Positions 1-64,000 of a stretch of 64,000 nucleotides of DNA are shown here, piece by piece. The notes beneath the pieces were generated by a model. The model saw only the letters and a list, made by a program, of their open reading frames with translations, had not been told where the DNA came from and did no database searches. Numbering within the stretch: position 1 is the stretch's first letter; each line of letters begins with the position of its first letter. This DNA comes from Streptomyces sp. SUK 48 (GTDB taxonomy: Bacteria > Actinomycetota > Actinomycetes > Streptomycetales > Streptomycetaceae): positions 2,852,001 to 2,916,000 of the forward strand of contig NZ_CP045740.1 in the NCBI RefSeq assembly GCF_009650765.1, written 5' to 3'. A program made the translations under genes and the position numbers.

Positions 1-591
1 GATGCCACGCTGCAATGTATCGAATGCCAGTCATCCGTGGAGATATGGTTCCTCATCGGCAGCAATGGTGATATTTCTGGTGTCGCACCAGAAGTGCGTA
101 TCGAGCGCTACACAGAGAACCTTCGCGACCGCGCTGACCGGATTGACAGTCATCGTGGGCCGTTCTCGGATCTGGTCAAGCGAGCGCAGCTCGCATATGA
201 GAACCAACTTGGTGCCGGATCGATCGTCTACCTTCGCAAAATCTTCGAGCTCGTCACGTTCGGAGTGGCCGAGATTGCCGAGATCGAGACAAAGAAGAAT
301 AACGGGAATAATCAGCCCTTTGCTCTGGTGCTCCAGCAAGTGAATGAAGTTCGCAATATTATCCCGCGACGCTTCTCAAGTGATGGATATCAACTATTTC
401 GTGAGCTCAGCAATATTATCCATGGCGAGTCAAGCGAAGAAGAGGCGCTCCAGAAATACAAGCCCTGCCTCCAGTTGGTCCTAGGTGTCGTTGACGAAGT
501 AAGTCGCGACAACGAATACGCGCGAGCGATCGAAGAGTTGGGCTGGAACGTCGAGAATATTAGTGAGATCACAGGAGGGGGCGTCGCGTGA
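1..591 (+). CDS. Partial accessory protein of a type I restriction operon (DUF4145/HEPN-like C-terminus)
   Basis: The reading frame is open to the left window edge, so the N-terminus is missing. The first visible residues include a CxxC pair (Cys-Ile-Glu-Cys), suggesting the end of a zinc-ribbon segment. The rest is helical and charged, with a C-terminal stretch (RELSNIIHG, then a long helix) resembling the DUF4145/HEPN-like proteins often found inside restriction operons. That match is from memory and weak. The stop codon overlaps the GTG start of hsdS by four bases, so the two are translationally coupled. Base composition is far more AT-rich than the Streptomyces genes to the right. A role in restriction or abortive infection is inferred only from position; it could also be an uncharacterised RM accessory factor. 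Confidence 0.55.
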   Translation, partial: DATLQCIECQSSVEIWFLIGSNGDISGVAPEVRIERYTENLRDRADRIDSHRGPFSDLVKRAQLAYENQLGAGSIVYLRKIFELVTFGVAEIAEIETKKNNGNNQPFALVLQQVNEVRNIIPRRFSSDGYQLFRELSNIIHGESSEEEALQKYKPCLQLVLGVVDEVSRDNEYARAIEELGWNVENISEITGGGVA

Positions 592-1760
592 GTCGTATCG
601 ATGAAATGCTTCAGGAGCTGTGCCCGGACGGGGTCGCCACGATGGCTCTTGGGGGGCTGCTCGACTACGAGCAGCCAGGAAAGTACCTGGTCTCCTCGAC
701 TGACTATCAAAATGACCACGAGACGCCGGTACTGACGGCAGGTCAGACGTTCATTCTTGGATACACAAACGAAGTGGACGGCATCTATCCAGCTTCCACT
801 GAGCATCCGGTCCTGATCTTTGACGACTTCACGACAGCGTTCCGGTGGGTTGACTTCCCATTTAAAGCGAAGTCGTCGGCGATGAAGATGCTGACCACTA
901 GATCCAATGCTCCCGCACTCCTTCGCTATGTCTACTTTGCGATGCAGTGCATTAGATACGAGCCTCAAGACCACGCCCGGCACTGGATTGGAAAGTACTC
1001 CCATTTCCATATCCCCGTGCCGCCTCTCGAGGTTCAGCGGGAGATCGTGAGAGTGCTGGATCATTTCAGTCAGCTGGAGGTTGAACTGGAGGCGGAGCTG
1101 GAGGCGCGCCACCACCAGTATCAGTACTACCGAGACAAGCTGGTGAGCGAGGCTATCGGGGCGGAGTATCTTCGCCTCGGTGACGTTGGTTCCTTTGTAC
1201 GTGGACGTCGTTTCACCAAGGACGATGTGGTCGATTCTGGAATTCCAAGTATTCACTACGGTGAGATTTATACCGAATACGGAACCTTCACTAACGAGGC
1301 CGTTAGGCAGGTCCGTGCAGAGCTTCGCGATCAACTCCGATATGCGCAGCCTGGAAGCGTAGTATTCGCCGGTGTTGGCGAGACGGTTGCAGACGTGGGT
1401 AAAGCTGTTGCATGGCTAGGAAACGAGCCAGTGGCGACGCACGACGATACATTTGTTTTCACCTCCCCACTGAACCCTAAGTATGTTGCTTATGCGGTGC
1501 AGACAAAGGAGTTTCATCGCCAAAAGGAACGCCATGTGTCGCGGGCCAAGGTGAAGAGGCTCTCAGCGGCTGGGCTCGCCGATATCAAGATCCCAGTCCC
1601 GAATCTGACTGTTCAGGAGAGGATCGTCGAGACGCTCGGAAATTTTGATGCTCTCGTCAATGACAGCAATTTCGGGCTACCCGCTGAGATCTCATTGCGC
1701 CGCAAGCAGTATGAGCACTACCGCGATCGGCTGTTGACGTTCAAGGAGGCCGCGGCATGA
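588..1760 (+). CDS. hsdS: Type I restriction-modification specificity subunit HsdS
   Basis: HsdS recognises DNA and directs methylation and cleavage by the HsdM2S/HsdR2 complex. The 390-residue protein has the usual two-half architecture: target recognition domain 1 (about residues 1-155), a conserved helical spacer (about 160-190, rich in Glu/Leu and ending in YYRDKL), target recognition domain 2 (about 195-350), and a C-terminal helix that repeats the motif as HYRDRLL. The repeated helix is the hallmark of the HsdS pseudo-dimer. The GTG start overlaps the previous stop (GTGA) and follows a strong AGGAGG-type ribosome site. The ATGA overlap with hsdR continues the coupled operon. The two recognition domains define a bipartite target that cannot be read from sequence. 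Length is normal for the family. Confidence 0.88.
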   Translation: MSRIDEMLQELCPDGVATMALGGLLDYEQPGKYLVSSTDYQNDHETPVLTAGQTFILGYTNEVDGIYPASTEHPVLIFDDFTTAFRWVDFPFKAKSSAMKMLTTRSNAPALLRYVYFAMQCIRYEPQDHARHWIGKYSHFHIPVPPLEVQREIVRVLDHFSQLEVELEAELEARHHQYQYYRDKLVSEAIGAEYLRLGDVGSFVRGRRFTKDDVVDSGIPSIHYGEIYTEYGTFTNEAVRQVRAELRDQLRYAQPGSVVFAGVGETVADVGKAVAWLGNEPVATHDDTFVFTSPLNPKYVAYAVQTKEFHRQKERHVSRAKVKRLSAAGLADIKIPVPNLTVQERIVETLGNFDALVNDSNFGLPAEISLRRKQYEHYRDRLLTFKEAAA

Positions 1761-4700
1761 GGGAAGCGCAGGCACGTAGGTACGATCCGGTCGCCGTCTC
1801 GGCTGAAAGTACCGTCGTTGCTGAGTACGTCCCCGATGCCTCTGGAGCCGCGGCATACCAATCGGAGGCGGCACTTGAACGGGAGATGATCCGCCTGCTG
1901 GAATCGCAGGCATATGAGTACCTTCCAATCACATCGGAGGTGCAGCTTGTCGCTAACCTGCGGGTCCAGCTTGAGGCGCTGAACCACGTGTCGTTCTCGG
2001 ATTCCGAGTGGGAGTCGTTCTTCTCTACTAGGATTGCCGGACAGAACGAGGGCATAGTCGAGAAAACGGTGCGGGTCCAGGAAGACCACGTTCAGATTCT
2101 CAAGCGTGACGATGGTTCGACGAAAAACATCAATCTCATCGACAAGAAGAACGTCCACAACAATCGTCTGCAGGTCATCAACCAATACGAGGTTGACCGA
2201 GGCGAGGGCGGTACGAGCTTCGCGAACCGGTACGACGTGACGGTGCTAGTCAACGGTCTACCGATGGTGCATATCGAGCTCAAGCGCCGTGGGGTGGACA
2301 TCCGTGAGGCGTTCAACCAGATCAACCGGTACCAGCGCGATAGCTTCTGGGCAGGCTCTGGGTTGTTCGAGTATGTGCAGTTGTTCGTGATCAGCAACGG
2401 CACGCTGACGAAGTACTATTCCAACAGCACCCGCTCGAAGCACCTCAAGGACAACCAGAAGGCTGCCGGCGCGGGTAAGGGCAAGAAGTCAAGCAACTCG
2501 TTCGAGTTCACGTCGTGGTGGGCGGACGCGCAGAACAAGCCGATCGCGGAGCTGACCGCGTTCGTCAAGACGTTTTTCGCCAAGCACTCACTGTTGAACG
2601 TGCTGACGAAATACTGCGTGCTGACAGCCGACCGTGACCTGCTGGTGATGCGGCCGTACCAGATCGTGGCGACGGAGCGGATCTTGCGGAAGATCGAGTG
2701 CTCGACGAACCGCAGGACGCTCGGCACCGTCGAGGCGGGCGGGTACGTCTGGCATACGACCGGGTCGGGCAAGACGCTGACGTCGTTCAAGGCTGCGCAG
2801 CTGGCATCGAAGCTACCCGATGTCGCGAAGGTGTTGTTCGTCGTCGACCGCAAGGACCTCGACTACCAGACGATGCGCGAGTACGACCGCTTCGAGAAAG
2901 GCGCCGCCAACTCGAACGCGTCCACGGCGATCTTGAAGAAGCAGCTGGAGGATCCGAACGCAAGCATCATCATCACGACGATCCAGAAGCTGTCGACGTT
3001 CATCAAGGCGAACCGAGGACACGAGGTGTTCTCGGGTCACTCTGTGATCATCTTCGACGAGTGTCACCGGTCGCAGTTCGGCGACATGCACACCGACATC
3101 ACGCGAGCCTTCAAGCGGTACAACCTGTTCGGATTCACCGGTACCCCGATCTTCCCGGTCAACTCCTCGAGCGGCGGTAACCCGCTGCTGAAGACCACTG
3201 AGCAGGCTTTCGGCGACAAGCTGCACACGTACACGATCATAGACGCGATCACGGACAGGAATGTCCTGCCGTTCCGAATCGACTACATCAACACGGTCAA
3301 GGTCGGCAACCCAGACGATAAGCAGGTCTCGGCGATCGATCGGGAGCGCGCCCTGTTGGATGTGCGCCGACTCCGCGAGATCACGACGTACATCCTGGCC
3401 CAATTCGATCAAAAGACGAAGCGGCAGACGAGCTATGAGCACGCGGTTGTCGCAAATGTTGTGGAATCGACCCGGACGAGGCGTCAGGTAGAGGCGCTTT
3501 GTGAGAAGAAGCGAGTCCGCGGCTTCAACGCCCTGCTCGCCACCGCCTCAATCGAGGCAGCGCAGCGCTATTACTTGCAGTTCAAGCATCAGCAGGAGGC
3601 GCTCACCTCGGATCAGCGGCTGAAGGTGGGCATCATCTTCTCCTACGGCGCGAACGAGGCCACCGATGACGGGATTCTTGACGACGAGGCGTTCGACACC
3701 GACGCCCTGAGCGGAGACGCGCGCACGTTCCTGGAAGATGCGATCCGGGACTACAACGCGATGTTCGGCACCAGCTACGACACCAGCGCCGACAAGTTCC
3801 AGAACTATTACAGGGACCTGTCGCAGCGAATGAAGAACCGCGAGATCGACTTGGTCATCGTGGTGAATATGTTCCTCACCGGCTTCGACGCGACCACGCT
3901 GAACACACTGTTCGTCGACAAGAACCTAAAGATGCATGGTTTGATCCAGGCATACTCGCGCACCAATCGGATCCTCAATTCAGTCAAACGCCACGGGAAT
4001 ATCGTCGTCTTCCGTGACCTTGAACAGGAGACGAACGCGGCGCTCGAGCTGTTCGGGAACAAGGACGCCAAGGGCATCGTCATCGTGCCGTCCTACAGCG
4101 AGTACTACAGCGAGTACGTAGAGAAGGTCACCGAGCTGCTACAGACCTTCCCGCTTGGCGCCCCTATCATCGGGGAGCAGGCCCAGAAGGCGTTCATCAA
4201 CCTTTTCGGTGCCGTACTGCGGCTGCACAACATTCTGACCGAGTTTGACGACTTCGCCGGCCAGGACCTGTTGACAGAACGCCAGCACCAGGACTACCGC
4301 AGTGTCTACCTCAACTTGTACGCCGAGTTCCGTGCAGAGACCGCCACGGAGAAGGAGCGCATAAACGAGGATGTCGTCTTCGAGATCGAACTGGTCAAGC
4401 AGGTCGAGATCAACGTCGACTACATTTTGATGCTCGTTGAGAAGATGCGGGCCGAGCGCGGGGACGGTGAGGACAAGGAGATTCGCGCCCAGATCTCGCG
4501 TGCGGTCGACGCTAGCCCGAGCCTGCGGAGCAAGCGCGACCTAGTTGAAGAGTTCGTGAACTCGCTGTCTGTACACGGCCCTGTCGATGAACAGTGGCAG
4601 GCGTACGTGGAGGCGAAGCGAGATGCTGAACTCTCGGCGATCATCGAAGAGCAAAAACTCAAGCCCGAGCAGACCCGGGCGTTCATCACGACCGCGTTCC

Positions 4701-4873
4701 AGGACGGGCAGATCCGTACGACTGGTACGGAGATTACGAAGATCCTTCGCCCCGTCTCTCGTTTCAGTCGCGATGGCGGCCACAGCGACAAGAAGAAGCG
4801 CGTGATCGAAACATTGACACGGTTCTTCGAGCGGTTCTTTGGGCTGGGTGCTGGAGGAAACGACTACCAGTAA
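1757..4873 (+). CDS. hsdR: Type I restriction endonuclease subunit HsdR
   Basis: This is the ATP-dependent translocase/nuclease subunit that pulls DNA toward the HsdS-bound site and cuts at a distance. In the 1,038 residues, an N-terminal PD-(D/E)xK nuclease domain shows an ELK motif near residue 174, preceded by the expected aspartate. The superfamily 2 helicase motor has Walker A GSGKT near residue 336, a DECH box near 434, the GFTGTP motif shortly after, and a late helicase motif around 700 (NMFLTGFDA). The C-terminal region is helical and would contact HsdM/HsdS. ATGA overlap with hsdS supports one transcript. HsdM is not in the window and should lie immediately left. No frame disruption is visible, so the restriction arm looks intact. 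Base composition marks it as imported together with its neighbours. Confidence 0.93.
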   Translation: MREAQARRYDPVAVSAESTVVAEYVPDASGAAAYQSEAALEREMIRLLESQAYEYLPITSEVQLVANLRVQLEALNHVSFSDSEWESFFSTRIAGQNEGIVEKTVRVQEDHVQILKRDDGSTKNINLIDKKNVHNNRLQVINQYEVDRGEGGTSFANRYDVTVLVNGLPMVHIELKRRGVDIREAFNQINRYQRDSFWAGSGLFEYVQLFVISNGTLTKYYSNSTRSKHLKDNQKAAGAGKGKKSSNSFEFTSWWADAQNKPIAELTAFVKTFFAKHSLLNVLTKYCVLTADRDLLVMRPYQIVATERILRKIECSTNRRTLGTVEAGGYVWHTTGSGKTLTSFKAAQLASKLPDVAKVLFVVDRKDLDYQTMREYDRFEKGAANSNASTAILKKQLEDPNASIIITTIQKLSTFIKANRGHEVFSGHSVIIFDECHRSQFGDMHTDITRAFKRYNLFGFTGTPIFPVNSSSGGNPLLKTTEQAFGDKLHTYTIIDAITDRNVLPFRIDYINTVKVGNPDDKQVSAIDRERALLDVRRLREITTYILAQFDQKTKRQTSYEHAVVANVVESTRTRRQVEALCEKKRVRGFNALLATASIEAAQRYYLQFKHQQEALTSDQRLKVGIIFSYGANEATDDGILDDEAFDTDALSGDARTFLEDAIRDYNAMFGTSYDTSADKFQNYYRDLSQRMKNREIDLVIVVNMFLTGFDATTLNTLFVDKNLKMHGLIQAYSRTNRILNSVKRHGNIVVFRDLEQETNAALELFGNKDAKGIVIVPSYSEYYSEYVEKVTELLQTFPLGAPIIGEQAQKAFINLFGAVLRLHNILTEFDDFAGQDLLTERQHQDYRSVYLNLYAEFRAETATEKERINEDVVFEIELVKQVEINVDYILMLVEKMRAERGDGEDKEIRAQISRAVDASPSLRSKRDLVEEFVNSLSVHGPVDEQWQAYVEAKRDAELSAIIEEQKLKPEQTRAFITTAFQDGQIRTTGTEITKILRPVSRFSRDGGHSDKKKRVIETLTRFFERFFGLGAGGNDYQ

Positions 4874-5113
4874 CGGTTCTTTCCTCTTCGTCGAGCAGGG
4901 GCAGAAGAGCCGCGACAAGTTCATGTCCTCTGGCCAGACCGTCGCGATCAAGGGGCAAACCGTTGGCTTTTACCTCTTCAGGCGCACCCAACACATGACA
5001 GCTGCACTTGTCGTCAAACTCGTCCGCATCCAGAGATCGTGGACTATCTGTGGACGAGTTCCGACCCACCGCGCTGCGTGGTAGCGCTGACCTGTGCATA
5101 CGCCAGGGACCGG

Positions 5114-5162
5114 AGCGGCCTCCGGAGCCGTGTGCGCAGGTTCGAATCCTGCCGGGGGCACC
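5114..5162 (+). other. 3' half of a tRNA-Arg(CCG) gene, probable attachment site (attR/attL)
   Basis: The sequence folds as the 3' half of a tRNA. The anticodon stem-loop is 5116-5130, with anticodon CCG at 5122-5124 in the loop CTCCGGA. The T-arm is 5136-5152 with the invariant loop TTCGAAT. The acceptor 3' strand CGGGGGC is 5153-5159, followed by discriminator A and CC. The matching 5' acceptor strand (GCCCCCG) is absent upstream, and only a vague D-arm-like similarity remains, so this is not a functional tRNA. A retained tRNA 3' end at the edge of an AT-rich island is the classic product of integrase recombination into a tRNA gene. The intact tRNA-Arg and integrase would be expected beyond the left edge. 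Confidence 0.7.
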
Positions 5163-5274
5163 TTGTATTTGGTGCCCGAAGGCCCCGCCATTAGTGGAGA
5201 CGCTGATGACGGGGTCTTCGCGCTCATGGGCGTGTCGCGCAGGACTCACTGGCCGCCGGCGCTGGAGTTTTCGC

Positions 5275-5462
5275 CTAGGCCCTCGCCCGCAGCATGAGAA
5301 CCTTCGGCGAGTCACTGTAGAACCACCGCGTGTACCAGGTGACCGCAGCGAAGATGACGGCCCAGCTGGCTGCCCACGGGAGCAACCCAGTCAGTGAAGC
5401 GCCCGGCCCAGATGCAACGCGGCGAGGGCAAAGACCATCACGGACCCTCGCGTGGCGGCCAT
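5275..5462 (-). pseudogene. Frameshifted remnant of a small membrane protein
   Basis: Two minus-strand frames complement each other. An upstream frame gives a hydrophobic helix (MVFALAALHLGRAL) that runs into a stop. The next frame continues with LTGLLPWAASWAVIF and then YTRWFYSDSPKVL to a stop at 5275. Joined, they look like the C-terminal two transmembrane segments of a small membrane protein, but no single frame covers both and no start with a good ribosome site was found. I do not recognise the family. It lies just outside the tRNA-Arg remnant, so it would be chromosomal material bordering the insertion site. A chance hydrophobic open frame is the alternative. Confidence 0.3.
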
Positions 5463-5857
5463 CGGGGGTGCGCTTCGAATGGTTCGGCATGCGGCGCCGA
5501 CAGCAGTACGGACACATCGGCGTCCCCTTCGCCGGCCGGGCTTTCCCAGCCCAGACGGACGATCACCGAATCGGCGTTCTCGCTCAGAGCCGCAAGAGAC
5601 ACATTCGAGCCCATGTCTATTTCGCACATAAAGGAGTCGGTGCGGAATTTATGTGCCATCCATGGCGATGACCTCGGGGTGTTGTCCCGGCCGCACACCG
5701 GCAGGCACTCCTTCTCGTTTTCTTCTGATCTGCTTTCGATGCTGCCGGCAGGCAGGTTGGGGGATGGAAGGGCGTTCGAAAGGGGGTCGGGGTGGGATGG
5801 GGGTTGTTCGGGGGGTGGCCCCGGCGGAGGGGTGTTCTGGGGACGGGGGAGACAGTG

Positions 5858-6136
5858 ATGGTCAAGGCTAAGGGTGTGGGACGGTCCGTGGTGGGGCTGG
5901 TGGCCGTGTTGGTGGTCGGGGGGTCGGCGCGGGCCGTCGCGGCCGAGCCCGGGGATACGCACTGGGGTGGGACCCCGGTCGTCGTCGCCGCGGCTGCGCC
6001 CGGGGACACGCACTGGGGCATCGCTCCGGCCGCCGTCGTCGGCGCGGAGCCCGGGGACACCCACTGGGGTGCCGTTCACGACAGTGTTCCGGTTTCCCTC
6101 GGCGACAGCAGTAGCAGTAGCAGTAGCAGTAGCTGA
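5858..6136 (+). CDS. Small secreted peptide with three 17-residue PGDTHWG repeats and a poly-serine tail
   Basis: The 92-residue protein starts with ATG after a purine-rich ribosome site (GGGGGAGACAGTG). Residues 1-29 form a Sec-type signal peptide: basic start, a hydrophobic core (VVGLVAVLVVGG) and an Ala-x-Ala cleavage region. The mature part is three copies of a 17-residue unit beginning (E/A)PGDTHWG, spaced exactly 51 bases apart, then a short linker and nine serines at the C-terminus. I do not recognise the family. The layout of leader plus repeated near-identical cores resembles multi-core precursor peptides, but it could equally be a structural or cell-wall peptide or a metal-binding repeat (Asp, His and Trp in each unit). 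It lies 50 bases before the aminotransferase-like gene on the same strand, so it may belong to the biosynthetic cluster. Confidence 0.7.
   Translation: MVKAKGVGRSVVGLVAVLVVGGSARAVAAEPGDTHWGGTPVVVAAAAPGDTHWGIAPAAVVGAEPGDTHWGAVHDSVPVSLGDSSSSSSSSS
5945..6070 (+). repeat. Three in-frame 51-bp repeats encoding (E/A)PGDTHWG
   Basis: Copies of the core begin at 5945, 5996 and 6047, an exact period of 51 bases. Each gives Glu/Ala-Pro-Gly-Asp-Thr-His-Trp-Gly, followed by a hydrophobic spacer of nine residues. DNA between copies differs mainly at silent or spacer positions (for example GAT/GAC, ACG/ACC), so the eight-residue core is conserved at protein level while the spacer drifts. This suggests selection on the peptide. 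Confidence 0.9.
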
Positions 6137-6186
6137 CTCATCGCCCCCCGCACCCTTTCGACGCCACCGTCAGGAGCCCCTCTCCC

Positions 6187-7367
6187 ATGCCCTCCCTCCC
6201 CCGCGCTCTCGGTGAACTCGGCGGTTCCCGCGGCGAGTACGGCGATCGGGTCGACGCGTTGCTGCGTGGTTCCGGGGACGGGGAGAGCGTTCCGTTGCAT
6301 CGGGGCAGGACCGTGTTCGGTGCCTGTGCGCGGCCTCGGGAGTGGGGCGAGGGGGAGTTCGGGGCCGGGCCGGACGAGGAGGCGCCGGTCGGTGGGGTGG
6401 CCGAGCTGCGGGCGGCGTTCGCCAAGGAGGCGAGTGGCCGGCGGGGTGGGCACGTGCCGGCCGAGCGGGTGCTGGTCACCGGTGGGGCCACGCACGCCCT
6501 CTCCCTCGCGTTACGTGCCGTACTCCGCGCGGGCGACGAGGTGCTGGTGCTCTCGCCGCACTGGCCGGAGGTCACCGGGGTGGTCCGGGCCGTGGGCGGG
6601 GTGGTGCGGGAGGTGCCGGTCTTCCTGGGGCTCGGGGCCGGCGGTTTTGGATTCGACCTGGTGGGGGCCTTGGAAGGGGCGGTGACCCGCAGGACGCGGG
6701 CCGTCTACTTCAACAGTCCCAACAATCCGACCGGGTACCGGCTCGATCGGCGGCGGCTCGCACTGCTCGTGGAGCTGGCCGAGCGGCACGATCTGTGGCT
6801 CATCGCCGACAACACCTACGACGGGTACGACTTCACCCGGGAGGGGTTTTCGGACATCGCGGGGATCGGCGCGGCGGCGGAGCGGACGTTCTCGGTGCAC
6901 GGCTGTGGGACGACGTACGCGATGCCCGGGAACCGGGTGGGGTATCTGGTCTGCCCGCCCGGGGCGGCGGCGACGGCGGTCTCCTGGGCGCGGTACACGG
7001 GTGGGGCCGTGCCCACCGCGGCGCAGTTCGCCGCGTACGAGGCGCTGCGCACCCCGCGTGCGGAGCTGGACCGGCGCCGGGACCGTGCCGCGGCGGCCTG
7101 GTGGCTCGCGGACTCGACGCTGGAGGTGCCGCACACGGAGGTGTCCGGCGGCCTGTACACGTTTCTCGATCTGCGGGCCTGGGGGACGGCGAGCGGTTCG
7201 TGCGGCGGTGCGCCGAGCACGGTGTCGGTCTGGCGCCGGGGCGGGACTTCGGCGCGCACTGCGGCGGTTGGGCCCGCCTCTGCTTCACCGCCGCGCCACC
7301 GCAGCGGGTGGCCGAGGCGATTCAACGCATCAACAAGGTCTACGGGGAAGGCGCCGATGAGCACTGA
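6187..7367 (+). pseudogene. Class I/II aminotransferase-like gene with one frameshift and no catalytic lysine
   Basis: The product would be about 393 residues, normal for fold-type I aminotransferases. Visible motifs are the NSPNNPTG loop (around 176-183), the Asp of IADNTYDGY near 208 that would hold the PLP pyridine nitrogen, the Tyr at 211, and the YAMPGNRVGY segment near 244-253 with the phosphate-binding Arg. The residue aligned with the Schiff-base lysine (SK-x-YAM in relatives) is Thr242 (GTTYAM). The frame breaks at the five-G run 7181-7185. Adding one G restores the expected C-terminus, which ends at 7367 and overlaps the LuxR start by 11 bases. Without that base the frame runs into the LuxR gene and looks like a fusion. 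Function is unclear: a dead PLP fold, a non-PLP activity, or a decaying gene. Confidence 0.7.
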
Positions 7368-7917
7368 GACGGTCACGCTCGAACGCCCGCAAGCGACGGT
7401 GACGGGCGACGGTCAGGGGACGAGAACGGCGATCTGCGGGGTGCGGCCGCTCGTGCTCGTGGGACTCACGCATCTGCTGACCACGCAGTCGCCCTGCGAG
7501 GTCGTCTTCGCCTCGGCCGACGGCTTCCCGGAGCCCGGGCCCGGGATCGATGTGCTGCTGGTCGAGGACACCCTCGCGCAGGACGTGCCGGAGCGGGCGC
7601 TGTGGTGCGGGAGCGCGCCGGACGTCGTCGTGGTGCGGGCCGACGCGACCCCGGACCAGGTGCTGCGGCAGGTGCGTGAGGCCGTGGAGCGGCGGGCGCC
7701 CGCCGCCGCGGGCGACCGGGCGCCGGCCGGGCTGTCGCCGCGCGAGGAGCAGGTGCTCCGGTTCATCGCGTCGGGGATGACCCATGGCCAGGTGGCCCGG
7801 CGCATCGGCATCAGCCAGCACACCGTGGACACGTACGTGAAGCGGGTGCGATCCAAGTTCGGTATCGGCAACAAGGCGGAACTCACCCGCGTCGCGCTCG
7901 GCCTCCAGCCCTTGTAG
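7357..7917 (+). CDS. LuxR-family transcriptional regulator
   Basis: The 186-residue protein has a C-terminal LuxR/FixJ helix-turn-helix (from about residue 125: LSPREEQVLRFIASGMTHGQVA, then ISQHTVDTYVKRVRSKFG). Its N-terminal domain of about 100 residues resembles a degenerate receiver: strands such as VLLVED are present, but the usual phospho-acceptor context is not obvious. ATG 7357 lies inside the end of the aminotransferase-like gene, so the pair is probably cotranscribed. It is convergent with the leftward biosynthetic operon, 28 bases away from its last gene. A role as cluster-situated regulator is an inference from position. Confidence 0.8.
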   Translation: MSTETVTLERPQATVTGDGQGTRTAICGVRPLVLVGLTHLLTTQSPCEVVFASADGFPEPGPGIDVLLVEDTLAQDVPERALWCGSAPDVVVVRADATPDQVLRQVREAVERRAPAAAGDRAPAGLSPREEQVLRFIASGMTHGQVARRIGISQHTVDTYVKRVRSKFGIGNKAELTRVALGLQPL

Positions 7918-7945
7918 GAGGCCGCCGTACGGTCGGTGGTACCGG

Positions 7946-8428
7946 TCAGTAGTAGTCGCGCATGATGGTGGTGGCCCACTCGGGCTGAGTGGTGTCGCCC
8001 TGGGGGCCGAACTCGCTCATGTAGGGCTTGATGTCGAGGACCGGGGTGCCGTCGACGGCGTCCAGGCCCTCGACGTGGAGGTCGAGGCCGTCGGTCTTGA
8101 GCAGGCGGCAGCGGGAGACGCCGATCCGGTTCGGGCGGTTCTTGCCGCGCTGGGCGAAGATGCCGACGCGCGGCCAGCCGGTGTTGCCGCGCGGGTGCCG
8201 GGCCCCGGTCTCGATCTTCGCCACGGGCACGCGGTCGAAGTGGAAGACGATCTCCAGGTGGGAGAAGGAGTCCAGGCCGGCCACCGCGTCGGCGCCGTAC
8301 TGGCCGGCGTCCAGGCGGATGACCGCCGTCTCGCTGCCCCAGTCGTCGTCGCGGACCTCCGCGCGCCCGCCTACCACCCGGCCCACCGGGACCAAGACCA
8401 CCTCGGCGGGAGTGCTGTTCTCGGGCAT
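7946..8428 (-). CDS. TrmO/TsaA-like SAM-binding protein, copy 1
   Basis: The 160 residues cover the TsaA/TrmO beta-barrel domain. TrmO methylates N6-threonylcarbamoyladenosine in tRNA-Thr using SAM, but full TrmO of E. coli carries an extra C-terminal domain that is absent here. Motifs seen are FSHLEIVFHF, the HPRG segment, RPNRIGVSRC and the DGTPVLDIKPY motif near the C-terminus. It is the last gene of the leftward operon, 16 bases after the ATP-grasp gene. A second copy lies at 14194-14688 in the same operon. Two copies inside a biosynthetic operon make a housekeeping tRNA role unlikely. Methylation, or transfer of another SAM-derived group, in the pathway is the inference. The exact chemistry cannot be read from sequence. 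Confidence 0.82.
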   Translation of the reverse strand: MPENSTPAEVVLVPVGRVVGGRAEVRDDDWGSETAVIRLDAGQYGADAVAGLDSFSHLEIVFHFDRVPVAKIETGARHPRGNTGWPRVGIFAQRGKNRPNRIGVSRCRLLKTDGLDLHVEGLDAVDGTPVLDIKPYMSEFGPQGDTTQPEWATTIMRDYY

Positions 8429-8444
8429 GAGTAGCGCCTTTCGT

Positions 8445-9770
8445 TCAAAGAGTCGATACGTCGATCGAGTGGTCCACCGTATCGATCAGCTGCGGCGCGC
8501 CGGTACGCGGGAGGTCCGGATCGCTCCAGAACTGGTCCACGCGGTCGGTGAGTTGGCTGATCAGCGCCCTCAGCTCGGTGTGGTCGGCGGCCGATCCGTA
8601 GACCGTGCCGATCGCGCCGATGGTGCCCCGGCGCCAGTCGGTGTGCCAGTCGGCGGGCGGGGAGACGTCGACCAGGTCGACGCCGGGCAGGTCCCCGAGG
8701 TCGTCGAGGAGCGAGCGCGGGCCGGGCCGCAGCGGACCGGTGGGCGGCAGCAGCAGGTACTGGAAGGTCACCCGGTCGCCGTGCAGCCGGGCGGGGTCCG
8801 GTGCGGTGACGGGCAGGCCCAGGGCGAGGCGCAGGGCGGCGGCCACCATGTCGTAACCGGTGCGGCGCTGCACGATCTCCGCGATGAACCCGCCGAGCCG
8901 CCCGTTGACCTCGATGACCCTCGGGCCCCGCGGAGTGAACTTGACCTCGGTGTGGGTGATGCCGTGCCGGATGCCGAGGGCCCGCACCGCCGCCTCGGCC
9001 AGCCGTTCGACCTCGGCGGCGACGTCGGCCGTCACCGGGGCCGGCAGCACATGGCCGGTCTCGCGGAACGGCGGGACCAGCGGCGGTTTTCCGTTGATCG
9101 CGGCGGTGCGCGGTTCGCCGTCGACGACCAGGGACTCCACGGAGACGAAGTCGGCCCAGCCGGGGCCGGTCCGGGTGGGGTCCGCGGGCAGGAACTCCTC
9201 CAGGACGAAATCGCGGTCGGCTCCGGCGGCGAACTCCGCCAGGCGGGCGCGGAGTTCGGCCGCGGAGGTGATCAGGCAGGTGTCCACGCTGCCGGCGCCG
9301 TGCCGCGGTTTGAGGACCGCGGGGGTGCCCACCCGGGCGAGCGCGGCGGCCGCCTGGTCCGGGTCGCGGACCAGGACGCATCCGGTGTGCTGGACGCCCG
9401 CCTGCGAAAGGGCCCGCCGTTGCCGGTACTTGTCGGTGAGGGCCGCCGCGGTGGCGCGGGAGTGGAAGCGCAGTCCGCAGTGCTCGGCGATCGCCGCCGT
9501 CAGGCGCAGCCGGTGCTCGCTGAAGGTGAGGACGCCCGCGGGATCGAGGCTCTCGGCGAGCCGGCACACCTCCGCCTCCCCGAGCCCGGTGAGGTCGGCG
9601 ATCTCGGCGTGCTTCCCGATCTGCGCCAACTCGGCCTGGTACGCCGGGTTCTCCGGCTCGCACAGGAAGATCACCCGGCACAGTCCGCGGGCCGCCGAGA
9701 CGATGCGCCAGGCGGTGGCGGAGCCCCGGTCGTGGACGACCAGGAGGGCGGGGAGCGCGGAGTGTGCCAT
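8445..9770 (-). CDS. ATP-grasp ligase
   Basis: The 441-residue protein belongs to the ATP-grasp superfamily, which forms amide bonds through acyl-phosphates. Features are an N-terminal nucleotide-fold domain (LLVVHDRGSATAW), the ATP-binding core with TPAVLKPRHGAGS (about 155-170), the LEEFL hinge, and the metal-binding tail VIEVNGRLGG. It resembles BacD/dapdiamide-type ligases that join two amino acids. ATG 9770 was chosen because the family sequence begins there and a GGAGG site precedes it. The reading frame is open further upstream, but that part is the antisense of the methyltransferase. It sits 11 bases after the methyltransferase gene. In context it probably couples the modified amino acid to another carboxylate or amine. 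Confidence 0.87.
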   Translation of the reverse strand: MAHSALPALLVVHDRGSATAWRIVSAARGLCRVIFLCEPENPAYQAELAQIGKHAEIADLTGLGEAEVCRLAESLDPAGVLTFSEHRLRLTAAIAEHCGLRFHSRATAAALTDKYRQRRALSQAGVQHTGCVLVRDPDQAAAALARVGTPAVLKPRHGAGSVDTCLITSAAELRARLAEFAAGADRDFVLEEFLPADPTRTGPGWADFVSVESLVVDGEPRTAAINGKPPLVPPFRETGHVLPAPVTADVAAEVERLAEAAVRALGIRHGITHTEVKFTPRGPRVIEVNGRLGGFIAEIVQRRTGYDMVAAALRLALGLPVTAPDPARLHGDRVTFQYLLLPPTGPLRPGPRSLLDDLGDLPGVDLVDVSPPADWHTDWRRGTIGAIGTVYGSAADHTELRALISQLTDRVDQFWSDPDLPRTGAPQLIDTVDHSIDVSTL

Positions 9771-9781
9771 GGGTTCCTCCG

Positions 9782-10546
9782 TCAGGCCCGGCGGGCGGTG
9801 ATGTTGAGCCGGACGTAGTCGACGACGGGTTCGGGCAGGCGGGCGGCGACCGCGCGCACGAACTCCTCGTGGTCGGACTCGGGGAGCTTGTCGAGGTGGG
9901 AGCCGAGGACCACGGTGGCCAGGTAGCTCCACAGCTGCTCGCCGGGCTCCAGCCGCGCCGGGTCGGGCAGCAGGTCGACGTCGATGTCGGTGAACCCGGC
10001 GGCCCGCAGCCGCTCGGTGGTCTCCTCGACGCCGGCGAAGTACCAGACCTTGTCCTTGCCCTCGGGCTCGTCCTCGGACTTCTTGCCGAGCACCTCGCCG
10101 ACGGCCGCGTTGATCAGGGCCACATTGCCCTGGCCGCCGCACTCGGCGACGAACTGGCCGCCGGGCCGCAGCTGTCCGGCCAGGTTGGCGAAGAGCGCCG
10201 CGTGGTCGGTGATCCAGTGGAAGGTGGCCACGCTGGTGATCGCGTCGACCTGGCCGGAGACCGGCAGCGGCTTGGTCAGGTCGGCCTGGACGATCTCCAG
10301 CCGGTCCAGCCGGCCGGCCAGCTTGGCGCGCAGCTGGTCGAGCATCCGGCTGGAGCCGTCGACGCCGATCACCCGGCCGTCGGGGACCAGGTCGAGCAGC
10401 GCGGCGGTGTCCCGGCCGGTGCCGCAGCCGGCGTCCAGGACGGTCTCGCCGCCCTTGAGGTTCAGCCTGCCGAGGGTGCGCTTGCCCCACTGCTGGTGCG
10501 GCAGGGGCAGCGAGTCGTACGTCTTGGCGTCCCATTCACGGGGCAC
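9782..10546 (-). CDS. Class I SAM-dependent methyltransferase (trans-aconitate-methyltransferase-like)
   Basis: This is a 254-residue Rossmann-fold methyltransferase with motif I VLDAGCGTGRDT (around residues 37-48), an acidic residue after the second strand (VIGVDGS) and a post-I DAITSVATFHWI segment typical of trans-aconitate and malonyl-ACP methyltransferases. A GTG start at 10546 overlaps the end of the OsmC-like gene by 11 bases, indicating coupling. HemW-like radical SAM enzymes pair with class I methyltransferase-like partners in cyclopropane formation (C10P/C10Q in CC-1065 biosynthesis). The presence of both types in this operon makes that a testable analogy, not a demonstration. Simple O-, N- or C-methylation is equally possible. 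Confidence 0.87.
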   Translation of the reverse strand: MPREWDAKTYDSLPLPHQQWGKRTLGRLNLKGGETVLDAGCGTGRDTAALLDLVPDGRVIGVDGSSRMLDQLRAKLAGRLDRLEIVQADLTKPLPVSGQVDAITSVATFHWITDHAALFANLAGQLRPGGQFVAECGGQGNVALINAAVGEVLGKKSEDEPEGKDKVWYFAGVEETTERLRAAGFTDIDVDLLPDPARLEPGEQLWSYLATVVLGSHLDKLPESDHEEFVRAVAARLPEPVVDYVRLNITARRA

Positions 10547-11588
10547 GGTGAGGTTCCTTCGTGTCGGTGGAGCGGTCGTTCTCGGGGTGCGGTACGGGGA
10601 CCGGGGTGCCGTCGAGGACCAGCCGGACCTCGATCGGGTGCGGGTCCCGCACCAGCCGCAGGGCGTCGCCCTCGGCGAACCAGCGGCGTACGGCGTCCGG
10701 TGCGGCCTCGCCCGACCGGGTCGGGTCGGCGGGCAGCAGCTGGACGAGGATGTTGCGCAGGCCGGCGGGGGCGTCCTGGGTGGAGTAGGGGCCGCGCAGG
10801 TCGATCCGGCCGGAGGCGTGCACGGAGACGGCCGGTTCGCCGGGTGCGGCGGCGCGCGGGTCGGCGAAGCCGAGGGCCTCGGCGGCGAGCGCGGCCAGGA
10901 AGTACTCCTGGGCGCTCGGCGCGAGGTCGGCGCCGAACAGCTGCTTGGGCTGGTCGGACTCGGCGCGCACGCCGTCGACCTCGGCGAGGACATGGGTGCC
11001 GATCTCCCACATCACCCGGGCCGTGCGCCGTCCGGCGACGGTCAGCTCCGCGGTGGCGCGGGCGGCGGGCGGGCTGGCGAGGTGCACGTCCTTCGCGCTC
11101 TGCACCACGGCCTTGATCTCGTTGGGCTCCTCCAGGGTGCGGTGGGCGTTGCCCCGGGCGCGGGCCGCGGCCACCGCCCGCCGGGCCTGCTCGGCCGGGA
11201 CCTCGCCGTCGAGCCGTATCTCGTACGAGAGCCTGGCGGCGCCGTCCGCCGCGAACTCGGCGCACGGCAGCACCTCCAGGAGCGCCGGGCCGCAGCCCGC
11301 GCCGGACAGCTCGGTGACGACGCTGTCCGCGACGGAGGCGCCGAGCGCCACCAGCAGGGAGCCGACCGGGTCGAGGCAGTCGGCGGCGCCGGGCCCGAAC
11401 CGCTGGTCGATGCCGAAGGCGCGGGCCACACGGGTGGAGCCGAGGCGCATCGGTTCGGTGCGTACCCGGCAGCGGCCGGCCGCCGCCGGCTGGGCCGCCA
11501 CGCCGATGCTCAGCTGGGCCTCCCAGGAGTCCTCCCCGATCTGCTCGGCGAGGGAGTGCCGGGCGCGCAGGTCGACGCCGTTCAGCAT
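10536..11588 (-). CDS. Tandem OsmC-like protein lacking the redox cysteines
   Basis: The 350-residue protein appears to hold two OsmC-like halves. Each has the central helix pattern (GSLLVALGASVAD near 75-90; SAQEYFLAALAAEALGF in the second half), followed by a beta-rich stretch and a late motif (AHRTLEEPNEI; DALRLVRDPHPIEV) matching the second OsmC motif. Canonical OsmC/Ohr peroxidases carry a cysteine in each motif. Here the helix position is Ser or Glu, and the late position also has no Cys in either half. Peroxide reduction is therefore unlikely and a binding or scaffold role is more plausible. It overlaps the upstream cystathionine-synthase-like gene by 7 bases. The family assignment rests on pattern, not strong identity. 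Confidence 0.55.
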   Translation of the reverse strand: MLNGVDLRARHSLAEQIGEDSWEAQLSIGVAAQPAAAGRCRVRTEPMRLGSTRVARAFGIDQRFGPGAADCLDPVGSLLVALGASVADSVVTELSGAGCGPALLEVLPCAEFAADGAARLSYEIRLDGEVPAEQARRAVAAARARGNAHRTLEEPNEIKAVVQSAKDVHLASPPAARATAELTVAGRRTARVMWEIGTHVLAEVDGVRAESDQPKQLFGADLAPSAQEYFLAALAAEALGFADPRAAAPGEPAVSVHASGRIDLRGPYSTQDAPAGLRNILVQLLPADPTRSGEAAPDAVRRWFAEGDALRLVRDPHPIEVRLVLDGTPVPVPHPENDRSTDTKEPHRAP

Positions 11589-12649
11589 GACTCGTCACCT
11601 CCGTCGCCCTGTGCGAGGGCGGTGTCCAGGGCCCGCCGGAGCCGGCCGGACAGGGCGTCCGCGCCGGTGACGCCCACCGCGAGGCGGACCAGGTGGCGGG
11701 TGATGCCCCGCTCCCGGCGGACCCGTTCGCTGAGGTGGGCGTGGCTGGTGCGGGCGGGCAGCCGGGCGGTGCTGCCGAGGGGGGTGCGGCCGTCGTCGCA
11801 GGCGGCCAGGATGCCGGTGAGGTCGTGGATCTCCGGTACGACCTCGAAGGACAGCAGGCCGCCGAAGCCCCGGTGGGTCTCCAGCGCCCAGGGCGCCTCG
11901 TCGAACGTCGGCCGGTGTACGGCCCGTACGGCGGGGTGGGCGCGCAGCATCCCGGCGACCCGTTCGGCGCCGTCGCGCTGCGCGGTCAGCCGCAACGGGA
12001 GGGTGGACAGGGCGCGTTCGAGCAGATGCGCGGACCAGTCGGGCACCTCGCCGCCGAGCCGTGCGCATTGCTCGGCGATCCTCGGCAGGTACCGGTCCAG
12101 GCCGGTGACGAGGGCGGCGCCGACGTCGCCCCAGCCGTCGAGGTAGGGCGCCGTGTCCTCGACGACGATCACGGCGCCGGTCTCCAGGGGCCGCAGTTCG
12201 GCCGGGGACAGCGCGGTGTTGTCCACCACGAGCAGCAGGTCGTTCATCTGGGCGTGGATGGCGATCTCGTTGAGCGGGGCCGGGCGCATCAGCGGGTCGC
12301 TGAGGGACTGCGTGTGGACGACCTGGGTCTCGGGCCGTACGGCGGCCAGGACGGCGTCCGCGTCGGTGCTGTCGACGAAGCTCACCGTGCGGCCGAGCCC
12401 GGCGAGTTCCTGGGTGAGGACGCCGCGCAGCGGGTCGGGGGTCTGGTCGGAGGCGACGATGTGGCCGCCCGGGTTGGTGAGCGCGAGCAGCGTGGCCGTG
12501 GTGGCGGCGACCACGCCGGGCACCAGCAGCGCGGTGTCGGCGCCGTGCAGGGCGGCGAAGGCGTCCTCGACGCGGCGGGCCGGCGCGTGGGCCGGGGCCG
12601 GGGACGCCGTCGCGGCGGCGGTCGGGGGTGCGAAGGGGCGCATGGTCAC
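11582..12649 (-). CDS. Cystathionine-gamma-synthase-like protein with the PLP lysine replaced by proline
   Basis: The protein (355 residues) follows the Cys/Met-metabolism PLP family in order: N-terminal dimer arm, a LLVPGVVAATTATLLAL segment in place of the phosphate-binding helix, LLVVDNTALSP with the conserved Asp at 143, and a C-terminal domain with the GFGGLLSFEV and SLGxxxxL-like (PLGSTARLP) stretches. At the Schiff-base site, relatives read S-x-T-K-Y-L-x-G-H-x-D; this protein reads D-T-A-P-Y-L-D-G-W-G-D, so the lysine is Pro168. Standard PLP catalysis is therefore not expected. The GTG start at 12649 overlaps the radical SAM stop (GTGA); ATG 12643 is the alternative. It may be a structural partner or a repurposed SAM/substrate-binding fold. 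Confidence 0.78.
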   Translation of the reverse strand: MTMRPFAPPTAAATASPAPAHAPARRVEDAFAALHGADTALLVPGVVAATTATLLALTNPGGHIVASDQTPDPLRGVLTQELAGLGRTVSFVDSTDADAVLAAVRPETQVVHTQSLSDPLMRPAPLNEIAIHAQMNDLLLVVDNTALSPAELRPLETGAVIVVEDTAPYLDGWGDVGAALVTGLDRYLPRIAEQCARLGGEVPDWSAHLLERALSTLPLRLTAQRDGAERVAGMLRAHPAVRAVHRPTFDEAPWALETHRGFGGLLSFEVVPEIHDLTGILAACDDGRTPLGSTARLPARTSHAHLSERVRRERGITRHLVRLAVGVTGADALSGRLRRALDTALAQGDGGDESC

Positions 12650-14112
12650 CGCCGGCACACGGGCGCGTCGGACAGGCCGATGCGCTGGTGGAAGTAGTGG
12701 AAGATGATCTCCTCGTGCAGCGCCTCGCCGTCCAGGGTCGGCTTGAGGGCGGCGCCGTCGTTGACCTTCTCGACCAGTCCGCGCTCGATCAGCTCGCCGA
12801 AGGCGGAGGCGAAGGGCTCCGTCTCCAGCAGATCGGCGCCGAAGCGCTCCTGGTAGCGGGCGAGGTCGATCGGCTGGTTGGCCTTGAAGTTGAAGCCGAG
12901 GGCGGTGCCGATGGCCTTGTGGCCGCTGAGCCGGCGGCCGAAGTTGAGCGGCAGGCCCTCGTTGTTCTGCATGAACGACACGTACTTGCTGATGTCGGTG
13001 ATGTTGTGCGTCTGGAGGAACTCCTCCTGGTCGCCGGTGAGCCAGCCGTAGGCACCGGGACCGTACGCGATCATGGTGTTGTAGTGCTCCCACTTGTTCT
13101 TCGAGGTCTGCGGGATGTTGCCGCCCTCGTAGGTGCCGGGCCGGCTCCACCAGCCGCAGGGGCTCGGGTAGTAGCCCTGCTCCAGCAGGACCTCCACGGC
13201 CTCCTGGCGCATCGCGTAGGTCGAGTCCAGCTCGGGGAACCGGCCCTCGCTGATGAGCCGTTCGCGCACCGCGGGGTTGTTCCAGACCGCGCGGTTGCCG
13301 ATGCCCATCTCCTCGCGGTCGGCGTTGCGCAGCCGGTAGATGGTGATGGTGGGGACGCCGAGACCGGTGAGGATCTCCATGTCGCGGCGCACCGACTCCG
13401 GGGTCTGGTACGGCAGTCCGAACATCATGTCGACGTTGAAGGGGCAGCCGGTCGCGAGCAGGTTCTTGATGGCCTCGATCGACTGGGCCGTGGAGTGGCG
13501 GCGCTTGGTGAAGTCGTTCACCTCGTCCTGGAGCGACTGCACGCCGAGGCTGAACCGGTTGAAGCCCAGCTCCCGCGCGGTCTCCAGGTGGTGCTCCTGG
13601 AAGTTCTCCGGGTTGCCCTCGATGTTGAACTCGATCTCGTCGGAGAGCTCGTAGTTCTCCCGGACGTGCTCGACCAGCGGCCGGATGTACTCGGGGCTGT
13701 TGAGCAGCAGGGCCGCGGTGCCGCCGCCGATGTAGAACGACTCGATGCGGGCCCGGGGTATCCAGTCGTAGCGCTCCAGGTAGCGGCGGGACTCCTCGAT
13801 GAGGAGGTCGGACCACAGCCGCAGGGCGCCGTCCTCCTTGCCGCGCGGCACCAGGCGCTTGACGTAGTTGCAGAAGTGACAGATGTAGTTGCACAGCGGG
13901 AGGTGGAAGTACAGGTGGGCCGGGTGTCCGGCGCCCGGGAACCGGCCGTACTCGGCGGCGAGTTCGTCGGCGCCGAGCCGGTCGCCCTCGTTCGAGGTGA
14001 CGTTGATGTTGTACTCGTCGCGGGGGATCTGGAGCTGGGGGTTGCGGTCGAGGAGGCGGCCGAGGTTGAGCTCCAGATCGACCGGGGTGCCGTCGGTGGT
14101 GGTGACAGACAT
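12646..14112 (-). CDS. HemW-like radical SAM enzyme (class C methyltransferase type)
   Basis: The 488-residue protein has the radical SAM cluster motif CNYICHFC (Cys74, Cys78, Cys81: CX3CX2C), the GGG(T) SAM-binding segment FYIGGGTAALL, the ribose-binding ENxEGNPE-like stretch (FNIEGNPENF) and a HemW/CPO-like C-terminal domain (YxxYEI region modified, HYFHQRIG near the end). Class C radical SAM methyltransferases and cyclopropanases (for example TbtI, NosN, YtkT/C10P, Jaw5) share this architecture and use two SAM molecules. ATG 14112 follows an AAGGAG site. It is coupled to the next gene through GTGA. It is the likely key tailoring step of the pathway, but HemW-type heme chaperones are related, and the position in a biosynthetic operon is what favours a pathway role. 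Confidence 0.85.
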   Translation of the reverse strand: MSVTTTDGTPVDLELNLGRLLDRNPQLQIPRDEYNINVTSNEGDRLGADELAAEYGRFPGAGHPAHLYFHLPLCNYICHFCNYVKRLVPRGKEDGALRLWSDLLIEESRRYLERYDWIPRARIESFYIGGGTAALLLNSPEYIRPLVEHVRENYELSDEIEFNIEGNPENFQEHHLETARELGFNRFSLGVQSLQDEVNDFTKRRHSTAQSIEAIKNLLATGCPFNVDMMFGLPYQTPESVRRDMEILTGLGVPTITIYRLRNADREEMGIGNRAVWNNPAVRERLISEGRFPELDSTYAMRQEAVEVLLEQGYYPSPCGWWSRPGTYEGGNIPQTSKNKWEHYNTMIAYGPGAYGWLTGDQEEFLQTHNITDISKYVSFMQNNEGLPLNFGRRLSGHKAIGTALGFNFKANQPIDLARYQERFGADLLETEPFASAFGELIERGLVEKVNDGAALKPTLDGEALHEEIIFHYFHQRIGLSDAPVCRR

Positions 14113-14193
14113 GGGACTCCTTGGCTGTTGGGGGCCCGGGTGGCTTGTGACCGCGCCGGGCGGTGCGAAAGGGCGCGAGGAGCGTGCTGTGCG

Positions 14194-14688
14194 TCAGGGG
14201 GCGTAGTACCGGGACATGGCCTCGTGCAGCCAGTCCGGTTCGCGGACCGTCTCCGGCGGCGGCGCGAAGAGCTTCTGGTACGGCTTGACGTCGAGGACCG
14301 GGGTGCCGTCCAGCGCGTCGAGCGCCCGGACGTGCAGGGTCAGGCCGTCGACCCGGACCAGTTCGCAGCGCGAGACGCCGAGCCGGTTCGGGCGTTCCTT
14401 CAGCCGCTGGGCGAGGATGCCGAGGCGGGGCAGGTCCGTGCGGTCCCGGGGGTGGCGGTCGCCGGTGACGGCCGCCGTCTCGGGGATCAGATGGAAGTGG
14501 AAGACGATCTCCAGGTGCGAGAACCGCTCCAGGCCGGTCACGGCCTCGGGCCGCAGCCGCTCCGGGTCCAGCTCGATGACGGAGGTGACCTCGCCCCAGT
14601 GGTCGTGCTCGGGCACCCGGCGGGGCGAGCGGACGACGCCGATGGGCTGGAAGACGTACGAGGGTGCGGTGCCGTTCGGCTCCTGCAC
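14194..14688 (-). CDS. TrmO/TsaA-like SAM-binding protein, copy 2
   Basis: The 164-residue protein is a paralogue of the product of 7946-8428 and shares FSHLEIVFHF, RPNRLGVSRCELV and DGTPVLDVKPY. The N-terminus reads YVFQPIGVVRSP, the classic first strand of the family. GTG 14688 was chosen because it follows an AGAGGAG site and the family begins there; the open frame upstream is antisense to other genes. It lies between the PCP-thioesterase (26 bases) and the radical SAM gene (81 bases). Like copy 1 it lacks the C-terminal domain of tRNA-modifying TrmO. The two copies are clearly diverged, so they may act on different substrates or form a heteromer (family proteins dimerise). Confidence 0.82.
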   Translation of the reverse strand: MQEPNGTAPSYVFQPIGVVRSPRRVPEHDHWGEVTSVIELDPERLRPEAVTGLERFSHLEIVFHFHLIPETAAVTGDRHPRDRTDLPRLGILAQRLKERPNRLGVSRCELVRVDGLTLHVRALDALDGTPVLDVKPYQKLFAPPPETVREPDWLHEAMSRYYAP

Positions 14689-14714
14689 GGGTACTCCTCT
14701 GCGGGTCGCGGGGG

Positions 14715-15791
14715 TCAGGAGGCGACGGCGGGCGCGGACGCCAGGTCGAGCTGTTCGCGCAGTCGGCGGCCGAGGACCTCGACCTGGCCGGGCTCGACCA
14801 TCGTGAAGTGGTCGCCGGGGACGTCGACGACGACGGCGCGCTCGGCGACCTCGCTCCAGCCCAGGTCCTCGGGGAGCGTCCCGCCCTCCATCGAGCGGTC
14901 GGTGACGCGGAAGACGGTGACCGGGCCGTCGTACGGCTCGATCTCGTAGGCCGCGAGGGCGTCCAGGTTGAACTGGTACATGTCGATCATGCGGCGCAGC
15001 CGGTCCGCGTCGAAGTCGGCGGGCATGGTGCCGGCCTCGACGGCCCGTTCCACCAGGGCCTTCGCCCGGGCGTCCGGGCCAAGGCCGCGCAGCCAGTCGA
15101 TGTCCAGCTCCAGTTTGAGTCCGCGCCACAGCAGGGCGCGCAGCGCGAAGTCCGGGTCGGCGCTGGGCTCGACGGTGATGCGGGTGTCGAGCAGGCCGAC
15201 GAGCCCGACGCGTTCGCCGCGTTCCCTGAGGCGGCGGGCGGTCTCGTAGGCGAGCAGTCCGCCCATCGAGTAGCCCATCAGGTTCCACTCGGCGCCCTCG
15301 GGGTGGACGGCGCGCAGCTGCTCGATGACGTGCTCGCAGATCTCCTCGATCGAGGTGAGCGGCTCCTCGCCGGGCAGCAGTCCGAGCGACTGGACGGCCC
15401 AGAAGGGCTGGTCGAGGCCCATGGCGCGGGCGATGGGCGGGTAGAGCAGCACGGTTCCGGACACCGGCGGCAGGGCGTACACCGGGCTGCCGCCCGTGCC
15501 CTGCTGGATGCGGACCAGCTGGCCCTGCCGGTCGGCCGTGCCCCGGCGGACGATCTCCGCGAGCTCGGCGACGGTGGCCGCGGCGAGCAGGTCGGCGGCG
15601 GTCAGGTCGACCTGGAAGAGCCTGCGCACCTCGACGGTCAGCTTGATGGCGAGCAGCGAGTGGCCGCCGAGCGAGAAGAAGTCGTCGTGGATGCCGACGT
15701 CGTCGCGGCCCAGCAACCGGCGCCACACATCGGCCAGTTGAAGTTCCACTCCGTCGCGCCCGGGGTCCGTGGTCGGGTGGGGGTGAGTCAT
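14715..15791 (-). CDS. Peptidyl carrier protein-thioesterase didomain protein
   Basis: This 358-residue protein has an N-terminal carrier domain with the phosphopantetheine site FFSLGGHSLLA (Ser45). After a short linker comes a type I thioesterase (from about residue 100), with nucleophile GYSMGG (Ser175), a candidate Asp at 202 (GLLDTR) and the catalytic His in GDHFTMVE near 328. It has no condensation or adenylation domain, so an amino acid must be loaded in trans, presumably by the adenylation protein encoded divergently at 18042-19580. The thioesterase would release the modified aminoacyl group by hydrolysis or transfer. It is 48 bases downstream of the MFS gene in the leftward operon. 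The domain order is that of an NRPS termination module without its condensation and adenylation domains. Confidence 0.92.
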   Translation of the reverse strand: MTHPHPTTDPGRDGVELQLADVWRRLLGRDDVGIHDDFFSLGGHSLLAIKLTVEVRRLFQVDLTAADLLAAATVAELAEIVRRGTADRQGQLVRIQQGTGGSPVYALPPVSGTVLLYPPIARAMGLDQPFWAVQSLGLLPGEEPLTSIEEICEHVIEQLRAVHPEGAEWNLMGYSMGGLLAYETARRLRERGERVGLVGLLDTRITVEPSADPDFALRALLWRGLKLELDIDWLRGLGPDARAKALVERAVEAGTMPADFDADRLRRMIDMYQFNLDALAAYEIEPYDGPVTVFRVTDRSMEGGTLPEDLGWSEVAERAVVVDVPGDHFTMVEPGQVEVLGRRLREQLDLASAPAVAS

Positions 15792-15839
15792 CGTCTCCCT
15801 CGTCCGGTGTGTCGTAGGGGATGTGATGCGGGAGGGCGG

Positions 15840-17078
15840 TCAGGCGGCGGTGGCCGGCGCGGGGGCGGCTGCCGCGGACCCGGCCCGGCGGCGCTCGGCC
15901 CAGCGCACGGCCGGTGCCATGGCCAGTCCGCCGGCGAGGAAGACCGCGCCCAGGGTCAGCCAGCCGGGGGTGCCCCAGTCGATGAGGAGCAGGGTCAGGG
16001 AGACCGGGCCGAACATCTGCACCGCCGCGATGCCGGTGTTGAACAGGCCCTGGTACTGGCCCTGTCTGGTGGGCGGGGCGAGTTCGTAGCCGATCACCCA
16101 GGAGCCGGCCGACTGGACCATCTCGCCGTACACGTGCAGGGCCGCGGCCACCACCAGCGTCACGGTCGCGGCCCAGGGGCCGCGGCCCGAGGAGAGCGCG
16201 AAGGCCGCGCAGCAGCCGAGCAGGGCCACTCCGGCGACGCGGAAGGCGCGGACGGCGGAGCGCAGTTCGTCGATCTTCTTGGTCACGGGGACCTGGAGGC
16301 CCACGCAGGCGAGGGTGTTCAGGAGGAGGAGTACGGCGGTGAGCGCGTGCGGGGCGCCGGTGTGCAGCGCGATCCACAGCGGCAGGATCACCTCGAGGAT
16401 CGGGATGTGCAGCTGCATCACCATGTTGAGCACGGCGAGCAGCGCGTACGGGGTGTCGCGCAGCACCGCGAGCCGGGGTTCGCCCGGCGGGCGCTGCGGG
16501 GCGGGCGGTACGGCGGGCAGCCGCAGGAACACCAGGCCGCAGACGACGAAGCTCAGCGCGTTGAGCAGGAAGGTGAGCCGGTACGCGGTTCCGGTGTCCC
16601 ACAGCAGGGCGAGGCCGCCGAGCGCGGCGCCGGCCGAGACGCCCACATTGGTGACGACACGGATCTTGGCGCGGACCCGGACCAGGTTCTCGCCCTCGAG
16701 GACGGCCGGGATCAGTGCCTGGCGGGCCGCGTAGGCCCCGCGGTCGAACAGCGCGTACAGGAAGGCGAACACGATGAACAGCGGATACGCGTCGGTCAGC
16801 AGGTAGGCGGCGGTGGCGAGGCCCGCGAGGACGAGGAGGGCCGCCGCGGTGCCGCGCGGGCCCCTGCGGTCGGCGAGGTGTCCGAAGGGGACGCCCGCGA
16901 ACAGTCCGGCGATGCCCGCGATGCTCAGGCCGAGGCCGAGCTGGGCCGGGGTGAAGCCCGCGATCCGGGTGAAATAGAGGGCGGAACAGGTCACGAAGAC
17001 GCCGTTTCCGAGGGAATTGGCGAGCGTGCCGAGCACAAGGGTGCGGGCGGGGCCTTCCTCGACAAGACGGGATTTCAT
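15840..17078 (-). CDS. MFS transporter, probable exporter of the cluster product
   Basis: The 412 residues show the twelve-helix pattern of the major facilitator superfamily, with a motif A-like loop GHLADRRGPRG between helices 2 and 3 and a second-half counterpart. The C-terminus is an Ala/Pro-rich tail. Its start ATG 17078 overlaps the stop of the alpha/beta hydrolase gene (ATGA), and it is followed after 48 bases by the PCP-thioesterase gene. Export of, and possibly self-resistance to, the cluster product is inferred from position. The substrate is unknown. Confidence 0.9.
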   Translation of the reverse strand: MKSRLVEEGPARTLVLGTLANSLGNGVFVTCSALYFTRIAGFTPAQLGLGLSIAGIAGLFAGVPFGHLADRRGPRGTAAALLVLAGLATAAYLLTDAYPLFIVFAFLYALFDRGAYAARQALIPAVLEGENLVRVRAKIRVVTNVGVSAGAALGGLALLWDTGTAYRLTFLLNALSFVVCGLVFLRLPAVPPAPQRPPGEPRLAVLRDTPYALLAVLNMVMQLHIPILEVILPLWIALHTGAPHALTAVLLLLNTLACVGLQVPVTKKIDELRSAVRAFRVAGVALLGCCAAFALSSGRGPWAATVTLVVAAALHVYGEMVQSAGSWVIGYELAPPTRQGQYQGLFNTGIAAVQMFGPVSLTLLLIDWGTPGWLTLGAVFLAGGLAMAPAVRWAERRRAGSAAAAPAPATAA

Positions 17079-17836
17079 GCGACTTCGCCCTCCTCGGCGT
17101 TTTCCCTGCCGGGAATCCCGGGGAATACGTCCTGGTAGAAATCACGCATCACCGCGGTGATCTCGGCCGTATTGCGATAACAGTCGGCGTGCGATCCCCG
17201 GATGGTTTCGAGCCGGAGCGTCCCGCCGCGGGCCGCGAGGCGCTCGCGTTCGCCGGGCAGGATGTTGCGGCTGCCGGCGCCGGCCAGCACCAGGACCGGG
17301 ACGCCGAGGCGCTCCAGCAGGTCCGGCAGGTGCCCGAAGTCGTAGGTCCAGCGCAGCAGGCTGCCCTCGGCCCATTCGTCGGCCTCGTGCAGCGCGGGGT
17401 GCGCGTCGAAGGACTGGTCGATCACCACGAGGCTGCGCACCCGGGACGCTCCCCAGGTGACCGCGGAGACGGCCGCCACCAGGCCGCCGTACGAGTATCC
17501 GACCAGGTGCACCTCGCCCGGGAGGATGTCGGCGACGCGGTGCAGGTCGGCGGAGAAGTCCAGGACCGAGTAGCCCCAGGCCGGCCGGTGGCTGTCGCCG
17601 TGGGCACGCAGCGAGGGGTGGACGGCGACGGAACCGGGCGGGCACAGGGCGTCGCCGATGGGCCTCAGCTGGGTCTTGTCGCCGCCGAATCCGTGCAGCA
17701 GGAGCATGCTGCCGGGGGCGCCGGCGGCCCCGGAGCGCCCGGGGACGGCGTCGTAGTCCAGCAGTTGGACACCGCTGCCGTGTCCCGCCAGGGCCGGTGT
17801 GGGAAGAACACGGTCTTCCGGTCCGGCAACGCTCAT
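17075..17836 (-). CDS. Alpha/beta hydrolase
   Basis: The 253-residue alpha/beta hydrolase carries the oxyanion HGFGGDK loop (about 48-54), the nucleophile elbow GYSYGG (Ser115) and a late His in GSHADCY (about 225). ATG 17836 is the first start compatible with the family and has a G-rich site about ten bases upstream. The open frame continues upstream without family sequence. It is the first gene of the leftward operon and ends in an ATGA overlap with the MFS gene. Possible roles are a second (type II) thioesterase that clears mis-loaded carrier protein, or an esterase/amidase acting on the product. The sequence does not decide between them. Confidence 0.83.
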   Translation of the reverse strand: MSVAGPEDRVLPTPALAGHGSGVQLLDYDAVPGRSGAAGAPGSMLLLHGFGGDKTQLRPIGDALCPPGSVAVHPSLRAHGDSHRPAWGYSVLDFSADLHRVADILPGEVHLVGYSYGGLVAAVSAVTWGASRVRSLVVIDQSFDAHPALHEADEWAEGSLLRWTYDFGHLPDLLERLGVPVLVLAGAGSRNILPGERERLAARGGTLRLETIRGSHADCYRNTAEITAVMRDFYQDVFPGIPGRENAEEGEVA

Positions 17837-18041
17837 GGAGATCAACCCCCTTGTGGAAAGCCGAGGTGGCTGCCCGGCCCCGTCAGATTCCGATTCCATG
17901 GCCCATGAAGTCAACGGCGGGCGCTGTCCCCGGATTCGGGTACGTGACACCGCGAGTGAAGGGGGCGGAGTATCGGTGGCGGGTTGCCGGAATTCCGGTC
18001 GGCCCGGTCCTCGTACCGTCTGCGGAACCGGAGGGATTTCC
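17837..18041. promoter_or_regulatory. Divergent promoter region of the cluster
   Basis: These 205 bases separate the first gene of the leftward operon from the rightward adenylation gene and must hold both promoters. The strand pair is relatively AT-richer than the flanks around 17885-17950. A GGAGGG site at 18029-18035 serves the adenylation gene. I looked for the direct heptamer repeats expected of SARP targets and saw only a short doubled ATTCC (around 17887-17897), which is not convincing. Confidence 0.5.
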
Positions 18042-19580
18042 ATGGGAGTCGGCCTCATCCACCGGGCGGTCGCACACCGGGCCAGGACCCGGCCGAACGC
18101 GCCGGCCGTGGTGGACGGCTCCACCCGGCTCGACTACGCCACGCTCGACGCGGCGGCGGACGCCTGGGCGGCCGCCCTGGCGGCGGCCGGCGCGGGGCCG
18201 GGCACCCTGGTCCCCGTCCTGCTGCCGCGCTCGGCCCGGCTGTACGTCGCCCTGCTCGCGGTGCTCAAGTGCGGTGCCGGGTACGCCGCGCTGGACCCGA
18301 GGTGGCCCCGGGAGCGGATCGAGTCCGTGCTCGGGCAGCTCGGCGGTCCGGTGCTGGTGACGGACTCCGGTGAGACGACGGGAGAGCCGTCCGGGATGCG
18401 GTTCGGGCCCTGGCCGGTGTGGCAGCCCCCGGCCGGATTCGACGCGTTCACGGACGCGGCCGCCACCCGGGACGGCGGGAGCGCGTTCCGTGCCTACGAC
18501 GGGCCGGCCGACGTGCCCGCCACCGTCTTCTTCACCTCCGGCACCAGCGGCACCCCGAAGGGCGTGGTGTCCCCGCACGCGGCCACCACCCGGCTGTTCA
18601 CGGCGGACGGGCCCCTCGCCTTCGGCCCCGGCACGGTCATGCTGCAGGCGGCCCCCGCGTCCTGGGACGCCTTCTCCCTGGAGCTGTGGGGGATGCTCAC
18701 CACCGGCGGCACCTGTGTCACCGCCGCGGAGGACTACCTCCTGCCGGACACGCTGCGCCACCTGATCGACACCCGCGCCCTCGACACCGCCTGGCTCACG
18801 TCGTCCCTGTTCAACCTGTTCACCGAGATCGACCCGGACTGCTTCCGGGGCCTGCGCCGCCTCTACATCGGCGGGGAGCGGCTGTCGGCCGCGCACGTGG
18901 GCCGGTTCCTCACCGCGCACCCCCAAACCGAGTTGTTCAACGGCTACGGTCCGGTGGAGAGTTGCGTGTTCGCCAGCGTGCACCCCATCACCGCGGCGGA
19001 CTGCGCGGCGGAGCACGGCGTTCCCATCGGCCGCCCGGTCCCCGGCACCCGGGTGCATGTGCTGGACGAGGCGGGGCGGGAGTGTCCGCCCGGGGTCACC
19101 GGCGAGCTGTGCGTCGGCGGGGCGGGGCTGGCGCTCGGCTACCTCGGCGACCCGGACCTCACCGCCGCGCGCTTCACCGGGCACCCGTCGGCCGGCACCC
19201 GGCTCTACCGGACCGGCGACCACGGCCTGCGGGACACCGACGGCGTCCTCCACTTCACCGGGCGCACCGACCGCCAGGTCAAGATCCGCGGCTACCGCAT
19301 CGAGCCGGAGGAGATCGAGACCCACGCGGCCGGGCTCCCCGGCGTCACCCGCTGCGTGGCCGTCCCGGTCCCGGGCGAACTGGGCAACTACGACCGGCTC
19401 GCGCTGTTCTACACCTCCGCCGCCGAGACGGAGGAGGACCCGGTGCTGCTGCGCCGCTCCCTGTCCCTGCGGCTGCCCGCGCACGCCGTGCCGGACGTCG
19501 TGCGGCGGGTGGAGCGGCTGCCGGTGACGGCCAACGGGAAGGTCGACCGGTCGGAGCTGCTCGCCACGCTCGTCGGGTGA
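18042..19580 (+). CDS. Stand-alone NRPS adenylation domain
   Basis: The 512-residue protein is a complete adenylation domain with no carrier or condensation part. Core motifs in order are A3 FTSGTSGTPKG (near residue 164), A4 SWDAFSLELWG, A5 FNGYGPVES, A7 YRTGDHG, A8 GRTDRQVKIRGYRIEPEE and A10 with the catalytic lysine in TANGKVDR near the C-terminus. The Asp in A4 is the usual anchor for an alpha-amino group, so an amino acid substrate is likely; I did not derive a specificity code. ATG 18042 follows GGAGGG. It probably charges the PCP of the PCP-thioesterase protein encoded on the other strand. It begins the rightward unit with the tautomerase and SAM synthetase genes. Confidence 0.92.
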   Translation: MGVGLIHRAVAHRARTRPNAPAVVDGSTRLDYATLDAAADAWAAALAAAGAGPGTLVPVLLPRSARLYVALLAVLKCGAGYAALDPRWPRERIESVLGQLGGPVLVTDSGETTGEPSGMRFGPWPVWQPPAGFDAFTDAAATRDGGSAFRAYDGPADVPATVFFTSGTSGTPKGVVSPHAATTRLFTADGPLAFGPGTVMLQAAPASWDAFSLELWGMLTTGGTCVTAAEDYLLPDTLRHLIDTRALDTAWLTSSLFNLFTEIDPDCFRGLRRLYIGGERLSAAHVGRFLTAHPQTELFNGYGPVESCVFASVHPITAADCAAEHGVPIGRPVPGTRVHVLDEAGRECPPGVTGELCVGGAGLALGYLGDPDLTAARFTGHPSAGTRLYRTGDHGLRDTDGVLHFTGRTDRQVKIRGYRIEPEEIETHAAGLPGVTRCVAVPVPGELGNYDRLALFYTSAAETEEDPVLLRRSLSLRLPAHAVPDVVRRVERLPVTANGKVDRSELLATLVG

Positions 19581-19650
19581 GCGCGCGGGCGGCCGCAGGC
19601 CCGCGCGACGACCACAGGCCCGAGACATCCCCGCCGAGAAAGGCAGTTCC

Positions 19651-20088
19651 ATGCCCGTCATCACCCTGATGTCGCCCGACGCCGGCCCCGGCCGTCCCGC
19701 CCTGGCGAAGATCGCCGAGGCGGTCACCGGGCTGCTGGGCATCGCCCCGCAGCACTGCTGGGTGACCTGGCAGCGGCTCGACGACGACGCGGCGCACCGG
19801 CCCGAATGGGACCGCCCGGCCGGCCACCCGCGTGCCCCGATCGGCTTCATCACCTGCAAGGCGACGTATCCGCGGGAGACCGTGGGCCGGCTGCTGCGGC
19901 TGCTGCGCGACGAGCTGAGCGCCCTGCTCGGGGTGCCGGGCGACGAGGTCTACCTCGTGGTGCGCCGGGCCGTACCGGGCGAGCTGCTGATCCGGGGTGA
20001 CGTCTGGGCCGGGGACGAACCGGCGCCGGAAGCGGCCGCCGCGCGGGCCGGGGCCGCTTCGATGGCGAGCCCGCGCAACCACCACTGA
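19651..20088 (+). CDS. Tautomerase-superfamily protein
   Basis: The 145-residue protein starts MPVITL, so removal of Met exposes Pro, the catalytic base of the 4-oxalocrotonate tautomerase superfamily. The length suggests two beta-alpha-beta units: the second begins around GFITCKATYPRETV and continues into VYLVVRRAVPGELL. The tail is disordered and Ala-rich. It lies 70 bases after the adenylation gene and 23 bases before metK, so the three probably form one transcript. In a biosynthetic setting such proteins catalyse keto-enol tautomerisation, (de)conjugation or cyclisation of imines and enols. Which reaction applies here is unknown. Confidence 0.72.
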   Translation: MPVITLMSPDAGPGRPALAKIAEAVTGLLGIAPQHCWVTWQRLDDDAAHRPEWDRPAGHPRAPIGFITCKATYPRETVGRLLRLLRDELSALLGVPGDEVYLVVRRAVPGELLIRGDVWAGDEPAPEAAAARAGAASMASPRNHH

Positions 20089-20111
20089 CCGCCACGTCCT
20101 GAGGAGTCACC

Positions 20112-21347
20112 GTGTCACGTCGTCTGTTCACCTCGGAGTCCGTGACCGAGGGCCATCCCGACAAGATCGCCGACCAGATCAGCGACACCATTCTCGACGC
20201 CCTCCTCAAGGAGGACCCGGGCTCCCGGGTCGCCGTGGAGACCCTGGTCACCACCGGCCTGGTGCATGTCGCGGGCGAGGTGACGACCACCGCGTACGCC
20301 CCGATCGCGGCCCTGGTGCGCGACCGCATCCTCCAGATCGGCTACGACAGTTCGCTCAAGGGCTTCGACGGCGCCTCCTGCGGCATCTCCGTGTCCATCG
20401 GCGCGCAGTCCCCGGACATCGCGCGGGGTGTGGACACGGCGTACGAGTCGCGGGTCGGGGGCGCCGCCGCGGGTGGCGAGCGCGACGAGCTGGACCGGCA
20501 GGGCGCGGGCGACCAGGGCCTGATGTTCGGCTACGCCTGCGACGAGACGCCGGAGCTGATGCCCCTGCCGATCACCCTGGCCCACCGGCTGTCCCGGCGG
20601 CTGTCCGAGGTCCGCAGGAACGGCACCCTGCCGTATCTGCGCCCCGACGGGAAGACGCAGGTCACCATCGAGTACGACGGCGACCGGCCGGTCCGTCTCG
20701 ACACGGTCGTCATCTCCGCGCAGCACGCCGCGGACACCGATCTGGAGGGGACCCTCGTCCCGGACATCCGCGCGCAGGTGGTGGAGCCCGAGCTGGCCGC
20801 CCTCGGCATCGCCACCGAGGGCTACCGCCTGCTGGTCAACCCCACCGGCCGGTTCGAGATCGGCGGTCCGATGGGGGACGCGGGTCTGACCGGGCGGAAG
20901 ATCATCATCGACACGTACGGCGGTATGGCGCGGCACGGTGGCGGCGCGTTCTCGGGCAAGGACCCGTCCAAGGTGGACCGCAGTGCCGCGTACGCGATGC
21001 GCTGGGTCGCCAAGAACATCGTGGCGGCCGGTCTGGCCCGGCGCGCCGAGGTGCAGGTGGCGTACGCGATCGGCAAGGCGGAGCCCGTCGGCCTGTTCGT
21101 GGAGACCTTCGGCACCGAGACCGTGCCGGTGGCGCGCATCCAGGACGCGGTGATCGAGGTCTTCGACCTGCGGCCGGCGGCGATCATCCGCGACCTCGAC
21201 CTGCTGCGGCCGATCTACGCCCAGACGGCCGCGTACGGTCACTTCGGCCGCGAACTGCCCGACTTCACCTGGGAACGCGTGGACCGCGCGGAGCGGCTGC
21301 GGGCGGTGGCGGCGGCTTGCGGGGAACCGGGCACGGCACGGGGCTGA
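20112..21347 (+). CDS. metK: S-adenosylmethionine synthetase (cluster-embedded MetK)
   Basis: MetK makes SAM from methionine and ATP. The 411-residue protein has all family signatures: [11 protein letters not shown] near the N-terminus, [12 protein letters not shown] in the middle and the glycine-rich [20 protein letters not shown] loop around residues 275-295. It starts with GTG after GAGGAG. Placement directly behind the adenylation and tautomerase genes, rather than in a housekeeping setting, indicates a dedicated copy that boosts SAM supply. This fits at least four SAM-dependent proteins in the facing operon (radical SAM enzyme, methyltransferase, two TrmO-like). A second housekeeping copy should exist elsewhere in the genome. 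Confidence 0.96.
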
Positions 21348-21376
21348 GCCGGGGCGAGCACCGGAGGTGAGGGGCG

Positions 21377-21401
21377 AACTCCGCTGTGCGGAAGCGGAGT
21401 T
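21377..21401. terminator. Bidirectional hairpin between metK and the SARP gene
   Basis: A perfect nine-base-pair stem (AACTCCGCT with AGCGGAGTT) surrounds a seven-base loop. It sits between the convergent ends of metK and the SARP gene, so it probably terminates both transcripts. No U-run follows, as is common in Streptomyces. Confidence 0.6.
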
Positions 21402-21441
21402 GTCCGGCGACCGGGGCGTCCGGGTCCCTCGCCGGCGGGGT

Positions 21442-24400
21442 TCAGGTGGCGGTCGTAGCCCCGCTGGCGGCGGTGTTCGGGCCGCCGGCCTCGACCATCA
21501 GGTCCTCGGTCCGTTCCAGCCAGGTCCGGGAGCCGAGGTCGGCGAACAGGTCGCGCGCCGCCTCCAGTTGCGCCGAGGCCAGCTGGTGATCGCCGCGGAC
21601 CAGGGCGATCTCGGCGAGCGCGTAGCGCGACCTGGCCTCGACGAGCCTCTCCCCCACCTGCCGCGACAGATGCAGGGCGCGGGTCAGCGTGTCGGTGGCG
21701 CTGTCCAGCCGCTTCTCCCGGCGGCGGAGCGCGCCGAGGCCGTACAGCGCGTACGCCTCGCCGATCCGGTCGCCGCTGTCCCGCACGATCCGCAGGACCT
21801 CCTGGAGCGCCTCCTGGGCCTGGCGCGGCTGGTCGATCGCGAGGTGGAGCTCGGCGAACCGCTGGAGCACCTGCGCCTGGACGCGCAGGCAGTTCTCCTC
21901 CCGGGAGATGGTGAGGGCCTGCTCCAGCAGCGCCCGGGCGCGTTCGGTGTTTCCCGAGGCCAGCCACCAGCCGGCCAGGCTGCGCAGGATGTGCGCCTCG
22001 CCGATCCGGTCGCCCACCAGTCTGGTGATGGCCAGCGCCTCGTCGTACTTCTCCCGCATGGCGGCGTCGTCCCCGCGCACGCTGTCCAGGTAGGCGGCGT
22101 TGCGCAGCACCAGGGCGCGCCCGTGGTCGTGGCCCGCCGCCTCGAACAGCTCACGCGCCTGACCGAAGCGCTCGTCCGCCTGCTCCATGCGGGTCTGGAA
22201 CATGTGCAGGGTGCCCAGCGAGTACGACATCGCCGCCTGGCCGATGCGGTTTCCGGCCCGGGCCGACGCCTCGTAGGCCAGGCGCGTGGTCTCCTTCCAG
22301 TCGTCGAAGTACCCCTTGGCCTCGAACAGGGTGACCGAGGTGAGGGCGAGGTCCCAGCACAGCTCGTCCAGGCCGGCCGCGGCGGCCTGCCGTACGGCCG
22401 TCACCAGCGCCCGGCGTTCCCCGCTGAGGCGCTCCATCGGCCGGGCGGCGGGCTCCGCGCCGGCGTCCGCGGGGAGCTTCCAGCGCTCGGCGTGGCCGTG
22501 GATGATCGTGTAGTCCCCGCCGTACTCCTCCCGGTGGGCCTCCTCGACCAGGGAGAGCCAGCCGCCGAGCACGCGCGCCAGGGCGGCGTCCTGCTCCTCG
22601 GGGGTTCGGCGGCGAGGAGTTCCTCGCGGGCGTAGGCGCGGATGAGGTCGTGGAAGCGGTAGCGCGGCCGGAGCGAGTCCGGGTATCGCACGGTGTCCAT
22701 GACCTGCGCCTCGACCAGGGCGTCGAGGGTGTCCTCGGCGGCACCGAGGTCCGCGTCCAGCAGCGCGGCGGCGACCCAGGCCGGCGAGTCGGGGGCCTGG
22801 ACCAGGGCGAACAGCCGGAACAGGCGCTGGGCGGAGGGGGGCAGCGCCCGGTACGTCAGGCTGATGGTGGAGCGCAGTTCGAGGCCACGGTGGCTCAGCT
22901 CGTCCAGCCGGCGGCGCTCGTCCCGTAGCCGCTGGACCAGCCACTCGATCCGCCAGTGGGGGTGGGAGGCCAGCCGGGCGCCGGCGATCCGCAGCGCCAG
23001 GGGCAGCGCGTCGCACAGGTTGACCAGTTCGACGGCCGTGTCGAGTTCCGCCTGGACGCGCTCGCGGCCGACGATGCCGGCCAGCAGTTCCAGGGCGTTG
23101 GCCATGTCGAAGGCGGCGAGGTCGATCCCGCGGACGCCGTCCGTGCCGGCCAGCCGGGCCCGGCTCGTGGTGATCACCGCGCAGGTGGCGCTGCCGGGCA
23201 GGAGCGGGGTCACCTGCCCGGCGCCGGTCACCCCGTCCAGGACCACGAGCACCCGGCTGTCCGCGAGTCTGCTGCGGTACATCTCGGCGCGTTCCTGGGC
23301 GTCGTCCGGGATGGCCTTGGCCGGGATGCCGAGGGCCCGGAGGAAGCGGGCCAGCAGGGCGGTGATCTGCGCGTCGCCGGAGACGGTGTGCAGGTCGGCG
23401 TAGAGATGGCCGTCGGGGAAGTGCTTGCTCACCTCGTGGGCGGCGCGTACGGCGAGGGCCGACTTGCCGACGCCGCCGGGGCCGGAGATGTCCACGATCG
23501 GCACGGCGTAGCCCGGGCTCTGTGCCCGGGCGGAGGCGACGAGCAGTTCCTTGATCTCGTCGAGCTGGGCGCGGCGGCCGGTGAAGTCGCCGATGGTGGC
23601 GGGGAGCTGGCGGGGGATGAGACGGAAGCCGCTCTCCCGCGCGTCGGGGGTGTCCGCGGTGTCCCGGGTGCCGGGCCCGGCGGCGGGGCGGGCGGGGACG
23701 TCCCGGTCCGGTGGCGGAGCGGGGAGGTCGAGCGCCGGGGACTGCGTCAGGATCGCCTGTTCCAGATCGCGCAGTTCCTGCCCCGGCTCGATCCCCATCT
23801 CCTCGACCAGGGTTCTGCGGGCCCGCTGGAACGTCGCCAGCGCCTCCGCCTGCCGCCCGGAGCGGTACAGCGCCAGCATGAGGAGCTCGTAGAGGCGCTC
23901 GCGCAGCGGGAACCGGCCGATGAGCACGGTCAGTTCCGCGCAGACCTCGCCATGCCGGGCCAACAGGAGGTCGAGGCGCAGGCACTCCTCGATCGCGGCC
24001 AGGCGTCTGTCGTCGTAATGCCGGGCCACATGCCGTACGGAGTCGCTGGGGACGCCGTCGAGGGCGGGGCCGCGCCAGAGGCCGAGGGCCTGGCGCAGGG
24101 CCGCCGCCGCCTCGGTGACGCGGCCGGCGCGGGAGTGCTCGCGGGCGGTGGTGACCAGCCGGTCGAACTCCAGGCTGTCCACACCGTCCGCGGCGAGTTC
24201 GAGGACGTAGCCGGGCGCGCGGGTCTTGATCGCGTCGGGGCGGCCGGCCAGGGCGAACTGCTTGCGGAGCGTCGAGACGGCGACCTGGATCTGACCGCGC
24301 GCGGTGACGGGGGGCGCGTCGCCCCATACCGCGTCGATCAGCTGTTCCGTGGACAGCGTGCGGTTGATGTTCAGCCCCAGCATCGCCAGGACCACCCGCT

Positions 24401-24473
24401 GGCGCGGGCCGCCGACCTCGAGCGCACGACCCTCGTGGACCAGCTCGACCGGCCCCAGCAGCCGAAGGATCAT
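21442..24473 (-). CDS. SARP-family regulator with NB-ARC and TPR domains (AfsR-like), one frameshift
   Basis: Across about 1,010 codons the gene encodes an OmpR-like winged helix (LLGPVELVHEG start), a bacterial transcriptional activation domain, an NB-ARC ATPase with Walker A GPGGVGKSAL, a winged-helix stretch and a long C-terminal TPR region (repeated GDRIGEA units). This is the AfsR-type layout. The N-terminal frame runs to about 22600, where it leaves the family. The TPR part continues in another frame. The switch maps to a five-G run at 22600-22604, and one added G restores continuity (EPPEEQDAA). ATG 24473 is the family start; a GTG three codons upstream is possible. It lies convergent with metK at the right edge of the cluster and is the best candidate for pathway activator. 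If the frameshift is real, the protein would lose its TPR half. Confidence 0.85.
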
Positions 24474-25164
24474 GTCGTCCACCCTCGCCTTCCCCCCACG
24501 TAGCGTCGCGCACAACGATCAGCACCGTAGCCCTGGTTCGGAGCTGACATCCGGTGATTGCCATGAGTTTCCTGATGAATGGCACAGGAGTGGCCCGGCG
24601 GCCGCGGGCACGGCCGGGCGCCGGTGTTCCCGCCGGTCGGCGGCACGGTTGACCTGGGCGGGACCGACGCGGTTCGGGACGGGGTCGGTTCACCGCCCGG
24701 GGATCGCCGGGTGCGGGCCGCGCGGGCCGGACTCCGATATCGGGCCGATCTCTGATATCGGGCCGGTCTGCGGTGCCGGGCCGGTCTCCGGTGTCAGGCG
24801 GGATGGGGCCGGGCGGGGGCGCCCGGCGGGATCGACGGATCCGGGGAGGTCACGGCCGGACAGTGGGCCCGGTCGCCTCTCGCACTGCTACGTTCCATGT
24901 CTGCCCCCGCTCAGCCCGCACGGCCGACGCCGCGCACCTGCGCATCCCGCCGGCCTCCGCCGCCCGCCCGCTTCCGGGGTGGCCGCCGCGTGCCGGTCGG
25001 GAATCGGATTCATCTTGCCCGCAGGTCAACCAATATGCAAAGGGCAATAAGCAACGGGACGCGGGGGCGGGAGCGGGTTGCCCGGGAGAGGTGAGGGGGC
25101 GGCGGGCCGGCCCTGGGACCGGTGAGCGGGGAGGGCGGAGGGCGGGGAGCGACCCGCGCGTTCG
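24474..25164. other. 691-base intergenic region upstream of the SARP gene
   Basis: No gene is supported here. The part next to 24473 must hold the SARP promoter; bases 24500-24600 are comparatively AT-rich. A tandem array of four degenerate 18-bp units lies at 24733-24804. A further AT-richer patch is near 25010-25060. Open frames in this stretch are low-complexity and lack ribosome sites. Confidence 0.6.
24733..24804. repeat. Four degenerate tandem 18-bp repeats
   Basis: Units start at 24733, 24751, 24769 and 24787. The first two share GATATCGGGCCG, and the third and fourth diverge (GGTGCCGGGCCGG, GGTGTCAGGCGG). The exact 18-base spacing, not a multiple of the helical turn, and the decay along the array suggest slippage or an old coding repeat (a six-residue unit is readable rightward). 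An operator function is not excluded. Confidence 0.7.
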
Positions 25165-25662
25165 TCAACCGGTGTCCGGCCACTCCTCGGGGGGCGCCGG
25201 CGGCTCCGGTGCGCTCTGCCCTTCCGCCTGCCGCGCCTTCTCGTCCCGCAGGTCCGTCAGCCACGGCCACAGGTCGGGCAGGGGGCGGGCCGGGCAGGCG
25301 AGACGGTGTTCGATGCGGCACCGCTGGGACTGATCCGGTGGGCAGACGCCGTAGACGGTCACCCGTCCGTCGGACAGCTCGATCCACCGGTGCCCCGCCG
25401 GAACCTCGTGGGCCAGCGGCCGCAGACCCGGTTCCAGCAGGACCCACTCGTGTCCGAGCGTCGCCACCCGGTCCTGTGGCAGGCCGCGGTGCGGGCAGCG
25501 TGACCGCCCGCGGCCGAGCCGACGCGGAATCCGCTCCGAGGCCCCCCATAGGACGAGGGTCGGCACACCGGCGTCCGCGGCGCAGGGCGCTCGTCGGACG
25601 GGACGGGCGGGGCGGCCGTCACCCGAGGAGGCGGGGGGCGGCCCGGGTGGTGTGTCCGGCAA
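25165..25662 (-). CDS. DUF6083-type Streptomyces protein of unknown function
   Basis: The 165-residue product resembles small Streptomyces proteins of the DUF6083 type. The core reads LGHEWVLLEPG, then VPAGHRWIELSDGRVTVYG and CRIEHRLACP, with conserved Cys residues (SRCPHRG, CPPDQSQRC) that could bind metal. The tail is Glu/Pro-rich. Start choice is uncertain: the longest frame begins at a TTG with no strong ribosome site, and an internal GTG is possible. It is isolated between the SARP upstream region and the DeoR/LacI-type regulator and probably does not belong to the cluster. No function can be assigned. Confidence 0.62.
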   Translation of the reverse strand: MPDTPPGPPPASSGDGRPARPVRRAPCAADAGVPTLVLWGASERIPRRLGRGRSRCPHRGLPQDRVATLGHEWVLLEPGLRPLAHEVPAGHRWIELSDGRVTVYGVCPPDQSQRCRIEHRLACPARPLPDLWPWLTDLRDEKARQAEGQSAPEPPAPPEEWPDTG

Positions 25663-25798
25663 CCGGTGACCGGGGAGCCATGGCCGGGACGCGCTCCTGC
25701 GGGCCGGTGGCCGCAGGCGCCGGGGCGTGCGGCGGCAAGGGCGGGGGCGGGCGGTGGCCCGTCCCGGTCCCAGGAGTCCTGCCCGGCCGGCCCCGGAT

Positions 25799-26896
25799 TC
25801 AGTAACCCCTTCTCCCCCGGCTCCCCGTGCCCCTCCCGCAGGAAGCTCGCAGCGCCAGGGCCGGTTGAAGGGTCAGGTGGTGGACCGGGAGGGGGTGGGG
25901 GGAGCGGAGGCGGGAGGTGAGGAGTTCGACGCCCTTGCGGCCCAGGGCGCGTTTCGGTGGGGCGACGGCGGTCAGGGGGACGCTGGCCAGGGCGGCGACC
26001 TCGTCGTCGTAGGAGACGATCGCCAGGTCCCGGGGGACGCGGAGGCCGCGCTGCGCGGCCAGTTGGAGCAGGACGATGGCCTCCGCGTCGCCGTGGGCGA
26101 GGACGGCGGTGGCGCCGTGGGCGCGGAGGTCGTCGAGGACCTCGTCGACGCGCTGCTCGGTGCGGGGGGAGGTCTCGCGCTGCGGGACCACGTGGACGGG
26201 GGCGTCCAGGTCGAGGCCCAGGGCGCGCAGGGCGTGGGCGTGGCCGAGGCGGACGGCGGGGGCCGTCGGGCCCAGGTCCTTGACCATGAGGGCTATCCGG
26301 CGGTGCCCGAGGCGGGCCAGGTGTTCCACGGCCAGCCGGGCGCCCGCCTGATGGTCGGTGACCACGTGGTCCAGGCGGTCGACCAGGGTCGTGGAGCGCA
26401 GCTCGCGTTCCACCAGGACCACCGGGACCCTCAGCTCGCGCAGACGTTCCTCGAAGCGGGTGTGGCGGGAGTTCTCCAGGGGCGGCGGGGCCAGCAGCAG
26501 GCCGTCGACGCCGTCGTCCAGGTGGCGGCGGATGGCGACCAGGTCCTGCTCGGGCTGGTAGTCGGAGAAGGCGAGGGTGAGTTCGGCGTTCTGTTCCGAC
26601 GCCGCCTCGCGGGCTCCCTCCAGCACCTCCCGGAAGTAGGGGCCTTTGGGCAGCAGCAGGCCCAACCGCACGGTGTCCGGTGCCCGTTCGGACTCGTGGT
26701 CCGTCGTACCGCCCCTGCGGTCCAGGGCGACACCGCCGTGGAACCGCCGTACCAGACCCTCGCGTTCGAGGGCCTCGACATCGCGTCGCACCGTGACGTC
26801 GGAGACCCCCAGCAGGCCCACGAGGTCGCTGATCCGCGCCGAGCCGTGCTCCCGCAGATGGGCGAGGAGCAGGTCGTGCCGGTCCGGAGAGAGCAT
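25799..26896 (-). CDS. DeoR/LacI-type transcriptional regulator
   Basis: The 365-residue regulator combines a DeoR-type N-terminal winged helix (HGSARISDLVGLLGVSDVTVRRDVEALEREG, residues about 14-45, with the DVEALE signature) with a C-terminal LacI/periplasmic-binding-protein sensor domain (from about residue 75: RLGLLLPKGPYFREVL; later IVSYDDEVAALASVPLTAV). This mixed type senses sugars or sugar derivatives and represses nearby catabolic genes. It is transcribed away from the dehydrogenase/DUF2264 pair across a 629-base gap. ATG 26896 is preferred over the adjacent GTG. Control of the rightward pair is an inference from position. Confidence 0.85.
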   Translation of the reverse strand: MLSPDRHDLLLAHLREHGSARISDLVGLLGVSDVTVRRDVEALEREGLVRRFHGGVALDRRGGTTDHESERAPDTVRLGLLLPKGPYFREVLEGAREAASEQNAELTLAFSDYQPEQDLVAIRRHLDDGVDGLLLAPPPLENSRHTRFEERLRELRVPVVLVERELRSTTLVDRLDHVVTDHQAGARLAVEHLARLGHRRIALMVKDLGPTAPAVRLGHAHALRALGLDLDAPVHVVPQRETSPRTEQRVDEVLDDLRAHGATAVLAHGDAEAIVLLQLAAQRGLRVPRDLAIVSYDDEVAALASVPLTAVAPPKRALGRKGVELLTSRLRSPHPLPVHHLTLQPALALRASCGRGTGSRGRRGY

Positions 26897-26907
26897 CACG
26901 CGCCACC

Positions 26908-26923
26908 TTCCGAACTGTTGGAA
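26908..26923. promoter_or_regulatory. Candidate autoregulatory operator of the DeoR/LacI-type protein
   Basis: The 16 bases TTCCGAACTGTTGGAA form an imperfect palindrome (TTCC..GGAA, with partial inner symmetry), 12 bases before the ATG of the regulator gene. Position and symmetry fit an autorepressor site. One short palindrome in high-GC DNA can arise by chance, so this is weak. Confidence 0.3.
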
Positions 26924-27310
26924 ACGCAAGAAACCTAGCGTGCCGGAAGGGAGTTGGGCAGTCCCCGATGGCCCGGTGGGGACAGAGGGGTGGTGGGGGG
27001 TGGTGAGGTGACGGGTCACTGAAGGGAGGAACGGGGGTGAATGGGCGGAGAAGGGGATACCGAACGGCTGGGGACACTTCCGGGTCGTTCCGGATGCGCA
27101 CGACCTCATTGACGGGTTACGGACCCGACCGGATGCTGAAGGCGCAAGATGTCCGGCCGGCCGGAACAGCGCCGTCGCCCGGATCGGGCAGCGGAACGGC
27201 GTCGACCGGATGGCCGGGGAACTCGCCGTGGCCGAGACGGGCAGCGGGAGGATCTCCGCCGCCGGGTGGCTGGGCGCGGGGTCGCCCACCGCCTCCGGCC
27301 AGGCCGCCGG

Positions 27311-27450
27311 AGGTGAGCCAGTCCGCCGGTGGTGAGCCAGTCCGCCCGGCGTGAGTCCGGGCACGTGGTGAGCCCGGGCGCGTGGTGAGTCGGACCGTGC
27401 GGTGACGCGGGCCGCGTGGTGATGCGGACCGCGTGGTGACCCCGGCGGCC
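27311..27450. repeat. Eight-unit degenerate tandem repeat, mostly 17 bp
   Basis: Eight consecutive units begin with (T/C/A)GGTGA or CGTGA. The last five are exactly 17 bases (starts 27366, 27383, 27400, 27417, 27434) with the pattern TGGTGA-n-(C/G)GG-n-CGCG. The first three are 19, 20 and 16 bases. The array ends 75 bases before the dehydrogenase ATG. No spacer/repeat alternation exists, so this is not a CRISPR. It could be a cluster of repressor sites or a neutral minisatellite. Confidence 0.8.
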
Positions 27451-27525
27451 ACGGGCCGACGTACCGCACCTCCCGCGTGGAGCGCCGCCCGCACAGGCGG
27501 CCCCCACCATGACCCGAGGAGTTCT

Positions 27526-28596
27526 ATGCCCGACCTGCCCCCCGCGTCCCGCCACCCCCGGACCCCCGTGCCCTCGCCCTCGCCCGCGCCCCACCGCCCC
27601 CGAGTCCTGCTCGCCATGCGGCCCGACCTGCGGCCCCTGCTGCTCGACCCGGCGCGGACGGCCCGGCTCACCGGTCTCGCCGACCTGGACCCCGCACTGG
27701 TCGCCGACGACTTCGCCGCCCCCGGCGTCGCCGCCGAACTCGCCCGCGCCGACGTGCTGTTCACCTTCTGGGGCTGCCCTCCCCTCACCCCCGAGGTGCT
27801 GGCCGGGGCGCCCCGGCTGCGGGCGGTGGTGCATGCCGCGGGCTCGGTGCGCGGCTTCGTCACCGACGCCTGCTGGGAGCGGGGCATCGCCCTCTCCTCG
27901 GCCGCCGACGCCAACGCGCTGCCGGTGGCGGAGTACGCGCTGGCGATGATCCTGCTCGCCAACAAGCGGGCGCTGGCCGCGCGCGACCGGTACCGGGCCG
28001 TGCGCGGCCAGGTGTCCTGGCAGCACGAGTACCGCGAGGCCGGGAACTTTCGGCGCGCCGTCGGTATCGTCGGCGCCTCCCGCACCGGGCGCCGTGTCAT
28101 CGCCCTGCTCGCCCCCCATGACATGGAACTCCTCGTGCACGACCCCTACTTGAGTGCCGAGGACGCCCGCGCGCTCGGCGTCGAGCCGGTCGGCCTGGAC
28201 GAGCTGTGCGAGCGCTGCGACGTGGTCTCGCTGCACGCGCCCGCGCTGCCCGAGACCCGGCACCTGATCGACGAGCGGCGGCTGGGGCTGATGCCGGACG
28301 GCGCCACCCTGGTCAACACCGCGCGCGGGGCGCTGGTGGACACCGGCGCGCTGACCCGCGAGCTGACCGGCGGCCGGTTGAACGCCGTACTGGATGTGAC
28401 CGAACCGGAGATCCTGCCGCCCGGCTCCCCGCTGTACGACCTGGACAACGTGGTGCTCACCCCGCACATCGCCGGTTCGCTCGGCGGTGAGCTGCACCGG
28501 ATGGCGGACTCGGCGCTGGACGAGCTGGAACGCCTGGCACGGGGGCGGCCGTTCGCCCATCCGGTCGTGCGCGAGCGGTTCGCGCACTCGGCCTGA
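27526..28596 (+). CDS. D-isomer-specific 2-hydroxyacid dehydrogenase family protein
   Basis: The 356-residue NAD(P)-dependent dehydrogenase has a Pro-rich N-terminal extension, then the two-domain fold. The nucleotide site is GIVGASRTGRRV (about 183-194) and lacks the last Gly of strict GxGxxG. The catalytic Arg lies in NTARGALVDTGAL (about 266), the Glu in EPEIL and the His in TPHIAGS near the C-terminus. ATG 27526 follows GAGGAG. It is 69 bases upstream of the DUF2264 gene. With the divergent sugar-type regulator, a role in oxidising or reducing a hydroxyacid from carbohydrate breakdown is likely. The substrate is not readable. Confidence 0.88.
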   Translation: MPDLPPASRHPRTPVPSPSPAPHRPRVLLAMRPDLRPLLLDPARTARLTGLADLDPALVADDFAAPGVAAELARADVLFTFWGCPPLTPEVLAGAPRLRAVVHAAGSVRGFVTDACWERGIALSSAADANALPVAEYALAMILLANKRALAARDRYRAVRGQVSWQHEYREAGNFRRAVGIVGASRTGRRVIALLAPHDMELLVHDPYLSAEDARALGVEPVGLDELCERCDVVSLHAPALPETRHLIDERRLGLMPDGATLVNTARGALVDTGALTRELTGGRLNAVLDVTEPEILPPGSPLYDLDNVVLTPHIAGSLGGELHRMADSALDELERLARGRPFAHPVVRERFAHSA

Positions 28597-28665
28597 GGCA
28601 CACCGGCCGGGGGAAGACCGGCCGGGCAGTCACACCGTCCGCCGGCCCGACCCGAACGAGGAGCC

Positions 28666-30486
28666 ATGACCCGCGAGCGCCCGCACCCGTTCTCCGGCAA
28701 TCCCCTGCACAGCCGCGCCGACTGGCAGCGCGCGCTGCTCGGCCTGTGCGCCCCGCTCACCGGCGCCTACGCCGACGACGCGGCGCTGGCCGCCCCCGGC
28801 ACCGCGTACGCGCCCCGGGTCGCCCGGCTGGAGGCGACCGTACGACCGCTGTGGGGGCTCGCCCCGTTGGCGGCGGGCGGCGGGCACTACGACGGCTGGG
28901 AGCGGCTCCGCCGGGCCGTCGCCGCCGGGACCGATCCCGGGCACCCGGAGTACTGGGGCGAGCCCGGCGCGATGGACCAGCGGCTGGTGGAGGCGGCCGG
29001 GCTCGGCTGCGCGCTGGCCCTGGCGCCCGGGGAGCTGTGGGAGCCGCTCGCCGGGGAGGAGCGGGCGCGGCTCGCCGCCTGGCTGCGCCGGGCCGCGCGG
29101 GCCGCACGCGTCCCCGACAACAACTGGCATCTGTTCCCCGTGATGGCGGAGCTGGGCCTGACCGCGGTCGGGGAGCGGCCCGAACCCGGACTCGCCGAGC
29201 GGGCGTTGGCGCGCGTGGAGGACTTCTACCGGGGCGGCGGCTGGTATTCGGACGGCCCGGAGGGCAAACCCTGTGACTATTACGGACCTTGGGCCCTGCA
29301 CCTGTACTCGCTGCTGTACACGACGCTCGCGCCGGACGCCGGTCCGGCGGTCGTGGCGCGGGTGCGGGAGCGGGCCGCGCTGTTCGCCGGGGAGTTCCGG
29401 CACTGGTTCGCGGCCGACGGCGCGGCGCTGCCCTTCGGCCGCAGTCTGACGTACCGGTTCGCGCAGTGCGCGTTCTGGGGCGCGCTCGCGCACGCGGGTG
29501 TCGAGGCGCTGCCCTGGGGGGTGCTGCGCGGGCTGTGGGCCCGGAATCTGCGCTGGTGGGCGCGGCAGCCGGTGTTCGCGGCCGACGGCACGCTGTCGGT
29601 CGGCTACGCCTACCCGAATCTGTTCATGAGCGAGCAGTACAACGCGGCGGGCTCCCCGTACTGGGCGTTCAAGGCGTTCCTGCCGCTCGCCCTGCCCGCC
29701 GACCACCCGTTCTGGACCGCCGAGGAGGAGCCGCCGCCCGCCCCGGGCGCGGTGCACCCCCAGCCGGAGGCGGGTCTGCTCGTTTTGCACGGCGGCGGGC
29801 ACACCACGGCGCTGGCCGCCTGCGACGCGGACACCTGGGTGCGCAACGCGCCGGGTAAGTACGGCAGGTTCGCGTACTCCACGGCCTTCGGCTGCTCCGT
29901 CTCCACCGGGCCGCTCGGCGCGGAGGCCGCCGCCCCCGACAGCGCCCTGCTGCTCAGCGAGGACGGCCTGTACTGGCGCTCCCGGATCGCCTGCGCCTCC
30001 CGCTCCGTGACCGCCGACCGGGTGCGGGCCCGCTGGCACCCCTGGCCCGATGTCACCGTCGACACCTGGCTGCTGCCCGCCGGACCCGGCCGGCATATCC
30101 GCGTCCACCGCCTGGCCACGCCCCGCCCGCTGCACACGGTGGAGGGCGGCTTCGCGGTCCCCCTGGAGGGCGCCGCCACCCGGGCCGAGGGCGCCGCCGC
30201 GCGGGCCGGGTGCGGTGACCTCGCCAGCGCCGTGACCGATCTCCTCGGGGCGCGTACCGGCGAGATCATGCTCCCCGACCCCGGCAGCCATCTCCTCTGG
30301 CCCCGTACGGCGCTGCCCGTGCTGCGGGGTCAACTGCCGCCCGGCACGCACTGGTTGGCCGCCGAGGTCCATGCCACCGCCGACGGCGGCGCCCCCGGGA
30401 CGGACCCGTTCGACTGGCGCGCCCTGCCCGGTCTCCCCCGCGCCCTGCGCGAGGCGCTCCCGGACGCGGAAGGACCCGCCTCTTGA
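28666..30486 (+). CDS. DUF2264 protein, probable carbohydrate-active enzyme
   Basis: The 606-residue protein matches the DUF2264 layout. The N-terminal two-thirds form an alpha/alpha-barrel-like helical region (HYDGWERLRRA, then NNWHLFPVMAELGL, YSDGPEGKPCDYYGPWALH), and a C-terminal beta-rich part follows (WHPWPDVTVDTWLLP). Aromatic and acidic residues in the DNNWHLFP and DYYGPW stretches resemble substrate clefts of helical-barrel lyases and hydrolases. No signal peptide is present, so it is cytoplasmic. It follows the dehydrogenase gene and is likely cotranscribed with it. Action on an imported oligosaccharide or uronic acid derivative is inferred. Confidence 0.82.
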   Translation: MTRERPHPFSGNPLHSRADWQRALLGLCAPLTGAYADDAALAAPGTAYAPRVARLEATVRPLWGLAPLAAGGGHYDGWERLRRAVAAGTDPGHPEYWGEPGAMDQRLVEAAGLGCALALAPGELWEPLAGEERARLAAWLRRAARAARVPDNNWHLFPVMAELGLTAVGERPEPGLAERALARVEDFYRGGGWYSDGPEGKPCDYYGPWALHLYSLLYTTLAPDAGPAVVARVRERAALFAGEFRHWFAADGAALPFGRSLTYRFAQCAFWGALAHAGVEALPWGVLRGLWARNLRWWARQPVFAADGTLSVGYAYPNLFMSEQYNAAGSPYWAFKAFLPLALPADHPFWTAEEEPPPAPGAVHPQPEAGLLVLHGGGHTTALAACDADTWVRNAPGKYGRFAYSTAFGCSVSTGPLGAEAAAPDSALLLSEDGLYWRSRIACASRSVTADRVRARWHPWPDVTVDTWLLPAGPGRHIRVHRLATPRPLHTVEGGFAVPLEGAATRAEGAAARAGCGDLASAVTDLLGARTGEIMLPDPGSHLLWPRTALPVLRGQLPPGTHWLAAEVHATADGGAPGTDPFDWRALPGLPRALREALPDAEGPAS

Positions 30487-30540
30487 GCCGCCCGGTCCGC
30501 GGTGCGGCCGGCCCAGGTACGGCCGGCCCGCGGGAGCCGC

Positions 30541-31578
30541 TCAGGCAGGGCGTTTCCGCGCGGCCGTCTTCTTCGCCGCCGTCTTCTTCCCCGTGCTCCC
30601 CGCGCCCGACTTCGCGGTGCCCGACCTCGCGGCGCTCTTCTTGGCCGGCTCGGCCGACTTCGAGGTGGACTTCCGCGCCGGGGCCTTCTTGGCGGTCGTC
30701 TTCTTCGCGGTGGAGGTGGACTTCTTGGTGCCGGTCTCCTTGGGGGTGGACCGGCGGTCGGGCAGGGGTCTGACCTCGGCCTCCCCCGCCGGTTCGCGGG
30801 ATTCGCGGGCGGCGCGGACGCTGTTCTCCAGGGCGGCCATCAGGTCGAGGACCTTGCCGCCCTCCGCCGGCTCGGGGGCCTGCGGGGGCGCCTCCCCCGC
30901 GGCCTTGGCGGCGATGACCTCCTCCAGGGCCTCCCGGTACTCGTCGTGCAGATCCGCCATCTCGACCTCGCCGAGGGTGTCCATCAGGGCGTCCGCGAGG
31001 TCGAGTTCCTTGTCCCGGATCTTGACGTCCACGTCCGGGGCGACCCCCTCGGGGGCCCGCACTTCGTCCGGCCAGAGCAGGGCGTGCATGGCGATCGCGT
31101 CGCCGACCACCCGCAGCATCCCGAGCCGCTCCCGCCCGCGCAGGGCGAACTTGGCGATGGCGACCTTGTTGCTGCGCTTCAGGGCCTCGCGCAGCAGGGT
31201 GTACGGCTTGGCGGCGGGGGCGCCGCTCGCGGCGAGGTAGTACGCCGCCCCCATCTGGAGCGGGTCGATCTTGTCGGCCGGCACGAAGGCGACGATCTCG
31301 ATGGTGCGGGCCGTCGGGATCGGCAGATGGGACAGGTCATCGTCGGTGATCGGGACGATGGTGCCGTCCGCGTCCTCGTACGCCTTGCCGATCTCGGACT
31401 GGGCGACCTCGCGGTCCTCCACCTCGCACACCTTGCGGTAGCGGATGCGGCCGTTGTCCTCGGTGTGGATCTGGCGGAAGGAGATCGCATGGCTCTCGGT
31501 CGCGTTGACCAGCTTGATCGGGATGCTGACCAGCCCGAAGGAGATGGCGCCGTTCCATATCGATCGCACGTGCCGCAC
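30541..31578 (-). CDS. ku: Ku protein, bacterial non-homologous end joining
   Basis: Ku binds DNA ends as a homodimer and recruits LigD. The 345 residues begin with the canonical SIWNGAISFGLVSIPIKL core, contain the EIVAFVPADKIDPL and YYLA segments of the ring, and end in a roughly 60-residue Lys/Ala/Thr-rich tail (AKKTTAKKAPARK type) like histone H1. Such tails in actinobacterial Ku add DNA binding. The GTG at 31578 gives the longest family-like start; a GTG three codons later is also possible. It is divergent from the LigD polymerase gene with only 44 bases between, so their promoters overlap. Confidence 0.96.
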   Translation of the reverse strand: MRHVRSIWNGAISFGLVSIPIKLVNATESHAISFRQIHTEDNGRIRYRKVCEVEDREVAQSEIGKAYEDADGTIVPITDDDLSHLPIPTARTIEIVAFVPADKIDPLQMGAAYYLAASGAPAAKPYTLLREALKRSNKVAIAKFALRGRERLGMLRVVGDAIAMHALLWPDEVRAPEGVAPDVDVKIRDKELDLADALMDTLGEVEMADLHDEYREALEEVIAAKAAGEAPPQAPEPAEGGKVLDLMAALENSVRAARESREPAGEAEVRPLPDRRSTPKETGTKKSTSTAKKTTAKKAPARKSTSKSAEPAKKSAARSGTAKSGAGSTGKKTAAKKTAARKRPA

Positions 31579-31622
31579 CCTTCCTTTGCCATGGGGACCG
31601 GTTTGTCTGGGATTGTCATCCT

Positions 31623-32519
31623 ATGACGCCTATCACAGAGGTGGAGGGGCGGCGGGTCCCGCTGACCAACCTGGAGAAGGTGCTGTATCCGGAGACCGGC
31701 TTCACCAAGGCGGAGCTGGTGCACTACTACGCGACCACCGCCGAGGCGCTGCTCCCGCACTTGCGTGACCGCGCGGTGTCCTTCCTGCGCTATCCCGACG
31801 GCCCCGGCGGCCAGGTGTTCTTCACCAAGAACGTGCCGCCGGGTACGCCCGAGTGGGTCACGACCGCCGAGGTGCCGAGGTCGTCGGCGGACAGCCCGGC
31901 CCGGATGGTCGTCGTACAGGATCTGCCGAGCCTGGTGTGGGCGGCGAACCTGGTCACCGAGTTCCACACCCACCAGTGGCTGGTGGGCTCGCCCGACGAG
32001 GCCGACCGGCTGGTGTTCGACCTCGACCCCGGGGCGCCGGCGACCGTCGTGCAGTGCTGCGAGGTGGCCCTGTGGCTGCGCGAGCGGCTCGCGGCGGACG
32101 GGATCGAGGCGTACCCGAAGACGGCCGGGTCCAAGGGGCTGCACCTGCTGGCGGCGGTGTCCGGCGCCTCTCCGGAGCGGACCAGCGAGTACGCCAGGGC
32201 GCTCGCGGTGGAGGCGGAGCGTGCGCTGCCCCGGCTGGTGGTGCACCGGATGACCAGGAGCCTGCGGCCCGGGAAGGTGTTCGTGGACTGGAGCCAGAAC
32301 GCGGCCCGCAAGACCACCGCCACCCCCTACACTCTGCGCGCCCGCCATGCCCCGCTGGTCTCCGCGCCGGTGACCTGGGAGGAGGTCGCCGAGTGCCGCT
32401 CACCGGAGCGGCTGGAGTTCCGGGCCGAGGACATCGCCCCGCGCCTGCGGGAGCACGGCGACCTGATGGCCCCCCTGCTGGACCGGCGCCGGGCCGCACC
32501 CCTCCCGGAACCCGCCTAG
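31623..32519 (+). CDS. LigD-type polymerase/primase domain protein (stand-alone)
   Basis: The 298-residue protein is the archaeo-eukaryotic-primase-like polymerase domain of LigD without ligase or phosphoesterase parts. Features are the N-terminal LTNLEKVLYPETGFTKAELVHYY, the metal-binding DLDPG (about residue 138) and the KTAGSKGLHLLAAV and FVDWSQNARKTT-like segments. In Streptomyces the ligase is usually on a separate gene. It fills gaps and adds nucleotides at ends held by Ku, and the divergent pairing with ku supports this. ATG 31623 is the family start. Confidence 0.92.
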   Translation: MTPITEVEGRRVPLTNLEKVLYPETGFTKAELVHYYATTAEALLPHLRDRAVSFLRYPDGPGGQVFFTKNVPPGTPEWVTTAEVPRSSADSPARMVVVQDLPSLVWAANLVTEFHTHQWLVGSPDEADRLVFDLDPGAPATVVQCCEVALWLRERLAADGIEAYPKTAGSKGLHLLAAVSGASPERTSEYARALAVEAERALPRLVVHRMTRSLRPGKVFVDWSQNAARKTTATPYTLRARHAPLVSAPVTWEEVAECRSPERLEFRAEDIAPRLREHGDLMAPLLDRRRAAPLPEPA

Positions 32520-32545
32520 GCGCGCCGGTCTGGGGCGGGCGTATC

Positions 32546-32569
32546 CGTACGCCCGGTCTCGGGCGTGCG
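32546..32569. terminator. Hairpin after the LigD polymerase gene
   Basis: A ten-base-pair stem (CGTACGCCCG with CGGGCGTGCG, one G-T pair) closes a GTCT loop, 27 bases after the stop codon. It is embedded in two direct copies of GCGTATCCGTACG (32539-32551 and 32567-32579). It probably terminates the rightward transcript before the MMPL gene. Confidence 0.6.
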
Positions 32570-32713
32570 TATCCGTACGTCCGGCCGACGGACCCCCCTC
32601 GTCTACTGCGTTCTCAGTACGCCGGACTGTCGGCAGCCGCACGACGACAGGCCGCCCTTCGCACAGCCACGCTGGACAGACGTTCCAATCATCAGATGTG
32701 GAGATCTTCTGTC

Positions 32714-34897
32714 GTGGCTACTTTTCTCTGTCGCGTGGGCCGGCTGGCCTTCAGGCGGCGCTGGCGCGTCGTCCTGGTCTGGGCGGCTGTTCTGGTCGCC
32801 ACGGGGCTGGGCGCCCTGAAGGCTCCGGCGGCCGTCGACGACGGGCTCTCGATGCCGGGCATCGAGTCCCAGAAGGCTTTCGACCTCCTGGAGGAGCGCT
32901 TCCCCGGCGAGACGGCCGACACCGCGTCCGCGACGATCGTCTTCATCGCCCCGGCCGGAGAGAAGATCACCGCGGCCGGGCACGAGCGGACCGTCGAGAA
33001 GGCCGTCGCCGAGCTCGGCCGGGGCGCGCACGTGGCGAGCGCCGACAACCCCTTCACGGCGGGCGGGGTCGGCGCGAACGGCACGACCGCGTTCACCACC
33101 GTCACCTTCAAGATCGCCGCCGGCGATCTGACCGATGCCGACCGGGCGCCGGTGCGGCGGACCATCGCCGAGGCCAGGCACTCCGGGCTGACCGTGGAGA
33201 CCAGCGGTTCGGCACTCTCCGAGGGCGGCGGTCCGGGCGGCACCGCCGAACTGGTCGGCATATCGGTCGCCGCCCTCGTGCTCCTCCTCACCTTCGGCTC
33301 CCTCGCGGCCGCCGGGCTCCCCCTGCTGACGGCCGTCGTCGGCGTCGGCGTGAGCATGGCCGCGATCCTCGTCCTGTCCAGCCCGCTGGGCCTGTCCGAC
33401 ACCACCGGCACCCTGGCCATGATGCTGGGCCTCGCCGTCGGCATCGACTACGCGCTGTTCATCGTCTCCCGCTACCGGGAGGAACGCGCCGGAGGGCGCA
33501 CGGCCCGGGAGGCGAGCGAGACGGCCGTCGCCACGGCCGGTTCCTCCGTCGTGTTCGCGGGCCTGACCGTCGTGATCGCCCTGGCCGGTCTCTCGGTGGT
33601 CGGGGTGCCGATGCTCACCGAGATGGGACTGGCCGCCGCCGGTGCCGTCGCCGTCGCCGTCCTGATCGCGCTGACCCTCGTCCCGGCCCTGCTCGGATTC
33701 TGGCCGGACGCGGTACTGGCCCGCGGTGTCCGCAGGAACACCGGTGGCCGGCAGAGTTCCGGCGCCGTCCGGTGGGCCAGGTTCGTGCAGCGCCGGCCCG
33801 TTCCCGTCCTGCTCCTGGGAATCACCGCTCTCGGTGCCCTCGCCCTGCCGGTGGCGGATCTGCGGCTGGGGATGCCCGGGGACGAATCCCTGCCCCGCAC
33901 CACCACCGAACGCCGGGCCTACGACGCGCTGGCCGAGGGCTTCGGGCCCGGCTTCAACGGCCCGCTGACCATCGTCGTGGACGCCAAGGACGCCGCGAAA
34001 CCCCGCGCCGCCGTCGGCACCGTCATCCGGGAGATACACGGCACGAAGGGGGTCGTCTCGGTGTCCGAGCCCCATTTCAACCGGGCCGGGGACACCGCCG
34101 TCTTCTCCGCCGTACCGTCCACCGCGCCCACCGCCGAGAAGACCGTCGATCTGGTGAAGGTCATCCGGCACGAGCGCCCCGGCGTCGAGTCCGCCACCGG
34201 TGCCCGCTACGAAGTCACCGGCACCACCGCGCTGAACATCGACATGGCCCAGAAGGTCCAGGCGTCGCTCGCCCCCTACCTGATCGTCGTGGTCGGTCTG
34301 GCGATCCTGCTGCTGATGATGGTCTTCCGGTCCCTGCTCATCCCGCTCAAGGCGGCCCTCGGTTTCCTGCTGTCCGTACTGGCCTCGCTGGGCGCGGTCG
34401 TCATGGTCTTCCAGCAGGGCCACGGCGCCGGGCTGTTCGGCGTGGAGCAGACCGGTCCGATCATGAGCCTGATGCCGGTCTTCCTGGTGGGCATCGTCTT
34501 CGGCCTCGCGATGGACTACGAGGTGTTCCTGGTCTCCCGGATGCGGGAGGCGTACGTCCGCGGCGAGACGGCCGACCGGGCCGTCAGGTCCGGCTTCACC
34601 CACAGTGCCCGGGTGGTCGTGGCGGCCGCTCTCATCATGATCGCGGTGTTCGCCGGGTTCATCACGGAGAGCGACTCCATGATCAAGATGATCGGTTTCG
34701 GACTGGCCGCCGCCGTCCTCTTCGACGCCTTCGTCGTCCGGATGGCCCTGGTGCCCGCGGTGCTCGCCCTGCTCGGCGACAGGGCGTGGTGGCTGCCGGG
34801 GCGGCTGGGCCGGGTGCTCCCCCGGATCGATGTGGAGGGCGAGGCCCTCAGCCGGCCGGGGACGGAGGCCGTCCCCGAGACCGCCGCGCGCAACTGA
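32714..34897 (+). CDS. MMPL-family RND transporter
   Basis: The 727-residue membrane protein has the MMPL layout: one N-terminal helix, a soluble loop, five helices, then a repeat of the same arrangement, twelve helices in all. Signature stretches are GIDYALFIVSRYREE in the first half and AMDYEVFLVSRMREAY in the second, both with the conserved Asp-Tyr proton relay. GTG 32714 (GGAG ten bases upstream, giving MATFLCRVGRLAFRRRW) is preferred. ATG 32696 in the same frame lacks a ribosome site. The NarL-type two-component system begins 121 bases after its terminator, which suggests regulation of the transporter. Lipid or drug export is usual for the family. Confidence 0.92.
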   Translation: MATFLCRVGRLAFRRRWRVVLVWAAVLVATGLGALKAPAAVDDGLSMPGIESQKAFDLLEERFPGETADTASATIVFIAPAGEKITAAGHERTVEKAVAELGRGAHVASADNPFTAGGVGANGTTAFTTVTFKIAAGDLTDADRAPVRRTIAEARHSGLTVETSGSALSEGGGPGGTAELVGISVAALVLLLTFGSLAAAGLPLLTAVVGVGVSMAAILVLSSPLGLSDTTGTLAMMLGLAVGIDYALFIVSRYREERAGGRTAREASETAVATAGSSVVFAGLTVVIALAGLSVVGVPMLTEMGLAAAGAVAVAVLIALTLVPALLGFWPDAVLARGVRRNTGGRQSSGAVRWARFVQRRPVPVLLLGITALGALALPVADLRLGMPGDESLPRTTTERRAYDALAEGFGPGFNGPLTIVVDAKDAAKPRAAVGTVIREIHGTKGVVSVSEPHFNRAGDTAVFSAVPSTAPTAEKTVDLVKVIRHERPGVESATGARYEVTGTTALNIDMAQKVQASLAPYLIVVVGLAILLLMMVFRSLLIPLKAALGFLLSVLASLGAVVMVFQQGHGAGLFGVEQTGPIMSLMPVFLVGIVFGLAMDYEVFLVSRMREAYVRGETADRAVRSGFTHSARVVVAAALIMIAVFAGFITESDSMIKMIGFGLAAAVLFDAFVVRMALVPAVLALLGDRAWWLPGRLGRVLPRIDVEGEALSRPGTEAVPETAARN

Positions 34898-34912
34898 CCG
34901 GCCGGCGCCGTT

Positions 34913-34946
34913 CGGGAGGCCGTCCGTCCCGAGGGGCGGACGGCCT
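34913..34946. terminator. Strong hairpin after the MMPL gene
   Basis: The arms GGAGGCCGTCCGTCC and GGGCGGACGGCCTCC pair almost perfectly around a four-base loop, 16 bases after the stop. It is among the most stable stems seen in the window and should separate the transporter transcript from the kinase gene. Confidence 0.75.
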
Positions 34947-35018
34947 CCGAGACGGACAGCCCGCGGGGCCGACCGGAACGGCCATACTGAAACTGGCGCC
35001 CACTGACCGGAGAACCAG

Positions 35019-36259
35019 ATGAGAACGGCAACCGAGCGGCCCGGCGCGAACCGTCTGGAGAAGATCGGCGAACGACGCCCCTTCGCCGTCGACCTCGCGG
35101 CGGCCCTGGCGCTGCTGGCCTGCGCGGCCTTCGGTATCTGGCTCAACCTGCCCGGCCAGAGACCCCCGGACCACGACAAGGCCGCCGTCGCCCTCATGGG
35201 GACGTCCTGCCTCGCCCTGCTCGGGCGCCGGGCCCGTCCGCGCCTCGCCGTCACCGTCTGCGCCGTGTGCGCGGCGGGTACCGCCGCCCTGGGCTATCTG
35301 CTCACGCCCCTGCTGCTGGCTCCGCTCATGGGCGCCCTGTACTGGCTCGCCACCCGCACCGGCCCGAGGACCACCCGCCGGTACGGCGTCGCCACCGTGC
35401 TCGCCGTGACCCTCACGGCCGTGCTCACCGACCTCTCGGACCCCGTCACGCTGCCCCTGCAGATGTTCGGGCCTGCCTGCTGGCTGGCCCTACCCCTCGT
35501 CGCCGGCACCATGGCACGGCTGCGGCGGGCCTACCTGCACGCCGCGCAGCACCGGGCCGAGCACGCCGAGCGCACCCGTGAGGAGGAGGCCCGGCTGCGG
35601 GTCGCCGAGGAACGCGTCCGCATCGCCCGCGAGCTCCACGACGTGGTCGCCCACCACATGGCCCTGGCCAACGCGCAGGCCGGCACCGCCGCGCACCTCG
35701 CCCTCAGCAACCCCGAGCAGACGCGCAAGATACTCGTGGGCCTGACCGACACGACCTCCTCCGCGCTGCGCGAGCTGAAGGCCACCCTCGGCCTGCTCCG
35801 GCAGACCGACGACCCCCGGGCGACTCCTCGCTCAGCCCGCTCCCCGGCCTGGCGCAGCTGCCGGACCTCGTCGAGATGTGCGCGTCGGCGGGTCTGGAGG
35901 TCACGGTGACGACCGAGGGAGAACCCGAGCCGCTGTCGCCGGGCGTCGACCTGACCGCCTACCGGATCGTGCAGGAGGCGCTGACCAACGTCGCCAAGCA
36001 CGCCACCGCCAAGACCGCCCGGGTGCACCTCGCGCACACGGGTTCCCGCCTGTCGATCTCGGTGGCCAACGACGGGCCGCCCCGGCTCCGCACCCCGCGG
36101 GACGGCGGTTTCGGCCTGCTGGGGATGCGGGAGCGGGCCCGCTCCGTGGGCGGCGACCTGACCGCGGGACCCCGCCCCCGCGACGGCGGCTACGAGGTCT
36201 CCGCGACCCTGCCGCTGTCGCCGCCCGTACGGGAACTCCCGGGAGAGACGGCCGCATGA
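35019..36259 (+). CDS. NarL-type sensor histidine kinase with one frameshift
   Basis: About 413 residues if repaired. The N-terminal part has four to five transmembrane helices, followed by the HisKA_3 motif EERVRIARELHDVVAHHMAL with the phospho-acceptor His. The ATPase part (QEALTNVAKHA, then GLLGMRERARSVGG) is in a different frame. The switch lies at 35813-35820, a CCCCCGGG run; one added base joins TDDPP to GDSSLSPLPGLAQL. As given, the protein would stop at 35909 without its ATPase domain. The last codons overlap the response regulator start (ATGA). ATG 35019 follows GGAG. Either a sequencing slip or a genuinely dead kinase explains this. Confidence 0.85.
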
Positions 36260-36936
36260 CCATCACCGTGCTGCTCGCCGACGACCAGGCACTGCTGCGG
36301 GCCACCTTCCGCATCCTCATCGACTCCTGCCCGGACATGGAGGTGATCGCCGAGGCGTGCGACGGCGCGGAGGCCGTCGCCCTGGCGCGCACCCACCGCC
36401 CCGACATCGTCCTCATGGACATCCGCATGCCGGGCACCGACGGCCTCGCCGCCACCTCCGCGCTGTGCGCCGACCCGGACCTCACGGCCACCCGCGTCCT
36501 CATCCTGACCACGTTCGAGACGGAGGAGTACGTCGCCCAGGCCCTGCGCGCGGGCGCCAGCGGCTTCCTGGGCAAGGACGTCACCGCCGAGGCCCTCCTG
36601 GACGGCCTGCGCACCGTGGCCTCCGGCGAGTCCCTCCTGTCGGCGGCCGCGACCCGCTCCCTCATCACGCGCTTCCTCATGTCGGCCGACCCCGGCGCCC
36701 GCCTCGCGGCTCCCGGACGCCTCGCCGGACTCACGGCGCGCGAACGCGAGGTCATGGCCCTGGCCGCGGAAGGTCTCTCGAACTCGGAGATCGCCGAGAC
36801 CCTCGTCCTGAGCCCGTTCACCGCCCGGACGCACATCCACCGGGCCATGACCAAGCTCGGCGCCCGCGACCGCGCCCAACTCGTCGTCATCGCCTACCAG
36901 ACGGGACTCGTCCGAGCGACACCCCCTCACCCGTGA
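36256..36936 (+). CDS. NarL/FixJ-type response regulator
   Basis: The 226-residue regulator has a receiver domain (LLADDQALLR with the acidic pair, phospho-acceptor Asp in DIVLMDIRMPG near residue 54, Thr in ILTTF, Lys in GFLGKD) and a LuxR-type helix-turn-helix (LTAREREVMALAAEGLSNSEIAE, then TARTHIHRAMTKLGARDR). It is coupled to the kinase by an ATGA overlap. The receiver looks intact even though the kinase frame is broken. The likely target is the MMPL gene upstream, by analogy with many Streptomyces transporter/two-component pairs. Confidence 0.93.
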   Translation: MTITVLLADDQALLRATFRILIDSCPDMEVIAEACDGAEAVALARTHRPDIVLMDIRMPGTDGLAATSALCADPDLTATRVLILTTFETEEYVAQALRAGASGFLGKDVTAEALLDGLRTVASGESLLSAAATRSLITRFLMSADPGARLAAPGRLAGLTAREREVMALAAEGLSNSEIAETLVLSPFTARTHIHRAMTKLGARDRAQLVVIAYQTGLVRATPPHP

Positions 36937-37051
36937 CGACCGCCCGGAGCGGGAGGAACGGAGAGCCCCGGCCATCCGCCGCGGCACCGCGAACCGCCGG
37001 CCCCGGCTCAGAACCGACCAGAGCCCGGCCAGACCCCGCTCAGCCGCCGCC

Positions 37052-37861
37052 CTAGACCTTCTCCCAAGTGCGGCGGTCCCGGGCCATCGCGTGCAGTGCC
37101 GTCACGTCCGCCGGTTTCAGTACGCCGCCCAGCCGGGCCAGCCCCGGCAGCTCCCCGGCGGTCAGCACCCGTATCCCCCGGGGCGCGGCGGTCAGGGTCA
37201 CCCCGGAGGGGTCCGTCAGGGCGAGCACCGGGCGGACCTCGGCGGTCAGGGCGTAGGCGGCCCGGCCGGCCTGGGCGCGCAGCAGGCGCAGCAGGGGCTC
37301 GGCGGCGCGCCGGCCCACGGTGACCATCGGGTCGGCCACCCGCACCCGCGCCCTGCGGGCGTACAGGGCGTGCACGGCGAACAGCCCGCCGGGGCCGATC
37401 AGCAGATGGTGGACGCGGTCGCCGCCGGGCAGCGGCAGCGAGTGCAGGGCGTGCCAGCCGGCGCCCGCCAGGCCGTCGAGGACGTCGCCCACGGTCTGCT
37501 CGGCCAGCAGGGCGCGCCGGCGCGGGTCGGGGCGCAGCCGGTGTCCGGCGTCCGGCTCGCGGTCGAGGGCGATCAGCAGCGCCTCGCCGGGCCGGTTGGG
37601 CGCGAGGTCGTCGTCCGGGTGCAGGGCGAGCCGGGCGAGTTCGGCGGGGGTGGGGACCGGGGGCGGGCCCACGGCCACCGGGCCGGTGAGAAAGGGTTGC
37701 AGCGCTTCGAGCACCCGCTCCCGCTCGTCCCCGGCGAGCAGGTCGACCCGGCCGGCGGCACGGTCGTACCAGGCGATCCGGCTGCCGTCCGGGCGGCAGA
37801 CGTACAGCCGGTCCCGGTCCCCTCGGCGGCCCGGCACCACGCGCAGTCCGCTCATGCGCAT
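37052..37861 (-). CDS. NERD-like domain protein without the nuclease residues
   Basis: The 269-residue protein has a central NERD (nuclease-related) domain: GDVLDGLAGAGWHALHSLPLPGG, then HHLLIGPGGLFAVHALYARRARVRV. In active-type NERD domains the strand after GPGGL ends in E-x-K (often ETK). Here it is AVHALYA, and the Asp before HLL is also changed, so cleavage is unlikely. The N-terminus (LYVCRPDGSRIAWYDRAAGRVDLL) is a separate beta-rich module. ATG 37861 follows GAGGGG; ATG 37855 is possible. It is divergent from the phosphatase gene. A binding or structural role is possible; function unknown. Confidence 0.68.
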   Translation of the reverse strand: MRMSGLRVVPGRRGDRDRLYVCRPDGSRIAWYDRAAGRVDLLAGDERERVLEALQPFLTGPVAVGPPPVPTPAELARLALHPDDDLAPNRPGEALLIALDREPDAGHRLRPDPRRRALLAEQTVGDVLDGLAGAGWHALHSLPLPGGDRVHHLLIGPGGLFAVHALYARRARVRVADPMVTVGRRAAEPLLRLLRAQAGRAAYALTAEVRPVLALTDPSGVTLTAAPRGIRVLTAGELPGLARLGGVLKPADVTALHAMARDRRTWEKV

Positions 37862-37954
37862 CACCCCTCGACCATGGGAACAGGCCGGGTGCTTCCCGGG
37901 CAAGACCGGCTACCGTGGGGAGCGGCCCCGCGCAGGGGAGTTGGGGAGGCGCCG

Positions 37955-38461
37955 GTGCGAGCCCGCGGAACGCAGCCCGAGGTGCCGGCTCCACGAAGCC
38001 CGTGGAGCGAGATCGTGCCCGGCCTGTGGATGGGCGGGCACGAGTACCGGGGGCGTACGGGACGGCTGGAGACGGCCGTCGTGCGGGACGAGTTCGAGGT
38101 GGTGCAGTCGCTGCTGCGGCTGCCGGGCCACGGCCCGGACGCGGGCGTCGAGCACCATGTGTGGCCGATCCCGGACGGGCCGCTGGACGGGACGCAGCTC
38201 GCCGGGGTGATCCGGCTGGCGCGGGCGGCGAACGAGGCGCTGGACGCGGGCCGCCGGGTGCTGGTGCGCTGCTACCACGGGTACAACCGCTCGGGCCTGG
38301 TCGTGGCGCACGCGCTGGTGCAGCGGGGCGGCGCGCCGGACGAGGCCATCCGGCTGATCCGGGCCCGCCGCGGGGCGTGGGCACTGCACAACGAGCTGTT
38401 CGTGGCGTATCTGCGGGCGGGGCTGCATACCGTACGGCTGCTCGAGGAACTGGCCGAGTAG
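37955..38461 (+). CDS. Small cysteine-based protein phosphatase (dual-specificity type)
   Basis: The 168-residue protein carries the CX5R loop RCYHGYNRSG (about 104-113), with nucleophilic Cys and phosphate-binding Arg followed by Ser, as in protein tyrosine and dual-specificity phosphatases. The upstream acid segment WPIPDGPLDGTQL could supply the general acid Asp. After the loop come helices typical of the fold (EAIRLIRARRGAWAL). The N-terminus begins with a motif common in such proteins (SEIVPGLWMGGHEY). GTG 37955 follows GGGGAGG. It is monocistronic and divergent from the NERD-like gene. The substrate is unknown. Confidence 0.82.
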   Translation: MRARGTQPEVPAPRSPWSEIVPGLWMGGHEYRGRTGRLETAVVRDEFEVVQSLLRLPGHGPDAGVEHHVWPIPDGPLDGTQLAGVIRLARAANEALDAGRRVLVRCYHGYNRSGLVVAHALVQRGGAPDEAIRLIRARRGAWALHNELFVAYLRAGLHTVRLLEELAE

Positions 38462-38580
38462 CCTCTCTGTCCCGGCACCGGCCGACGGCCCAGGTGCACA
38501 GAACGGACTAAAAGGGGCTTCCTTGGAATCTATGTGCATACTGGCCTACTGACCTGCAAAACCATCGCCCCTGGAGCACC

Positions 38581-39315
38581 GTGCCCCTCCGTCGCCCTGT
38601 GCGCACCGCCTTCGCCGCGGCCGCCGTCGCCCTGTTGTCGGCGACGGCGGCGGCCTGCGGCGACGCCGGCCAGCTACAGAGCGCCGGGCCGACCCAGACC
38701 GCGGACAGCCCCGCCAAGCTCTGGCCCGATCTGCGCCCGGCGTCCAGCCCGGCGTACCCGTACGACGTGGCCACCCGGGAGACCGTCAAGGGCCTGACCG
38801 CGCCCGGCGGCGACATACGCAGGATCGATCCGGTGGACATCGTCGAGGCGGAGCTGAAGGCGCACCCGGCCGACTACGGGTCCAAGGGGGCGTTCCACGG
38901 CACCGTGGACCGGATGAAGGACTGCCGCCCGGGCGGCGACCGGGCGCTGTGCCCGCTGCTCAAGCCGTACTACCGGGACCTCACCGGCGACGGCCGGCCC
39001 GATCTCACGCTCGGCTTCCGGCTCTACCCGACCAACCAGACGGCGGTCCGGGTCTACACCGTCGAGGGCAGCCGCCTGGTGCAGGTACTGGCCGACAACG
39101 ACGCGATCCTCGGCGTGGAGCTGGCCGGGCGCGCGCTGATCGAGCGCAACCCGGCGGACATCTCCGGCTACGAGTACCGCACCACCTGGGAGTGGGACCC
39201 CGGCCAGCGCGCGATGGTGTTCTCCCGCGACGAGTACCTGCACACCGGCACGGGCCGCCGTCTCCACAAGGCGCGCCCGTCCGCCTCCCCCGCCGCCTCC
39301 CCGAGCGCGTCATGA
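38581..39315 (+). CDS. Secreted lipoprotein coupled to a histidine kinase
   Basis: The 244-residue protein has a lipoprotein signal peptide: basic start, a hydrophobic Ala-rich core and a lipobox ending at Cys27 (ATAAAC). The mature part contains DLTGDGRPDLTLGFRL, a short calcium-loop-like (DxTGDGxxD) element often found in exported actinobacterial proteins, and a Ser/Ala/Pro-rich tail. The stop overlaps the kinase start by ATGA, so the two are expressed together, as for CseA-type lipoproteins that modulate a cell-envelope kinase. The GTG start follows GGAG. No further family is recognised; a sensory or inhibitory role on the kinase is inferred. Confidence 0.8.
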   Translation: MPLRRPVRTAFAAAAVALLSATAAACGDAGQLQSAGPTQTADSPAKLWPDLRPASSPAYPYDVATRETVKGLTAPGGDIRRIDPVDIVEAELKAHPADYGSKGAFHGTVDRMKDCRPGGDRALCPLLKPYYRDLTGDGRPDLTLGFRLYPTNQTAVRVYTVEGSRLVQVLADNDAILGVELAGRALIERNPADISGYEYRTTWEWDPGQRAMVFSRDEYLHTGTGRRLHKARPSASPAASPSAS

Positions 39316-40565
39316 GGCTGCTGCTGGCCCGCTGGGCGGGGCCGCTCGCCGTGAAGGCGGCCGTGTTCATCACCGTGATGTGCTGCGCGCTGGCCGCGCT
39401 GCTCGGGGTGCTGGTGCATGTCTCGGTGACCGACCAGACCGTCGGCCAGGCCCGCGACCTCGCGCTGTCCCGGCTCGCGGACGCCACCCGCGCCTACGAG
39501 GCCGGGGACACCCTCCTGCCCAATGCCGGGGTCGACCCGGAGGGGCTCCCCGGCTCGCTGCACACGCTCGCGGTCTCCGGGCGGCGCGGCACCATCGTGT
39601 CCACGCACCGGGGGCGGCCGACGATGTGGGCGGCGGGCCCCGTCCAGGGGCACCGGGTGCTCGCGGTGGAGATCGACTACTCGCAGCAGTCCGGCACCAT
39701 CGCCGGGCTCGACACCTCGATCCTGTGGTCCTCCGCGCTCGCCATCGGCGCGACCGTGCTGGTCGGCGTGTTCGCCGTGTCCCGGGTGACCCGGCGGCTG
39801 CACGCGACGGCGCGGGTGGCCCGCCGGATCAGCGCGGGCGATCTGGACGCGCGGGTCGACGACCCCCGTACGAAGGATTTGGTCCGGCCCCAGGACGAGG
39901 TCGCCGCGGTGGCCGCCGCGCTGGACACGATGGCCGCCTCGCTGCAGGGCAAGCTGCTCAGCGAGCAGCGGTTCACCGCGGACGTGGCGCACGAGCTGCG
40001 GACCCCGCTCACCGGGCTGCACGCGGCGGCGGAACTGCTGCCGCCCGGGCGGCCGACGGAACTGGTGCGGGACCGGGTGGCGGCGCTGCGCACGCTCACC
40101 GAGGACCTGCTGGAGATCTCCCGCCTGGACAGCGGGCGGGAGCGGCTGGAGGCCGACGCCGAGGGGCTCGGGGCGCTCGCCGAGCGGGTGGTGCGGGCGT
40201 CGGGCACGGACACCGAGGTGCGGGTCGTGCGGGACGCCCTGGTGGAGACGGACCGGCGGCGGCTGGAGCGGGTGCTGGGGAACCTGGTGGCCAACGCGCA
40301 CAAGCACGGGGCGGCGCCGGTGCTGCTCACGGTGCACGGGCCGGTGGTGACGGTGCGGGACCACGGGGGCGGGTATCCCGAGTACCTGGTCGCGCACGGG
40401 CCGCAGCGGTTCCGCACCGAGGGCGGGGCGAAGGGGCACGGGCTCGGGCTGACCATCGCGGTGGGGCAGGCGGAGGTGCTGGGCGCGCGGCTGTCGTTCC
40501 GGAACGCGGTGGACGGGGGCGCGGTGGCGACGCTCATCCTGCCGGCGGCCTGGCAGGCGCGGTAG
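39312..40565 (+). CDS. Orphan sensor histidine kinase (EnvZ/CseC type)
   Basis: The 417-residue kinase has two transmembrane helices (about 12-34 and 138-158) bracketing an extracytoplasmic domain of about 100 residues. These are followed by HAMP (RRISAGDLDARVDD), HisKA with FTADVAHELRTPLTGLHAA (phospho-acceptor His near 230) and an HATPase domain (NLVANAHKHG, GHGLGLTIA). No response regulator gene is adjacent, which is unusual. It is translationally coupled to the lipoprotein gene and followed 56 bases later by SEDS and PBP genes, so it may sense envelope state. The cognate regulator must be elsewhere. Confidence 0.9.
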   Translation: MRLLLARWAGPLAVKAAVFITVMCCALAALLGVLVHVSVTDQTVGQARDLALSRLADATRAYEAGDTLLPNAGVDPEGLPGSLHTLAVSGRRGTIVSTHRGRPTMWAAGPVQGHRVLAVEIDYSQQSGTIAGLDTSILWSSALAIGATVLVGVFAVSRVTRRLHATARVARRISAGDLDARVDDPRTKDLVRPQDEVAAVAAALDTMAASLQGKLLSEQRFTADVAHELRTPLTGLHAAAELLPPGRPTELVRDRVAALRTLTEDLLEISRLDSGRERLEADAEGLGALAERVVRASGTDTEVRVVRDALVETDRRRLERVLGNLVANAHKHGAAPVLLTVHGPVVTVRDHGGGYPEYLVAHGPQRFRTEGGAKGHGLGLTIAVGQAEVLGARLSFRNAVDGGAVATLILPAAWQAR

Positions 40566-40621
40566 AGCCCGGGGGCGCGTTGCAGCGGGGCGGAATTGCC
40601 TGTTTTAGGTAGGTTCACGGC

Positions 40622-41983
40622 ATGACCGACGCCGGAACCGCCGCGGCGACGGCCCCGGCCGCCGTACCCGTCGTACGGCTGCCCCGGCGCCGCGGGATCG
40701 AGCTCGCGCTGATCGTGCTGGCCGTCACGCTGTCGGTGTACGGCTACTGCGCGGTGGGGCTGGCCCGGGCCGGGCGGCTGCCGCCGGGGGCGCTGGCGTA
40801 CGGGGCCGGGCTCGGGGTGCTCGCGCTGCTCGCCCATCTCGCCGTACGGCTGCGGGCGCCGTACGCCGATCCGCTGCCGCTGCCCATCGCGGTGCTGCTC
40901 AACGGGCTCGGCCTGGTGCTGATCTACCGGCTGGACCTGGAGACGGCGGGCGACCGGGCTGCCCCCGCCCAACTGGTGTGGTCCGCGCTCGGGGTGGCCC
41001 TGTTCATCGTCGTCGTCCTGCTGCTGCGCGACCACCGGCTGTTGCAGCGGTACTCCTATGTGTGCGTGGTCGCCGCGCTCGTCCTGCTGCTGCTGCCGGG
41101 CCTGTTCCCGGCGGTCAACGGCGCCCGGATCTGGATCCGGGCCGCCGGGTTCTCCATCCAGCCGGGCGAGTTCGCCAAGGTGCTGCTCGCGGTGTTCTTC
41201 GCCGCCTACCTCGCCGCCAACCGCAACGCCCTCGCGTACACCGGCCGCCGGATCTGGCGGATGCAGTTCCCGACCGGGCGGGTGCTCGGGCCGATCGTGA
41301 CGATCTGGCTGCTCAGCGTCGGGGTGCTGGTCCTGGAGCGGGACCTCGGCACCTCGCTGCTGTTCTTCGGGCTGTTCGTGGTGCTGCTCTACGTCGCCAC
41401 CGGGCGCACCGGCTGGATCGCGGTGGGGCTGGTGCTCGCCGTACTGGGCGCGGTGGCCGTCGGCCGGGTGGAGCCGCACGTGGGCGGCCGGATCGCGGAC
41501 TGGCTGCACCCGTTCGCCACCATCGAGGCCGGGCGGGGTCCCAACCAGCTGTCCCAGTCGCTGTTCGCGTTCGCGGCGGGCGGCCTGCTGGGCACCGGGC
41601 TCGGGCTCGGGCACTCGGTGCTCATCGGGTTCGCCACCAAGTCGGACTTCATCCTGGCCACGGCCGGCGAGGAGCTGGGCCTGGTGGGCCTCGCGGCGAT
41701 CATCCTGCTGTACGCGCTGTTGGTGGAGCGCGGCTACCGGGCGGCCCTCGCGCTGCGCGAGCCGTTCGGGCGGCTGCTCGCGGTGGGGCTCGCCTCGATC
41801 CTGGCGCTCCAGGTGTTCGTGATCGCGGGCGGGGTCACCGGGCTGATCCCGCTGACCGGCATGGCGATGCCCTTCCTCGCCCAGGGCGGCTCCTCGGTGG
41901 TCACCAACTGGGCGATCGTGGCGCTGCTGATCCGGGTGAGCGACTCGGCGCGCAGCCAGTACGACGGCAGGGAGGCGCCATGA
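40622..41983 (+). CDS. SEDS-family peptidoglycan polymerase (FtsW/RodA-like)
   Basis: The 453-residue protein has about twelve hydrophobic helices and SEDS signatures: GARIWIRAAGFSIQPGEFAKVLLAVFFAAYLA in the middle, the extended loop with HPFATIEAGRGPNQLSQSLFAFAAGG, and KSDFILATAGEELGLVG followed by GLIPLTGMAMPFLAQGGSS at the C-terminus. SEDS proteins polymerise glycan strands from lipid II together with a class B PBP. The stop overlaps the PBP start (ATGA), so the pair forms a SEDS-bPBP unit. Which of division, elongation or sporulation it serves in Streptomyces cannot be told from sequence alone. Confidence 0.95.
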   Translation: MTDAGTAAATAPAAVPVVRLPRRRGIELALIVLAVTLSVYGYCAVGLARAGRLPPGALAYGAGLGVLALLAHLAVRLRAPYADPLPLPIAVLLNGLGLVLIYRLDLETAGDRAAPAQLVWSALGVALFIVVVLLLRDHRLLQRYSYVCVVAALVLLLLPGLFPAVNGARIWIRAAGFSIQPGEFAKVLLAVFFAAYLAANRNALAYTGRRIWRMQFPTGRVLGPIVTIWLLSVGVLVLERDLGTSLLFFGLFVVLLYVATGRTGWIAVGLVLAVLGAVAVGRVEPHVGGRIADWLHPFATIEAGRGPNQLSQSLFAFAAGGLLGTGLGLGHSVLIGFATKSDFILATAGEELGLVGLAAIILLYALLVERGYRAALALREPFGRLLAVGLASILALQVFVIAGGVTGLIPLTGMAMPFLAQGGSSVVTNWAIVALLIRVSDSARSQYDGREAP

Positions 41984-43479
41984 GCGACTACACCGGGATG
42001 GGCGGCGAGGGCGGGCGGCCGATGGCCCGGTACATCCGGCACGCCTGCGCGTTCTGCACCCTGCTGCTCGCGGCGCTGCTGGTCAACGCGGCCCGGGTGC
42101 AGCTCGTCCAGGCCGGCGACTACACCGGCAACCCGGCCAACCGCCGGGCCGCCATCGCCCGTTACCAGCAGCCGCGCGGCGACATCCTGGTCGGCGGCAA
42201 GCCGGTCACCGGCTCCGTGGACACCCATGAGCAGCTGCGCTACGAACGCACCTACCAGGACGGCCCGTTGTACGCGCCGGTGACCGGCTTCGCCTCCCAG
42301 TCGTACGGCACCACGCTCCTGGAGGACACCGAGGACGGGGTGCTCTCCGGCACCGATCCGATGCTCGCGCCGCTGCCCCTGTGGAACGACCTGACCCGGG
42401 GCCTCGATCCGGGCGGCGACGTCGTGACGACCCTCGACCGCAAGGCGCAGGAGGCCGCGTACCGGGGACTCGGCGGGCGCAAGGGCGCGGTGGCCGCCGT
42501 CGACCCCTCGACCGGGCGCATCCTGGCCCTGGTGACGAGCCCGTCGTACGACCCGGGCCAGCTCTCCGGCAACGCCGAGTCGGTGGCGGCCGCGTGGGCG
42601 CGGCTCAACGGGGACCCGGACAAGCCGATGCTCAACCGGGCGGTGCGGCAGACCTATCCGCCGGGTTCGACGTTCAAGGTGGTCACGGCGGCGGCGGCGC
42701 TGGACGCGGGGGTGGTCACCGACCTGGACGCGCGCACCGACTCCCCCGACCCCTATCGGCTGCCCGGCACCCGCACCACGCTGACCAACGAGGGCGACGG
42801 CTGCGCGGACACCTCGCTGCGGGACGCCTTCGAGTGGTCCTGCAACACGGTCTTCGCCAAGCTGGGCGTGGACGTCGGGGTGCGGGACATGACGGCCACG
42901 GCGGAGGCGTTCGGGTTCAACGACGGCGGGGTGCGGGTGCCCTTCTCCGTCGCGCCCAGCACCTTCGACCCCCATGTGGACAAGGCCCAGTTGGCGCTCT
43001 CCTCGATCGGGCAGTACAACACCCGCGCCACCCCGCTCCAGATGGCGATGGTCGCGGCGGCCGTCGCCGACGACGGGCGGCTGCACCTGCCGTACCTGGT
43101 GGAGCGGACGACGCGGCACGGCGGCGAGACGGTCGCGGGCAGCGGGACGCATCCGGTGCGCCAGGTCATGCGCCCGTACACGGCCGAGCAGTTGAAGGCG
43201 CTGATGACCGGGGTGGTGCGGGAGGGCACCGGCACCCGGGCGGCGATCCCCGGCGCGGTCGTCGGGGGCAAGACGGGCACCGCGCAGCACGGGGTGGGCA
43301 ACACCGGTCTGCCGTACGCCTGGTTCGTCTCCTGGGCGCAGGACCAGAACGCGGTGGAGCCGGCGGTCGCGGTCGCGGTGGTGGTGGAGGACGCCTCGGC
43401 GGACCGGGGCGAGATCAGCGGCGGGGGCGACGCGGCGCCGATCGCCCGGGACGTGATGCGGGCGGTGCTCGGCCGGTGA
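41980..43479 (+). CDS. Class B penicillin-binding protein (transpeptidase)
   Basis: The 499-residue protein has a short cytoplasmic N-terminus, one membrane anchor (about 25-43), a dimerisation module and a transpeptidase domain. All three active-site motifs are present: SxxK as STFK (Ser nucleophile, near residue 228), SxN as SCN in EWSCNTVFAKLG, and KTG in GGKTGTAQHG. The length and anchor fit the PbpA/PBP2 class partner of SEDS proteins. It is translationally coupled to the SEDS gene upstream. Crosslinking of new glycan strands outside the membrane is its established role. Confidence 0.95.
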   Translation: MSDYTGMGGEGGRPMARYIRHACAFCTLLLAALLVNAARVQLVQAGDYTGNPANRRAAIARYQQPRGDILVGGKPVTGSVDTHEQLRYERTYQDGPLYAPVTGFASQSYGTTLLEDTEDGVLSGTDPMLAPLPLWNDLTRGLDPGGDVVTTLDRKAQEAAYRGLGGRKGAVAAVDPSTGRILALVTSPSYDPGQLSGNAESVAAAWARLNGDPDKPMLNRAVRQTYPPGSTFKVVTAAAALDAGVVTDLDARTDSPDPYRLPGTRTTLTNEGDGCADTSLRDAFEWSCNTVFAKLGVDVGVRDMTATAEAFGFNDGGVRVPFSVAPSTFDPHVDKAQLALSSIGQYNTRATPLQMAMVAAAVADDGRLHLPYLVERTTRHGGETVAGSGTHPVRQVMRPYTAEQLKALMTGVVREGTGTRAAIPGAVVGGKTGTAQHGVGNTGLPYAWFVSWAQDQNAVEPAVAVAVVVEDASADRGEISGGGDAAPIARDVMRAVLGR

Positions 43480-43523
43480 GACGGGGCTGCCCAAGGCGGC
43501 CGGGATCTCCTTAGGGTGCGACC

Positions 43524-44009
43524 ATGACGGACATCGCACCCGCGTACGAACTCGCCCAGGTCAACATCGCCCGCCTCAGACACCCGCTGGACTCCGCCGA
43601 GTTGAAGGACTTCGTGGACGGGCTCGACCCGGTGAACGCCGCCGCCGACGCCTCGGACGGCTTCGTGTGGCGGCTGCAGAACGACTCCGGCAACGCGACC
43701 GACGTCCCGGTGCTCGGGGACGACTGGGTGATCGTCAACATATCGGTGTGGCGGGACCCGGAGGCGCTCACCGCGTTCATGTACCGCGGGCTGCACCGGG
43801 AGTTGCTGGCCCGGCGCCGGGAGTTCTTCGAGCGGCTCCAGGAGGCGGTGACCGCGCTGTGGTGGGTGCCGGCCGGCCACCGCCCGGCGGTCACCGAGGC
43901 GGAGGACCGGCTGCTGCACCTGAGGGCGCACGGCCCGACGGCGTACGCCTTCACGCTGCGGGCGCCGTTCGCGCCCGGGGAGGAGGCGGCGGTCAGCCGA
44001 TCGGCTTGA
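43524..44009 (+). CDS. DUF3291 family protein
   Basis: The 161-residue protein matches the DUF3291 pattern: YELAQVNIARLRHPLDSAELKDFVDGLDPVNAAADASDGFVWRLQ, then VNISVWRDPEALTAFMYRG and ALWWVPAGHRPAVTEAEDRL. The fold is thought to be a ferredoxin-like dimer related to antibiotic-biosynthesis monooxygenase (ABM) proteins, but no activity is established. It is convergent with, and overlaps by 17 bases, the gene on the other strand. No operon partner is seen. Confidence 0.8.
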   Translation: MTDIAPAYELAQVNIARLRHPLDSAELKDFVDGLDPVNAAADASDGFVWRLQNDSGNATDVPVLGDDWVIVNISVWRDPEALTAFMYRGLHRELLARRREFFERLQEAVTALWWVPAGHRPAVTEAEDRLLHLRAHGPTAYAFTLRAPFAPGEEAAVSRSA

Positions 44010-44877
44010 CCGCCTCGGAGCGGACCTGGAGGGTCTGCTTGGCGAGCGCCGCCAGGTCGACCTGGGCGGGGTCCTCGGTGAGGTGCGGGGTGTCGACGAG
44101 GGCGATGCTGGCACCGGTGTTGTCGTCGGCCCAGGCGCACATGGGCAGGGTCATCTTGGAGCCGAGCTGCTCCTGGGTCAGCACCTCGCAGGAGATGGTG
44201 ATCCCGCCGAGGTCGAAGTCCTTCGCCGGTACGGCGATCTTGGCGCCGCTGCCCTCGGAGGCGCCCTTCATCATGTTGCGGCGGGCCTCGTCGGTGTTCT
44301 TGAACCGGCCGTACATGCCGGACACCACCAGGGTGCCCTTGGTGTCGTCGCCGCCCAGGCTGTAGCTGCCGACGACACCGTGGGTGTCCTTGGCGTCCCA
44401 GGCGCCGTCCGCCTCGTCCCCGATCTTCTTGCCCTCGGTGTCGGAGAGGTCCTTGGCCAGCTCGTACTTCCCGTCGAGCAGCGTCTGGGGCAGCGTCAGC
44501 TTGTTCTTGGCGTCGGGGAAGGTGGTCGCCGCCTTGTAGCCGATCGCGCCGAGGGCGACCAGACCGCCCACGATCAGCACGACCGCGCCGCCGACGATCC
44601 CGAGGATCAGACCGACCCGGCTCTTCTTCGGGGGCGGCGGCACGACGGGCGGCATACCGCCCCAGCCCTGGTACGGCGGCTGCTGCGGGCCCTGCGGGGG
44701 GTACGGCGAGCCGTAGGGGCCGGGGTTCTGCGGCTGGGGCTGCCCGTAAGGGGCCTGCTGCCCGTAGGGGGACTGCTGGCCGTACGGGGGCTGCTGGCCC
44801 TGGGGAGGCTGCTGGCCGTACGGGGAACCGGGCTGGTTCGGGTACGGCGGCTGCTGCGGCGACGGAGGCATGGACAC
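43993..44877 (-). CDS. Single-pass membrane protein with a Pro/Gln/Tyr-rich cytoplasmic tail
   Basis: The 294-residue protein starts with about 75 residues of low complexity (repeats of PYGQQ and similar), then a lysine-bordered membrane helix (VGLILGIVGGAVVLIVGGLVALGAI) and an extracytoplasmic domain of about 180 residues with two Cys (SCEVL, MCAWAD) that could form a disulfide. This is a common actinobacterial layout for membrane-anchored proteins of unknown function. The unfolded N-terminus may phase-separate or bind partners at the membrane, but that is speculation. The 3' end overlaps the DUF3291 gene. Confidence 0.75.
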   Translation of the reverse strand: MSMPPSPQQPPYPNQPGSPYGQQPPQGQQPPYGQQSPYGQQAPYGQPQPQNPGPYGSPYPPQGPQQPPYQGWGGMPPVVPPPPKKSRVGLILGIVGGAVVLIVGGLVALGAIGYKAATTFPDAKNKLTLPQTLLDGKYELAKDLSDTEGKKIGDEADGAWDAKDTHGVVGSYSLGGDDTKGTLVVSGMYGRFKNTDEARRNMMKGASEGSGAKIAVPAKDFDLGGITISCEVLTQEQLGSKMTLPMCAWADDNTGASIALVDTPHLTEDPAQVDLAALAKQTLQVRSEAVKPIG

Positions 44878-44996
44878 GCCAGCACGCTACTGCACACGAG
44901 TGAACGCGCGGGCACCGAGTCGGCACCGGGCCCGCCGCGTTCCCTCACCTCCACCGGCCCGCTCCGCCCTCGTCCGCCCCGCGTCCACCGGCCCGC

Positions 44997-46106
44997 TCAG
45001 CCCTCGTCCGCGCCCGCCTCGATCGCCTCCCCCACCTCCGCGACCCGCGCCCGCTCCTCCTCGGCGAAGCGCCGCGCGTCCAACTGGTCGGCCAGCTCCT
45101 CGTCCTGGGCCATCAGCTGCTCCAGATCGGTGTCGCCCAGCTCCAGCACGCCGAGATCGACGTACGCCCGCTGGAGCCGCTCGCCCCACAGGCCGATGTC
45201 CTTGACGCAGGGCACGATGCGGCTGAACAGCAGCTTGCGGAAGAGCCGGAGGAACTCGGTGTGCTCGGTGAGTTCCTCGGCCTCGGCGCGCGGGATGCCG
45301 AAGTTCTCCAGCACCTCCACCCCGCGCAGCCGGTCGCGCATCAGATAGCAGCCCTCGACGACGAACTCCTCGCGCTCGCGCAGTTCGGCGTCGGTGAGCT
45401 GCCGGTAGTGGTCGCGCAGCGCCATCCGGCCGAAGGCCACGTGCCGGGCCTCGTCCTGCATGACGTACGTGAGGATCTGCCGGGGCAGCGGCTTGTCGGT
45501 GGTGTCCCGGATCAGGCCGAAGGCGGCGAGCGCCAGCCCCTCGATGAGCACCTGCATGCCGAGGTAGGGCATGTCCCAGCGGCTGTCGCGCAGGGTGTCG
45601 CCCAGCAGCGACCGGAGGTTGTCGTTGATCGGATAGACGAGCCCGATCTTCTCCTTCAGGAACCGGCTGTAGATCTCGGCGTGCCGGGCCTCGTCCATGG
45701 TCTGGGTCGCGGAGTAGAACTTGGCGTCCAGGTCGGGCACCGACTCCACGATCCGGGCCGCGCAGATCATCGCGCCCTGCTCGCCGTGCAGGAACTGGCT
45801 GAACTGCCAGGAGGCGAAGTGCCGGCGCAGCTCGCCCCGGTCGCGCTCGCTCATCCGGTCCCAGTACGGCGTCCCGTACAGGGCCGTCGCCTCGTCGGGG
45901 GTGCCGAGCACGTCATGGGGATCGACCTCCAGATCCCAGTCGATGCGCCGGGTGGCGTCCCACTGCTTGTCCTTGCCCTTCTGGTACAGGGCCAGCAGCC
46001 GCTCGCGGCCGTCGTCGTACTCCCAGCTGAACCGGGCCGCGCCGGACGCGGGCACCTGCCAGGTGGGCTCTCCGGGTTCGTCGGCGTACAGGTCATGGGT
46101 GGACAT
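44997..46106 (-). CDS. Ferritin-like diiron protein
   Basis: The 369-residue helical protein has two carboxylate/His metal motifs, as in ferritin-like diiron oxidases: HGEQGA...DEARHAEIYSRF (about residues 85-130) and a second EGLALAAFG...QDEARHVAFG (about 180-215). The N-terminus reads SWEYDDGRERLLALYQKGKDKQW. It is transcribed divergently from a second diiron protein, 124 bases away, and both share the block LYGTP-x-W-x-RMSE, so they are paralogues. The reaction is unknown; oxygen-dependent oxidation of a small molecule is typical of the fold. ATG 46106 is preferred. Confidence 0.82.
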   Translation of the reverse strand: MSTHDLYADEPGEPTWQVPASGAARFSWEYDDGRERLLALYQKGKDKQWDATRRIDWDLEVDPHDVLGTPDEATALYGTPYWDRMSERDRGELRRHFASWQFSQFLHGEQGAMICAARIVESVPDLDAKFYSATQTMDEARHAEIYSRFLKEKIGLVYPINDNLRSLLGDTLRDSRWDMPYLGMQVLIEGLALAAFGLIRDTTDKPLPRQILTYVMQDEARHVAFGRMALRDHYRQLTDAELREREEFVVEGCYLMRDRLRGVEVLENFGIPRAEAEELTEHTEFLRLFRKLLFSRIVPCVKDIGLWGERLQRAYVDLGVLELGDTDLEQLMAQDEELADQLDARRFAEEERARVAEVGEAIEAGADEG

Positions 46107-46230
46107 ATCTCGCAGGCTCACACGTAGACGCGCGGTCAACAAGTCCTGCGCGGGGGATTGACGCCCTTGCTGACAGGCAGTCTCATAAGATACCGGACGA
46201 CATACCCCCGGGTGACGAGGTGAGGGAGCC

Positions 46231-47169
46231 ATGACGACCCTGACGGAAGCGGACGCGCTGAACGGCCTGCGCGACGCGCTCGGCCTGCTCAAGGACCGGG
46301 AGCAGGTGGCCGAACGGCTGCTGGTCTCCTCCGCCAAGCACTCCTTCGACCCCGACAAGGAGCTGGACTGGGACGCGCCCTTCGAGGAGGGCAAGTGGTA
46401 CTGGCCGCCCGAGCTGGTCTCGCTGTACGGCACGCCGATGTGGCAGCGGATGAGCGAGGAGCAGCGCATCCTGCTCTCCCAGCACGAGGCGGCGGCGCTG
46501 GCCTCGCTCGGCATCTGGTTCGAACTCATCCTGATGCAGCTGCTGGTGCGGCACATCTACGACAAGGCCGCCACGAGCGCGCATGTGCGCTACGCCCTCA
46601 CCGAGATCGAGGACGAGTGCCGCCACTCGAAGATGTTCGCGCGCCTGATCGAGCGTGGCGACACCCCCTGGTACCCGGTCAGCAGGGCGCACCTGAACCT
46701 GGGCCGCCTCTTCAAGACGATCTCCACCACCCCGGGCTCCTTCACGGCGACCCTGCTGGGCGAGGAGGTCCTGGACTGGATGCAGCGCCTGACCTTCCCC
46801 GACGAGCGGGTGCAGCCGCTGGTGCGGGGCGTGACGCGCATCCATGTGGTCGAGGAGGCGCGCCATGTCCGGTACGCGCGTGAGGAGTTGCGCCGCCAGA
46901 TGGTGACCGCCCCGCGCTGGTCCCAGGAGTTCACCCGGGTGACCTCCGGCGAGTTCGCCCGCGTCTTCTCCGTCGCCTTCGTCAACCCGGAGGTGTACAC
47001 CAACGTCGGCCTCGACCGGCGGGAGGCCATGGCCCAGGTCAAGGCCAGCGGCCACCGCCGCGAGATCATGCAGACCGGCGCGAAGCGGCTGACCGACTTC
47101 CTGGACGACATCGGCGTGCTGCGCGGGGTCGGGCGGCGGCTGTGGCAGTCGTCGGGGCTGCTGGCGTAG
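46231..47169 (+). CDS. AurF-like diiron oxygenase family protein
   Basis: The 312-residue protein has the two motifs of the AurF-like diiron family: EIEDECRHSKMFARLIERG and VVEEARHVRYAREEL, plus the shared N-terminal block LYGTPMWQRMSEEQRILLSQHEAAAL. AurF oxidises p-aminobenzoate to the nitro compound; relatives act on diverse amines. The start is ATG 46231 after a GAGGTGAGGGAG site. It is divergent from a paralogue, which suggests a common promoter region and perhaps joint action. It lies outside the SAM cluster and is probably a conserved chromosomal pair. It ends at a strong hairpin. Confidence 0.82.
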   Translation: MTTLTEADALNGLRDALGLLKDREQVAERLLVSSAKHSFDPDKELDWDAPFEEGKWYWPPELVSLYGTPMWQRMSEEQRILLSQHEAAALASLGIWFELILMQLLVRHIYDKAATSAHVRYALTEIEDECRHSKMFARLIERGDTPWYPVSRAHLNLGRLFKTISTTPGSFTATLLGEEVLDWMQRLTFPDERVQPLVRGVTRIHVVEEARHVRYAREELRRQMVTAPRWSQEFTRVTSGEFARVFSVAFVNPEVYTNVGLDRREAMAQVKASGHRREIMQTGAKRLTDFLDDIGVLRGVGRRLWQSSGLLA

Positions 47170-47178
47170 CCGGGCGCG

Positions 47179-47223
47179 CGAAGTCCCCGCCGACGGAACT
47201 CCGTTTGTCCGGCGGGGACTTCG
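47179..47223. terminator. Bidirectional terminator between convergent genes
   Basis: A perfect fourteen-base-pair stem (CGAAGTCCCCGCCG with CGGCGGGGACTTCG) encloses a 17-base loop that can itself fold (ACGG-AACT-CCGT). It sits 9 bases after the AurF-like gene and 15 bases before the end of the secreted-protein gene, so it serves both. Confidence 0.85.
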
Positions 47224-47238
47224 GCATCCCGGCGCCTC

Positions 47239-47835
47239 CTACTCGTGGGCGCTGAGCACACCGCCGTTGCTGAGCACGATGTACACGCCGTTGGCGTCGA
47301 GGCCCACGTCGTGCTGGTCCTTCGTCTCGATGGTGGCCGCCACCCCGTCGTGGCCGATGATCTGCGCGCGGTAGCGCAGCTCGCCGAACTTCGTCACCTT
47401 GACGGTCCAGCCGCCCGCGACCTTGAAGGTGCCAGGGCCCTGGTGGCCGCCGCCCATCCAGGCGTGCAGCTCACCGCCCAGGGTGAGCACGATGAACATG
47501 TCGTTGGCGTCGAGCCCGGCGTCGTGCCCGTTCGTGTCCAGGGTGGCCAGGACCGAGCCGCGGCTGACGATCTTGGCGCGGTAGCGCTGCTCACCGAGCC
47601 TGTAGATCTCGGCCGTGCTGCCGTCCGGCAGCTTCTGGGTGCGCTCCGGGGCCGGCTTCTTGGCCGCGGTGGCCGACACGGCGGCGCGGTGCGCGCCACC
47701 GGTGGCGGCCGACGTGGCGGCGTGCGCGGAGACCGCGGCCAGTGAGAGCGCCGCGGCGGCGGCGACGGCCACCAGGCCGGTGGTACGGACGGAACGAGTG
47801 GTACGGGCGGTGCGGCGCACCGTGCGAGCGGTCAT
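47239..47835 (-). CDS. Secreted protein with a duplicated beta-rich domain
   Basis: The 198-residue protein has an Arg-rich start and a signal peptide ending near AHA-ATSA. The mature part contains two copies of a module of about 55 residues: (Y/T)...ELRYRA(K/Q)I...VLATLDTNGHDAGLDANDMFIVLTLGGELHAW, and the second with AATIETKDQHDVGLDANGVYIVLSNGGVLSAHE. The matched GLDANxxxIVL(S/T)xGG block defines the duplication. Such repeats fold as small beta units in many exported actinobacterial proteins. Function is unknown. ATG 47835 is the last start consistent with a signal peptide. Confidence 0.75.
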   Translation of the reverse strand: MTARTVRRTARTTRSVRTTGLVAVAAAAALSLAAVSAHAATSAATGGAHRAAVSATAAKKPAPERTQKLPDGSTAEIYRLGEQRYRAKIVSRGSVLATLDTNGHDAGLDANDMFIVLTLGGELHAWMGGGHQGPGTFKVAGGWTVKVTKFGELRYRAQIIGHDGVAATIETKDQHDVGLDANGVYIVLSNGGVLSAHE

Positions 47836-47948
47836 GATCGAAATCCCCCTCGGGCATCGGGTGGTCATTGCCTACGCCCCATCAGATGACCTCGGCGCCC
47901 ACGCAGTTCACCCGGTTCTGTCCGCACTTGGTAACAACGCGCGAACCT

Positions 47949-48527
47949 CTAGCTCTCCTCGGTCGCGCCGGTGAAGGCGACGAGCGCGGCGACCCCCTCG
48001 ACGGCCAGGGCCTCGTCACGGGCGCCGGTGAACAGGGCCGCGTCGAGACGGCCGAGGTCCGTACCCGCCCCTTCGAGGACGGCGGAGCCCTCCAGGACGA
48101 CGACGAGCAGCGCGGGCGCCTCGGACGCGGCGGGCAGCGCCGTCCGCCCCCGTACGATCTCCACCCGCGCGCCGGCCCGGCCGCGCCGGGTCATCACGTT
48201 GAAGTCGACGAGCGGGCCGCCGAGCAGCCGGCAGTCGGTGGCCGCGTCCCCGGGGAAGGCGAAGGGGACGTACGGCTCGGCCACGGTGTGCGGGCTCCCG
48301 TCGACGGCCAGCACCATGCCGGGTCCTTCGACCAGGGTGATGACCCGGTCGACCCCCTCGAAGCGGGAGAACGGGCCGCCCCGGGCCACGTCGGCGAGAC
48401 TGACGCGCCAGGCGAAGCCGGCCATGTCCGCGCCCTCGGGGGCCGCCGCGATCTCCCGGGTCAGCCCGCCCCCGTTCTTCCACGGCGCCGCCGGACGTTC
48501 CCCGGCCCTCAGCACCCGCACCGTCAT
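47949..48527 (-). CDS. HutD/Ves family protein
   Basis: The 192-residue protein begins with the HutD motif PWKNGGGLTREIA (about 15-27), followed by FAWRVSLADVARGGPFSRFEGVDRVITLVEG and a DFNVMTRRG segment, the family's conserved blocks. HutD proteins are bicupins linked to histidine utilisation in some bacteria, with proposed binding of formylated intermediates. Here no hut genes are adjacent, so the role is open. ATG 48527 follows GAAGGAG. It is divergent from the TetR gene. Confidence 0.85.
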   Translation of the reverse strand: MTVRVLRAGERPAAPWKNGGGLTREIAAAPEGADMAGFAWRVSLADVARGGPFSRFEGVDRVITLVEGPGMVLAVDGSPHTVAEPYVPFAFPGDAATDCRLLGGPLVDFNVMTRRGRAGARVEIVRGRTALPAASEAPALLVVVLEGSAVLEGAGTDLGRLDAALFTGARDEALAVEGVAALVAFTGATEES

Positions 48528-48653
48528 CCCGTACTCCTTCTCGTCCGCTGTCCCCCCGTGTGTATCCGCGGACCGCCCCCGCTGTCGAGCGCGGCCATGA
48601 TCGGCCGACCGGCACCCGGCGCTCCCGGGGACCCGCGCGTTACGCTGCGTGTC

Positions 48654-49316
48654 ATGACCCCCCAGACCGCCACCACCCCCGCCTACCGCCGGCTCAGTGT
48701 CGAGGAGCGCCGGCGCCAGCTGCTCGACGCCGCGCTGACGCTGTTCGCGCACCGGGCGCCCGAGGACGTGTCGCTGGACGACGTGGCGGAGGCGGCCGGG
48801 GTGTCGCGGCCCCTGGTGTACCGGTACTTCCCCGGCGGCAAGCAGCAGCTGTACGAGGCCGCGCTGGGGTCGGCGGCGGACGAGCTGCGGCAGTGCTTCG
48901 ACGAGCCCCGCACCGGCTCCCCGCTGGCCCGGCTGACCCGTGCCCTCACCCGCTATCTGGCCTTCGTGGACGAGCACGACACCGGCTTCGCGGCGCTGCT
49001 GCGGGGCGGCAGCGTGGTGGAGACCTCGCGCACCACGGCCATCGTGGACGGGGTGCGGCGGGCCGCCGCCGAGCACATTCTCAGCCACCTCGGCGCCACC
49101 GACCCCGGGCCCCGGCTGCGGATGACCATCCGGATGTGGATCACGGCCGTCGAGGCGGCCTCCCTGATCTGGCTGGACGAGGACAAGCAGCCGCCCGCCG
49201 GTGAACTGCGGGACTGGCTGGTGGACCAGTTCGTCGCCACCCTCTCGGTCACCGCGGCCCGCGACGAGCAGACGGCCGCCCTCGTGGGCACCCTCGCGGC
49301 GGATGGCCGAGACTGA
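48654..49316 (+). CDS. TetR-family transcriptional regulator
   Basis: The 220-residue regulator has an N-terminal TetR helix-turn-helix (RRQLLDAALTLFAHRAPEDVSLDDVAEAAGVSRPLVYRYFPGGKQQLYEAAL, about 20-68) and a helical ligand domain with GFAALLRGGSVVETSRTTAIVDGVR. ATG 48654 is adopted. It overlaps the next small gene by 14 bases. The divergent HutD gene across 126 bases is the most likely target, possibly together with itself. The ligand is unknown. Confidence 0.9.
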   Translation: MTPQTATTPAYRRLSVEERRRQLLDAALTLFAHRAPEDVSLDDVAEAAGVSRPLVYRYFPGGKQQLYEAALGSAADELRQCFDEPRTGSPLARLTRALTRYLAFVDEHDTGFAALLRGGSVVETSRTTAIVDGVRRAAAEHILSHLGATDPGPRLRMTIRMWITAVEAASLIWLDEDKQPPAGELRDWLVDQFVATLSVTAARDEQTAALVGTLAADGRD

Positions 49317-49611
49317 GACCGTGAAGAGCCAGGACATCCCGTTCGAGGGCGGCCCCATGGACGGACGCGTACTGCCCGTCCTGCTCGGGCCGACCGGACA
49401 TCCCCCGAAGACGTACCGCATCCCCGTCCCCGAGCCGGACGACGGCCCGCCCACGGTGTACGTCTACCGGCGCGTGCCGCGCGGCCACAGCAGACGGCTC
49501 GGCCTGATCCAGGGCTGGAAGTACGTGTACGACCCCGACGACACCTCCGGCGGCCGCCTGCGCTGGCCCTGGTCGAGGCCGTCCGGCAAGCCGGGTGACA
49601 CCCAGGAGTGA
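49303..49611 (+). CDS. Small conserved Streptomyces protein of unknown function
   Basis: The 102-residue protein contains PFEGGPMDGRVLPVLLGPTGHPPKTYRIPVPEPD and RLGLIQGWKYVYDPD. The GGPMDG opening followed by a Tyr-rich C-terminus occurs in small actinobacterial proteins of unknown role. The start ATG 49303 lies within the 3' end of the TetR gene, so translation is coupled. Charged and without membrane segments, it is expected in the cytoplasm. No function can be proposed. Confidence 0.7.
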   Translation: MAETETVKSQDIPFEGGPMDGRVLPVLLGPTGHPPKTYRIPVPEPDDGPPTVYVYRRVPRGHSRRLGLIQGWKYVYDPDDTSGGRLRWPWSRPSGKPGDTQE

Positions 49612-49726
49612 CAGGGTTGCGCCGAACCGCGCACACGCGGCGCGCGTCCCGCAGGTATACGTCTGATTATCGGGGTCGGATAGGCGACGGCAATGCGCCT
49701 TCCCCTTCCGCACCCGAGGTGATGAC

Positions 49727-50749
49727 GTGTCAGGAAAGCTTGTGCGCCTGGCCTGTACGGCCACGGTGGCGACTCAGGCCGTCCTCGCGCCCGTGTCCGC
49801 CACCGCCGCGCCCGAGCCGCAGCGCTCCGTCTCCCAGCTGCTGACGGACCTGCAGAAGCTGTACCGCCAGACCGAGCAGGCCACCGAGAGCTACGACGCC
49901 ACCGCCGACCGGCTGGGGCGGCAGAAGTCCGAGGTGGCCCGCCTCGACAAGGAGCTGAGCCGGGCCCGGCGCGCCCTGGAGGCCGGCCGCGCCGACGCCG
50001 GCCGGCTGGCCCGCCAGCAGTACCAGGGCGCCTCCGGCGGCCTCGGCCCCTATGTCAGCCTGCTGTTCGCCCCGGATCCGCAGCGCGCGTTGGACGAGGG
50101 CCATGTGCTCGGCGAGCTGGCCCGCCAACGCGCCCGTACGGTCGACCGGTTGACCGGCGCCGAGCGGCACTCGGACGCCGTCGCCCGCACCGCCCGCAAG
50201 GCCCTCGACACCCAACGGGACCTCGCCGGACGGCAGAAGAAGCAGCGCGACGCCGTCCAGGCGAAACTCGCGGGCGTGGAGCGTCTCCTGGCCTCCCTCG
50301 ACCCGGACCAGCTGGCCGCCGTCGACCACCTCGAACAGCAGGGCGTCAGCGCGGCCCAGCGGGCCCTCGCCGGCTCGCTCTCCGACGACCGCCCGGCCTC
50401 CCCCCTGGGCGAACGCGCCGTCCGCTTCGCCCTGAAACAGGTCGGCAAGCCCTACGTCTGGGGCGCGCAGGGCCCCTCCTCCTACGACTGCTCCGGCCTG
50501 ACCTCCCAGGCATGGCAGCACGCGGGCACCCCGATCCCCCGCACCAGCCAGGAACAGTGGCGCCACCTGCGCCACATCACCCTGCGCCAACTGCGCCCCG
50601 GCGACCTGGTGATCTACTTCCCCGAGGCCACCCACGTGGCGATCTACGCCGGCGACGGCAAGGTCGTCCAGGCCCCGAGACCTGGCTCCACCATCAAGAT
50701 CTCCCCACTGGCGTCGAACCCGGTCCTGGGAGCCGTACGCCCGGGGTAG
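49727..50749 (+). CDS. NlpC/P60 peptidoglycan endopeptidase
   Basis: The 340-residue secreted enzyme has a signal peptide (to about residue 28), a long coiled-coil region (about 35-200, rich in Arg/Ala/Glu) and a C-terminal NlpC/P60 domain. The catalytic Cys lies in SSYDCSGLTSQAW (near 249), the His in ATHVAIYAGDG near 303, and the third polar residue shortly after. This is the RipA-like layout of D,L-endopeptidases that cut peptide stems; the coiled coil usually inhibits or recruits. GTG 49727 follows GAGG. No riboswitch-like leader was found in the 115 bases upstream. Confidence 0.9.
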   Translation: MSGKLVRLACTATVATQAVLAPVSATAAPEPQRSVSQLLTDLQKLYRQTEQATESYDATADRLGRQKSEVARLDKELSRARRALEAGRADAGRLARQQYQGASGGLGPYVSLLFAPDPQRALDEGHVLGELARQRARTVDRLTGAERHSDAVARTARKALDTQRDLAGRQKKQRDAVQAKLAGVERLLASLDPDQLAAVDHLEQQGVSAAQRALAGSLSDDRPASPLGERAVRFALKQVGKPYVWGAQGPSSYDCSGLTSQAWQHAGTPIPRTSQEQWRHLRHITLRQLRPGDLVIYFPEATHVAIYAGDGKVVQAPRPGSTIKISPLASNPVLGAVRPG

Positions 50750-50759
50750 CGCCCTGCCG

Positions 50760-50820
50760 GGGGCGCGGGGAACCGCGCGACCAGCCACGGCGAACCCGCG
50801 GCCGCGCACACCCGCGCCCC
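50760..50820. terminator. Terminator hairpin in a Streptomyces-type intergenic repeat
   Basis: Arms GGGGCGCGG (50760-50768) and CCGCGCCCC (50812-50820) pair perfectly around a 43-base interior. The interior contains GGGGAACCGCGCGACCAGCC, which resembles a short extragenic element I recall from many Streptomyces genomes. It separates the convergent NlpC/P60 and flavoprotein genes and its last base touches the stop codon of the latter. Confidence 0.65.
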
Positions 50821-52073
50821 TAGGCCCCCGCCACAGCCGACAGGTACGCCTCCGCCTTCTCCGGTTCGAAGAAGAAGTTCTCGAAGTCGGCCGGGTTGTC
50901 GAACCCGTTGGCGAATCGATCCGCCACCGGCTGGAGCTGCCCGGCCGCGCCGATGAGGTTCAGGACGTGCTCCGGCGGCGGCGCCAGCATCGCGTTCGTC
51001 CACTTGGTGACGTGCCGCGCCGTCTGCCAGTACCGCTCGAACGTGCCCCGCATCCACTCCTCGTCGAACGGCTGCTCCCCGCGCTCCAGGATCGACGCGA
51101 GGTAGGAAGCCGCGCACTTGGACGCGGAGTTGGAGCCCTGGCCGGTGATCGGGTCGTTGGCGACGACCACGTCGGCGACGCCGAGCACCAGGCCGCCCGA
51201 GGGCAGCCGGCCGATCGGGTTGCGCACGGTCGGCGCGTACCGCCCGGCCAGCGTGCCACCGGCGTCGGTGAGTTCGACCTTCGTCGCCCGCGCGTACTCC
51301 CAGGGCGTGAACTTCTCCATGAGTTCCAGGGTCAGGGAGAGATGCTCGGCCGGGTCCTTGACGCCCTTGAAGACGTCGAGCGGACCGCCCGGAATTCCCT
51401 CCCAGAACAGGATGTCGGCGCGCCCGGAGACGGTGTACGTCGGCATCACGAACAGCTCGCCGACGCCCGGCACCAGGTTGCAGCGCACCGCGTCGAACTC
51501 CGGGTGCTCGGGGCGCGGGCCGAGCCCGTGCACGTACGCCACCGCGAGCGCGCGCTGCGGCTCGCTGTACGCGGAGCGCGCGGCGTCGCGGCCGAACATG
51601 GACACCAGCTCGCCCTTGCCGGCCGCGACCAGCACCAGATCGTAGGTGCGCGAGAAGTAGTCGAGGTCGCCCACCGCCGCGCCGTGGATGACCAGTTGGC
51701 CGCCGCGCTGGGCGAAGGTCTCCATCCAGCCGGCCATCTTCACGCGCTGGTCGACGGACTGGGCGTAGCCGTCGAGCCTGCCGACCCAGTCGATCGCGCG
51801 CTGGGTGGGGCCGGGGTCGTGCGAGCCGGGGGCGGCGACCGAGACGCCGAGGCCCTGGATCTTCGGGGCCTGGGACTCCCAGAAGTTCAGCTGGAGGTCG
51901 CGCTCGTGCTGGAGCGCGGTGTGGAACATGCACTGCGTCGACATGACGCGGCCGGACCGGATCTCGTCCGCGGTCCGGTTCGACATCAGGGTGACCTCGT
52001 AGCCGTGCGACTGAAGGCCGAGGGCGATCTGGAGGCCGGACTGGCCGGCTCCGACGACGAGTATCTTGCGCAT
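50820..52073 (-). CDS. Styrene-monooxygenase-like FAD-dependent oxygenase
   Basis: The 417-residue flavoprotein opens with the FAD motif ILVVGAGQSGLQIALGL and resembles the StyA oxygenase family: TQCMFHTALQHERDLQLNFWE after the first domain, FWEGIPGGPLDVF in the substrate domain and VVVANDPITGQGSNSASKCAASY at the FAD-binding C-terminal part. StyA enzymes need a separate flavin reductase, not found nearby. It lies 23 bases after the conservon GTPase gene on the same strand, so it is likely its output enzyme, as cytochrome P450 genes follow other conservons. ATG 52073 is adopted. Confidence 0.87.
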   Translation of the reverse strand: MRKILVVGAGQSGLQIALGLQSHGYEVTLMSNRTADEIRSGRVMSTQCMFHTALQHERDLQLNFWESQAPKIQGLGVSVAAPGSHDPGPTQRAIDWVGRLDGYAQSVDQRVKMAGWMETFAQRGGQLVIHGAAVGDLDYFSRTYDLVLVAAGKGELVSMFGRDAARSAYSEPQRALAVAYVHGLGPRPEHPEFDAVRCNLVPGVGELFVMPTYTVSGRADILFWEGIPGGPLDVFKGVKDPAEHLSLTLELMEKFTPWEYARATKVELTDAGGTLAGRYAPTVRNPIGRLPSGGLVLGVADVVVANDPITGQGSNSASKCAASYLASILERGEQPFDEEWMRGTFERYWQTARHVTKWTNAMLAPPPEHVLNLIGAAGQLQPVADRFANGFDNPADFENFFFEPEKAEAYLSAVAGA

Positions 52074-52096
52074 GCGGGTGGTGGCTCCTTACAGGA

Positions 52097-52756
52097 CTAC
52101 TCGGGGGTTTCGTCCAGCGCGTGACCGACCAGGGCCAGAAGGGTCTCGATGGCCGAAATCCGCTGGCGCGCATCCATGATCATGACAGGGATGTGCGCGG
52201 GTATCGTCAGCGCCTCCCGTACGTCCTCGATGTCGAACCGCTCGCTGCCGTCGAAGTGGTTGACCGCGACGACGTACGGCAGTCCGCAGCTCTCGAAGTA
52301 GTCCAGGGCGGGGAAGCAGTCCTTCAGGCGGCGGGTGTCGGCCAGCACGACGGCGCCGATCGCGCCGCGCACCAGGTCGTCCCACATGAACCAGAACCGC
52401 TGCTGACCCGGCGTGCCGAACAGATAGAGCACCAGGTCGTCGTCGAGCGTGATGCGGCCGAAGTCCATGGCCACGGTCGTGGTGACCTTGTCCGGGGTGC
52501 CGGACAGGTCGTCGGTGCCCTCGCTCGCCTGGGTCATCAGCGCCTCGGTCTGCAGCGGCGTGATCTCCGAGACGGCCGTGACCAGTGTGGTCTTGCCGAC
52601 GCCGAAGCCGCCCGCCACCACGATCTTCGTCGCGATGGGGGCCCGCGTCCGGTCCGTCTGCCAGACCTTCAGATCCTCGTCGGGCTCGGCGAAGCCGGCG
52701 ACGAGGGGGGCGGCGCCTCCCACGGAGGCGGTGGCGTCAGAGACGGCGGAGTCCAC
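52097..52756 (-). CDS. cvnD: Conservon small GTPase (CvnD)
   Basis: The 219-residue Ras-like GTPase has a disordered N-terminus, then P-loop GGFGVGKTT (about 49-57), a switch region ending in DKVTTTVAMDFG, G3 LFGTPGQQRF and the NHFD guanine-specificity loop. Conservon GTPases are peripheral membrane proteins controlled by the sensor kinase through CvnB and CvnC. It overlaps cvnC by 20 bases and is followed by the flavoprotein gene. All family motifs are intact. Confidence 0.93.
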   Translation of the reverse strand: MDSAVSDATASVGGAAPLVAGFAEPDEDLKVWQTDRTRAPIATKIVVAGGFGVGKTTLVTAVSEITPLQTEALMTQASEGTDDLSGTPDKVTTTVAMDFGRITLDDDLVLYLFGTPGQQRFWFMWDDLVRGAIGAVVLADTRRLKDCFPALDYFESCGLPYVVAVNHFDGSERFDIEDVREALTIPAHIPVMIMDARQRISAIETLLALVGHALDETPE

Positions 52757-53150
52757 TCAGCACCCTTTCCAGCAGAGCGCGGTCCGGGCGGCCGGTGCCG
52801 TGACCGGTTCCGGTGCCGTACACACGGATCTTTCCCTGGTCCGCGAGGTCGCTGAGGAGTACGCGGACCACGCCGAGCGGCATCTTCAGCAGCGCGGCGA
52901 TCTCGGCCACCGTGCGCATACGGCGGCACAGTTCGACGATGGCCCGCATCTCCGGCATGACACCGGCGAGCGAGCCCTTCGTCAGTTCCCTGCGCTCCTC
53001 GGGCGCCTCGATGGCCGCGGTGCTGGCCACGAAGGTCTCCACGAGGAGGACGTGCCCGAAGCGGGTGCGGCCGCCGGTGAGTGAGTAGGGGCGCACGCGG
53101 GCGGGTTTGCGCTCGCCGCCGCGCACCGGGAGCTTCGGTGTGCCGCTCAT
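52737..53150 (-). CDS. cvnC: Conservon DUF742 protein (CvnC)
   Basis: The 137-residue DUF742 protein has the family blocks RPYSLTGGRTRFGHVLLVETFVAST, then PEMRAIVELCRRMRTVAEIAALLKMPLGVVRVLLSDLADQGKIRVY, a winged-helix-like C-terminus. In conservons it interacts with CvnB and CvnD. Its start overlaps the roadblock stop by four bases (ATGA type). A basic N-terminus may bind membrane or DNA. Confidence 0.92.
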   Translation of the reverse strand: MSGTPKLPVRGGERKPARVRPYSLTGGRTRFGHVLLVETFVASTAAIEAPEERRELTKGSLAGVMPEMRAIVELCRRMRTVAEIAALLKMPLGVVRVLLSDLADQGKIRVYGTGTGHGTGRPDRALLERVLSGLRRL

Positions 53151-53638
53151 CGGGCGCTCCCCGCCGACTCCAGGGACTTGCGCAGCTCGCTGCGGAGTTC
53201 CGGGGTGAGGACGTGGCCGGCGCGGCCGACGAACAGCGCCATGTGGTAGGCCACCACGCTCATGTCACACTCGGCGGAGCCGTGCACGCCGAGCAGCGAG
53301 CCGTCGCTGATGGACATCACGAACAGGCTGCCCTCCTCCATGGCGACCATGGTGTGCTTGACCCCGCCGAACGTCATCAGCTTGGCGGCGCCGACGGTCA
53401 GGCTGCCGATGCCGGAGACGATGGTGGCGAGGTCGGCGGAGGAGCCGCGGGGGCCCTTGCCGGGACGGGCCTGGCGGGACTGCGCCGTGTGGCCCGGGTC
53501 GGACGACAGCAGCAGCAGACCGTCCGAGGAGACCACGGCGACGGACTGGATGCCGGGGACCTCCTCGACCAGGTTGGTCAGCAGCCAGTGCAGATTGCGG
53601 GCCTCCGTGCTCAGCCCGAAGGTACTGGGAGCGGTCAA
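53147..53638 (-). CDS. cvnB: Conservon roadblock/LC7 protein (CvnB)
   Basis: The 163-residue roadblock/LC7 protein (NLHWLLTNLVEEVPGIQSVAVVSSDGLLLLSS, then GSLFVMSISDGSLLGVHGSAECDMSVVAYHMALFVGRAGHVL) belongs to the MglB-like regulators of small GTPases. It starts four bases before the kinase stop (ATGA overlap). It probably links the kinase domain of CvnA to the GTPase. Confidence 0.93.
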   Translation of the reverse strand: MTAPSTFGLSTEARNLHWLLTNLVEEVPGIQSVAVVSSDGLLLLSSDPGHTAQSRQARPGKGPRGSSADLATIVSGIGSLTVGAAKLMTFGGVKHTMVAMEEGSLFVMSISDGSLLGVHGSAECDMSVVAYHMALFVGRAGHVLTPELRSELRKSLESAGSAR

Positions 53639-56526
53639 CTGCTTGCCTCCTCGATGGGGCCCCCCGTGGCTTCTTCGGAATGGTCTGCGCTCTCTGCTTC
53701 CACGTCGCGGTAGCCGGCCTGTGCTCCTCGGCGGAAGCCACCGAGCCTGCGGCGCAGGGCCTCGGCGTCGACGCTTGTGCTGCGCTGGCGGGGCGGGGGT
53801 GCGGGTGCGGTGATCTTGGGCGTGCGCTTGGGCAGCCCCTTGCTGGTGACCCGCTCGCCGTCCCCGCCGACCCCGCCGTTCTCGTCGGCGGCCCCGGTCA
53901 CGGTCCGCGCGTGGCTGAGGTGGTCGGCATCGGCGGGCGCGACCGGCCGCTCGTCCGGCCGGTCGTCCGGTTCCTCGTACGACGCGCTGCCCGGCACGTT
54001 CTCCGGCGCGCTGCCCGGTGTCTTCTTTGGCGCGTTCTCGTGGGCCTTGCCCGGGGCCTCGTCCGTGAGCGGGAGCAGCAGCTCCATCGTCGTCTCGGCG
54101 AAGGTCTCCACCGGCGCCTTGGGACGGGCCTCGGCCTCGTCCGGACCGGGCCCCGCCTGCTCGTGCGTCGTCTCCTCGGCGGCTTCCGGCGCCGCCGCTC
54201 CGGACGTGGCCGGGTCCGTGACGTCGTCCTGCCCGGCCTCCGGCTCCGGTTCCGGCTCCGCGTCGGCGTCCCTGACCGCCTGCTCCGCCAGTGCCACCAG
54301 CGGGTCCTGCTGCTCGGCACCCTCCTTCGGACGCGTCGGCAGCACGTGGGAGTTGGCCTCGGCGACGGCGCCCGGCAGGGTGAAGGTGCCGGTGGTGGAG
54401 GTGGCGGCCTGCGGGGGTACGGCCGTGGCGGGGGCCTCGGCCAGCAGGGTGGCCGGCAGCACCACGACCGCGGCGACCCCGCCCTGCTTCTGCTCGCGCA
54501 GCTGCACCCGCACGCCGTGCCGGTGGGCGAGGCGGGCCACGACGTACAGGCCGAGCCCGAGGCCGTCGTCGCCCTCCTGGTCGTACCCGGCCTCCGGGTC
54601 GAAGTCGGCGAGGCGCGCGTTGAGCCGGGTGAGCCGGTCCTCCGTCATGCCGATGCCCTCGTCGTGCACGGAGAGCATGACCTCGCCGGACTCCAGCAGC
54701 CAGCCGGAGACCTCGACCGGCACGTCCGGCGGGGAGAACGTGGTGGCGTTCTCCATCAGTTCGGCCAGCAGGTGCGAGAGGTCGTCCGCGGCGAAGCCGG
54801 CGAGGTGCGCGTGCGGCGGCAGCGCGGCGATGCGCACCCGCTCGTACCGCTCGATCTCGCTGACCGCGGCGCGCACCACGTCGACCAGCGGCACCGGTCC
54901 GTGGTGCTGCTGCACATGCTCGGTGCCGGCGAGGACCAGCAGGTTCTCGCTGTGCCGGCGCATCACCGTGGCGAAGTGGTCCAGCTTGAAGAGGGTGGCG
55001 AGGCGCTCCGGGTCCTGCTCGCGGTCCTCCAGGCCCTCGATGACGGCGAGCTGGCGCTCGACCAGGCCGAGGGTGCGCAGCGCCAGGTTGACGAAGGTGC
55101 CGCCGATGCCGGCGCGCACCCGGCCCAGTTCGGCCGTCGCCTCGGCGAGTTCGGCGCGCAGCTCCTCGCGGGCGTCGGCCATCTTCTGCCGCTGTCCGAC
55201 CAGGTGCTTGCGGTCGGTCTCCAGGGTGGCGACCCGCTCGTGCAGGGCGGCGGCGTGCGCGTGCAGGGCGTTGACGGAGCGGACGACCTGGGCGAACTCG
55301 TCGTTGCGGCCAGTGAAGGCGATGGGTTCGCGGCCGGCCGCGTCACCGGGCTCGGCGAGCCGGGCCGTGCCGCGGCGCAGCACCGACAGCGGCCGGGTGA
55401 GGGTGCGGGCCATGGCGGTGGCGATGCCGACCGCGACCAGCAGCAGCACGCCGAGGACGGCGACGCGGATCTCCAGCGCGGTGACGTCGTCGTCCCGCAG
55501 CTTCTCCAGGTCCCGGGTGCGGTGCTCGTAGAGGGCCGACTCGGCGCCGCGCATCAGGTCGAGGCGTCCGGACAGGGCCGTGTCCAGCTTGGCGGCGCTG
55601 GTGCCCGAGGCGCCGTCGGGGAAGGCCGGCTGGGCGGTGAAGGTGTCCAGGTACTTCTCGGCCGAGTTGACGTCGGCGCCGGTGACCGTGGAGTCGTACG
55701 CGTCCACGGCCTGCTTGGGCGCGTTGTCGCGGAAGTCGGCGAGGGCCGCGTCGGAGCGCAGCCGGGCCTGCTGGGCGGCGGCGGTGAGCGCGTCGCGCTG
55801 CTTGCGGCCGGCCGCGGTGGGCACGGAGGTGGTGGCCGGCAGCCCGGTGACGGGGTTGAACACCGTCTGGGTGGTCGCCGGGACGTTGAGCGCGGCGAGC
55901 AGCAGGCCGCGGGCGGCGGCGGACTGCTGGACCGCGGTGTCCAGTTCGGCGAGGGCGTAGGCGCCGGAGCCGGCCCGCGGGGGCATCCGCTCGGCCAGCT
56001 GCTCGGCGAGCCGGTGCAGGTCGGTGATCGTCGCCGAGTACGCCTGGTGGGCTTCGAGCGCCGTGCTCTTGCCGGTGAGGGCGGCGCGCCGGACGGTCGC
56101 GATGTGGTCCAGGTCGCCGCGCAGGCCCGCCGGAGTGCCGCTGTCGGCGCGCAGGTCCGCCACCTGGCGGTCGACACGGGTGCCGCGGTCCTCGGAGGGT
56201 GCCTTGGACTCGGGGCGGCCGGCCGCGATGTAGGAGGTGACCTCGTCGCGTTCGTCGGCCAGGGAGCCCGCGAGGGCGAGCGCGTCCTGGGTGCGGGAGG
56301 CCAGCGTCACCAGGTCCTGGGAGTCGCTCACGTCCGAGGAGGCGGTGAGGAGAGAGGGGGCTCCGGCTCCGGCGACCGCGGCGGCCACGACCGCGACGGC
56401 GACGATCAGCCGGGTGCGCACATGCGTGGGCCGCCCGGTGCCCACGGGAGTCTCGGGGGCGGCCTTCTCGGGGGCCGTCTGCCTGCCTGTGCGCCGAGGC
56501 CGCTTCATCTGCACCGGTGCTCGCAT
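53635..56526 (-). CDS. cvnA: Conservon sensor kinase with NIT-type extracellular domain (CvnA)
   Basis: The 963-residue protein has a short cytoplasmic N-terminus, a first helix (about 38-58), a large extracellular NIT-like domain to about 355, a second helix, HAMP (ALARTLTRPLSVLRRGTARLAEPG-type), a coiled coil, and a histidine-kinase-like ATPase (LLAELMENATTFSPP, DEGIGMTEDRL, DDGLGLGLYVVARLA). The acidic, Pro-rich C-terminal tail of about 300 residues is disordered. As in other conservons, no HisKA motif with a classical phospho-acceptor is obvious. It heads the cvnABCD operon. Confidence 0.9.
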   Translation of the reverse strand: MRAPVQMKRPRRTGRQTAPEKAAPETPVGTGRPTHVRTRLIVAVAVVAAAVAGAGAPSLLTASSDVSDSQDLVTLASRTQDALALAGSLADERDEVTSYIAAGRPESKAPSEDRGTRVDRQVADLRADSGTPAGLRGDLDHIATVRRAALTGKSTALEAHQAYSATITDLHRLAEQLAERMPPRAGSGAYALAELDTAVQQSAAARGLLLAALNVPATTQTVFNPVTGLPATTSVPTAAGRKQRDALTAAAQQARLRSDAALADFRDNAPKQAVDAYDSTVTGADVNSAEKYLDTFTAQPAFPDGASGTSAAKLDTALSGRLDLMRGAESALYEHRTRDLEKLRDDDVTALEIRVAVLGVLLLVAVGIATAMARTLTRPLSVLRRGTARLAEPGDAAGREPIAFTGRNDEFAQVVRSVNALHAHAAALHERVATLETDRKHLVGQRQKMADAREELRAELAEATAELGRVRAGIGGTFVNLALRTLGLVERQLAVIEGLEDREQDPERLATLFKLDHFATVMRRHSENLLVLAGTEHVQQHHGPVPLVDVVRAAVSEIERYERVRIAALPPHAHLAGFAADDLSHLLAELMENATTFSPPDVPVEVSGWLLESGEVMLSVHDEGIGMTEDRLTRLNARLADFDPEAGYDQEGDDGLGLGLYVVARLAHRHGVRVQLREQKQGGVAAVVVLPATLLAEAPATAVPPQAATSTTGTFTLPGAVAEANSHVLPTRPKEGAEQQDPLVALAEQAVRDADAEPEPEPEAGQDDVTDPATSGAAAPEAAEETTHEQAGPGPDEAEARPKAPVETFAETTMELLLPLTDEAPGKAHENAPKKTPGSAPENVPGSASYEEPDDRPDERPVAPADADHLSHARTVTGAADENGGVGGDGERVTSKGLPKRTPKITAPAPPPRQRSTSVDAEALRRRLGGFRRGAQAGYRDVEAESADHSEEATGGPIEEASS

Positions 56527-56898
56527 TCCTGAACTCGTCTACCCAAGGGCCCGGGTGGCGCCCCGTCAGCTCGGTGCCAAGTGGTGCGTGCACCCGGTTC
56601 GTACGGTTCCCGACCCTCCCAGCGCCGGTGGGCAGTGGTCGCGCATCACCTGACCCGCCACCCGAAGGAGTGAACCCCGGAGGGGAGTTGGCGGGCAAGT
56701 TCCTCTGGCGTGTGCGGGGCCGTGTCGCGGTGGGCCGGTTGGACGCGCGCGACAGGGTTTGGCAGTATTCGCCACCGCGCTTTTTCCAAGCGGCCCATTA
56801 CCGCCCAAACCAGGCGGCTGACCTGCGCGAGGATGCCGATCCGGCGGCGATTGCCAGCCTTTGGGAGAGCGCGTGAAGGGGTCGTGCAGACTGGCCGG
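56527..56898. other. 372-base divergent intergenic region (conservon / PP2C)
   Basis: No gene is supported. It carries the promoters for the leftward conservon and the rightward phosphatase gene. AT-richer stretches at 56740-56800 (around TTTGGCAGTATTCG) are the best promoter candidates. A CCGCC...GGCGG inverted repeat lies at 56802-56818. No ribosome site was clear just before ATG 56899, so that transcript may be leaderless or weakly translated. Confidence 0.5.
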
Positions 56899-57687
56899 AT
56901 GCGAACTGATCTCGTTTCGGAACCCGGCGACGCGACCCGACCCAACGAGGACTTCGCCGATGTCGGACTACCCGCGTCCGGACAGGGTGGTTGCGTGATC
57001 TTGCTGGACGGGGTGACGCCGCCCGCCGGGGAGACGGGCTGTCTGCATTCCGTCCCCTGGTTCACCGCCCGGCTCGGCGGCGCGCTGACCGAACTGACCG
57101 TTTCCGGGCGAGATCTGACGCCGGCCGGCATCCTCTCCCGGGCGATCGAGCACACCGCGCGAGCACACGCGGACACCTGTGACCTTTCTCACCCGCGCAC
57201 TCCGCAGGCAACCGTGGTCGTCGTGCGGTGGTCCGCCGAGACGGTCGAGTACCTGGTGCTCTCCGACTCGGCGCTGCTGCTGCGCTCGCCCGACGGGGAG
57301 GTCACCGCGGTCCTGGACGACCGGCTCGCCCGGCTGCCCCGCGCCGCGCTGGCCACCGACGCCCTGGTGGACGCGCACCTGCGCAACAAGGAGGGCGGCT
57401 TCTTCACGGCCGCCGCGGACCCCTCGGTCGCCGCCCGCGCGGTGACCGGCACCGTGCCCCGCGGCGAGGTCGCCGCGCTGGCCGCCCTGACGGACGGCGC
57501 GACCCGCTGGACGGAGAAGTTCCACCAGGGCGACTGGACGGGACTGTTCGACGTCCTCGCCAAGGACGGCGCCCGCGCGCTCGTCGACCGGGTACGGCAG
57601 CTGGAGTCGGCGGACGCGCGGGAGCGGGCGTTCCTGGGGCGCGGCAAGACGCACGACGACGCGACGGTCGTCTTCGTCGAGCTGTAG
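56899..57687 (+). CDS. PP2C-type (PPM) protein phosphatase
   Basis: The 262-residue protein has PPM phosphatase motifs in order: RPNEDFADVG (motif 1 with the metal Glu/Asp), CVILLDGVTPP (the DG of motif 2), ALTDGATRW late, and the terminal HDDATVVFVE motif, with Asp metal ligands. It has no membrane anchor or extra sensor domain. It faces away from the conservon and toward the MarR gene. It probably removes phosphate from Ser/Thr in a kinase network; no partner kinase is adjacent. Confidence 0.85.
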   Translation: MRTDLVSEPGDATRPNEDFADVGLPASGQGGCVILLDGVTPPAGETGCLHSVPWFTARLGGALTELTVSGRDLTPAGILSRAIEHTARAHADTCDLSHPRTPQATVVVVRWSAETVEYLVLSDSALLLRSPDGEVTAVLDDRLARLPRAALATDALVDAHLRNKEGGFFTAAADPSVAARAVTGTVPRGEVAALAALTDGATRWTEKFHQGDWTGLFDVLAKDGARALVDRVRQLESADARERAFLGRGKTHDDATVVFVEL

Positions 57688-57708
57688 CGCGCCCTCTTCA
57701 GCCGCGGG

Positions 57709-58254
57709 TCACCTCTCCATGACCCCGTTCAACTCGTGCAGCAGCCGGGCCAGCTCGGCCACCTCGCGGCGGTCCCAGTGGGCGAGCTGGCTGACGTACC
57801 GGGCACGGCGGGCCTCGCGGACCGTGCCGACCCGGCGGTGGCCCTCCTCGGTGAGGGTGACGAGCCAGGCGCGGCCGTCGGCGGGGTCGGGCTCCCGGGT
57901 GATCAGGCCCAGCTCCTCCAGCGCGCGCAGCTGGCGGGACATGGTGGCCTTGCCGACGCCGAAGTACCCGGCGAGTTCGGTGGCCCGCCGGCCGCCGTGC
58001 TCGTTCAGCCGGATCAGCAGCCCGTAGGCGGAGGACTCCAGGTCGGGGTGGACCTCCCGGGCCATCTCGCCCTGGTTGGCGCGGGCGCGTCGCAGCAGTA
58101 CGGTCAACTCGCGTTCGAGTGCCAGGAATTCCTGGTCTGCACCACTGGGCGTCACCTGCTCGGCGACGCGTGCTTCTGCGCCGTTTCCGTCCTCGTGCAC
58201 GTCACACCCCTGATCGGTTTCGCGGTCCTGAAAGTTTCTGCCAAACGCGGTCAT
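57709..58254 (-). CDS. MarR-family transcriptional regulator
   Basis: The 181-residue regulator has the winged helix of MarR proteins: YGLLIRLNEHGGRRATELAGYFGVGKATMSRQLRALEELGLI followed by the wing DPADGRAWLVTLTEEGHRRV. Two starts are credible: ATG 58254 with GGAG eight bases upstream, or GTG 58200 with AGGGGTG upstream, which removes an 18-residue N-terminal extension. It is convergent with the phosphatase gene and divergent from the GH25 gene. The ligand is unknown. Confidence 0.88.
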   Translation of the reverse strand: MTAFGRNFQDRETDQGCDVHEDGNGAEARVAEQVTPSGADQEFLALERELTVLLRRARANQGEMAREVHPDLESSAYGLLIRLNEHGGRRATELAGYFGVGKATMSRQLRALEELGLITREPDPADGRAWLVTLTEEGHRRVGTVREARRARYVSQLAHWDRREVAELARLLHELNGVMER

Positions 58255-58469
58255 AGCCGCAGCTCCGTAAGTATTTCGCAGGCGTAGACCAACGGCGGCG
58301 GCCGGACCCCCTTCCCACGCCGCTGTCTACGTGCGTAGCTTTTTCGTCAGGGCATTGAATGACATGACCACGACAGTGCGCCACTTCCGAGGTCACTGCC
58401 ATGCTCCCCCCACTTCCGCCCCGCCTTCCCCGCCCTCGTCACCCTCCCCACCCTCCCCGGAGGCACGTC

Positions 58470-59294
58470 ATGCCCGCGCCCAGACCCCGCTCGCTCCGTC
58501 CGCGCCCGCTCGCCGTCATGGTCACGGCCCTGTTCGCGGCGATGGCCTGCGCACTCCCCCTCGGCACCGCCCAGGCCGCGTCCACGCCCACCCGCGGCAC
58601 CGCCTACATGGGTGAGACCGTCGCCGCCCACGACGGCACCCACTCCACCCCCACCAGCGGCGACGCCACCCAGACCGAGGGGGTGGACGTCTCCAACTAC
58701 CAGGGCAGCGTGGCCTGGTCCACCCTGTACGGCAGCGGCGTCCGCTGGGCGTACACGAAGGCGACGGAGGGCACGTACTACACGAACCCCTCCTTCGCCC
58801 AGCAGTACAACGGCTCGTACAACGTGGGCATGATCCGCGGCGCGTACCACTTCGCCACCCCGGACACCACCAGCGGCGCCACCCAGGCGAGCTACTTCGT
58901 CGCGCACGGCGGCGGCTGGTCCAAGGACGGCAGGACCCTGCCGGGCGTGCTCGACATCGAGTGGGACCCGTACGGCGCCGCCTGCTACGGCAAGTCCGCC
59001 AGTGCGATGGTCAGCTGGATCGCGGACTTCCTGAACACGTACAGGTCCCTCACCGGCCGGGACGCCGTGATCTACACCGCCACCAGCTGGTGGACCGAGT
59101 GCACCGGCGACTACGCCGGGTTCGCGGGCAGCAACCCGCTGTGGATCGCCCGCTACGCCTCGTCCGTGGGGACGCTGCCGGGCGGCTGGTCGTACTACAC
59201 GATGTGGCAGTACACCTCCTCCGGCGCGACCGTCGGCGACCACGACTACTTCAACGGCGCGCTCGACCGCGTCCAGGCGCTCGCCAACGGCTGA
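58470..59294 (+). CDS. Secreted GH25 muramidase
   Basis: The 274-residue secreted enzyme has a signal peptide with an Ala-rich core (ending near TAQAAS), then a GH25 lysozyme domain: EGVDVSNYQGSVAWSTLYGSGVRWAYTKATEGTYY, RGAYHFATP, the catalytic pair region GVLDIEWDPY, and the C-terminal WQYTSSGATVGDHDYFNG. The Asp of VDVSNYQG and the Glu of DIEW are the expected catalytic residues. ATG 58470 follows GGAGG; the open frame further upstream is low-complexity. It hydrolyses peptidoglycan glycan strands. Confidence 0.93.
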   Translation: MPAPRPRSLRPRPLAVMVTALFAAMACALPLGTAQAASTPTRGTAYMGETVAAHDGTHSTPTSGDATQTEGVDVSNYQGSVAWSTLYGSGVRWAYTKATEGTYYTNPSFAQQYNGSYNVGMIRGAYHFATPDTTSGATQASYFVAHGGGWSKDGRTLPGVLDIEWDPYGAACYGKSASAMVSWIADFLNTYRSLTGRDAVIYTATSWWTECTGDYAGFAGSNPLWIARYASSVGTLPGGWSYYTMWQYTSSGATVGDHDYFNGALDRVQALANG

Positions 59295-59338
59295 CGGACC
59301 CGGCGGCGGCAACCGGGGCGCCGCCGGCCGGCGCCCGC

Positions 59339-59408
59339 CACGCCCGGCTCGGCGAGCCGGGCGTGCGCACGGCGAGGGCCCGGGCCTCCCTCACGGGACC
59401 CGGGCCCT
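59339..59408. terminator. Two back-to-back hairpins between the GH25 gene and lon
   Basis: First stem: CACGCCCGGCTC with GAGCCGGGCGTG around a three-base loop (59339-59365). Second stem: AGGGCCCGGG with CCCGGGCCCT (59375-59384 and 59399-59408). Convergent genes end on each side, so both are transcription stops. Confidence 0.85.
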
Positions 59409-59427
59409 GCCGTACCCGAGGCGTCCG

Positions 59428-61854
<2,427 letters not shown>

Positions 61855-61875
61855 GATCTCCCCTTCGGCAGTCAA

Positions 61876-61896
61876 CTTGAGTTATGCCGACTCAAT
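61876..61896. promoter_or_regulatory. HAIR operator (HspR binding site) of lon
   Basis: The sequence CTTGAGT-N7-ACTCAAT matches the HAIR consensus CTTGAGT-N7-ACTCAAG at all but the last base. Its position just upstream of the lon start fits repression by HspR, the MerR-type heat-shock repressor, known for the lon gene of Streptomyces. Read on the lon strand it is ATTGAGT-N7-ACTCAAG. Confidence 0.88.
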
Positions 61897-61935
61897 GTTC
61901 ATCGCCGGGGAATGTTCCCCGCAGGGCGTTCGCTG

Positions 61936-62709
61936 TCAGCGATCACCCTGTAGGCGCAGGTGGGAGGGGGTTTTGAGGGCGGCCCAGCGGCGGACGACGG
62001 GCCATGTCGAGACGCCGATCGTCAGCGCGATCAGGTGGCCCCAGTTCGTCATGGGGTCCGTATAGGCGAGCAGATCGGCCAGCAGGAGGTAGGCCGTGCC
62101 GGCGAGGAGGGGCCAGCGCAGCCAGGGGCGCAGGAGGCCGGCCAGGGCGCCGGTGCTCGCGGCGACGCCGAAGCTGATGCCGTAGTCCAGGCGGTGCAGG
62201 GAGGTCTCCGGGAGATGCCCCGCGAGGACCGCGAGGCCCACCGGGACCTCCGTCGCCAGGGTGGCCAGCACATGGCCCGCGAGGAAGACGCAGGCGGCCC
62301 GCGCACCCCCTATCCGGCGCTCCAGCGCGGTGAGCACGAGGACGAACGCGAGCGCGTACGGCGAGACCAGCCCGCCCGCGATCCACAGCGCGCTGGCCAG
62401 CAGCACCACGACGGGCGAGCGCATCAGGTGCGCCACGTCCGTACTGGAGCCCTGGTAGAGGGCGTACACCAGGGCGGGGGGCGCCTGGGCCGCGATCAGG
62501 GAGGTGACGGCCAGCAGGGCCGCGTAGCCGAAGGTGAACGGCGTCCCGGCGGGCGTCGGCAGCAACAGCGGCGTCGGCCGCGACAGCCGGGGGCGCGCCC
62601 GCGGCACCGCGGGGCGGCGGGCGGGCGGCGGCGCGGGCAGCACGGTCCGCTGGCGGGGCACACCGTCCAGCAGGTCCGCGCCCACGGTCTTCGGCGCGAT
62701 CCGTTCCAC
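61936..62709 (-). CDS. Rhomboid-like membrane protein
   Basis: The 257-residue protein has a cytoplasmic Pro/Arg-rich N-terminus, then six hydrophobic helices. The motif DYGISFGVAASTGALAG (near 175) and the later NWGHLIALTIG supply a Ser and a His in rhomboid-like positions (GxSG relaxed to GISFG). This fits the rhomboid-like family common in actinobacteria; proteolysis is possible but unproven. GTG 62709 follows GGAAGGAG. It lies upstream of lon on the same strand and is divergent from the spermidine-synthase-like gene. Confidence 0.78.
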   Translation of the reverse strand: MERIAPKTVGADLLDGVPRQRTVLPAPPPARRPAVPRARPRLSRPTPLLLPTPAGTPFTFGYAALLAVTSLIAAQAPPALVYALYQGSSTDVAHLMRSPVVVLLASALWIAGGLVSPYALAFVLVLTALERRIGGARAACVFLAGHVLATLATEVPVGLAVLAGHLPETSLHRLDYGISFGVAASTGALAGLLRPWLRWPLLAGTAYLLLADLLAYTDPMTNWGHLIALTIGVSTWPVVRRWAALKTPSHLRLQGDR

Positions 62710-62949
62710 GGTGGCGCTCCTTCCGTTCCCGCCCACCCTCCGTGCTGGAGGAAGCCGCTGTCCACGTCCGGAGCCCAAGGAGAGCGATTTCACGGCAACC
62801 TCATAAGTTCCGGCCACGCCCGGCAGCCGCACCCCGGCCGCCTGCCGCCCCGCCCGCCCGTCGCCCTGCCGCCCCGGCACCCGCGCCCCCACCGGCCCGG
62901 CATCCGCAATTGCCGTGAAAGCAAAGCCCCGTTCAAGCAGGATGGAGTC

Positions 62950-63627
62950 ATGGCTGCCCCAGACGACTCCCCCGTGGTGCTGGACCGGCGCGAGGGGCCG
63001 TACGGCGAGGTGGTGCTGCGCAGGCACGGCGCGCTGCTCCAGATCATCGCCAACGGCTGCTTCCTCATGGACACTTCGGACGGCCGCTCGGAGCGGCTGC
63101 TGATCGACGCGGCGCACGACGCCCTCGACGGGCGCCCGGCGCCGGCCGTGCTGATCGGCGGCCTGGGCGTCGGGTTCTCACTCGCACACGCGTCCGATGA
63201 TCCCCGCTGGGGACGGATCACGGTCGTGGAGCGGGAGCCCGCCGTCGTGGACTGGCATCACGGGGGCCCGCTGGCCGGACTGACCCGCGCCGCACGGGCC
63301 GATCCGCGCACCAGGATCGTCCGGGACGACCTCGTCCGTTACGTCAATGAGACATCGGACACGTTCGACGCCCTGTGCCTCGACATCGACAACGGCCCCG
63401 GGTGGACGGTCACCGGGGACAACGAGGGCCTGTACTCGCCGGCCGGACTGGCCGCCTGCGCACGGGTGTTGAGACCGGGCGGGGTGCTTGCCGTATGGTC
63501 GGCGCGGCCGTCTCCGGAATTTGAAGGAACCTTGCGGAATGCCGGGTTCCGACGGGTGCGTACCGAAGAGGTGCCCGTTGCCCGGGGAGTTCCGGACGCC
63601 GTGCACCTCGGCATCCGCCCTGGATAG
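62950..63627 (+). CDS. Spermidine-synthase-like methyltransferase-fold protein
   Basis: The 225-residue protein has the Rossmann fold of spermidine synthase relatives: VLIGGLGVGFSLAHA (SAM-type glycine loop near 70), ITVVEREPAVVDWH (acidic ribose binder), DALCLDIDNGPGWTV in place of the catalytic DxxD segment, and GGVLAVWSARPSPEF. Actinobacterial members of this shape usually lack polyamine activity and are uncharacterised. ATG 62950 follows GGAG. The response regulator gene starts 111 bases downstream. Confidence 0.8.
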   Translation: MAAPDDSPVVLDRREGPYGEVVLRRHGALLQIIANGCFLMDTSDGRSERLLIDAAHDALDGRPAPAVLIGGLGVGFSLAHASDDPRWGRITVVEREPAVVDWHHGGPLAGLTRAARADPRTRIVRDDLVRYVNETSDTFDALCLDIDNGPGWTVTGDNEGLYSPAGLAACARVLRPGGVLAVWSARPSPEFEGTLRNAGFRRVRTEEVPVARGVPDAVHLGIRPG

Positions 63628-63738
63628 CGACGGCACCGCCGATCCCCGTAGGGTGCTGCCCTGACGCGGATCTTTCGCGTCGAGCGCAGACATGGGATCA
63701 CCCCACGGGTTCCGGAAAGCAACAAGCAGGGGCGGGCG

Positions 63739-64000
63739 ATGGAGCAGACACACACCTCCCAGAGCGGCGCGGCGGCGACGACCACCACTCCGGGCGCCCA
63801 GCGCCGGGTACTGGTCGTCGAGGACGACACCACGATCGTCGACGCCATCGCGGCCCGGCTCCGCGCCGAGGGCTTCCTCGTGCAGACCGCGGCCGACGGA
63901 CCGGCCGCCGTGGACACGGCCGAGGCGTGGCAGCCCGACCTGCTGATCCTCGACATCATGCTGCCCGGCTTCGACGGCCTGGAGGTCTGCCGGCGCGTGC
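63739..64000 (+). CDS. Response regulator, truncated by the window edge
   Basis: The frame starts ATG 63739 (GGGGCGGGC upstream) and runs off the window. After a disordered Thr-rich N-terminus of about 22 residues comes a receiver domain: RVLVVEDDTTIVDAIAARL with the acidic pair, then DLLILDIMLPGFDGLEVCRR with the phospho-acceptor Asp. An OmpR-type output domain would be expected further on. A partner kinase may follow on the right. Confidence 0.85.
   Translation, partial: MEQTHTSQSGAAATTTTPGAQRRVLVVEDDTTIVDAIAARLRAEGFLVQTAADGPAAVDTAEAWQPDLLILDIMLPGFDGLEVCRRV

Follow-up and report, generated by a model that had tools for sequence, protein, structure and literature searches.

A conserved actinomycete gene cluster combining a HemN-like radical SAM enzyme with TrmO-like, CGS-like and OsmC-like proteins

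Tailoring of carrier-bound amino acids and their joining by dipeptide ligases are known from the bacilysin (BacD) and dapdiamide pathways, and the TrmO-type SAM barrel is a fold known for tRNA methylation. In the CC-1065 pathway, C10P and C10Q form a two-component cyclopropanase that consists of a class C radical SAM enzyme and a methyltransferase, as described in the sections of PMC6050322 cited here. Class C enzymes act at sp2 carbons, and HemN Tyr56 and its equivalent in NosN and NocN stack the second SAM molecule, SAM-II, according to the sections cited of PMC12871812. Another likeness is offered by the cyclopropylglycine maturase TvgB, whose radical SAM reaction modifies valine within a peptide pathway but which, in the cited part of PMC9062424, belongs to a multi-cluster peptide-modifying group, is not HemN-like and adds no SAM-derived carbon.

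The locus described here lies in a 64,000-nucleotide stretch of Streptomyces sp. SUK 48, hereafter the window. Gene calls, Pfam and NCBIfam recovered, close to where the preliminary description had placed them, all of the genes that it had named, including SARP and LuxR regulators. A leftward row (7946-17836) encodes a hydrolase, an MFS protein, a PCP-thioesterase (PCP-TE), a TrmO-like protein, a HemN/HemW-like radical SAM enzyme, CGS-like and OsmC-like proteins, a methyltransferase, an ATP-grasp protein and a further TrmO-like protein, and stands opposite adenylation, tautomerase and metK genes (18042-21347, + strand). Three neighbouring pairs in the row overlap and a fourth is separated by two bases, which argues for a single operon. 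The features, with the evidence for each, are:

5858..6136, + strand: secreted-type peptide of 92 aa with three PGDTHWG repeats, an associated gene (sequence, repeat count)
6187..7364, + strand: aminotransferase-like gene with a frame break near 7182-7185 (three intact relatives compared by tblastn)
7357..7917, + strand: LuxR/GerE regulator (Pfam; a gene of its own in locus L007)
7946..8428, - strand: TrmO1, a short SAM-binding barrel of TrmO type that lacks the C-terminal tRNA domain (PF01980, E 1.7e-26)
8445..9770, - strand: ATP-grasp ligase (Pfam, NCBIfam)
9782..10546, - strand: class I SAM methyltransferase (Pfam, NCBIfam; SAM motif VLDAGCGTG)
10536..11588, - strand: two-domain OsmC-like protein, cysteines mostly lost (alignment, PF02566, predicted fold)
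11582..12643, - strand: CGS-like protein lacking both the N-terminal arm and the PLP lysine (PF01053, E 4.8e-49; alignment)
12646..14112, - strand: HemN/HemW-like (class C type) radical SAM enzyme (PF04055, E 1.8e-22)
14194..14688, - strand: TrmO2, a second short TrmO-type protein (TrmO_N, Pfam; 52% identity to TrmO1)
14715..15791, - strand: PCP-thioesterase didomain (PF00550 and PF00975; LGGHSL, GYSMG)
15840..17078, - strand: MFS exporter (Pfam)
17075..17836, - strand: alpha/beta hydrolase (Pfam, scanned as 17075-17707; GYSYG); the longer start, to 17836, is backed by the L007 protein
18042..19580, + strand: stand-alone adenylation (A) protein (PF00501, E 1.5e-67; TIGR01733 above cut-off)
19651..20088, + strand: tautomerase-superfamily-like protein with an MPVI start, Pro1 (alignments; fold of the homologous domain in locus L010)
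20112..21347, + strand: second metK copy (TIGR01034 above cut-off)
about 21475-24482, - strand: SARP/AfsR-type regulator, frame-broken at about 22590-22599 (Pfam, NCBIfam, tblastn)

Eight core genes occur in the same order in the window and in ten other actinomycete loci, and the A gene is present in all eleven. In comparisons with loci L007 and L008, dN/dS was 0.35 and 0.42, respectively, for the CGS-like gene, 0.35 and 0.29 for the OsmC-like gene and 0.13-0.51 for the other cluster genes, a range that includes both. Since gene order is kept in ten further loci and the genes are under purifying selection, the cluster is more than a chance assembly, and the proposal of one conserved biosynthetic unit is supported; the preliminary description had named co-occurrence in other genomes as its check. 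The cluster is rare: the radical SAM gene was found in 9 of 394 family genomes (E <= 1e-100), five of which carry this cluster, and in 1 of 396 phylum genomes, the genome under study being counted in each set, and among plasmid records the protein had no match at E <= 1e-60. A search of open-licence PMC literature found no described pathway for this gene set, in keeping with the original assessment. Searches of the same literature for TrmO combined with RiPP and radical SAM terms, for an OsmC, CGS, radical SAM and adenylation gene cluster, and for a HemN-like enzyme, methyltransferase and tautomerase in valine radical SAM biosynthesis found none, and literature found for TrmO (older names included) with biosynthetic gene clusters was all on RNA.

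The radical SAM enzyme carries the motif Y-x5-CxxxCxxC, the cysteine part of which (CNYICHFC) is invariant in all five proteins aligned. Its tyrosine six residues ahead of the first cysteine, Y68, aligns with the SAM-II-stacking tyrosine of HemN and also with that of NocN, and HemN (1olt) and NocN (9p2u) are the closest solved chains. NocN is the nearest solved methylase (E 4.7e-17), although just ~200 residues are alignable and the indolic acid pathway of NosN and NocN, as set out in the cited sections of PMC12871812, is absent here. The enzyme is linked to the class I methyltransferase in all eleven loci, so the earlier pairing of a HemN-like radical SAM enzyme with a methyltransferase holds, with class C hallmarks by sequence; the nearest NCBIfam models of the methyltransferase, BioC and trans-aconitate methyltransferase, lie far under their cut-offs. 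The same kind of pairing characterizes C10P and C10Q in the cited sections of PMC6050322, whereas in the present cluster the enzyme would act on an amino acid held by a carrier, and genes for putative TrmO-like, CGS-like and OsmC-like partners lie alongside; cyclopropane chemistry would follow by analogy with that system. The top NCBIfam matches of the radical SAM protein (HutW, STM4012, HemW and HemN) would also suit a protein that handles haem or another cofactor, giving a product without SAM-derived carbon. We consider this very unlikely, as all of these scores fall well under the curated cut-offs, the gene lies inside the cluster in every one of the 11 loci, and relatives have a precursor peptide and a SPASM maturase as neighbours.

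Read by eye, the A protein has the code DALWYGGVF(K), which we tentatively take to be Val-like from general code positions and examples. The serine motif of the PCP and the active-site motif of the thioesterase are intact in PCP-TE. Activation of an amino acid by a lone A protein, as first suggested, is supported, and the expected carrier with thioesterase, ligase and exporter is present as PCP-TE, the ATP-grasp protein and the MFS protein. The best NCBIfam matches of the ATP-grasp protein, PRK02186 (argininosuccinate lyase type) and BacD (alanine-anticapsin ligase), are both far under cut-off. Its gene is found in 10 of 11 loci (in the Actinoplanes locus by tblastn, 40% over 368 residues), and the eleventh has a PCP-C protein and a second A protein in its place, which supports the proposed coupling of two units into a dipeptide. 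Amino acid activation, an ATP-grasp ligase and an exporter are features shared with the bacilysin and dapdiamide systems, and BacD and DdaF are among the weak NCBIfam matches, but the scores lie far below the cut-offs of both models and the tailoring enzymes differ. The genome has another metK copy elsewhere, 86% identical to that of the cluster, and in loci L007, L008, L015 and L019 metK does not adjoin the cluster.

The CGS-like and OsmC-like proteins have probably become non-catalytic partners, since the PLP lysine of the one and most cysteines of the other are lost yet both genes remain under purifying selection. The CGS-like protein is similar to solved members of the cystathionine gamma-synthase family across most of the fold (lowest E 2.6e-76), but unlike that family it lacks, by alignment, both the N-terminal arm and the Schiff-base lysine that holds PLP in all eleven cluster members, and a PLP-dependent role for it is not supported. 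Cysteine positions in the OsmC-like protein, which we take to be the catalytic cysteines of the OsmC family, were set by alignment to locus L011 and read in five cluster members: the first is Ser, Ser, Ser, Cys and Gly, with one of the five keeping Cys, and the second is Glu in all five. By Pfam the OsmC assignment is weak, the window protein scoring 18 bits against PF02566 (E 0.0039; cut-off 27.5) with nothing at 1e-3; it draws on relatives, with 10 of 11 members of the group matching PF02566 at E <= 0.05, and on a predicted fold (pLDDT 78) whose best Foldseek match, 2opl, covers one domain (E 4.1e-05, TMt 0.69, TMq 0.38). In L019 the OsmC-like gene matches at 39% over 115 aa only, and none was found by tblastn. 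The two genes stay adjacent, the OsmC-like family had only 38 matches at E <= 1e-10 when 7995 candidates out of a database of 5.8 billion proteins were scored, and the L011 cluster holds a distant CGS-like/OsmC-like pair that retains Lys and Cys, so the proteins could instead be catalytic in a new way that dispenses with the PLP lysine and the usual cysteines, for example by resolving a SAM adduct. This seems unlikely to us: the defining residues are gone, and the proteins diverge faster than the radical SAM enzyme (46-47% identity to Actinoplanes for the CGS-like and 39% for the OsmC-like protein, against 79%), which a structural role fits better.

TrmO1 and TrmO2 (160 and 164 aa) share with the tRNA methyltransferase TrmO, in the cited sections of PMC4132733, the N-terminal SAM barrel and equivalents of A. 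fulgidus Arg82, Asp111 and Lys122, three of four AdoMet contacts. They differ from it in having an invariant Trp at the position of the fourth, Gln22, and in lacking the C-terminal domain with its DPRxxY motif, which is absent from both, and TrmO1 scores 84 bits, under the TIGR00104 cut-off of 93.25. The preliminary description had made both proteins biosynthetic; TrmO2, present in 11 of 11 cluster loci, accords with this, but for TrmO1 the claim is doubtful, because the gene is widespread without the cluster: at E <= 1e-15 a homologue is present in 160 of the 394 family genomes, far more than carry the radical SAM gene. Sixteen TrmO1 loci were compared, namely the 13 top matches from genomes lacking the radical SAM gene and three that scored lower; none of them had a match to the radical SAM gene. 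Three keep cluster remnants: a 70-residue ATP-grasp stretch with 53% identity (L057), a methyltransferase with 67% identity (L068), and a precursor, methyltransferase, tautomerase-TrmO fusion and MFS gene with neither of the radical SAM genes (L070). Retention of a single gene after pathway loss is typical of resistance genes, and these three orphan loci suggest that TrmO1, by itself or as a tautomerase fusion, serves self-protection or detoxification, acting on the product or on its target in a way that lets producers and exposed bystanders survive. We regard this as possible, at somewhat less than even chances, given that the other 13 loci have no remnant, so that the majority of orphans may do something unrelated, and that TrmO2 and the tautomerase-TrmO combinations described next also fit biosynthesis.

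The tautomerase-like protein fails the Pfam cut-off (E 0.076), and its best E in a sequence search of solved structures was 0.032; its assignment draws on the 4-OT/MIF fold predicted for the homologous domain in L010. The MPVI start, with a proline after the initiator Met that is presumably the functional residue of the tautomerase superfamily, occurs in 7 of 7 tautomerase-like proteins and in 4 of 4 fusions, the tautomerase being joined to TrmO in some relatives; the TrmO half of the fusion model was of low confidence and was left unused. Four genomes contain a sister locus of RiPP type, in which genes for a precursor peptide and a SPASM radical SAM enzyme accompany the HemN-like enzyme; a tautomerase and TrmO, fused or separate, are present in all four. 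NRPS-like and RiPP-type loci separate in a radical SAM tree of 80 of 198 relatives and the 11 loci (quick mode, midpoint root), used only for this distinction; further relatives, at 53-59%, occur in Photorhabdus, Burkholderia and Bacillus. The methyltransferases of three RiPP-type loci match that of the cluster weakly, with some 100 residues aligned at 27-31% identity, and that of the fourth locus gave no match, so the loci do not establish a fixed radical SAM-methyltransferase pair.

A secreted-type PGDTHWG-repeat peptide, an aminotransferase-like gene without the PLP lysine and a LuxR gene adjoin the cluster. S. griseofuscus and S. malaysiense have homologues of the peptide at the equivalent position, and L007 has a degenerate one. 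In the relatives read, the PLP lysine position of the aminotransferase-like protein is Thr (L007 protein aligned to solved aspartate aminotransferase). The aminotransferase-LuxR fusion that Pfam indicates was rejected: there are two genes, and tblastn of three intact relatives splits the first over two frames. This gene and the SARP gene are frame-broken here but open in aligned relatives, as might be seen if the cluster were silent or decaying in this strain. That appears quite improbable, because the genes of the operon are all open, and indel errors from long reads may be present in the sequence (the assembly is probably PacBio-only, a guess based on its size).

Gene content, conserved order, loss of catalytic residues, selection and the parallel RiPP-type locus were observed directly; substrate, product and chemistry we infer as follows. 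The A protein would activate an amino acid of small aliphatic, Val-like type and load it on the PCP of PCP-TE, where dual-SAM radical chemistry would modify it, with the CGS-like and OsmC-like proteins as putative non-catalytic partners in this step. The thioesterase or hydrolase would release the residue, the ATP-grasp protein would join it to a second unit through an amide link, and the MFS protein would export the product; the extra MetK would supply SAM, and TrmO1 with the tautomerase may carry out a finishing step on the product or have a protective function in the cell. We hold with about even confidence that the cluster is a conserved biosynthetic unit for an exported dipeptide-like small molecule made by these steps. 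No gene that would make an alkene from Val is evident, which, given the sp2 preference of class C enzymes, speaks against the pathway. A guess at the product, 2-(1-methylcyclopropyl)glycine, was dropped, as no alkene gene was seen and 'methylcyclopropyl' was absent from the papers listed by the related literature search.

A broader and more doubtful proposal is that a HemN-like dual-SAM enzyme, TrmO-type SAM barrels, a methyltransferase and a tautomerase form a general, previously undescribed tailoring module that constructs a carbon skeleton on an amino acid while it is carried, and that has been adapted to an NRPS-like carrier in one case and to a ribosomal precursor peptide in the other, the NRPS-like version having recruited a dead CGS-like/OsmC-like docking pair. 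If these readings are correct, the cluster would make an unknown modified amino acid or dipeptide through radical C-C chemistry, with helper proteins for which we found no account in such chemistry; one enzyme set could be studied on carrier-protein and ribosomal-peptide carriers, and the inactive PLP-type and OsmC-type proteins would clearly exemplify enzymes retained as biosynthetic partners.

The window corresponds to bases 2852001-2916000 of a single contig of 8,341,671 bases; the published Streptomyces sp. SUK 48 assembly, obtained with PacBio, is given as 8,341,706 bp (PMC7873656). Gene calls and family scans of the window bore out the gene list of the preliminary description, including a leftward run from an alpha/beta hydrolase (from 17836) down to a short TrmO-type protein, TrmO1 (to 7946). 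Overlaps of 4 to 11 bases join hydrolase to MFS, CGS-like to OsmC-like and OsmC-like to methyltransferase genes, and two bases separate the radical SAM (rSAM) gene from the CGS-like gene, as in a coupled operon. The genes for a stand-alone adenylation protein, a tautomerase and MetK run in the opposite direction, starting at 18042. The genome has another metK away from the cluster, 86% identical, which makes the cluster metK an extra copy. The operon, adenylation, tautomerase and MetK proteins share 88-99% identity with those of S. griseofuscus DSM 40191, a strain that has been engineered as a laboratory host (PMC8443760). Features referred to below are:

5858-6136: secreted-type 92-residue peptide that carries three PGDTHWG repeats and ends in a Ser-rich tail
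6187-7364: aminotransferase-like gene, frame-broken in the window and open in relatives
7946-8428, minus strand: TrmO1
10536-11588, minus strand: OsmC-like protein
11582-12643, minus strand: CGS-like protein
12646-14112, minus strand: HemN/HemW-like rSAM protein
14194-14688, minus strand: TrmO2, a second short TrmO-type protein
18042-19580, plus strand: adenylation protein
21475-24482: gene for a SARP regulator, its reading frame broken near 22590-22599 and open in the two relatives aligned

The break in the SARP gene may reflect an error in assembly. By family scan, 588-4873 holds the specificity and HsdR genes of a type I restriction-modification system, and G+C there is 0.53-0.58 versus 0.66-0.78 in the remaining window; this low-G+C stretch forms an island adjoining the cluster.

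The cluster is rare. At E <= 1e-100 the rSAM gene was present in 9 of 394 family genomes, own included (in five as part of the cluster, in the other four at a RiPP-type locus), and in a phylum sample only in the window's own genome (1/396); the OsmC-like gene, at E <= 1e-10, was present in six of the 394, own included, five with the cluster and one, G223, at a distant locus. Scanning named genomes with two peptide patterns yielded eight loci, from Streptomyces murinus, S. griseofuscus, S. malaysiense, three Streptomyces sp., Streptacidiphilus jiangxiensis and Actinoplanes flavus; two were taken as identical to those of family genomes G335 and G046 and counted once, leaving 11 distinct loci, window included. 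The preliminary description had proposed looking for co-occurrence of the rSAM, PCP-thioesterase (PCP-TE) and both TrmO-like proteins in other genomes. The order hydrolase, MFS, PCP-TE, TrmO2, rSAM, CGS-like, OsmC-like, methyltransferase is kept in 11/11 loci, all of which carry an adenylation gene. The OsmC-like gene of A. flavus (L019) was seen only as 39% identity over 115 residues, and tblastn of that locus gave no match. The ATP-grasp gene occurs in ten loci; in its place, after the methyltransferase, Streptacidiphilus encodes a PCP-C protein and a second adenylation protein. TrmO1 is a separate gene in 9 of the 11, is fused to the tautomerase in Streptacidiphilus and was not found within the stretch fetched for A. 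flavus. Five loci (the window, L009/L017, L010/L018, L013 and L014) have metK beside the tautomerase and four (L007, L008, L015 and L019) do not have it beside the cluster; L012 and L016, on contigs ending before that position, were left out of this tally.

The adenylation protein contains WDAFSLELW in all 11 loci and NGYGPVESCVF in ten (NGYGPVETCVF in A. flavus), and its code, read by eye, is DALW-x-GGVF; codes of this kind occur for valine, a putative substrate. The best NCBIfam matches of the ATP-grasp protein were PRK02186 and alanine-anticapsin ligase, both far under cut-offs. This makes a dipeptide-like product likely.

The rSAM protein carries a Y-x5-CxxxCxxC motif, and among solved chains it is closest to HemN (E 5e-20) and to NocN, a class C methylase (E 4.7e-17). 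It also has relatives in Bacillus, Burkholderia and Photorhabdus. In HemN a Tyr stacks on the second SAM (PMC12871812), and the rSAM Tyr aligns with it. Together with the methyltransferase of its operon, the rSAM protein fits C10P/C10Q in outline (PMC6050322).

Its presumed partners appear to be dead enzymes. The CGS-like profile matched solved family members (E down to 2.6e-76), yet the N-terminal arm is absent from the cluster proteins, which in 11/11 loci have EDTAPY or a similar sequence in place of the SATKY lysine stretch; the homologue at L011, the distant G223 locus, retains the lysine. The window's OsmC-like protein fell under the Pfam cut-off, and its model (pLDDT 78) is predicted to have an OsmC fold, the best structural match being 2opl (E 4.1e-05) over one domain. 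In five cluster members aligned, the first Cys position of the L011 OsmC protein is Ser, Ser, Ser, Cys and Gly, and the second is Glu throughout. Pairwise dN/dS against L007 and L008 was 0.35 and 0.42 for the CGS-like gene and 0.35 and 0.29 for the OsmC-like gene; therefore both are kept by selection. The remaining cluster genes gave 0.13 to 0.51. The PLP lysine of the aminotransferase-like family is likewise replaced, by Thr (L007 alignment; by eye in the window, L013 and L014).

The G223 cluster (L011:1929-19900) is different: its CGS homologue bears the PLP Lys, and it also encodes an OsmC protein, C-A-PCP-TE, a glycosyltransferase-like protein and, by eye, a lone PCP and a B12-type radical SAM protein. 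It may represent the ancestral setting of the CGS-OsmC pair, and an S. californicus protein (26%) may belong to the same clade.

The RiPP-type locus of the other four rSAM genomes (G323, G341, G260 and G059; rSAM 56-62% identical) has a precursor-like peptide of 46-73 residues together with the rSAM gene, and also encodes a methyltransferase, an MFS protein and an alpha/beta-hydrolase-like protein, the last with weak Pfam support in L030 and no family match for its L032 counterpart. Its second radical SAM gene is of SPASM type by Pfam in L030 and L032, the two scanned, and tautomerase and TrmO are fused in three genomes and adjacent genes in G059. When 91 radical SAM proteins were placed in a quick tree, the 7 NRPS-type and 4 RiPP-type rows each made up one side of a supported branch, the 80 other rows having no gene context attached. 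Loci L029-L032 carry two radical SAM genes and the tautomerase-TrmO pair (adjacent genes in L032). Their precursors share V-[TV]-L-S-x-x-[GA]-A-A-S-A with that of L070, a locus where neither radical SAM gene was called.

Unlike TrmO, whose C-terminal DPRxxY domain has been tied to tRNA methylation (PMC4132733), TrmO1 and TrmO2 both lack that domain. Three of four AdoMet-contact residues are kept, the A. fulgidus Gln22 position being an invariant Trp. TrmO1 homologues, found in 160 of 394 family genomes (E <= 1e-15), are far commoner than the rSAM gene. We fetched 16 TrmO1 loci, comprising the 13 top-scoring ones from genomes that lack the rSAM gene and three lower ones, and none of the 16 gave a hit to the rSAM gene. 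An ATP-grasp fragment is retained in L057, a methyltransferase (67%) in L068 and part of a RiPP-type locus in L070; remnants were not found in the other 13. Such orphan loci, some with remnants, favour a protective role for TrmO1, with biosynthetic or unrelated roles as alternatives.

S. griseofuscus and S. malaysiense encode peptides similar to the repeat peptide at the corresponding position, and L007 has a degenerate version; among 150 family genomes searched, 2 gave a match, the window's own and one weak hit. The peptide, aminotransferase-like and LuxR genes may form a signalling set.

The preliminary description matched this gene set to no described pathway, and searches of open-licence papers brought up no account of it. 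The SUK 48 report tabulates, without giving coordinates, several NRPS and NRPS-like regions that match poorly (PMC7873656), and NRPS-like region 14 of S. griseofuscus DSM 40191, which may or may not be the present cluster, is reported to stand as a singleton when networked with 212 public genomes and MIBiG (PMC8443760). We conclude that this is a genuine conserved, uncharacterised cluster. Its gene content suggests a variant of the known tailoring of carrier-bound amino acids that uses class C type radical SAM chemistry, and it has unusual dead partner proteins and a module in common with the RiPP-type locus.
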